IMG/VR virus record: IMGVR_UViG_3300002144_000141
Coordinates: 1 to 22,600 of that record
DNA from: a virus
Reading direction: 5' to 3' (one strand)
Length of the DNA: 22,600 nt
In this document: piece after piece, positions 1 to 22,600 of the stretch
How the letters are laid out: each line of letters starts with the position of its first letter
Position numbering within the stretch: the first letter of the stretch is position 1
Made by a program: the position numbers and the translations under genes
Notes under the pieces: generated by a model
Told to the model about the DNA's origin: nothing
The model's database searches: none
The model's input: the letters and a program-made list of their open reading frames with translations, nothing else

Positions 1-684
1 CGCATGTCATGGGAGTCCTTGCGCCGCATTGGTAACTTCGACATGATCGGTCAGATGACCTCCAAGTTTGCTGCTTACGCTGCGCGCCAGGAAGACATCG
101 CTTTGGCTAAGTTGTTCGTAACCACCGCTGGTGCGGTTGGAACGGGCTTCTCGGGCAAGGGACTTGCTAGCAACCCAGCACTTTCGCTGGATGCTTTGCA
201 GACCGCTATGACCGCTTCACGCACTGACACCGTTGGTGGCAACCGCGTGGTGGCCTCGAACTACAAGCTGGTTTACGGAACGTCGCTTGCGATGACCGTA
301 CGCGAACTGTTCGCTATGCAGCAGATTCGTAAGACCGTTGGTTCCGAAGAGACAATCTTCAACCCAGGTCTTTACACCAGCCCATTCAACCCCATCGAGT
401 TCAACGCTCTGGACACTGTTTCCGGATCGCAGACCGATGCATGGTGGTTCGTGTTGCCTGACCTCAATGTGCGTCCGTACTTCTGGGAGGTCTTCCTCTC
501 TGGTGCGCGTACTCCTCTCATCTCCATCAAGGACAATGGACACTTCAGCCTTGCTGGTGGAGACGTTCCTGTTCGTGACGGTAGCTTCGACGAGGATGAC
601 GTTCAGACTCGTGTTCGCCACGTTGTACAGGCGTTCAACATCACTCAGGATGGACTCCGTTACTCCACTGGAGCCGGTTCCTAA
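1..684 (+). CDS. Major capsid protein, C-terminal part (5' end outside window)
   Basis: The frame is open from the first base, so this is the 3' end of a longer gene; the ATG at 4 is probably internal. The visible 227 residues are soluble, with no membrane segment. They include an aromatic stretch (AWWFVLPDLNVRPYFWEVFL, about residues 147-166 counting from the ATG at 4) and a C-terminal run ending in a D-x-R-x-R-H-type strand before a Gly/Ser tail. This resembles the C-terminal half of HK97-fold capsid proteins of actinobacteriophages. The call also rests on position: head-tail connector genes follow directly, and a strong terminator closes the gene. Codon use is biased toward C-ending codons (AAC, GAC, TTC), as expected for a highly expressed virion protein. 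Another abundant head protein is the main alternative. Confidence 0.72.
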   Translation, partial: RMSWESLRRIGNFDMIGQMTSKFAAYAARQEDIALAKLFVTTAGAVGTGFSGKGLASNPALSLDALQTAMTASRTDTVGGNRVVASNYKLVYGTSLAMTVRELFAMQQIRKTVGSEETIFNPGLYTSPFNPIEFNALDTVSGSQTDAWWFVLPDLNVRPYFWEVFLSGARTPLISIKDNGHFSLAGGDVPVRDGSFDEDDVQTRVRHVVQAFNITQDGLRYSTGAGS

Positions 685-699
685 TAACCTAAAGAATTA

Positions 700-735
700 C
701 CCCTGGGCGCTAACGCGCTCGGGGGTTTTTCTTTT
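700..735 (+). terminator. Rho-independent terminator after capsid gene
   Basis: An 11-bp stem with two G-T pairs (700-710 with 715-725) encloses a TAAC loop and is followed by TTTTTCTTTT. It lies 15 nt after the capsid stop codon. It would end or attenuate the capsid transcript before the connector genes. Its 3' half shares 17 nt (721-737) with the terminator at 4257-4285. Confidence 0.9.
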
Positions 736-835
736 GCTAGGATAGTACTACCAGCTTCCCCCTCCTGCTGGCTGCCCCGTATCGTTGAGCCTAACCCCCC
801 TTCCCTTGGCTCCGGTGCGGGGTTCTCTTATATAG

Positions 836-849
836 GGTAAAATGATTAT
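836..849 (+). promoter_or_regulatory. Promoter for connector operon, probably leaderless
   Basis: The box GGTAAAAT ends at 843, exactly 6 nt before the ATG at 850, which places the expected +1 on the A of ATG. No Shine-Dalgarno sequence precedes the start. An overlapping alternative is TTGGCT (806-811), a 17-nt spacer and TATATA (829-834), which would leave a leader of about 8 nt. Either way the leader is too short for a normal ribosome binding site. Confidence 0.6.
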
Positions 850-1260
850 ATGGCTAATACTGGTGTTGCACCTCCTGATTACACTACCGACGTGGGCAAG
901 GTTCGCGCACTCCTTGGTGATACCGATCCCACCGATGTTGCCGCTGGTGAAGGTACCTACATGTACTTCAGCGATGACGAGATTGGCGCGTTCCTCACAA
1001 TGTATGGGGACAACGCAAAGCTAGCGGCGGCTCGTTGCCTAGAGACAATTGCTGGCTCACAAGCCCTACTCCTCAAGTCCTGGTCCTCTGATGACCTGAC
1101 CGTTAACGGTGACCGGATTGCCGAGTCATTGCGCAAGCTTGCGGCACAGCTCCGCGAAGAGGCCCTACAAGATGAGTCTTCCGAATACTTTAATATGATT
1201 GCAATGTTTATAGATGACAACAATGACGGGATAGCGGACCCATACCCCTGGTGGAACTAG
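850..1260 (+). CDS. Head-to-tail adaptor (connector) protein
   Basis: This 136-residue acidic, helical protein has an opening (PPDYTTDVGKVRALLGDTDP) and a following stretch (YFSDDEIGAFL...DNAKLAAARCLETIA) typical of the gp6/gp15-type head-tail adaptor of actinobacteriophages. That protein forms a ring under the portal and joins it to the tail completion proteins. The start is the ATG 6 nt after a -10-like box. An ATG 8 nt earlier is in another frame and belongs to a shadow ORF. It opens a tightly packed block of adaptor, closure, gp10-like protein and tail terminator, which is the standard order. The next gene starts 1 nt after the stop codon. Confidence 0.82.
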   Translation: MANTGVAPPDYTTDVGKVRALLGDTDPTDVAAGEGTYMYFSDDEIGAFLTMYGDNAKLAAARCLETIAGSQALLLKSWSSDDLTVNGDRIAESLRKLAAQLREEALQDESSEYFNMIAMFIDDNNDGIADPYPWWN

Positions 1261-1261
1261 C

Positions 1262-1702
1262 GTGGCAATCTCTAAAAGCACGCCCATAGACTTCGCAAAG
1301 ATAGCGCTAGAGATGCGCACTATCGTGGCGCGCTGGTATAACGCTACGGTGGAAATCGTTGACCCTAACATAAGGGAACAGGCTTGGGATTTAGCCACCA
1401 ACGCATACTCTACGTCTAGCGAAAGTATTGTGTATTCTGGCAGTGCCCGCGTACAGCCCCTGAGAGCCTCGTCAGAGCCCGATATTACATTCACCCAGGG
1501 TTCCATAAGGGGAGTGAGGATTCAAGTCCCCTACGACGCCTCTGTGGGCCTTATGCGCAAGGGTTTTCAAGTGCGAGTTACAAGTGGTGGCGAAGACGTG
1601 TTATTAGAGAGCTTGAAGTTTGTGGTTGTTTCTGCGGTTAACTCTTCCTATGGCTGGAATAGAACAATCGAATGCGACGTTGACGTAAAGTCGGCGGAGT
1701 AA
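1262..1702 (+). CDS. Head closure (stopper) protein, DUF6093-like
   Basis: A GTG start is used, 1 nt after the adaptor stop, with a weak GGTGG about 7 nt upstream. The 146-residue product has an N-terminal helix (IALEMRTIVARWYNATVEIV) and then a beta-rich body with conserved-looking segments (SARVQPLR, QVPYDASVGLMRKGFQVRV). Together these resemble the DUF6093-type proteins found at this position in actinophages, which I take to be the head closure or stopper equivalent. The assignment depends on gene order as much as on sequence. The stop overlaps the next start as TAATG. Confidence 0.68.
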   Translation: MAISKSTPIDFAKIALEMRTIVARWYNATVEIVDPNIREQAWDLATNAYSTSSESIVYSGSARVQPLRASSEPDITFTQGSIRGVRIQVPYDASVGLMRKGFQVRVTSGGEDVLLESLKFVVVSAVNSSYGWNRTIECDVDVKSAE

Positions 1703-2253
1703 TGGCTAAGGGTTACGAAATAAAACTAGACCTTTCGGGTTTGCTTAAGGGCACTATGAAAATGAACAACATCATAATCGAAGAGTCCCGGGCCATGGCG
1801 GATGAGATTGGTGACTTTGCAGTAGATGAGATGCGCGCAATCATTCTTACCAGTGGTACTGGATTCAGCGATGCGGCTAGGGCGGCTGGTATAAACAAGG
1901 GTCCAGGTCGCTACAGGACTGGGCTAATGTACAATTCCGTTAAGCACAAAGTAAGCGTAGAGGGCAGCAGGGTATCGGCACAGTACGGCTGGATTGGCCT
2001 GGTCAGGAAATACTTTAAGCACCAAGACTCTGGTTTTAAGAATATATTCTTAGCATCGTACTCCGGGTCGGGATCACTGCGCGTTGCTAGTGGTGGCCCA
2101 ATAGTTAGAAAAAATCCATATGGTGGATACAAAAACACGCCAGGTATGTTTGCCCTAAGAGACTCGGCCAAGTCTGTCGAGTCGGAGCTTCCTAGATTCC
2201 TAAAGAAATACCGAGGAAGAATTACCCGAAGAATGAATAAGGAAATTTTCTAA
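1702..2253 (+). CDS. HK97 gp10-like neck/tail completion protein
   Basis: This 183-residue basic protein starts with an amphipathic helical region (about residues 20-50). A loop rich in G, R and Y (GPGRYRTGLMYNSV) follows, then a WIG..RKYFKHQDSG segment and a very basic C-terminus (FLKKYRGRITRRMNKEIF). This pattern matches HK97 gp10-like proteins, which sit between the head closure and tail terminator rings. It overlaps both neighbours by TAATG, so it is probably translated by reinitiation. Codon use is more A/T-rich than in the capsid and tube genes, consistent with low copy number. Confidence 0.72.
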   Translation: MAKGYEIKLDLSGLLKGTMKMNNIIIEESRAMADEIGDFAVDEMRAIILTSGTGFSDAARAAGINKGPGRYRTGLMYNSVKHKVSVEGSRVSAQYGWIGLVRKYFKHQDSGFKNIFLASYSGSGSLRVASGGPIVRKNPYGGYKNTPGMFALRDSAKSVESELPRFLKKYRGRITRRMNKEIF

Positions 2254-2711
2254 TGGCTGGAATAGATTTACTTGCTTATCAGGATGAGATTACAGCCCAT
2301 ATAGAATCAGCGTTTCCCGATTATGAAGTACTAGAGGATAACGTACTAGACGATGAGGCGATACTCCGTTCTCAAAACAAAACAAAACCATTTATTGTAT
2401 TGAGGTGGAGTGGCCTTAGCCGGAATTCTGTAGGCGCTTCCTTCTCTGGCGTGCGCCATGACGAATATATGTCTAACTTTGATTTGATTGCAGTTGCTCC
2501 CGCGCCAAAGATTGCTAGAACCGTATTGAATTATGTGATGGACGCCTTGATTGGGCACCAGCTTTCCAACGGGTACCCGCTAACTCCAATGCTGGGTCAA
2601 TCCGTATTCCCGCTTACGGAAACGGGCGCGTCTCCCATGCTGTACCTTGGTATCGGTTCACTACAATTTCGCTTCAACGCTGAAAACCCAGACTCGTATA
2701 TCACCCCGTAG
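2253..2711 (+). CDS. Tail terminator protein
   Basis: The 152-residue product has an N-terminal helix (LLAYQDEITAHIESAFPDYEV). A beta strand (PFIVLRWSG) follows, then a helix (APKIARTVLNYVMDALIG) and a C-terminal strand (LYLGIGSLQFRFNAE). This alpha/beta order fits tail terminator proteins (lambda gpU, HK97 gp9-like), which cap the tail tube and join it to the head. Position just before the tube genes supports the call. The start overlaps the previous stop as TAATG, with AAGGAAA upstream inside the preceding gene. Confidence 0.66.
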   Translation: MAGIDLLAYQDEITAHIESAFPDYEVLEDNVLDDEAILRSQNKTKPFIVLRWSGLSRNSVGASFSGVRHDEYMSNFDLIAVAPAPKIARTVLNYVMDALIGHQLSNGYPLTPMLGQSVFPLTETGASPMLYLGIGSLQFRFNAENPDSYITP

Positions 2712-2716
2712 ATGAT

Positions 2717-2730
2717 GGTAAACTAGGTAT
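2717..2730 (+). promoter_or_regulatory. Leaderless promoter for tail tube operon
   Basis: The box GGTAAACT (2717-2724) is followed by exactly 6 nt and then ATG at 2731. No -35 element or good ribosome binding site is visible. It would let the tail tube block be transcribed separately from the connectors. Confidence 0.55.
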
Positions 2731-2976
2731 ATGGTACTAGCACTTAATACTGTCTCCGGGCAGATTTCAGATGTGTCTCCCAAGACTCTCCTGCACCCCA
2801 AATTCAAGGACATTCTTGTTCCTGTGGAAGCGGGGACAAAACCGTATAACCCGGTAATGTACAAGCCGGGTACGGCTGAGGAGAAGTCCGAACAGCGCTC
2901 TGGTCTTTTCTCTTTTAAGAAAAAAGAAGAAGAGCAAGAACCCGAATCCAATATCGATATTGAGGAAGAGAACTAA
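2731..2976 (+). CDS. Small hypothetical protein upstream of tail tube genes
   Basis: The product has 81 residues. The first half carries a motif of the form HPKF-x3-LVPVEAGTKPYNPVMY (about residues 22-44). The second half is highly charged: a Lys cluster followed by a Glu-rich tail (KKKEEEQEPE...EEEN). Small proteins with a similar KPY-P-x-MY segment occur between tail terminator and tube genes in actinophages; I do not know their function. An assembly factor for the tube, or a minor virion protein, is possible. It overlaps the next gene as TAATG, which suggests stoichiometric coupling with the tube protein. Confidence 0.7.
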   Translation: MVLALNTVSGQISDVSPKTLLHPKFKDILVPVEAGTKPYNPVMYKPGTAEEKSEQRSGLFSFKKKEEEQEPESNIDIEEEN

Positions 2977-3491
2977 TGGCAAACGTAAGACTCTATCGTG
3001 AGAGCATTACATTCTGCCTCGCTCACCCGGAAGCCTTCGCAGACCGCACGGCTCCCACTGCCGCAGAGCTGAACAACACCATTTTGGTGAAGAACATTAC
3101 CTGCGCATTGAACGAGGATGGAACTACTTTCACGCTGGGTGACTCGGACACCGACGACTCAGTTACATTCTGTGACGCCGGTAACGTATCCACCCCAACT
3201 TTCTACAACCCAGAGGTAGTTATGGAATCATTCCGTGACGCCGATGTGGCCGCAGCCGGAGAATACAATGAGGCATTTGACCTTATGGCATTCCCCGATG
3301 TTGCTTATATTGCAGTCCTGCGCATCGGACCAAACAGCAACATCACGTTTGCTACCGGTGACCGCATCAAGATGGTCGGCGTGAAGACAGACTATGGTAT
3401 CGATACTCTCGGCAATGGCGAGAACATTCGTATGACCCAGTCTTTCATGAACAACGACTTCGTTAACTGGAACTACGAGGTGGCAGCATAA
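2976..3491 (+). CDS. Major tail (tube) protein 1
   Basis: This 171-residue beta-rich protein opens with VRLYRESITFCLAHPEAFAD-x4-PTAAELN. A dinucleotide-like acidic turn follows (DSDTDD), then NEAFDLMAFPDVAYIAVLRIGP and GDRIKMVGVKTDYG. Size, position between tail terminator and chaperones, and strong codon bias support a tail tube subunit, which polymerises into stacked hexameric rings around the tape measure. It is paralogous to the next gene: both carry AFAD-x4-PTAAE-x-N near the N-terminus and a DL-x2-P-x3-Y-x-V-x-RI segment in the middle. It overlaps both neighbours by TAATG. Confidence 0.72.
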   Translation: MANVRLYRESITFCLAHPEAFADRTAPTAAELNNTILVKNITCALNEDGTTFTLGDSDTDDSVTFCDAGNVSTPTFYNPEVVMESFRDADVAAAGEYNEAFDLMAFPDVAYIAVLRIGPNSNITFATGDRIKMVGVKTDYGIDTLGNGENIRMTQSFMNNDFVNWNYEVAA

Positions 3492-4240
3492 TGACCGATG
3501 TAAGAGTACCCGCAAGTGGTAACATCCGCGTGTGGTTTGCGCTTGACAGTGCATTCGCTGACTACAAAAACCCCACTGCTGCTGAGATTAACGCATCGCT
3601 AGACATCTCGAACGCTATCTCCTGGAACGACTTCGACTTCAACTTGGCAGCAAGTAACTCGCTGGAAGACCCCGCGATTACTGCTCTTGGTAAAGTTGTT
3701 GACCGTGGTTTTGCAAACTGGGGTGGCGGAATTTCGCTGTATTACCCCAAGAACTTCGATGACGCTAGCAGCATCTACTCGCAAGCGCACGACCTTCTCG
3801 ATGTGCCTCGCACAAAGGGATATGTTGTCATGCGTATTGATGGGCTTGAAGCCGCTGCCGTAGCGGCCAATGGTGAACTGGTGCATGTCCTGAAGGTAGT
3901 AACCGATGGATACGCAGAGTCAATCGTTGGAGAAGAAGCATTCCGTTACACGGTAACGCTACTCCCACAGGGTAACTACGCGGTTCGCACGGTTGTTGGT
4001 GGAGGGGCTGTTGTTCTTTCGGCTTCAACTCTCGCATCCGCCGTTGGCGACCACGACGCCCTGACCGCTACATGGGGTGGACGTAACTACACTGGTGGAC
4101 TTACCTGGACCACAAGCGACGCAACCAAGGCCACCGTTTCTAACGGTGGAATTGTAACTTCTGTTGCAACCGGAACGGCCACCATCACGGCGACCTCTCC
4201 CGACGCTTCAACGGATACCTGCGCGGTAACAGTCTCCTAG
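3491..4240 (+). CDS. Major tail (tube) protein 2 with C-terminal Ig-like (Big_2) domain
   Basis: The 249-residue product has a tail-tube-like body (residues 1 to about 165) paralogous to the preceding gene. A C-terminal domain of about 80 residues follows. It ends in the typical Big_2 pattern: LTWTTSDATKATVSNGGIVT, then a strand of the form GTATITATSP and a terminal CAVTVS. Ig-like domains on tail tube proteins project from the tail surface and are thought to give weak binding to cell surfaces or glycans. Strong codon bias suggests high expression. A UUCG-loop terminator lies 16 nt after the stop. Which of the two paralogues is the main tube subunit cannot be told from sequence. Confidence 0.75.
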   Translation: MTDVRVPASGNIRVWFALDSAFADYKNPTAAEINASLDISNAISWNDFDFNLAASNSLEDPAITALGKVVDRGFANWGGGISLYYPKNFDDASSIYSQAHDLLDVPRTKGYVVMRIDGLEAAAVAANGELVHVLKVVTDGYAESIVGEEAFRYTVTLLPQGNYAVRTVVGGGAVVLSASTLASAVGDHDALTATWGGRNYTGGLTWTTSDATKATVSNGGIVTSVATGTATITATSPDASTDTCAVTVS

Positions 4241-4256
4241 TAAAGACATAAGGAAC

Positions 4257-4285
4257 ACCCCCTCTTCGGAGGGGGTTTTTCTTTT
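4257..4285 (+). terminator. Rho-independent terminator after tail tube genes
   Basis: An 8-bp stem (ACCCCCTC paired with GAGGGGGT) closes a TTCG tetraloop in the very stable C(UUCG)G context. TTTTTCTTTT follows. It ends the tail tube operon. Confidence 0.93.
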
Positions 4286-4290
4286 GCCGT

Positions 4291-4298
4291 GGTAGTAT
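4291..4298 (+). promoter_or_regulatory. Promoter for tail assembly chaperone genes
   Basis: GGTAGTAT lies directly behind the terminator T-run and belongs to the same box family as those at 836, 2717, 5411, 18137 and 20653. Here the expected start near 4305 leaves a short leader carrying AGGAGG (4316-4321). Confidence 0.45.
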
Positions 4299-4325
4299 CT
4301 GCTAGAAGAAACTATAGGAGGAACA

Positions 4326-4967
4326 TTGTCCGAGCAAGAAGAAATCCGCGAAGCGGTTGATGCCGCGAAAGCACCTAGCAAATTTAACATTGTTGATGTT
4401 CTAAACAATAGAGCATACCCAGAGGCCGTTGTGAGCATCGTGATCGACGAGGCTCTGTCCTATGAAGCCGCAATGATTAAAGAACAAATAGAAGAACTTG
4501 AATTAAATATATCCGATAGCAAAAGCGCCAAGATTGAAGACTTAATTTTAAAGCGCGATGAGATTTCCAAGAAATTATCAGAGTCTTCATACAAGGTTCA
4601 CATTCGTGGTATCAGCGAGGGACAGCGTGAAGAGTCATACAATGACGCACGCAAGAAGTACCCAGTAGAATACGAATCCTCTAATAACATATCCGACATG
4701 CTGGCCGGAAATAGCACCAGGGTTGAAAAAGAATCAACACAGCGCGACACGTTGTTTACTGATTATCTATGGCAGAAGCACATTGTCAAGATTGTAAATC
4801 CAGATGGTGACGAGCAGGAACAGCTAGCCTTCAACACCGTGCGCACCATGCGGGATAGTTTTCCGCTTAGCGCTACTATGAAAATCAACGAAGCCATTGA
4901 GAAGCTTCGTACATCTACTGCTGTTTTCATGATGGAAACTGGTGAGGATTTTTTAGCGAAGCCCTAA
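4326..4967 (+). CDS. Tail assembly chaperone G, TTG start
   Basis: The start is TTG, 4 nt after AGGAGG (4316-4321); no ATG lies nearby in this frame. The 213-residue product is acidic and mostly helical. A coiled-coil-like segment spans about residues 50-90 (IKEQIEELELNISDSKSAKI, LKRDEISKKL). It lies immediately before the tape measure, the position of lambda gpG and its relatives, and its end carries a -1 slippery heptamer. Such proteins bind the tape measure and are absent from the mature virion. The unshifted product ends at TAA 4965-4967; shifted ribosomes make the longer G-T fusion. Confidence 0.85.
   Translation: MSEQEEIREAVDAAKAPSKFNIVDVLNNRAYPEAVVSIVIDEALSYEAAMIKEQIEELELNISDSKSAKIEDLILKRDEISKKLSESSYKVHIRGISEGQREESYNDARKKYPVEYESSNNISDMLAGNSTRVEKESTQRDTLFTDYLWQKHIVKIVNPDGDEQEQLAFNTVRTMRDSFPLSATMKINEAIEKLRTSTAVFMMETGEDFLAKP
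4949..4955 (+). promoter_or_regulatory. Programmed -1 ribosomal frameshift site T_TTT_TTA
   Basis: In the chaperone frame the codons are GAT TTT TTA GCG AAG CCC TAA, giving the canonical X_XXY_YYZ heptamer T_TTT_TTA 9 nt before the stop. Slipping back one base continues as AGC GAA GCC CTA and stays open to 5404. A possible stimulatory stem pairs GCCCTA (4961-4966) with TAGGGC (5019-5024), starting 5 nt after the heptamer, but it is only 6 bp with a long loop. Confidence 0.85.
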
Positions 4968-5404
4968 CGTGGCCACAGAATAGATTCTTAGCAACTTATC
5001 TTAAGGCCGCTGCTAGCATAGGGCACCCGCCAACTGCGGTTATCTTTAGTGACCCAACGCATAAAGAGTGGGACATGTGGGACTACCGCCTTATCAAGGC
5101 TCACTACATACTTGACGAGTGGTATCGCGATGGGGTTCCCCTGTGGTGGGACGAATCGGATCGCGTAGCGTTTGACGCTAAGGCGCGCTTCTCTAAGTCT
5201 CGTGCCGCCATAGAACGTGCGCAAGAATCTGACGGAAAGAAGAAGTCGAAGGCTTACGGCAAGTACTACATAGCCGAGCCAAGGGTCATGGATGGCGGAG
5301 AGATGCCGACCAGGGAAGAGTGGCTAGAAGAGCAGGAAGCAAAGCGCGGTTCTAATGTAGACCGCAGAATGGATGGTCCACAAGTTCTTCAGGGGAAAAA
5401 GTAG
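4955..5404 (+). CDS. Tail assembly chaperone T extension, made by -1 frameshift from 4326
   Basis: This is the downstream part of the fusion read as 4326-4955 joined to 4955-5404, giving about 359 residues in total. The extension of about 149 residues is Trp- and Tyr-rich at first (EWDMWDYRLIKAHYILDEWY) and basic with a charged C-terminus (WLEEQEAKRG). This is typical of the T domain, which contacts the tail tube subunit while the G part binds the tape measure. The frame has no stop from 4955 to 5402. The first in-frame ATG is at 5075 with no ribosome binding site in front, so independent translation is unlikely. The tape measure follows after 44 nt. Confidence 0.83.
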   Translation, partial: SEALTWPQNRFLATYLKAAASIGHPPTAVIFSDPTHKEWDMWDYRLIKAHYILDEWYRDGVPLWWDESDRVAFDAKARFSKSRAAIERAQESDGKKKSKAYGKYYIAEPRVMDGGEMPTREEWLEEQEAKRGSNVDRRMDGPQVLQGKK

Positions 5405-5410
5405 CCATAC

Positions 5411-5418
5411 GGTAGAAT
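5411..5418 (+). promoter_or_regulatory. Promoter for tape measure gene
   Basis: GGTAGAAT is a close match to a -10 hexamer with the GG prefix shared by other promoters here. The expected start near 5425 leaves a leader of about 24 nt containing GAGGA (5441-5445) before the GTG start. Confidence 0.5.
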
Positions 5419-5448
5419 GTTTATAGTAACCTATAGATTTGAGGAACC

Positions 5449-8400
5449 GTGGCTGAAGCTCTAAGTACAGGCGAGATATTAATTGAGACGGGTAAATCCC
5501 TCGCCAATATAAAACAACTTAACGCAACAATTAAACAGCTACAAAAAACAGTCAACAAGCGCACCAAAGAAATCTCTAATATCCAGGCCGTTAACGCGGC
5601 TCGACAAAAAGAGATAGCCGGTATCAAGGCAACTACCAAAGCCGGTAGAGCGCTTATAGCCTCTAAAACTGCACAAATCGCCAAGGACAAACAGGTTGCG
5701 GCTGGGCTAAAAGGAGCTAATACCCAAGCCCAAAAACAAATAGCTTTACTCAAGCAGCAAAAATCTGCGGCCAGTGGCGCTGCGGGTGGGATGAGCGGCC
5801 TAGGCAAGCCATCTCTTAGGTATGCGCTTTATGATGTTGGTAGCAATCTGCGTAGGATTGCCGTTGGCCTAGCTGCTGTCGCCGCAGTGCCCGTTGGCTT
5901 CGCTATTAAGTACGAACGAGATTTCGCAAACGTAGCAAGAACTACGGAAGTAACCGGGGAAAAGCTAAAGCAACTAAGAAAAGATTTAATTGCTATCTCT
6001 CAAGCTACGCCAGTATCCTGGGAAGACATTACCAATATTGCTACGCTTGCTGGACAATTAGGTATTGCTGAAGATTTGATTGCTGGGTTCACGGAAACCG
6101 TGGCCAAGTTTGCGGCAACAACTGACCTCAGCGTAGAGGCCGCTGCAACCGGCTTTGGTAGATTGAACCAGCTTATCGATGGAGTTGATGGACAGTTCGA
6201 CCAACTTGGTTCTGCAATCCTAGCCGTTGGTGTTAGCTCTGTCGCAACTGAATCGCAGATTGTAAACGTTGCCACAAACATTGCCTCAATGGGTAACCTA
6301 GCCGGTCTTAGCGCACAGGATATTGTTGGTCTATCTGGTGCCATGGCATCGCTTGGTATCAGGCCAGAGCTTGCACGGGGTAACATCACCAGGCTATTTT
6401 CTAATATAAATAAATCAATCGCAGAGGGTAGGTTCGCTCTTACTGAATACGGTCGCCTAACCGGAAGAACGGCAACTGAATTTTCTGACGCTTGGAGAAA
6501 CGAACCAACCAAGGTCCTGCTTGATTTCTTCGAAGGGATTCAAAGGGAGGGCAGGGACGCCGAAAGAACACTGCGCGATCTGGGCATTACCTCCGTGCGT
6601 GACATCCCAGCCTTCTTGCGTTTGGCGCAAAGCCAGGATGAAGTAAGGCGCTTGGTCGAGCTTAGTAATAAAGAATTTATTAGGGGACAAAAAATTAATG
6701 AACAATATGGAATTATTTCCGAAACAACGGCAGAGCAGCTAAAGAGGCTAGCTCAAAACTTTGCTACTCTAGGTTCGGCCATTGGCGGAAAATCACTTGG
6801 CCCCATTAACGCCTTTGTTATGGCGATAAATGAAGCAGTAGTGGGTGTGACCAATCTGCTGTCCACTGATGTTGGTGGCTGGATTGCTTTTAGTCTCATT
6901 GCTTTAGCTTTAGTTGTGGCTGCTTTTTTTGCAATAGTTAGCATTACCGCACTTGCCATTGCCGCCCTATCGGCAACCAAATTCGCCGTAGACAGTCTGG
7001 GCCTTAGCTTCACTGGTCTAACGACTAGAATGTTTTTCACTGGCGAAGCTTTTAAGAAAATAGGCATTACCTCCGCAATTGCCACGTTTGGTATGACTAA
7101 ATTTTTTAACGTTATTAAATATGGAACGCTAACACTTGGCGCATTGGGGTTAGTACTAGGAATTGTTGGAGCAATTTATAGCAAGTACACACAAAGAATA
7201 GAAAGAACCAAAAAGGTTCAGTCGGAACTATTTGGCAGTACGAAAAAACTAAACGAAGCCCTCGATAAAGATAAAGAAATTTTCGATACGACCGGCAAGG
7301 GAATTAGAACATTCACTGTCGAGCTTGAAGACAATACCGATAAAACTGACGATGCTTTTGATTCCGCCTACGAATTTGCAAACAGCCAGGAATCGGTTGC
7401 TGAAGAAACCGATAATGCTAATAAGGCTTTAGAGCAGCAGGGGCAAGCGCTTATTGTTGTCGGGCAAAACTTTTCCGACTTCGTTAGAACGCAGGCTTCT
7501 CAAAGTTCTGAATTAATATCTCTATTCGAAAATATAGATTTACAAAATGCTTTCAAGGACCAGTTTGAGGGTCTAGACGCTTTCCCCTCGTTTGTTGAAT
7601 TAGCCGTTGGCGATCCCGAAGAGGCCCGCAAACAATTAAAAGAGATTAGACAAGCGGTGCTAAATGAAATGATGCTTACGTCTAGCCCGCGCGAGCTACA
7701 AGAATTTAGCGATAGCCTCGCTCCCCTTTTCGATATGATTGATGCCCTCGAAAAGGGTACCTACGCTTCCAATGGATTAGTTGACGGGCTGGGTTTCGTG
7801 TCCGATGGAATGGAAGATATTGAAGACCGCGCAGACCTAGCTTCTGGAAAAATAGACATATTAATGAACTCAATCTTTGGCGCAGAGAATGCGGCGCGCG
7901 ACGCCACTGATGCCACTAGAGATTACTTCAACGAGTTGAATAACGGTGGCGATGCCGCTGATATAACTAGCGATAAATTCCAGAAGATGATTGATGCTAT
8001 TGCCGGTAATGAGTTCAGGTCCGTATCAGAACGAATCGGAGATTTGAATGAAGTCTTGGTGTACTTACAAAATAATGGTTTGGGTTCGTCATTAGCCGCA
8101 AAAGCAATCAGCGCCGCAATGGCGGGTCTAGCCGTTGCCGCCGAAGTTGCCGGTGGTTCCATCACCACGGTAGATGGAAAGTTACGCAGAACTAAGAGGA
8201 CTCTTGAGGAAATAATTGCTAGCGTTTCTCCTCTTATTGGATTGCTTGGCGCGGCAACTGAAGGATTTAATACCGTTGGAGACACCTCCAGTTCCGCGGC
8301 CTCTAAGGTTGAGACACTGGCCGAGAAGTTTGACAAACTACTAAGTAGCATTTTCTCTCCGGTACAAGCGGCACAAAGCGCGGCTAAATCTATACTTGAC

Positions 8401-10008
8401 CTTGGTTCGTCATATGCGGAACTTGGTGACGATGCGTTCTACGCTAGCAAGGAAATACAGGATGCCGTAAAGAATATTCTGAAAAGCTCATCCTCGCCAG
8501 AAGAGGGCGTGGCTAACCTTAATGCGCTTTACTCTCAATTGGCTAGTACGGTTGGCTCTGATACCGCGCCATCGCTTGAGTTCCTGCGTAGCACAATCAA
8601 CGCAGTCTCTCAGGAATTTGGTGTGGCCCAAGAGTCGGTTGCCGGGTTTGCCAACATAGACTTGAGCTTCTTCAACGATGGGCTAAAGGATGTCAAGGAA
8701 GAAGTTCGCACGCTCTTAGATTACGCCTCAGACCTAGAGTCCGTCTTCTCCCGTGCGTTTGACATTAGGTTCTCTAGCACCTTTGCGATTGACGACATAG
8801 CTGCTGCGTGGTTTGACTTGGGCGAGAACGTGGAAAGCGCGCGCCAGGAAATCGAAGACCTCAAGGCCAGCCAGGAAGACCTTAGCGCAGACCGCTCACT
8901 AAAGGAATACTTCCTCTCCGTTGCCGAAGCATATGGCGACACGCTCCGTGCGGGTATCTTGCGCGAAGAACTTGCCGCCCTAAATAGAGAACAACAAGAC
9001 AACGCGGATGCTATTGCAGAAGCACAGCAGATCGCTGGCGGGGACCTAACCACACAGGGTCCAGGTTCTAGGCAAAACAGAGCAGCGCTTCTCGGCCTTG
9101 TTGGAGACTACCAGGACTACATCACAGCGCTTGCTGAATCTGGCGCTAGCCAAGATGAGCTGCGCAAAGCCACAGAGCAGGCGCGTCAAGAGTTCATCGC
9201 TCAGGCGGTAGAGCTTGGCTACCAAGAAGATGTGGTCATGCAGTACGCTGCCGCATTTGATGATGTTCGCACTGCGATTGACCGCGTGCCTCGCAACATT
9301 ACGGTTGACGCCAATGTGAACCCAGCGCTCCAGGCTTTGAACGAGTTGAACGCAAAGCTGGATAAGAGCATTCAGAAAGCCAAAAAACTAAACTCGATTA
9401 CTGGCGGCGGCGGCAATAATAGCGGCGCTGGTGGCAGCGATGGCGATGGCGATAACGGTGGCGGTGATAATGCGACAACCGCAGCACAGGGGTTGGCGAA
9501 GGCGCAAAGTGATTACAAAGTAGCCGCAGCCGCTGTGGCTGCTGCCAGGGCTGGTATAGCAACGGCGTCAACGCCAAGAGAGTCGGATCAGTGGGCAAGC
9601 AGACTAGCTACTGCACAAAGACAATTAGCCGATGCGCAGGAGAGAATACGCCAAGCTAACAGTGTGGGTTTTGCTTCGGGTGGCTTTACTGGCGCTGGTA
9701 GCAAATACCAACCGGCTGGTATCGTCCACAAGGGTGAGTACGTTGTCCCCAAGCAGTACGTCAACCAGTCAACCGGAATGCCCGACGCTAACTTCTTATC
9801 GCAGTTACAGAACGGCATGCGCGGTTACGCAATGGGCGGCTTCGTCGGCGGTGGCGCAATGCCAGACTCCATGATGGTAGAGCTTTCGCCCTACGATCGC
9901 AAGCTCCTGGAGAACGCCGGTAACGTACAATTGAGAGTAGACGGCAAGGTTGTTGCCTCGGCCACAAACCGTAGCAACTTCAACGAAGCAAGGCGAGGAA
10001 GTAACTAA
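5449..10008 (+). CDS. Tape measure protein
   Basis: At 1519 residues this is the largest gene. It starts at GTG, 3-4 nt after GAGGA. Residues about 1-105 form a Lys/Gln/Ala-rich coiled coil. Residues about 130-460 resemble the phage tail tape measure core (FAIKYERDFANVARTTEVTG at about 152, then long helices). Hydrophobic segments at about 479-507 and 560-578 are likely membrane-active stretches used in DNA entry. A Gly/Asn/Asp-rich linker lies at about 1317-1342. The C-terminus has a motif common in this family (GFASGGFTGAG, then GIVHKGEYVVPKQYV, about 1406-1437). It sets tail length; at about 0.15 nm per residue the tail would be near 225 nm, which is an inference. Arg codons shift from AGA/AGG toward CGC/CGT after about 8650. 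The stop overlaps the next start as TAATG. Confidence 0.95.
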   Translation: MAEALSTGEILIETGKSLANIKQLNATIKQLQKTVNKRTKEISNIQAVNAARQKEIAGIKATTKAGRALIASKTAQIAKDKQVAAGLKGANTQAQKQIALLKQQKSAASGAAGGMSGLGKPSLRYALYDVGSNLRRIAVGLAAVAAVPVGFAIKYERDFANVARTTEVTGEKLKQLRKDLIAISQATPVSWEDITNIATLAGQLGIAEDLIAGFTETVAKFAATTDLSVEAAATGFGRLNQLIDGVDGQFDQLGSAILAVGVSSVATESQIVNVATNIASMGNLAGLSAQDIVGLSGAMASLGIRPELARGNITRLFSNINKSIAEGRFALTEYGRLTGRTATEFSDAWRNEPTKVLLDFFEGIQREGRDAERTLRDLGITSVRDIPAFLRLAQSQDEVRRLVELSNKEFIRGQKINEQYGIISETTAEQLKRLAQNFATLGSAIGGKSLGPINAFVMAINEAVVGVTNLLSTDVGGWIAFSLIALALVVAAFFAIVSITALAIAALSATKFAVDSLGLSFTGLTTRMFFTGEAFKKIGITSAIATFGMTKFFNVIKYGTLTLGALGLVLGIVGAIYSKYTQRIERTKKVQSELFGSTKKLNEALDKDKEIFDTTGKGIRTFTVELEDNTDKTDDAFDSAYEFANSQESVAEETDNANKALEQQGQALIVVGQNFSDFVRTQASQSSELISLFENIDLQNAFKDQFEGLDAFPSFVELAVGDPEEARKQLKEIRQAVLNEMMLTSSPRELQEFSDSLAPLFDMIDALEKGTYASNGLVDGLGFVSDGMEDIEDRADLASGKIDILMNSIFGAENAARDATDATRDYFNELNNGGDAADITSDKFQKMIDAIAGNEFRSVSERIGDLNEVLVYLQNNGLGSSLAAKAISAAMAGLAVAAEVAGGSITTVDGKLRRTKRTLEEIIASVSPLIGLLGAATEGFNTVGDTSSSAASKVETLAEKFDKLLSSIFSPVQAAQSAAKSILDLGSSYAELGDDAFYASKEIQDAVKNILKSSSSPEEGVANLNALYSQLASTVGSDTAPSLEFLRSTINAVSQEFGVAQESVAGFANIDLSFFNDGLKDVKEEVRTLLDYASDLESVFSRAFDIRFSSTFAIDDIAAAWFDLGENVESARQEIEDLKASQEDLSADRSLKEYFLSVAEAYGDTLRAGILREELAALNREQQDNADAIAEAQQIAGGDLTTQGPGSRQNRAALLGLVGDYQDYITALAESGASQDELRKATEQARQEFIAQAVELGYQEDVVMQYAAAFDDVRTAIDRVPRNITVDANVNPALQALNELNAKLDKSIQKAKKLNSITGGGGNNSGAGGSDGDGDNGGGDNATTAAQGLAKAQSDYKVAAAAVAAARAGIATASTPRESDQWASRLATAQRQLADAQERIRQANSVGFASGGFTGAGSKYQPAGIVHKGEYVVPKQYVNQSTGMPDANFLSQLQNGMRGYAMGGFVGGGAMPDSMMVELSPYDRKLLENAGNVQLRVDGKVVASATNRSNFNEARRGSN

Positions 10009-10856
10009 TGGCTGGCTGTTTCTACATGGGAACTAGGGAGCGGATGATTGAAGTCCGTGCGCCTTCTGTCAACATGCCATCTTCCAAGGCTGGCTACTTC
10101 AACAAGGTTGACTTCCTCAACGGTGGTACCGCTATCCGTCGCTCGACCGCTGCGCACAAGAACTACACGATGTCGTGGAACTCTATGGACCGCGATGAGG
10201 CTCGCACGATCCTTGACATTGCTGACGGCGTGCTCGGCACGGGTCCGGTATATGTACACGACCCGATTAGTGCGGATCGTAATGTTCTCCCGCAGTGGTG
10301 GGCAACACCCGCTATTGGTGGGCGTGACGGCTTACCATTGAACAATGGTGGCCGTGGAGAGTTGGTCACTACTCCGGCTAACTCCCTAAACTTCCCGCAC
10401 GATTCCATCACCTACGTTGTGGAGGCTGCGCAGAGTAGGCGCATATGGGTTCCTATTCCCACCGGCCATACCGCATGGGTTGGTGCTTATGGCTCCGATG
10501 GTACTGGCGGTACGGTGGTGGCTACTCCTACTATTAGCGCCATTTCGGATGGCTCTCCGGTTACGTTGACGTTGCAGGATGTCACGGATGATACTCGTTT
10601 CACGAACAGCTTTGCGTCATCTTCTTACGATGGTGTCACCTTGTCGCTTGGGGGCGAGGGAACCGTAACCCTATCGGGTATAATGGTACAAGTGTTAGAA
10701 ACAGGCGTTACACCCGAAACTGGTGGCTTTATCTCCGGTCAGGGAAACTCCGGTTTACAATTTGTTTCACAACCAGCCTACACACCTTACTCATCAGCTT
10801 TGAATAAGGTTGGCGTAGTAGCAGAACTAGCAGAATATTACGGATGGACTAGCTAA
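10008..10856 (+). CDS. Minor tail protein (distal tail-like)
   Basis: The 282-residue product follows the tape measure, where the distal tail (Dit) protein is expected. The N-terminal half has segments (MGTRERMIEVRAP, KVDFLNGGTAIRRSTAAHK, YTMSWNSMDRDEARTILDIA) like those of actinophage minor tail proteins that close the tube tip. The C-terminal half is beta-rich (TISAISDGSPVTLTLQDV, VTLSLGGEGTVTLSGIMVQV) and resembles a carbohydrate-binding-type sandwich. The start ATG overlaps the tape measure stop, with GAGGAAG upstream for ribosome binding. The final ~60 codons, after about 10677, contain a perfect TATAAT on the coding strand. Confidence 0.68.
   Translation: MAGCFYMGTRERMIEVRAPSVNMPSSKAGYFNKVDFLNGGTAIRRSTAAHKNYTMSWNSMDRDEARTILDIADGVLGTGPVYVHDPISADRNVLPQWWATPAIGGRDGLPLNNGGRGELVTTPANSLNFPHDSITYVVEAAQSRRIWVPIPTGHTAWVGAYGSDGTGGTVVATPTISAISDGSPVTLTLQDVTDDTRFTNSFASSSYDGVTLSLGGEGTVTLSGIMVQVLETGVTPETGGFISGQGNSGLQFVSQPAYTPYSSALNKVGVVAELAEYYGWTS
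10677..10684 (+). promoter_or_regulatory. Possible internal promoter box GGTATAAT
   Basis: A perfect TATAAT with the GG prefix of the other boxes lies inside the minor tail gene, about 170 nt before the fibre gene at 10857. No -35 is evident, and it may simply be coding sequence. Confidence 0.25.
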
Positions 10857-11726
10857 ATGGTAATTTCAATTGACCGCCTCTCTGGTGGTACTACTCCCGC
10901 TGACGGCTCGGACCCGCGTACTTTCCCGGCTATCTGGAACGCTACGGCAACGCTGCTGGAGGCCAACGTCGGTACTGGTGGTGGCTCGATTACCGTTTCC
11001 GCTACAGCACCCGTTAGCCCCGCTCCGGCCAACGGTGATCTGTGGTGGGACTCGACTAACGGTGAGATGTATGTTTACTATGACGATGGGACAAGTTCTC
11101 AGTGGGTTGCGGCGGCTGGCCCGTCTGTAACGGTTGCGGCTGTTGCCCCTACAGGGTATGAGGGCCAACTGTGGTTGGATGATACTGATGGGTCTATGTA
11201 TGTTTATTACACTGACCCTGGTGGGGGTTCTTCGTCGTGGATTGGTGCGGTGTCGCGGTCTGGCGGGATTTTGCAGGTTGTGTCTACAACTAAGACGGAT
11301 TCATACACTAGCACCGCAACAAGTTTTACGACTGTAACGGGTTTGACGGCTTCTATAACCCCGCGTAGCACGTCAAGCAAGATTATGGTTATGGCGCAGA
11401 TTGCCTCGTCGGGTGCGGCTAACACAGTTTCACCACACTTCAAGGTTACTAGGGGCGGAACTGATGTTTTTGTGGGTGATGCCGCTGGTTCAAGAACCAG
11501 GGCTGTTTATGGTGGGTTTCAAACAGCCGACACTTATGGAACGCTTTTCAGTAATCCCATAACTTTTTTGGATTCACCCGCAAGCACCAGTTCTCTGACT
11601 TATCAGGTTGAAGCAAGAATCGGTAGTAGTGGAACTGTCGCTGTAAACCGTTCTATCCAAGACACAGACAACGCGGACAGGGTGCGTGGTGCGTCTTCTA
11701 TTACTTTGATGGAGGTTGCAGGCTAA
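10857..11726 (+). CDS. Tail fibre protein with two GDLW-MYVYY repeats
   Basis: The 289-residue product starts immediately after the preceding stop (TAAATG). Residues about 61-79 (GDLWWDSTNGEMYVYYDDG) and 103-122 (GQLWLDDTDGSMYVYYTDPG) form a tandem repeat found in many phage fibre proteins. The C-terminal half (about 145-289) is a beta-rich module of a kind widespread in marine and actinobacterial phage fibres (SSKIMVMAQIASSG, FKVTRGGTDVFVGDAAGSR, ending ASSITLMEVAG). It is probably a jelly-roll head domain that contacts the host or decorates the tail tip. It overlaps the next gene as TAATG. Confidence 0.66.
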   Translation: MVISIDRLSGGTTPADGSDPRTFPAIWNATATLLEANVGTGGGSITVSATAPVSPAPANGDLWWDSTNGEMYVYYDDGTSSQWVAAAGPSVTVAAVAPTGYEGQLWLDDTDGSMYVYYTDPGGGSSSWIGAVSRSGGILQVVSTTKTDSYTSTATSFTTVTGLTASITPRSTSSKIMVMAQIASSGAANTVSPHFKVTRGGTDVFVGDAAGSRTRAVYGGFQTADTYGTLFSNPITFLDSPASTSSLTYQVEARIGSSGTVAVNRSIQDTDNADRVRGASSITLMEVAG

Positions 11727-12079
11727 TGGATATCACACAAGTACTAAGCAAACGTTTTCCTGACACTGAGTGGACTCTCAACGGTGACGACTACACCGGA
11801 CTCACCTGGCTATCGGCGGGCAAAAAGCCTACGCTGAAAGCTTTGGAAGCTGAGTGGGCACAAGTAGAATACGAGATTGCTTACGCCAAGGTGGAGGCTG
11901 ACCGGCAGGTTGCTTACCGTAACACTGCTGACCCCATTTTCTTTGAGTTTCAGCGTGGCGATAAGACTGAGGCTGAGTGGTTGGATGCTGTGCAGGCTGT
12001 GAAGGATGCGCACGTTTACCCTGTGGACCCGTCCACGATTGTGGTCGAGCCTGAGCCTGAGCCAGAGGTGGTTGTCTAA
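11726..12079 (+). CDS. Small fibre-associated protein, possible assembly chaperone
   Basis: The 117-residue acidic product sits inside a run of fibre genes, with TAATG overlaps on both sides. Its N-terminal part (FPDTEWTLNGDDYTGLTW) recalls XkdW-like and tail fibre assembly proteins. The middle (YAKVEADRQVAYRNTADPIF) followed by FFEFQRGDKTEAEWLDAV resembles short proteins often encoded next to phage fibres. The C-terminus is a Glu/Pro/Val tail (EPEPEPEVVV). A role in folding or trimerisation of the neighbouring glycine-rich fibres is inferred from context only. Confidence 0.55.
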   Translation: MDITQVLSKRFPDTEWTLNGDDYTGLTWLSAGKKPTLKALEAEWAQVEYEIAYAKVEADRQVAYRNTADPIFFEFQRGDKTEAEWLDAVQAVKDAHVYPVDPSTIVVEPEPEPEVVV

Positions 12080-13032
12080 TGGCACTCGACTTTCCTGATG
12101 CCCCAACTAACGGGCAATACTATAGAGGGTTTGTGTATAACAATGTTCCTGGTGCCTGGCGGGTCACTGACCCTATTCCTAGCGTTGATACCCCTGCCGC
12201 TGTTTCCGGCACTACGGGCTCCCCAACTGTTAGCTCCGGTGTGACTATTGGTGATTTCACTTACGACATTTACACTTTCAAGACTGACGGAACTATCACC
12301 TTTTCCAGCTCTGGCTTCGTGGACCTGTTATGTGTTGCCGGTGGCGGCGGCGGAGGCAGGGCCAACACCAACGGTGGCTCTGGCGCAGGTGGCGCGGGTG
12401 GAGTAATTGACCTAAGCCCCTATGTTTACTCTGGAACAAGTCAAATTGTGGTCGGCGCTGGTGGAGCTGAGCTAACAAATGGGGAGACGTCCGTGGCTCT
12501 CAATTTTGCTTCCATTGGTGGCGGTGCTGGGGCTAAGGAAAACGAAACTCCCGCATTCAATGGTGGCTCTGGCGGTGGTGGTGGCACAGATGCTTCTCCT
12601 TATGCACCAGGGTCAGGAACTATAGGCCAAGGGAATGACGGTGGATACGGCTACGGCGGAGGCTCAGAAGCAGCCGACGCTGGTGGTGGTGGCGGTGGAG
12701 CAGGCGCAGTTGGAGGCGCTGGCTCAAACAGCCAGGGCGGAACTGGTGGCGCTGGCGCAGTATCTACAATCATCACGACCACACTGGCAACCTCTTTAGC
12801 GGTTGGTGAAGTTTCCGGCTCAGACGTTTATTTTGGTGGCGGTGGCGGTGGCGGGTGTCGTGTTTCCGGTGGTGCCGGAGCGGTCGGTGGAGGCGGAGCT
12901 GGTGGAAGCGGGACCGGAACAAATGGCACCGCAAACACAGGCGGTGGCGGTGGCGGAGCCTCTACTTCAGGCGGTACAGTATATGGCGGCGCTGGCGGGT
13001 CCGGCGTAGTAATAGTAAGGGTGAAAGTATAA
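12079..13032 (+). CDS. Glycine-rich tail fibre/adhesin protein A
   Basis: The 317-residue product has an N-terminal anchor (MALDFPDAPTNGQYYRGFVY) shared with the next gene. A linker and a beta strand follow, then a glycine-rich domain from about residue 84 to 310 with many runs of 4-7 Gly. It ends in GSGVVIVRVKV. Such domains form packed polyglycine II helices in T4-type adhesins such as gp38, where exposed loops recognise the host receptor. The loops between Gly runs here (DLSPYVYSGTSQIVV, ASPYAPGSGTIG) would be the variable tips. It is probably a receptor-binding protein and is one of three paralogues in the window. Confidence 0.68.
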   Translation: MALDFPDAPTNGQYYRGFVYNNVPGAWRVTDPIPSVDTPAAVSGTTGSPTVSSGVTIGDFTYDIYTFKTDGTITFSSSGFVDLLCVAGGGGGGRANTNGGSGAGGAGGVIDLSPYVYSGTSQIVVGAGGAELTNGETSVALNFASIGGGAGAKENETPAFNGGSGGGGGTDASPYAPGSGTIGQGNDGGYGYGGGSEAADAGGGGGGAGAVGGAGSNSQGGTGGAGAVSTIITTTLATSLAVGEVSGSDVYFGGGGGGGCRVSGGAGAVGGGGAGGSGTGTNGTANTGGGGGGASTSGGTVYGGAGGSGVVIVRVKV

Positions 13033-13976
13033 TGGCTCTTGATTTTCCTTCTAGCCCTACTGACGGGCAAATCTACGGCAAATACTATTGGAACAACACT
13101 GCCGGTGTGTGGCAGTTACTATCCGACACAACTACGTTCGGGTTGGCTTCTAATACGCCTACGGGTTCGTACACTGACGGGTTTGATTATGAGTATGTGT
13201 CGTTCACTAGCTCGGGGACTTTGACGGTTACTCGTGGCGGGTTTTTTGACGCGCTCATTGTTGGTGGCGGGGGTGGCGGAGGTGCTGCTAGCGATGGAAG
13301 TTATGGCGGAGCCGGAGGTGGCGGAGCCGGTGCTCTTATATACAAAACTAACCTTTACATTCCAGCAGGCAACCACTCGGTTACTGTTGGCGCAGGCGGT
13401 AGTGGCGGAACCTCAACAAACCAATTCGACAGAGCCGGTGAATCGTCCTCAATTCTTGGTTTGATTGCTGTAGGCGGAGGCTACGGCGGTGAAGGTCGAG
13501 ACGCAAACGAAAAATCTCGCGGAGGCGACGGTGGCTGTGGCGGGGGAAGCGGCTCTACCAATAGTGTTGCCGCGCCCTATTTTGGTCACGGCTTAGTTGG
13601 TTTCGACGGTGGCGATACTGCCGGTTCTAACGACAGCGGTGGCGGTGGCGGCGGAATGGGCGCTGCCGGAGAGCAAGGGCAAGAGGACTCTACTTCTGGT
13701 GCCGGAGGCGACGGGGTAACTTCTTCAATCACAGGAACCTCTGTTTACTACGCTGGTGGTGGCGGTGGGGGTAACGGTATATCCGGCACAGCGGGCTCTC
13801 CGGCGGGCGGTCAAGGTGGTGGCGGAGACGGAGGAAACAACAACCCCTCAACGCCAGGACAGCCAGGAACAGCCAACACCGGCGGTGGTGGCGGTGGTGG
13901 GGCTGACCAAGATGGTACAGCTAACCCTGGCGGCGATGGTGGTTCGGGTATTGTTATCGTAAGATGGCGGGCATAA
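13032..13976 (+). CDS. Glycine-rich tail fibre/adhesin protein B
   Basis: The 314-residue product starts at the ATG overlapping the previous stop (TAATG); the longer frame upstream is only shadow coding. The N-terminus (MALDFPSSPTDGQIYGKYYW) parallels that of protein A. The glycine-rich domain begins at FFDALIVGGGGGGG (about residue 73) and ends with GSGIVIVRWRA. Flanking strands match protein A while the internal loops differ, as expected after tandem duplication and divergence of a receptor-binding module. A role in host recognition is inferred from the family. Confidence 0.68.
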   Translation: MALDFPSSPTDGQIYGKYYWNNTAGVWQLLSDTTTFGLASNTPTGSYTDGFDYEYVSFTSSGTLTVTRGGFFDALIVGGGGGGGAASDGSYGGAGGGGAGALIYKTNLYIPAGNHSVTVGAGGSGGTSTNQFDRAGESSSILGLIAVGGGYGGEGRDANEKSRGGDGGCGGGSGSTNSVAAPYFGHGLVGFDGGDTAGSNDSGGGGGGMGAAGEQGQEDSTSGAGGDGVTSSITGTSVYYAGGGGGGNGISGTAGSPAGGQGGGGDGGNNNPSTPGQPGTANTGGGGGGGADQDGTANPGGDGGSGIVIVRWRA

Positions 13977-13980
13977 ACAA

Positions 13981-15741
13981 ATGCTGTGGTACCAGCTAGC
14001 TGATAGCTGGGGGCTCGTCGGTGGAACATGGTCCACCATTGGAAACATTACCCAAGACCCCGGTGGCGAGATATTCGTCCGCTTATCGGGCACGGGTAGT
14101 TTTGCAGGGCACGCATCAAACGTCATCAACTACTCCTACTCGGAGGGATCGACACCCCTAGTACCCGGCGACGAATCCGGGGCGATCGGTGACGTAAGCA
14201 TCGAGGTGCTCAACGAAAACGACGCATCGATTCTGCTATACAAAGATGACTTCTACCTGCAAGATAACTTCCACGGGTCAGTACAGGGTTCCATCGAAAG
14301 CGTCAGCGGTAACAATGATGCCGTGACAATGGGTGGGCGCAGTCGCCTATCGGTTCTCAATATCGATGCCGTAATCCCACCACGCACGGGCACCATCGGA
14401 AACATTATCGAAAATGTTATTGCCGACCTGGGTTACACCACTAACATTCTTCAAGACGTAGGGCTTAGTACCAGTACCGTAAACGCTCCCGGTTACGAGG
14501 GTGACGTATGGGTTTACATCAAGCGTCTTTGCTCTGCATACGAAACTGAAGTTACCGTGATCCGGGACTACATTGTTATTCGACCTACGCGCCAACGCAC
14601 CATTGATGCCACAAACCTTGTTGACAAGAGCTGGCAGGTTCAGGACATTGAGCTGGCGCAAACGTTCGACGTTGCCTACTACAACTACACACCTCGCACG
14701 GACTACCTGGTCTACCCCGAGGGTGGCTGGAACTCCGAGGTACAGGTTTACTCGGTAGCGTTTGGCGAGACCACTGAGTTTGAACTTGACCTGGACTTCT
14801 TCCTTACTAGCGTGCAACAACCGCAGGTATTCGATACCGTAGCCAAAGATTACGGAACCGTCTCCTGCTATTCCGTTTCGGGTAACGATAACCTTCCCGT
14901 TAGCGCAGCGTTCTGGACCGACTTCGGTGGCGCTATGAGCTTCGAGATTCTCGGAGATGGCTCTCGGGTCAGGATAACCATTACTGGCCCCACATACGAG
15001 GCCCTGTCGCCTTACAGCATTAGTATCAGCGACGGCTCCACAAGCTACTCCACGCTGCGCATGGTCGGTACTGGCATGGACTTCAACCGTTTGCTATACA
15101 CCGAGTACACCGGGCTGACCGAAGATGACACACCAAATGTCAAGGGTGACGAGATAGATAACCTTGCCATTAACACACTGGCGGATGCTAAGCGTTACGC
15201 TTTGTTTGCACGCAGGTTGTACTCACTGCCGACACAAACATTTAGCACGAGCAGTAACACGTTCCCCAGGCTTAAGGGTTCCATCCCCTCCATCTTTTAC
15301 CCCACGTTTGATGACTTCGATGACACGTTGGCAACTGGCTACAGTTTTGCTAACTTCAACTCGGATTACACGGGGATAACATTTGACCAGTTCACTGGCG
15401 CCCTGGCCAATATTGTGCCACAGGGTTTCGGTGAAGTTGCTGGTTCTCGTGTGCAACTTGATGACGCCATGTACCGCGTGCGATCCAGTAATATCACCCC
15501 GGACATCATCTCCTTTGACGCGGAGTACGACACATTGTTTAGCGACCTTGACGACGTGTACGGCGCGGCGTTGTGGAACGCCCTGGAACCATCGTGGACC
15601 GGAATCGGTTCCACATGGACTACCGTGGTTTCCTTGCCCTACGGTGAGAAAACTTTTGGAGAATTCAACTCTGCGTTTGGTAATATAAACTTCCAAGATT
15701 ACGCTTTGATGCCTTTGAGAACGGTGCCGGTTGCAGCATGA
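13981..15741 (+). CDS. Minor tail protein, likely tail hub/baseplate component
   Basis: The 586-residue product has beta-rich N-terminal domains (PGGEIFVRLSGTGSF, DVSIEVLNENDASILLYKDD). A central region (GTIGNIIENVIADLGYTT, VYIKRLCSAYETEVTVIRDY) resembles the tail hub fold of siphovirus baseplate proteins. A later stretch (ADAKRYALFARRLYSLPTQT) is typical of hub or Tal-like proteins in actinophages. Residues about 2-20 (LWYQLADSWGLVGGTWSTI) are echoed at about 531-549 (LWNALEPSWTGIGSTWTTV), an internal repeat. The ATG is 4 nt after the preceding stop, with no strong ribosome binding site. The stop overlaps the next start as ATGA. Oddly, the fibre genes precede it. Confidence 0.66.
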   Translation: MLWYQLADSWGLVGGTWSTIGNITQDPGGEIFVRLSGTGSFAGHASNVINYSYSEGSTPLVPGDESGAIGDVSIEVLNENDASILLYKDDFYLQDNFHGSVQGSIESVSGNNDAVTMGGRSRLSVLNIDAVIPPRTGTIGNIIENVIADLGYTTNILQDVGLSTSTVNAPGYEGDVWVYIKRLCSAYETEVTVIRDYIVIRPTRQRTIDATNLVDKSWQVQDIELAQTFDVAYYNYTPRTDYLVYPEGGWNSEVQVYSVAFGETTEFELDLDFFLTSVQQPQVFDTVAKDYGTVSCYSVSGNDNLPVSAAFWTDFGGAMSFEILGDGSRVRITITGPTYEALSPYSISISDGSTSYSTLRMVGTGMDFNRLLYTEYTGLTEDDTPNVKGDEIDNLAINTLADAKRYALFARRLYSLPTQTFSTSSNTFPRLKGSIPSIFYPTFDDFDDTLATGYSFANFNSDYTGITFDQFTGALANIVPQGFGEVAGSRVQLDDAMYRVRSSNITPDIISFDAEYDTLFSDLDDVYGAALWNALEPSWTGIGSTWTTVVSLPYGEKTFGEFNSAFGNINFQDYALMPLRTVPVAA

Positions 15742-16325
15742 GTATTCCTAATCCATACCTCTCCCCCGAGTCGCAACCTTGGGGTCGCTGGGTGACCAAC
15801 ACTTTACGCAACTACTTGGCTAAACGTCAGCAGTACGACATCGATACTTACAATGCTATTAAGCAGTTGAACGTTGTTACCTATCAGCCCATGCGCGGCC
15901 TGCTGTGGAGGCAAACTTCCGGCACGGTAGCTATCACCACTGCTGGTGTGTACGTTCCCATGAACCTGGCTGGTACCCTCGACGCCGACGTTAGCCTTAA
16001 TCTGTTAGCTTCCGGAGCGCCCAATGTTTCTGGACTAAAGAACAACACCAACCAAACACGCACGATGGTGTTCATTGCTACCTACGACGGCAAGGGTGCT
16101 AACAATCAGGCCATGGGCTTGAAGTTAGCGTTGAATAACGTGCCGATTGATGCTAGCGAATGTACATCTTTTGCTGGGAGTAGTAGCCAGTTCGGTAAAA
16201 CAATGACCCAGTACATGATGAGAATGGAACCGGGCGATGAGGTTACCATGTGGGTTTCAAACATTGATGCCACTGACGACCTGGATATAGCAAGATTTAA
16301 GCTTCTTGCGCACGCTATTATTTAA
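15738..16325 (+). CDS. Minor tail/fibre protein with beta-rich C-terminal domain
   Basis: The 195-residue product has an N-terminal helical part (WGRWVTNTLRNYLAKRQQYD). Beta strands follow (GVYVPMNLAG, RTMVFIATYDGKG, MGLKLALNNVPID), and the end is GDEVTMWVSNIDATDDLDIA then RFKLLAHAII. The C-terminal pattern recalls TNF-like jelly-roll domains of phage fibres and upper baseplate proteins. Translation is coupled to the hub gene by a 4-nt ATGA overlap, which suggests assembly on the same tail tip. The specific function is not recognised. Confidence 0.62.
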   Translation: MSIPNPYLSPESQPWGRWVTNTLRNYLAKRQQYDIDTYNAIKQLNVVTYQPMRGLLWRQTSGTVAITTAGVYVPMNLAGTLDADVSLNLLASGAPNVSGLKNNTNQTRTMVFIATYDGKGANNQAMGLKLALNNVPIDASECTSFAGSSSQFGKTMTQYMMRMEPGDEVTMWVSNIDATDDLDIARFKLLAHAII

Positions 16326-16330
16326 CAGTT

Positions 16331-16339
16331 TGATATACT
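16331..16339 (+). promoter_or_regulatory. Extended -10 promoter TGATATACT
   Basis: TGa-TATACT is a good extended -10 element directly after the stop of the preceding gene. The expected start near 16346 leaves a leader of about 20 nt with AAGGAG (16355-16360) placed 6 nt before ATG 16367. This differs from the GGTA-type boxes elsewhere. Confidence 0.6.
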
Positions 16340-16366
16340 TGATGAAGAACAAACAAGGAGTTTCGC

Positions 16367-16540
16367 ATGGCATCAGCAACTAGCCCCTCTGGGATTGTAT
16401 ATCCAGACGCTAGCGATCCTATCGCGCCGTTAAACACGGTGTTTAAGGACCTGGCTGATTCGGTCGAAGCTGCTCTTACTGGTGGCCCAAGTTCCGTGGT
16501 CTCCGGATTCGAACAAACTTTCCTCATGATGGGTGCATAA
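16367..16540 (+). CDS. Small tail/fibre protein, 57 aa
   Basis: This 57-residue gene has a near-ideal ribosome binding site, AAGGAG 6 nt before ATG, and a promoter just upstream. The product contains YPDASDPIAPLNTVFKDLAD, a short pattern seen at the N-termini of fibre and collar-like phage proteins. It may be a fibre anchor or a small structural protein. It ends 3 nt before the next gene. Confidence 0.62.
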   Translation: MASATSPSGIVYPDASDPIAPLNTVFKDLADSVEAALTGGPSSVVSGFEQTFLMMGA

Positions 16541-16543
16541 CCA

Positions 16544-16876
16544 ATGGCTAACGCTTACAAAGTCCTCGCTCAATCGGCTCCGGCCGCTACTACGGCTACC
16601 GATGTTTACACGGTACCTGCCGCTACCGAGGCTGTTATCTCTACGCTGATTATTGCGAACCGTGCCGCTTCTGCTGGCACCTACCGCATCTCAGTTCGCC
16701 CCGATGGTGCGGCTCAGTCCGACCTCCACTACGTCGCTTACGATGTTCCCGTGGCTGCTAACGACTCGACCACGCTGACCCTGGGTATCACCCTGAACGC
16801 TGCTGATGTCATCACGCTATATTGCTCTTCGGCTGATATGTCAATCAACGTTTTCGGTACCGAGATCACCGCCTAG
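16544..16876 (+). CDS. Small beta-sandwich virion protein
   Basis: The 110-residue product is beta-rich: VYTVPAATEAVISTLIIANR, then YRISVRPDG, DLHYVAYDVPVAANDSTTLT, LGITLNAADVITLYCSSADM and SINVFGTEIT. This pattern is common in structural proteins of marine and actinobacterial phages, often encoded among fibre genes. Strong C-ending codon bias suggests high expression. The start is 3 nt after the preceding stop, with no clear ribosome binding site of its own, so reinitiation is likely. Capsid or tail decoration is inferred. Confidence 0.62.
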   Translation: MANAYKVLAQSAPAATTATDVYTVPAATEAVISTLIIANRAASAGTYRISVRPDGAAQSDLHYVAYDVPVAANDSTTLTLGITLNAADVITLYCSSADMSINVFGTEITA

Positions 16877-16890
16877 TAAAGGAGTAACTG

Positions 16891-17724
16891 ATGGCTGTTA
16901 CTCGTATGTCCCAGAGTGGAATTAACACTTTTAGTCGCTACCGGAATATGGCCGAAAACATTGACGAGGTGGTTACGGTTTCCGCTACTTACTTAGTAAT
17001 TGGTGGTGGTGGTGGCGGTGGGAACACAGGTCTTGGCCTTCGAGGCGGAGGCGGCGGCGCTGGAGGCTATCGCTCTAGCGTCTCTGCGGAGTCTTCGGGC
17101 GGCGGCCTCACTGCTGAATATCCGATGGCTCTCGATTCTGGCTCGACATATCAAGTCAAGGTCGGAGCTGGAGGTGCTGCCGCAACTGCGGGCACGTCTT
17201 CAATTTTGGGACTAGTCACTTCAATAGGTGGAGGCAGGGGAGGAGACGCCAACATCGGTGGCTGCAACGCGGGCGGCGGAGGCTCGGGCGGTGGAGGCGG
17301 CTGGCCGTCAGGCGGCGGGAGTTGTGGCGGAGCGGGCGGAACTTATGGACAAGGCTACGCCGGAGGCACAGGTGGTCATACTCCAGGGGTTGATGCTGCT
17401 GGAGGCGGCGGCGGTGGAGCTGGAGGCATTGGAGGAAACAGAGCTGGAACTGGAAATGGAGCTGGAGGCATTGGAGTCTCATCTTCTATCACTGGCTCCG
17501 CTATCACTCGGGCGGAGGGTGGAAACCTCGCCCCAGTAACCGCAAACACCGGTGGCGGTGGCCAGGGAAACGCATCTTCTGGACAGTCGGGCGTTGTCAT
17601 TATCAGAGTCCCCGATTCTGTGACTATCACTCCTGGAGCTAGCCACGTTATGTCTGTGGCGACTGTGGGCTCAAACAATGTCTATACTTTCACCGCAGGC
17701 GATGACCTGATTACGATTGGATAA
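16891..17724 (+). CDS. Glycine-rich tail fibre/adhesin protein C
   Basis: The 277-residue product has AAAGGAG 6 nt before ATG. A short N-terminal part (MSQSGINTFSRYRNMAENID) differs from the MALDFP anchor of proteins A and B. The glycine-rich domain starts at TYLVIGGGGGGG (about residue 33) and ends at SGVVIIRVPDS, matching the domain borders in A and B. A C-terminal extension of about 32 residues (GASHVMSVATVGSNNVYTFT) follows. It is probably a third receptor-binding or fibre-tip protein with its own anchor. Two Cys residues lie within the glycine-rich part. The stop overlaps the next gene as TAATG. Confidence 0.67.
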   Translation: MAVTRMSQSGINTFSRYRNMAENIDEVVTVSATYLVIGGGGGGGNTGLGLRGGGGGAGGYRSSVSAESSGGGLTAEYPMALDSGSTYQVKVGAGGAAATAGTSSILGLVTSIGGGRGGDANIGGCNAGGGGSGGGGGWPSGGGSCGGAGGTYGQGYAGGTGGHTPGVDAAGGGGGGAGGIGGNRAGTGNGAGGIGVSSSITGSAITRAEGGNLAPVTANTGGGGQGNASSGQSGVVIIRVPDSVTITPGASHVMSVATVGSNNVYTFTAGDDLITIG

Positions 17725-18146
17725 TGATGGCACATTACGCATATATAAACGCGGACAACATTGTGACAGAGGTCATCGCGGGACCCGAAGAAACTTCCAA
17801 ACCCGAACACTTCGAGTCTTGGGAGGAATACTTTTCTGCAAAAGGCAAGGGAAGGTGTCTTAGGACGTCTTTCAATACCAGAGGAAACTCCTACTACTCT
17901 CTGAAGACTGGAAAGCTGGCAAAGGACCAGACTAAAGCTTTTAGGTTCAACTATGCGGGTATTGGTTACACCTACGATGAAACGCGCGATGCTTTCATTC
18001 CGCCAACGCCTTACCCTTCGTGGGTTCTCGATGAGGCAACCTGCCAATGGGAAGCGCCAATTGCGTACCCTACTGATGGGGCAAGCTACGCCTGGGATGA
18101 GCAAGCCGGTGACTGGGTGGTCACCCCTGAAGGTGCGGTAGAATAG
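17724..18146 (+). CDS. Phage fibre-associated protein with W/P-rich C-terminal motif
   Basis: The 140-residue product has two adjacent candidate starts (ATGATG); the second, at 17727, gives the more typical MAHYAYIN opening. The pattern AYINADNIVTEVIAG near the N-terminus and IPPTPYPSWVLDEATCQWEA plus DGASYAWDEQAGDW at the C-terminus occurs in structural proteins of marine phages, often beside fibre genes. The function is unknown; a tail accessory or fibre-cap role is plausible. The stop lies inside the promoter box of the following gene. Confidence 0.6.
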   Translation: MMAHYAYINADNIVTEVIAGPEETSKPEHFESWEEYFSAKGKGRCLRTSFNTRGNSYYSLKTGKLAKDQTKAFRFNYAGIGYTYDETRDAFIPPTPYPSWVLDEATCQWEAPIAYPTDGASYAWDEQAGDWVVTPEGAVE

Positions 18147-18150
18147 ATAC
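18137..18150 (+). promoter_or_regulatory. Leaderless promoter GGTAGAAT overlapping a stop codon
   Basis: GGTAGAAT (18137-18144) is followed by exactly 6 nt and then ATG 18151. It overlaps the TAG of the preceding gene (18144-18146). No ribosome binding site is present. Confidence 0.55.
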
Positions 18151-18432
18151 ATGGCTACCTTTCACGATCTTCTTACGCTGAGCGACACGACCGCAACCGA
18201 GCTTACCCCTGGCGCACGCCACTCAGGGCTTGACTTGACCGTCCAGAACGTTGACGCTGCTGCCATTGTTTACATTGGTGGCGTTGGTGTTACCGCTTCT
18301 GACTACGGCTTCAAGCTTACCCCTGGTGCTGGGTTCTCCATCGAGTTGAACCCTAACGATCGCTTGTACGCAATCAGCGACACGGATACTTCACAAGCCG
18401 CGCTACTGCGTGCCCTCCTAGAGGACATTTAA
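18151..18432 (+). CDS. Small virion structural protein, 93 aa
   Basis: This beta-rich protein contains LDLTVQNVDAAAIVYIGGVG and VTASDYGFKLTPGAGFSIEL, then LYAISDTDTSQAALLRALLE. The YIGGxGVTASDYGFKL pattern is widespread in short phage virion proteins, probably a decoration or tail-associated subunit. The ATG lies 6 nt after a -10-like box, which suggests a leaderless mRNA. It starts a four-gene chain with TAATG overlaps that leads into the endolysin. Confidence 0.63.
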   Translation: MATFHDLLTLSDTTATELTPGARHSGLDLTVQNVDAAAIVYIGGVGVTASDYGFKLTPGAGFSIELNPNDRLYAISDTDTSQAALLRALLEDI

Positions 18433-18530
18433 TGGCTACCATCTGGCCCGCGCCGGGTGGAGGAAGTGCGCCAACCGCACCGGAGAACCTTGTTGCCGAT
18501 GCTATTGACGCCATGGTAACCCTGGGCTAA
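18432..18530 (+). CDS. Tiny protein, 32 aa, MATIWPAPG start
   Basis: This 32-residue ORF exactly fills the space between two genes, with TAATG overlaps at both ends, which argues that it is translated. It starts MATIWPAPGGGSAPTAPENL and ends in a short helix-like stretch (VADAIDAMVTLG). The N-terminus is similar to that of the following gene (MATFYPAPG). It may be a duplicated remnant of a fibre anchor or a small structural peptide. No function is known to me. Confidence 0.55.
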   Translation: MATIWPAPGGGSAPTAPENLVADAIDAMVTLG

Positions 18531-18715
18531 TGGCAACGTTCTATCCTGCGCCAGGAACATCTGGACCGACCGTTACAGTATCCGGTACCGAACCAAGCTC
18601 GCCCGACAGTGGCGATCTCTGGTACGACACCAGCACCAACGATATGAAGGTTTATGTTGTTGACGCCTTTGTTGCGGTGGCCGATGCTCACAGCACATGG
18701 AGCCTTACTCACTAA
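18530..18715 (+). CDS. Small fibre-like protein with GDLWYD motif
   Basis: The 61-residue product starts MATFYPAPG and contains GDLWYDTSTNDMKVYVVD, the same GDLW-D-x-MxVY motif found twice in the fibre gene at 10857. It resembles a single detached repeat unit of that fibre. TAATG overlaps tie it to the genes on both sides, including the endolysin. It is probably a tail fibre component; a regulatory role in controlling endolysin translation by coupling is also possible. Confidence 0.57.
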   Translation: MATFYPAPGTSGPTVTVSGTEPSSPDSGDLWYDTSTNDMKVYVVDAFVAVADAHSTWSLTH

Positions 18716-19407
18716 TGAAACTTCAACAGCCATGGCCCGCAGATAAGTCCATCAACAAAAACAGTCCGTTTGGATGGCGCGTCCACCCGATTTCTAAAAA
18801 GAAGAAATTTCACAATGGAGTAGACGTAGCCGGTAGCTTTCCCGTTACCGCTGCTGCCGATGGCGTTGTTAGCCATGTAGGTTATTCCCGCACGGGCGGC
18901 GGGCACACCGTGCTGATTGACCATGGGGAAATTGTCACCGTGTATTACCACGGCGCTCACGCCACTTGGTTGCGCAAGGGTCAACGGATTGAGGCTGGAG
19001 ATGCGGTCTTTACTTCCGGAAGTACCGGAGCAAGCACGGGCAACCATCTTCACTTCGAAGTCCGCAAACGCGGAGGCCGTTGGGGAAATGTCTTAGACCC
19101 AGAATTATATTTAGACGGTAAGGCTCCGGCCCCAGTAAACAATGTCTCTGGCAAGCTCGACAAGGCCACCTGGAAGCAGTGGCAGACCGCGCTCAAGGAG
19201 TATGGATACTCCGGACGCATTGATGGCATCCCCGGCAAGATGACCTACAAGGCTATGCAGAAGTGGGCCGGTGTCAAACAAGACGGCATCATTGGAGCCA
19301 ACACCCGCCGTGCCGTACAGTCCAAGCTAGGCGTAAAAGCCGATGGCAAATGGAGCAAGATGACAATCAGTGAACTACAGCGCCGCCTCAACAAAGGTTC
19401 AATATAG
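18715..19407 (+). CDS. Endolysin: M23 metallopeptidase plus peptidoglycan-binding domain
   Basis: The 230-residue product has an N-terminal LytM/M23 domain (about 15-135). It carries the zinc motif HNGVD (H33, D37), YYHGAH (H79) and the HLHFEV box (H111, H113), the catalytic set of zinc endopeptidases that cut peptidoglycan cross-bridges. Residues about 145-230 form a PG_binding_1-type domain with two repeats (GRIDGIPGKMTYKAMQKWAG and KQDGIIGANTRRAVQSKLGV). No signal peptide is seen, so export should depend on a holin. The start is the ATG of a TAATG overlap; the in-frame ATG 18 nt upstream lies in the preceding gene and lacks a better ribosome site. Confidence 0.93.
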   Translation: MKLQQPWPADKSINKNSPFGWRVHPISKKKKFHNGVDVAGSFPVTAAADGVVSHVGYSRTGGGHTVLIDHGEIVTVYYHGAHATWLRKGQRIEAGDAVFTSGSTGASTGNHLHFEVRKRGGRWGNVLDPELYLDGKAPAPVNNVSGKLDKATWKQWQTALKEYGYSGRIDGIPGKMTYKAMQKWAGVKQDGIIGANTRRAVQSKLGVKADGKWSKMTISELQRRLNKGSI

Positions 19408-19408
19408 A

Positions 19409-19648
19409 ATGTCTGGTGACGACACGGACTCGATTGGCTTAAGGATTACATTGCGCGATGTGTATCGCGAGCAGCAGGAGATGAAATCACTGCTGGAGAA
19501 ACTCGCCAACAGTCTTCCCAATACGGAAGATAAGCTTACCGATCATGAGATTCGGCTACGCAAGCTTGAGATGCGCGTTGGCTGGGCTGTCGGATCGTTC
19601 GGCTTGCTAGCCGCGCTCGCCCCGTTCTTTGCGAAGATTATTCCGTAA
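19409..19648 (+). CDS. XhlA-like coiled-coil membrane protein (lysis accessory)
   Basis: The 79-residue product starts at ATG, 1 nt after the endolysin stop. Residues about 12-53 form a charged coiled coil (LRDVYREQQEMKSLLEKLAN, then TDHEIRLRKLEMRVGW). Residues about 57-77 form one C-terminal membrane helix (VGSFGLLAALAPFFAKII). This matches the layout of XhlA-type proteins, which act with a holin and amidase in lysis. Its place directly behind the endolysin supports a holin or holin-helper role. Its last 11 nt overlap the end of the convergent leftward gene, with no terminator between them. Confidence 0.7.
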   Translation: MSGDDTDSIGLRITLRDVYREQQEMKSLLEKLANSLPNTEDKLTDHEIRLRKLEMRVGWAVGSFGLLAALAPFFAKIIP

Positions 19649-19880
19649 ACTCTTCGGGTTCCATTGTCATCGCGCCCCAGTTTAGTAGGCCGCTGACAGC
19701 GTAGAGCGCCGTGCCTGACGAGCGGTGCAGGACTATCTGCTCACGCCCTTCGGAAGACTCCATGTCACTGATTGAAGCGACCAGAACCCAGTCCTTGACC
19801 ATAGATACCTGGTCGCCCAGTTCTTCGCCCACATGGGCGCTGATGGCTTCTGAGAGTATGTCGTAGCTCTCAGCGCTCAC
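19638..19880 (-). CDS. Small hypothetical phage protein, 80 aa
   Basis: This leftward gene starts with GTG overlapping the exonuclease stop (GTGA), so it is translated after the exonuclease. GGAG lies about 11 nt upstream. The product is acidic, with a central WVLVASISDMESSEGREQIV followed by LHRSSGTALYAVSGLL, a pattern I associate with short unnamed actinophage proteins. A small alpha/beta fold is likely; the function is unknown. It ends 11 nt inside the convergent lysis gene, which is unusual. Confidence 0.65.
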   Translation of the reverse strand: MSAESYDILSEAISAHVGEELGDQVSMVKDWVLVASISDMESSEGREQIVLHRSSGTALYAVSGLLNWGAMTMEPEEFTE

Positions 19881-20608
19881 AACGCACGCATCTCCACGTT
19901 GCCCTCTTTTTGCTTACTGCGGGACCACTTGCCACAGTTCTGACACTGGAACTTCTGGTAACGACCAGTTGCCAGTGGCTCGTAACCGCGTCTGTTCAAA
20001 TCTGCTGACCCACAGTTCGGGCATCCATCGTCATGACCATCGTGCGTGGGCACGCCAGGGTGCTTTATCCAAGGGAGGAGTATCTCGTACAGGTCGATAA
20101 GAAGGTTTACGTCCTGAATCTGGTACTTCTTCATTTCCTTCCAGGACTTCTCGTCACCAGCCATGCAGCCAAGCCACAGGTCAAACCCGGTGTGACTAAC
20201 CTTGGCTCCAACGCCAAGCCTTTGTGCCACGTAGTCAAGTTTGTTGGATGGGAACCGGAAGTTTTTGCGCACCTCAAGCATCAGGTCGATGTCTTTGGTG
20301 GGCGATGGTGGCAACATGCCAGCCTCTAGAAACTCTCGGCGGATGTGCTTGTGATCGAAGCCCTTCGAGTTCCAGCCAACGATAGCGTCGGCCTCACCCA
20401 TCAATCGGTGTAGCTCCTCCAGCATTTCCTTCTTGCCGTCATGGTGAACCGACCTGAAGATAACCTTCTTCTGTCCGTACCACCGTGCGCCAAAGCATAT
20501 AACCTCGGTTGATTCTACTATTTGCTTAAGAGAAATATTCTGCTGCCACAATCCCCAAGTGTGAGCCGTAATTGGACTTGTCTCTAAATCGAAAAATAAT
20601 ATCTTCAT
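19877..20608 (-). CDS. DnaQ/RNase H-like DEDDy 3'-5' exonuclease with C-terminal zinc ribbon
   Basis: The 243-residue product starts MKILFFDLETSP (D7, E9: Exo I). It has GWNSKGFD (N80, D85: Exo II) and YQIQD (Y162, D166: Exo III, the DEDDy pattern), so all four acidic residues and the Tyr are present. This matches the RNase H-like 3'-5' exonuclease family of phages. The C-terminal ~50 residues carry CPNCG (C196, C199) and CQNCG (C222, C225), a zinc ribbon probably used for nucleic acid binding. The start is set at the ATG giving MKILFF; the GTG or ATG-like starts further up would cross the likely promoter. A role in DNA replication, repair or host DNA breakdown is inferred. It runs opposite to the lysis genes around it. 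Confidence 0.9.
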   Translation of the reverse strand: MKILFFDLETSPITAHTWGLWQQNISLKQIVESTEVICFGARWYGQKKVIFRSVHHDGKKEMLEELHRLMGEADAIVGWNSKGFDHKHIRREFLEAGMLPPSPTKDIDLMLEVRKNFRFPSNKLDYVAQRLGVGAKVSHTGFDLWLGCMAGDEKSWKEMKKYQIQDVNLLIDLYEILLPWIKHPGVPTHDGHDDGCPNCGSADLNRRGYEPLATGRYQKFQCQNCGKWSRSKQKEGNVEMRAL

Positions 20609-20616
20609 AATGTCAG

Positions 20617-20625
20617 AGCCTATCA
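20617..20625 (-). promoter_or_regulatory. Promoter for leftward exonuclease operon, near-leaderless
   Basis: On the minus strand the sequence reads TGATAGGCT, an extended -10 (TGa-TAGGCT, hexamer 20622-20617), followed by 8 nt and ATG. A weak -35 (TTGTAG) lies 16 nt upstream of the hexamer. No ribosome binding site precedes the start. Confidence 0.45.
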
Positions 20626-20652
20626 CGGAAACATTCAACTACAACTCGAAGT

Positions 20653-20666
20653 GGTAAAATGGAGTA
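20653..20666 (+). promoter_or_regulatory. Leaderless promoter GGTAAAAT for the holin operon
   Basis: GGTAAAAT ends at 20660, exactly 6 nt before ATG 20667. The GGAG within the 6-nt spacer is only 2 nt from ATG, too close to act as a normal ribosome site. It is divergent from the exonuclease promoter 30 nt away. Confidence 0.58.
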
Positions 20667-20747
20667 ATGAGCGAATTTGAATCTATCAACGGTGTCCAGT
20701 GTCCAATCGATCCAATGGAGGCATTGAATTGCGAATCATGTCAGTAG
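20667..20747 (+). CDS. 26-aa Cys-containing peptide
   Basis: The product is MSEFESINGVQCPIDPMEAL followed by NCESCQ, 26 residues, with Cys at 12, 22 and 25 (C-x9-C-x2-C). Support comes from the promoter box 6 nt before ATG and from the stop codon lying just before the GAGGGG ribosome site of the next gene, which suggests translational coupling. It could bind one metal ion as half of a zinc knuckle or form disulfides. Similar tiny ORFs may occur in related phages, but I cannot name the family. It is too short to be certain. Confidence 0.55.
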   Translation: MSEFESINGVQCPIDPMEALNCESCQ

Positions 20748-20762
20748 AGGGGTGCTGCGACT

Positions 20763-21044
20763 GTGATCCGCAATGCGATAAATGCCTACCTAAAGGGGCT
20801 TAAATATATTATGAGTAAACCTTCATGGAAAAACCGGAGGCGGTACATCCTCGTATCGTTCTCCATCGGTGCCATCATGCTTCTTGGTAGCACCATTGTT
20901 GTACTGGCTGGTAACGGCTCCGACGTGAGCGATCTGGTTACCGGTGGTGTAGCATTGATTACACTCATTCTCACCAGCTATATCTTTGGTGCAGTGTGGG
21001 AAGATAAATCACTACACAACAAGGAGGAAAATCAAGATGGATAA
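20763..21044 (+). CDS. Two-helix membrane protein, putative holin/antiholin
   Basis: A GTG start is preceded by GAGGGG with a 10-nt gap. An in-frame ATG at 20811 (MSKPSWKNRR) is a real alternative, but its purine-rich AAAGGGG is 12 nt away. The 93-residue form has a basic N-terminal part (KPSWKNRRRY), helix 1 at about 27-49 (ILVSFSIGAIMLLGSTIVVL) and helix 2 at about 59-82 (VTGGVALITLILTSYIFGAV), with a charged tail. The two starts could give two products, as in dual-start holins, though that is speculation. It overlaps the r1t holin gene by 8 nt. A lysis role is inferred. Confidence 0.68.
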   Translation: MIRNAINAYLKGLKYIMSKPSWKNRRRYILVSFSIGAIMLLGSTIVVLAGNGSDVSDLVTGGVALITLILTSYIFGAVWEDKSLHNKEENQDG

Positions 21045-21243
21045 GCTAAAGCGTTTTCACGCCTATTCAACAGAACGCGCAATTAAAACATTCGCACAGA
21101 CGGCCTTGGCTATTATTTCGGTAGGCTCTACCGGGATCGTCGATGTGGACTGGGCTAACGCACTAAGCGTGTCAGCTCTTGCACTTGTAATGTCACTGTT
21201 AACGTCCGTACTCCAGTACGACAGAAAGCCTGTGTCCGAGTAA
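21037..21243 (+). CDS. r1t-type holin
   Basis: The 68-residue product starts at ATG, 9 nt after AAGGAGG (21021-21027), inside the end of the preceding gene. It matches the r1t holin pattern well: ERAIKTFAQTALAIISVGST, then VDVDWANALSVSALALVMSL and LTSVLQ. Two membrane helices lie at about 15-35 and 42-60. Such holins make membrane holes that release the endolysin. It is the last gene of the rightward block and is followed by a strong terminator. Confidence 0.88.
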   Translation: MDKLKRFHAYSTERAIKTFAQTALAIISVGSTGIVDVDWANALSVSALALVMSLLTSVLQYDRKPVSE

Positions 21244-21273
21244 AACGGAAAGGCTGGTGGTTCCCTCTAACAG

Positions 21274-21309
21274 AAAAGGCCCGGGTTAATCCCCGGGCCT
21301 TTTCGTTTT
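21274..21309. terminator. Bidirectional terminator between late rightward and leftward genes
   Basis: A perfect 12-bp stem (AAAAGGCCCGGG with CCCGGGCCTTTT) has a 6-nt loop. T-rich sequence follows the right arm (TTTTCGTTTTC), and A-rich sequence precedes the left arm, so it should work on both strands. It lies between the holin stop and the convergent leftward gene. Confidence 0.93.
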
Positions 21310-21321
21310 CCCCAATGGAAA

Positions 21322-21516
21322 TTACTCCGGGTCTGTATCCATTGCGACAGGGACACGAACCCAGACCGACTCCTTAACTGTAGGAGCCGATTTTTTCTGA
21401 CCAGCTTCCCAACCGGCACGGAAGATATTCTTATCATCGTGCTCGTATCGGTGTACAGGGTCAATCATTTTGCCGAACTCGTACTCGGTCCAAGCTTCCT
21501 CTATTTTGTCTACCAC
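21322..21516 (-). CDS. Small hypothetical leftward protein, 64 aa
   Basis: The preferred start is GTG 21516-21514, with AAGGAG 7 nt upstream on the minus strand; a longer frame back to GTG 21570 has no ribosome site. The product starts MVDKIEEAWTEYEFGKMIDP and continues with HRYEHDDKNIFRAGWEAGQ, then a charged and Pro-containing end. The pattern of Glu/Trp helix plus F-R-A-G-W-E-A-G resembles short early proteins of actinophages. No function is known. Confidence 0.7.
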   Translation of the reverse strand: MVDKIEEAWTEYEFGKMIDPVHRYEHDDKNIFRAGWEAGQKKSAPTVKESVWVRVPVAMDTDPE

Positions 21517-21582
21517 TTTGCTGCTCCTTCCCCAGCGATCCAGTGCTGGTTTATGGTGATAACCTACCACACTTGCAACACT

Positions 21583-21690
21583 TTACGGGTGAAGACCACA
21601 AACGCCACCGCTAACCCCGATAGTGGACAGAAACACCGCACTAATTAGTGAGCGTGCGGCTTCCATATAAACGTGGATAGCTGCTTCCAT
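21583..21690 (-). CDS. Possible 35-aa leftward membrane peptide
   Basis: The minus-strand frame reads MEAAIHVYMEAARSLISAVF, then LSTIGVSGGVCGLHP. It has one hydrophobic stretch that could cross a membrane. AGGGGGG lies about 13 nt before ATG, which is too far for a good ribosome site. It would precede the leftward 64-aa gene. Length and weak start signals make it uncertain. Confidence 0.3.
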   Translation of the reverse strand: MEAAIHVYMEAARSLISAVFLSTIGVSGGVCGLHP

Positions 21691-21767
21691 GTTTTTACAA
21701 ACGCCCCCCTGAAAGTCTTACAAATGACCCTGTACGTACACATTACGGAATGAGTGCGAGCGCACAC

Positions 21768-21803
21768 AATATGGGAGCGTAGGAACCCCAAATATGGGAG
21801 CGT
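21768..21803 (+). repeat. Direct repeat AATATGGGAGCGT, two copies
   Basis: Exact 13-nt copies lie at 21768-21780 and 21791-21803, 23 nt apart, which is about two helical turns. This spacing suits a protein binding the same DNA face. Confidence 0.75.
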
Positions 21804-21809
21804 CTAACC

Positions 21810-21879
21810 GAGGGTAACGGGTCCCATACCCTCATTTAGTGTAATGTCTAACGTGCTACACATAAGGGTACCTGTACCC
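21810..21879. repeat. Two inverted repeats sharing the GGGTA/TACCC half-site
   Basis: GAGGGTA pairs with TACCCTC across 10 nt (21810-21833). GGGTA pairs with TACCC across 4 nt (21866-21879). Both share GGGTA half-sites and look like operators. Confidence 0.6.
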
Positions 21880-21884
21880 ACTTA

Positions 21885-21935
21885 GTGTCGGCGACCGCTG
21901 ACATTGCGTGATGTGTCGGCGAACGCTGACATTGC
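21885..21935 (+). repeat. Imperfect 23-bp direct repeat, two copies
   Basis: Copies at 21885-21907 and 21913-21935 differ at one base only (GTGTCGGCGA, then C or A, then CGCTGACATTGC). The period is 28 nt. Each copy ends in the first half of a CATTGC dyad. Confidence 0.85.
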
Positions 21936-21969
21936 TCAATGTGGTCAATACGCCTCATTGCACAATGTG
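21902..21969. repeat. Three spaced dyads CATTGNNCAATGTG
   Basis: CATTGCGTGATGTG (21902), CATTGCTCAATGTG (21930) and CATTGCACAATGTG (21956) are spaced 28 and 26 nt apart. The last two have perfect 5-bp arms. Looser CATT...AATG pairs occur at 21741-21752 and 21833-21846. The array ends 17 nt before the stop of the leftward gene at 21986. Confidence 0.75.
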
Positions 21970-21985
21970 GGATTATCGCGTCAAG

Positions 21986-22195
21986 CTAGTAGGACGGGCC
22001 TTTGATGAGTCCGATTAGTCTGACGCCTTCCTCACCCTTCAACCTGCAATCACATTCCCCATCATGGGAGAGCCACTCAGATACCTGCGCTTCGAGCAGC
22101 CGAACAATGCGATCATGCTCAAACTTCTCACCCTCGTTGTAGCCGAGCTGGTAATCCCAAGTTGTATCGTCTGCCGGTACAGGTGTATCGCCCAT
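21986..22195 (-). CDS. Small hypothetical leftward protein, 69 aa
   Basis: The start is ATG 22195-22193, with GAAGGAG 5-6 nt upstream on the minus strand, which is better than the longer frame starting near 22261. The product contains TTWDYQLGYNEGEKFEHDRI, then VRLLEAQVSEWLSHDGECDC, and ends GVRLIGLIKGPSY. The GYNEG helix and the I-x-LIKG end are familiar from unnamed early actinophage proteins. Two Cys (ECDC) may bind metal. The function is unknown. It is probably transcribed from the divergent region beside 22287. Confidence 0.7.
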   Translation of the reverse strand: MGDTPVPADDTTWDYQLGYNEGEKFEHDRIVRLLEAQVSEWLSHDGECDCRLKGEEGVRLIGLIKGPSY

Positions 22196-22286
22196 CGGTT
22201 CTCCTTCGTCATCTCCAAATATAGCTCTCGAACCATATAAGTGTTGCGCGGTAAGCACCACGTTGTTTTACAGTAATATCATGTAT
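22196..22286. promoter_or_regulatory. Divergent promoter region
   Basis: The gap separates the leftward gene at 22195 from a rightward gene at 22287. On the plus strand TAATAT (22274-22279) ends 7 nt before ATG 22287, so a leaderless start is possible. For the leftward gene TTATAT (minus strand, near 22237) is a candidate -10. No convincing -35 elements are visible. Confidence 0.35.
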
Positions 22287-22598
22287 ATGAAGAATAAAAA
22301 AGATAAAGCATTCATTCCAGTATTAGTCCTTGTAGGTCTTGGAGTTGTAGCGTTCGTCGCTACCCTCGGGGCCCATCAGATCGCCGGGTATCAGACTGAT
22401 GACCCTTTCTCAATCATTACCCACCACGAAGGTGAATATACTGTCACCCAGACAGTTGAATCTAATTGCCTGGTAGTAGAAAGCACTAGGACTATCAACT
22501 CCGATGGCACCCTTAGCCTCCTAGGCCATAAGGCTACTATATCTGATAGCGAGAATTGCATTGATGTAAGGTTTGATGAAAGTGGAGATGATGAGTAA
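22287..22598 (+). CDS. Membrane-anchored or exported small protein
   Basis: ATG 22287 (MKNKKDK) is preferred because it gives a basic N-terminus directly before one hydrophobic segment (AFIPVLVLVGLGVVAFVATL, residues about 8-27). ATG 22281 two codons earlier and TTG 22263 are alternatives. The remaining ~75 residues are polar and beta-rich (YTVTQTVESNCLVVESTRTI, SLLGHKATISDSENCIDVRF) with two Cys that could pair outside the cell, and an acidic end. No domain is recognised. An exclusion or envelope-modifying protein is possible but speculative. A -10-like TAATAT sits 7 nt upstream of the start, with no ribosome site. Confidence 0.6.
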   Translation: MKNKKDKAFIPVLVLVGLGVVAFVATLGAHQIAGYQTDDPFSIITHHEGEYTVTQTVESNCLVVESTRTINSDGTLSLLGHKATISDSENCIDVRFDESGDDE

Positions 22599-22600
22599 GC

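Follow-up and report, generated by a model that had tools for sequence, protein, structure and literature searches.

The GGTA(A/G)(A/T)(A/C)T boxes of this phage are most probably (roughly 0.86) host housekeeping sigma-A promoters, which would give leaderless mRNAs where they stand exactly 6 nt before an ATG and would restart the virion block in several units. For these promoters we infer where transcription starts, the use of sigma-A, translation without a leader and a late timing.

The window, the whole 22.6-kb stretch analysed, is the complete IMG/VR fragment. It is a siphophage virion block with the gene order head protease, g01-g05, two major tail proteins, tail assembly chaperone, tape measure, minor tail proteins and endolysin. 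A 3'-5' exonuclease gene lies 3' of this block on the opposite strand. A direct DNA similarity search against isolated phages gave no match. The nearest isolated phages by tape measure have Clavibacter (CMP1) and Microbacterium hosts, and a relative contig with 82% identity in the major tail protein belongs to a metagenome bin named uncultured Microbacteriaceae. Taken together, the bin and these isolated phages indicate that the host is probably a member of Microbacteriaceae. The relative set was built with the first major tail protein as query on viral contigs, resulting in 26 IMG/VR relatives; g04 and g19 as queries found no relatives among viral contigs. In one relative, G057 (44,487 bases, locus L017), identical sites return 40.9 kb apart, so the record appears to extend beyond one full genome length.

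The features of the window, with promoters and leaderless starts as predicted, are as follows.

699 to 726, plus strand: strong intrinsic terminator, a 12-pair stem with 9 G-C pairs, then TTTTCTTTTG.
836 to 843, plus strand: promoter box GGTAAAAT, with -10 hexamer TAAAAT at 838-843, 6 nt before ATG 850.
850 to 1260, plus strand: g01, 136 aa, head-tail region, predicted leaderless; phrog_18316 match (2e-26), homologues share the start Met.
2717 to 2724, plus strand: promoter box, extended -10 TGGTAAACT, conserved in all 26 relatives.
2731 to 2976, plus strand: g05, 81 aa, 5' of the two major tail genes, predicted leaderless; 26 homologues, start shared.
4257 to 4276, plus strand: strong intrinsic terminator 3' of the second major tail protein gene (-22.7 kcal/mol, z -3.9, T tail).
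4290 to 4298, plus strand: extended -10 promoter TGGTAGTAT with a 5' leader; TGNTANNNT is kept at the site in relatives.
4326 to 4967, plus strand: tail assembly chaperone gene, TTG start, leadered, AGGAGG; phrog_15960 match (4e-27).
5411 to 5418, plus strand: tape measure promoter box GGTAGAAT, leadered in the window; box conserved at the site.
5449 to 10008, plus strand: tape measure protein gene, GTG start, GAGGAA ribosome site; phrog_17594 match (5e-133).
18137 to 18144, plus strand: promoter box GGTAGAAT, overlapping the end of the preceding gene; gap 6 in L033, L035, L036 and L037.
18151 to 18432, plus strand: g21, 93 aa, predicted leaderless; homologues share the start Met.
20653 to 20660, plus strand: promoter box, extended -10 TGGTAAAAT, divergent from the exonuclease gene; TAAAAT and gap 6 in L033-L040 and L106.
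20667 to 20747, plus strand: conserved 26-aa small ORF (MSEFESINGVQCPIDPMEALNCESCQ), predicted leaderless; tblastn matches in 43 loci.

All six boxes proposed in the earlier note (836, 2717, 4291, 5411, 18137 and 20653) are present at these coordinates. Those at 836, 2717, 18137 and 20653 are followed by exactly 6 nt and then by ATG (850, 2731, 18151 and 20667), and judged from the sequence only, these ATGs have no ribosome site at the usual distance. The remaining two have the normal leader ascribed to them, with AGGAGG before TTG 4326 and GAGGAA before GTG 5449. That the boxes depart from chance holds for their placement and not for the box itself. GGTARWMT alone occurs 8 times in the window with 4.7 expected and is not enriched, whereas 4 of these 8 boxes have the exact 6-nt gap and ATG, with 0.12 expected (P = 2.9e-6). 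A reversed control pattern was never found 6 nt from an ATG in the window. The two other copies, at 15679 (plus strand) and 9105 (minus strand), are both intragenic and look like chance occurrences. Across six long relatives (42-52 kb each) the gap from GGTARWMT to ATG is 6 in 24 cases and any other value in at most 4; the phage sites share descent, so counts across them are not independent.

Conservation points the same way. Upstream of the g01 and g05 ATGs, TA(A/G)A(A/C)T or a near form is found in 26/26 relatives with gap 6; at g05 the gap is 7 in L025, L030 and L031, where a one-nucleotide leader is possible. Box and gap are conserved at both genes in these 26 relatives while the sequence further upstream varies. 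At g21 and the 26-aa ORF, box and gap are kept in the nearer relatives. In a more distant group the sequence 5' of the 26-aa ORF is of another kind, and AGGA or AGGAG is often present in it. This ORF is divergent from the exonuclease gene and has a conserved ending, DPM..(L/M).C(D/E)SCQ. Since tblastn matches to relatives start at residue 1 for all four ATGs, the 26-aa ORF included, all four look like real starts. The claim of leaderless starts at 850, 2731, 18151 and 20667 thus gains comparative support from the exact gap, conservation and the shared start Met, and these starts, predicted from sequence, can be considered strongly supported.

The tape measure gene has one promoter used in two apparent ways. 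The box at 5411 is conserved before this gene in relatives. In L007, L012, L017, L020, L027, L028 and L029 it is followed at gap 6 by a leaderless ATG. In the window and eleven other records the gap-6 ATG is absent and the start is about 30 nt further, at GTG, TTG or ATG, in most cases behind a ribosome site. Mapped on the tape-measure tree, leaderless and leadered labels require at least two changes. The site offers a natural contrast between leaderless and leadered initiation under a single conserved promoter. It also bears on the alternative that the conserved boxes are not promoters at all but, for example, a DNA-binding site or a signal for translation within a longer mRNA. Here the box persists whether the start is a leaderless ATG or lies behind a leader of about 30 nt with a ribosome site, as would suit a promoter but not a translation signal. 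Its sequence and its distance to the start are those of a -10 element, and terminators precede two of the boxes, so a non-promoter function is very improbable.

The terminator at 699-726 lies 3' of the ORF ending at 684 (head protease match) and 5' of the 836 promoter. A promoter is found 3' of each terminator: 836 (leaderless) after 699-726, and 4290 (leadered, AGGAGG) after 4257-4276. A candidate second terminator just 5' of 836 was rejected, as its RNA folding was no better than that of shuffles, and only the 699-726 and 4257-4276 stems were kept.

Two other genes of the window show comparable variation in relatives. The divergent exonuclease gene and 26-aa ORF are separated by a 58-bp gap (20609-20666), with TGATAGGCT on its minus strand, 8 nt ahead of the ATG of the exonuclease. 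At this start, a GTG with a ribosome site takes their place in some relatives, and the exonuclease promoter seems to vary between leaderless and leadered forms like the tape measure promoter. The endolysin region (18697-19407) is preceded by a small gene at 18530-18715. The endolysin start in the window is probably ATG 18712-18714 or nearby, reached via stop-start overlap with this small gene; in several relatives the endolysin has a leaderless box of its own.

Clavibacter phage CMP1 and Microbacterium phage Hortus1 have a related virion block and a like -10 before the genes at the g01 and g05 positions. CMP1-26 has TGTAGAAT-6-ATG before the gene at the g05 position, with gap 6 as in the window. 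Unlike the window, Hortus1 has gap 7 at both the g01 and g05 positions (TAGAAT, 7 nt, ATG). The deposited ATGs of Hortus1 (L006) at 2974 and 4815 overlap the TAGAAT -10 box, and its true starts are likely the ATGs 9 nt downstream. Recognising the promoter helps gene-start annotation here, since it shows two deposited starts to lie within it, probably 9 nt too far upstream.

The composition of the box suggests how it is read. Among 87 non-redundant phage sites with TAnnnT at -12, T is found at -15 in 56%, G at -14 in 75% and G at -13 in 62%, followed by TA(A/g)A(A/c)T. G-14 is present in 65/87 sites (background 28%) and TG in 42/87 (background 7%). In the window, TG precedes the boxes at 2717, 4291 and 20653, and the others have only G-14. 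No -35 was found, in agreement with the earlier note: phage and host sites alike show no peak of TTG or TTGACA around -35, and the phage profile has no TTG peak between -45 and -23. The full form of the box, TGG-TA(A/G)A(A/C)T, is that of an extended -10 lacking a -35. These sites share with actinobacterial sigma-A leaderless promoters a TAnnnT whose first T is at about -12, no -35 requirement and ATG or GTG at the expected +1, and with extended -10 elements the TG (or G) at -15/-14. In Mycobacterium tuberculosis the -10 is TANNNT without a -35, and activity is highest with TGN before the -10 (PMC3898074). In Corynebacterium glutamicum, TAnnnT is likewise found and 33% of mRNAs are leaderless (PMC3890552), and in mycobacteria ATG or GTG at +1 is sufficient for leaderless translation (PMC4633059).

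The probable host family uses the same position. In Microbacteriaceae genomes TAnnnT occurs at the phage-equivalent -12 position in 8-12% of gene starts. In G006 it is found there in 85/705 genes, with a mean of 6.3 at other positions. In G021, whose base composition is near that of the phage, it is found in 49/592 genes and in 51 more at -13, with 18.5 elsewhere. Whole-genome counts of GGTANNNT-N6-ATG are above control in most of the host family, but small genomes from the genus of the bin show no such excess; the TAnnnT position profiles were judged the better test. G021 boxes favour A at -8 and T at -1, as in the phage, and have G-14 in 25/49 (51%, background 31%, P = 0.005). In G006 boxes G-14 is not significant (28/85, 33%, background 27%). 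G-14 is therefore commoner in the phage (65/87) than in either host genome, and ATG is the start codon in 94% of the phage set as against 47% and 61% in the two. The GG prefix is best read as an extended -10 that the phage would apply more strictly than the host.

The earlier note had suggested that a dedicated sigma factor or phage activator reads the GG prefix. A phage-encoded sigma factor or RNA polymerase recognising GG would account for a phage box more uniform than host boxes. However, Sigma70_r2 has no match in eight relatives (records possibly incomplete), with control genomes positive, and Sigma70_r4 gives sub-cutoff matches only in the same eight. A search for a single-subunit RNA polymerase gave no match, but as its control had no match anywhere either, this result carries no weight. 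GG is not invariant either: relatives have GG, GC or TG before the hexamer at g01 and g05, and GA at other sites. Because of this variation GG is not a prefix code of its own, and the G at -14 is that of an extended -10. A phage polymerase or sigma factor is thus highly unlikely, and of the suggestion only the activator is left as a possibility.

That possibility comes from WhiB-like proteins, found above cutoff in 8/8 relatives; the open frames read have cysteines and a GIWGG motif. WhiB-like proteins bind sigma-A region 4, so with such a gene in all eight relatives an activator role is possible. In L210, L212 and L213 a conserved gene directly follows the WhiB-like gene, with the strand shared. 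Host sigma-A would then be altered by a phage factor, and the late promoters would form one class that fires only once the WhiB-like protein has remodelled region 4, the -35 reader. Two further observations agree with such a system, and neither is demanded of plain host promoters. One is the stronger G-14 relative to host leaderless boxes. The other is a late-strand bias: in six relatives boxes precede 27/209 late genes and 3/150 early genes (Fisher P = 1.5e-4), and the strict box pattern occurs 30 times on the late strand and once on the early strand, counts that are weakened by related sites and possibly by fewer operon heads on the early strand. However, host boxes at the equal position also have no -35, which makes a factor unnecessary; WhiB-like genes are common in actinophages and may serve other roles; and no shared operator-like motif is found 5' of the -10 in the listed sites. 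A phage-specific late system of this kind is therefore unlikely, though less so than a phage sigma factor. If it were true, extended -10, -35-less leaderless promoters would be the late programme of this actinophage group, and WhiB-like control would make these promoters an accessible model for sigma-A remodelling.

Under the preferred reading of host sigma-A promoters, the host RNA polymerase with sigma-A would read the TAnnnT -10, mostly strengthened by TG or G at -15/-14, without a -35. With the -10 exactly 6 nt before it, the ATG would be the first codon of the mRNA, which the actinobacterial ribosome would translate without a leader. Such promoters would divide the long virion block into several units by restarting transcription at the head of each, and at two sites or more the restart would come directly 3' of a terminator. 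Within a unit, genes would be reached mostly by stop-start overlap or ribosome sites. On the two strands 43%-48% of called genes overlap the stop of the preceding gene; many can therefore do without their own promoter.

The closest known parallels are in Actinobacteria, where, as the earlier note stated, leaderless mRNAs are common and leaderless genes with this promoter type are standard (PMC3160421; PMC3890552). Actinobacterial leaderless genes (PMC3160421; PMC3898074; PMC3890552) share with the phage the TANNNT at about -12, the distance to the start, the weak or absent -35 and ATG or GTG at +1. The phage boxes differ in lying in virion operons and in a stronger extended -10. A literature search for transcript-start maps of such phages found none. 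SigA promoters without leaders had already been predicted in Corndog and other Cluster O mycobacteriophages, with PL2 within the structural operon (PMC4351075). There as here, an actinophage promoter has its +1 predicted at the first base of a start codon. However, in Cluster O PL2 serves a leftward gene and PL1/PR2 are a divergent pair (PMC4351075), while here several virion-direction promoters restart the virion block, and to this extent the arrangement does differ. Leaderless middle and late mRNAs are also reported for Thermus phage phiYS40 (review PMC3594737). The likeness is in late phage transcripts without leaders, predicted from sequence in the present case; phage and host are unrelated, and phiYS40 is reported to change IF2/IF3 levels (PMC3594737). 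Compared with these systems, the phage promoters are the ordinary promoter style of the host group and not a new type of switch: for its late programme, an aquatic actinophage group appears to rely on leaderless promoters of host style, which occur several times in each virion block and are kept across distant relatives.
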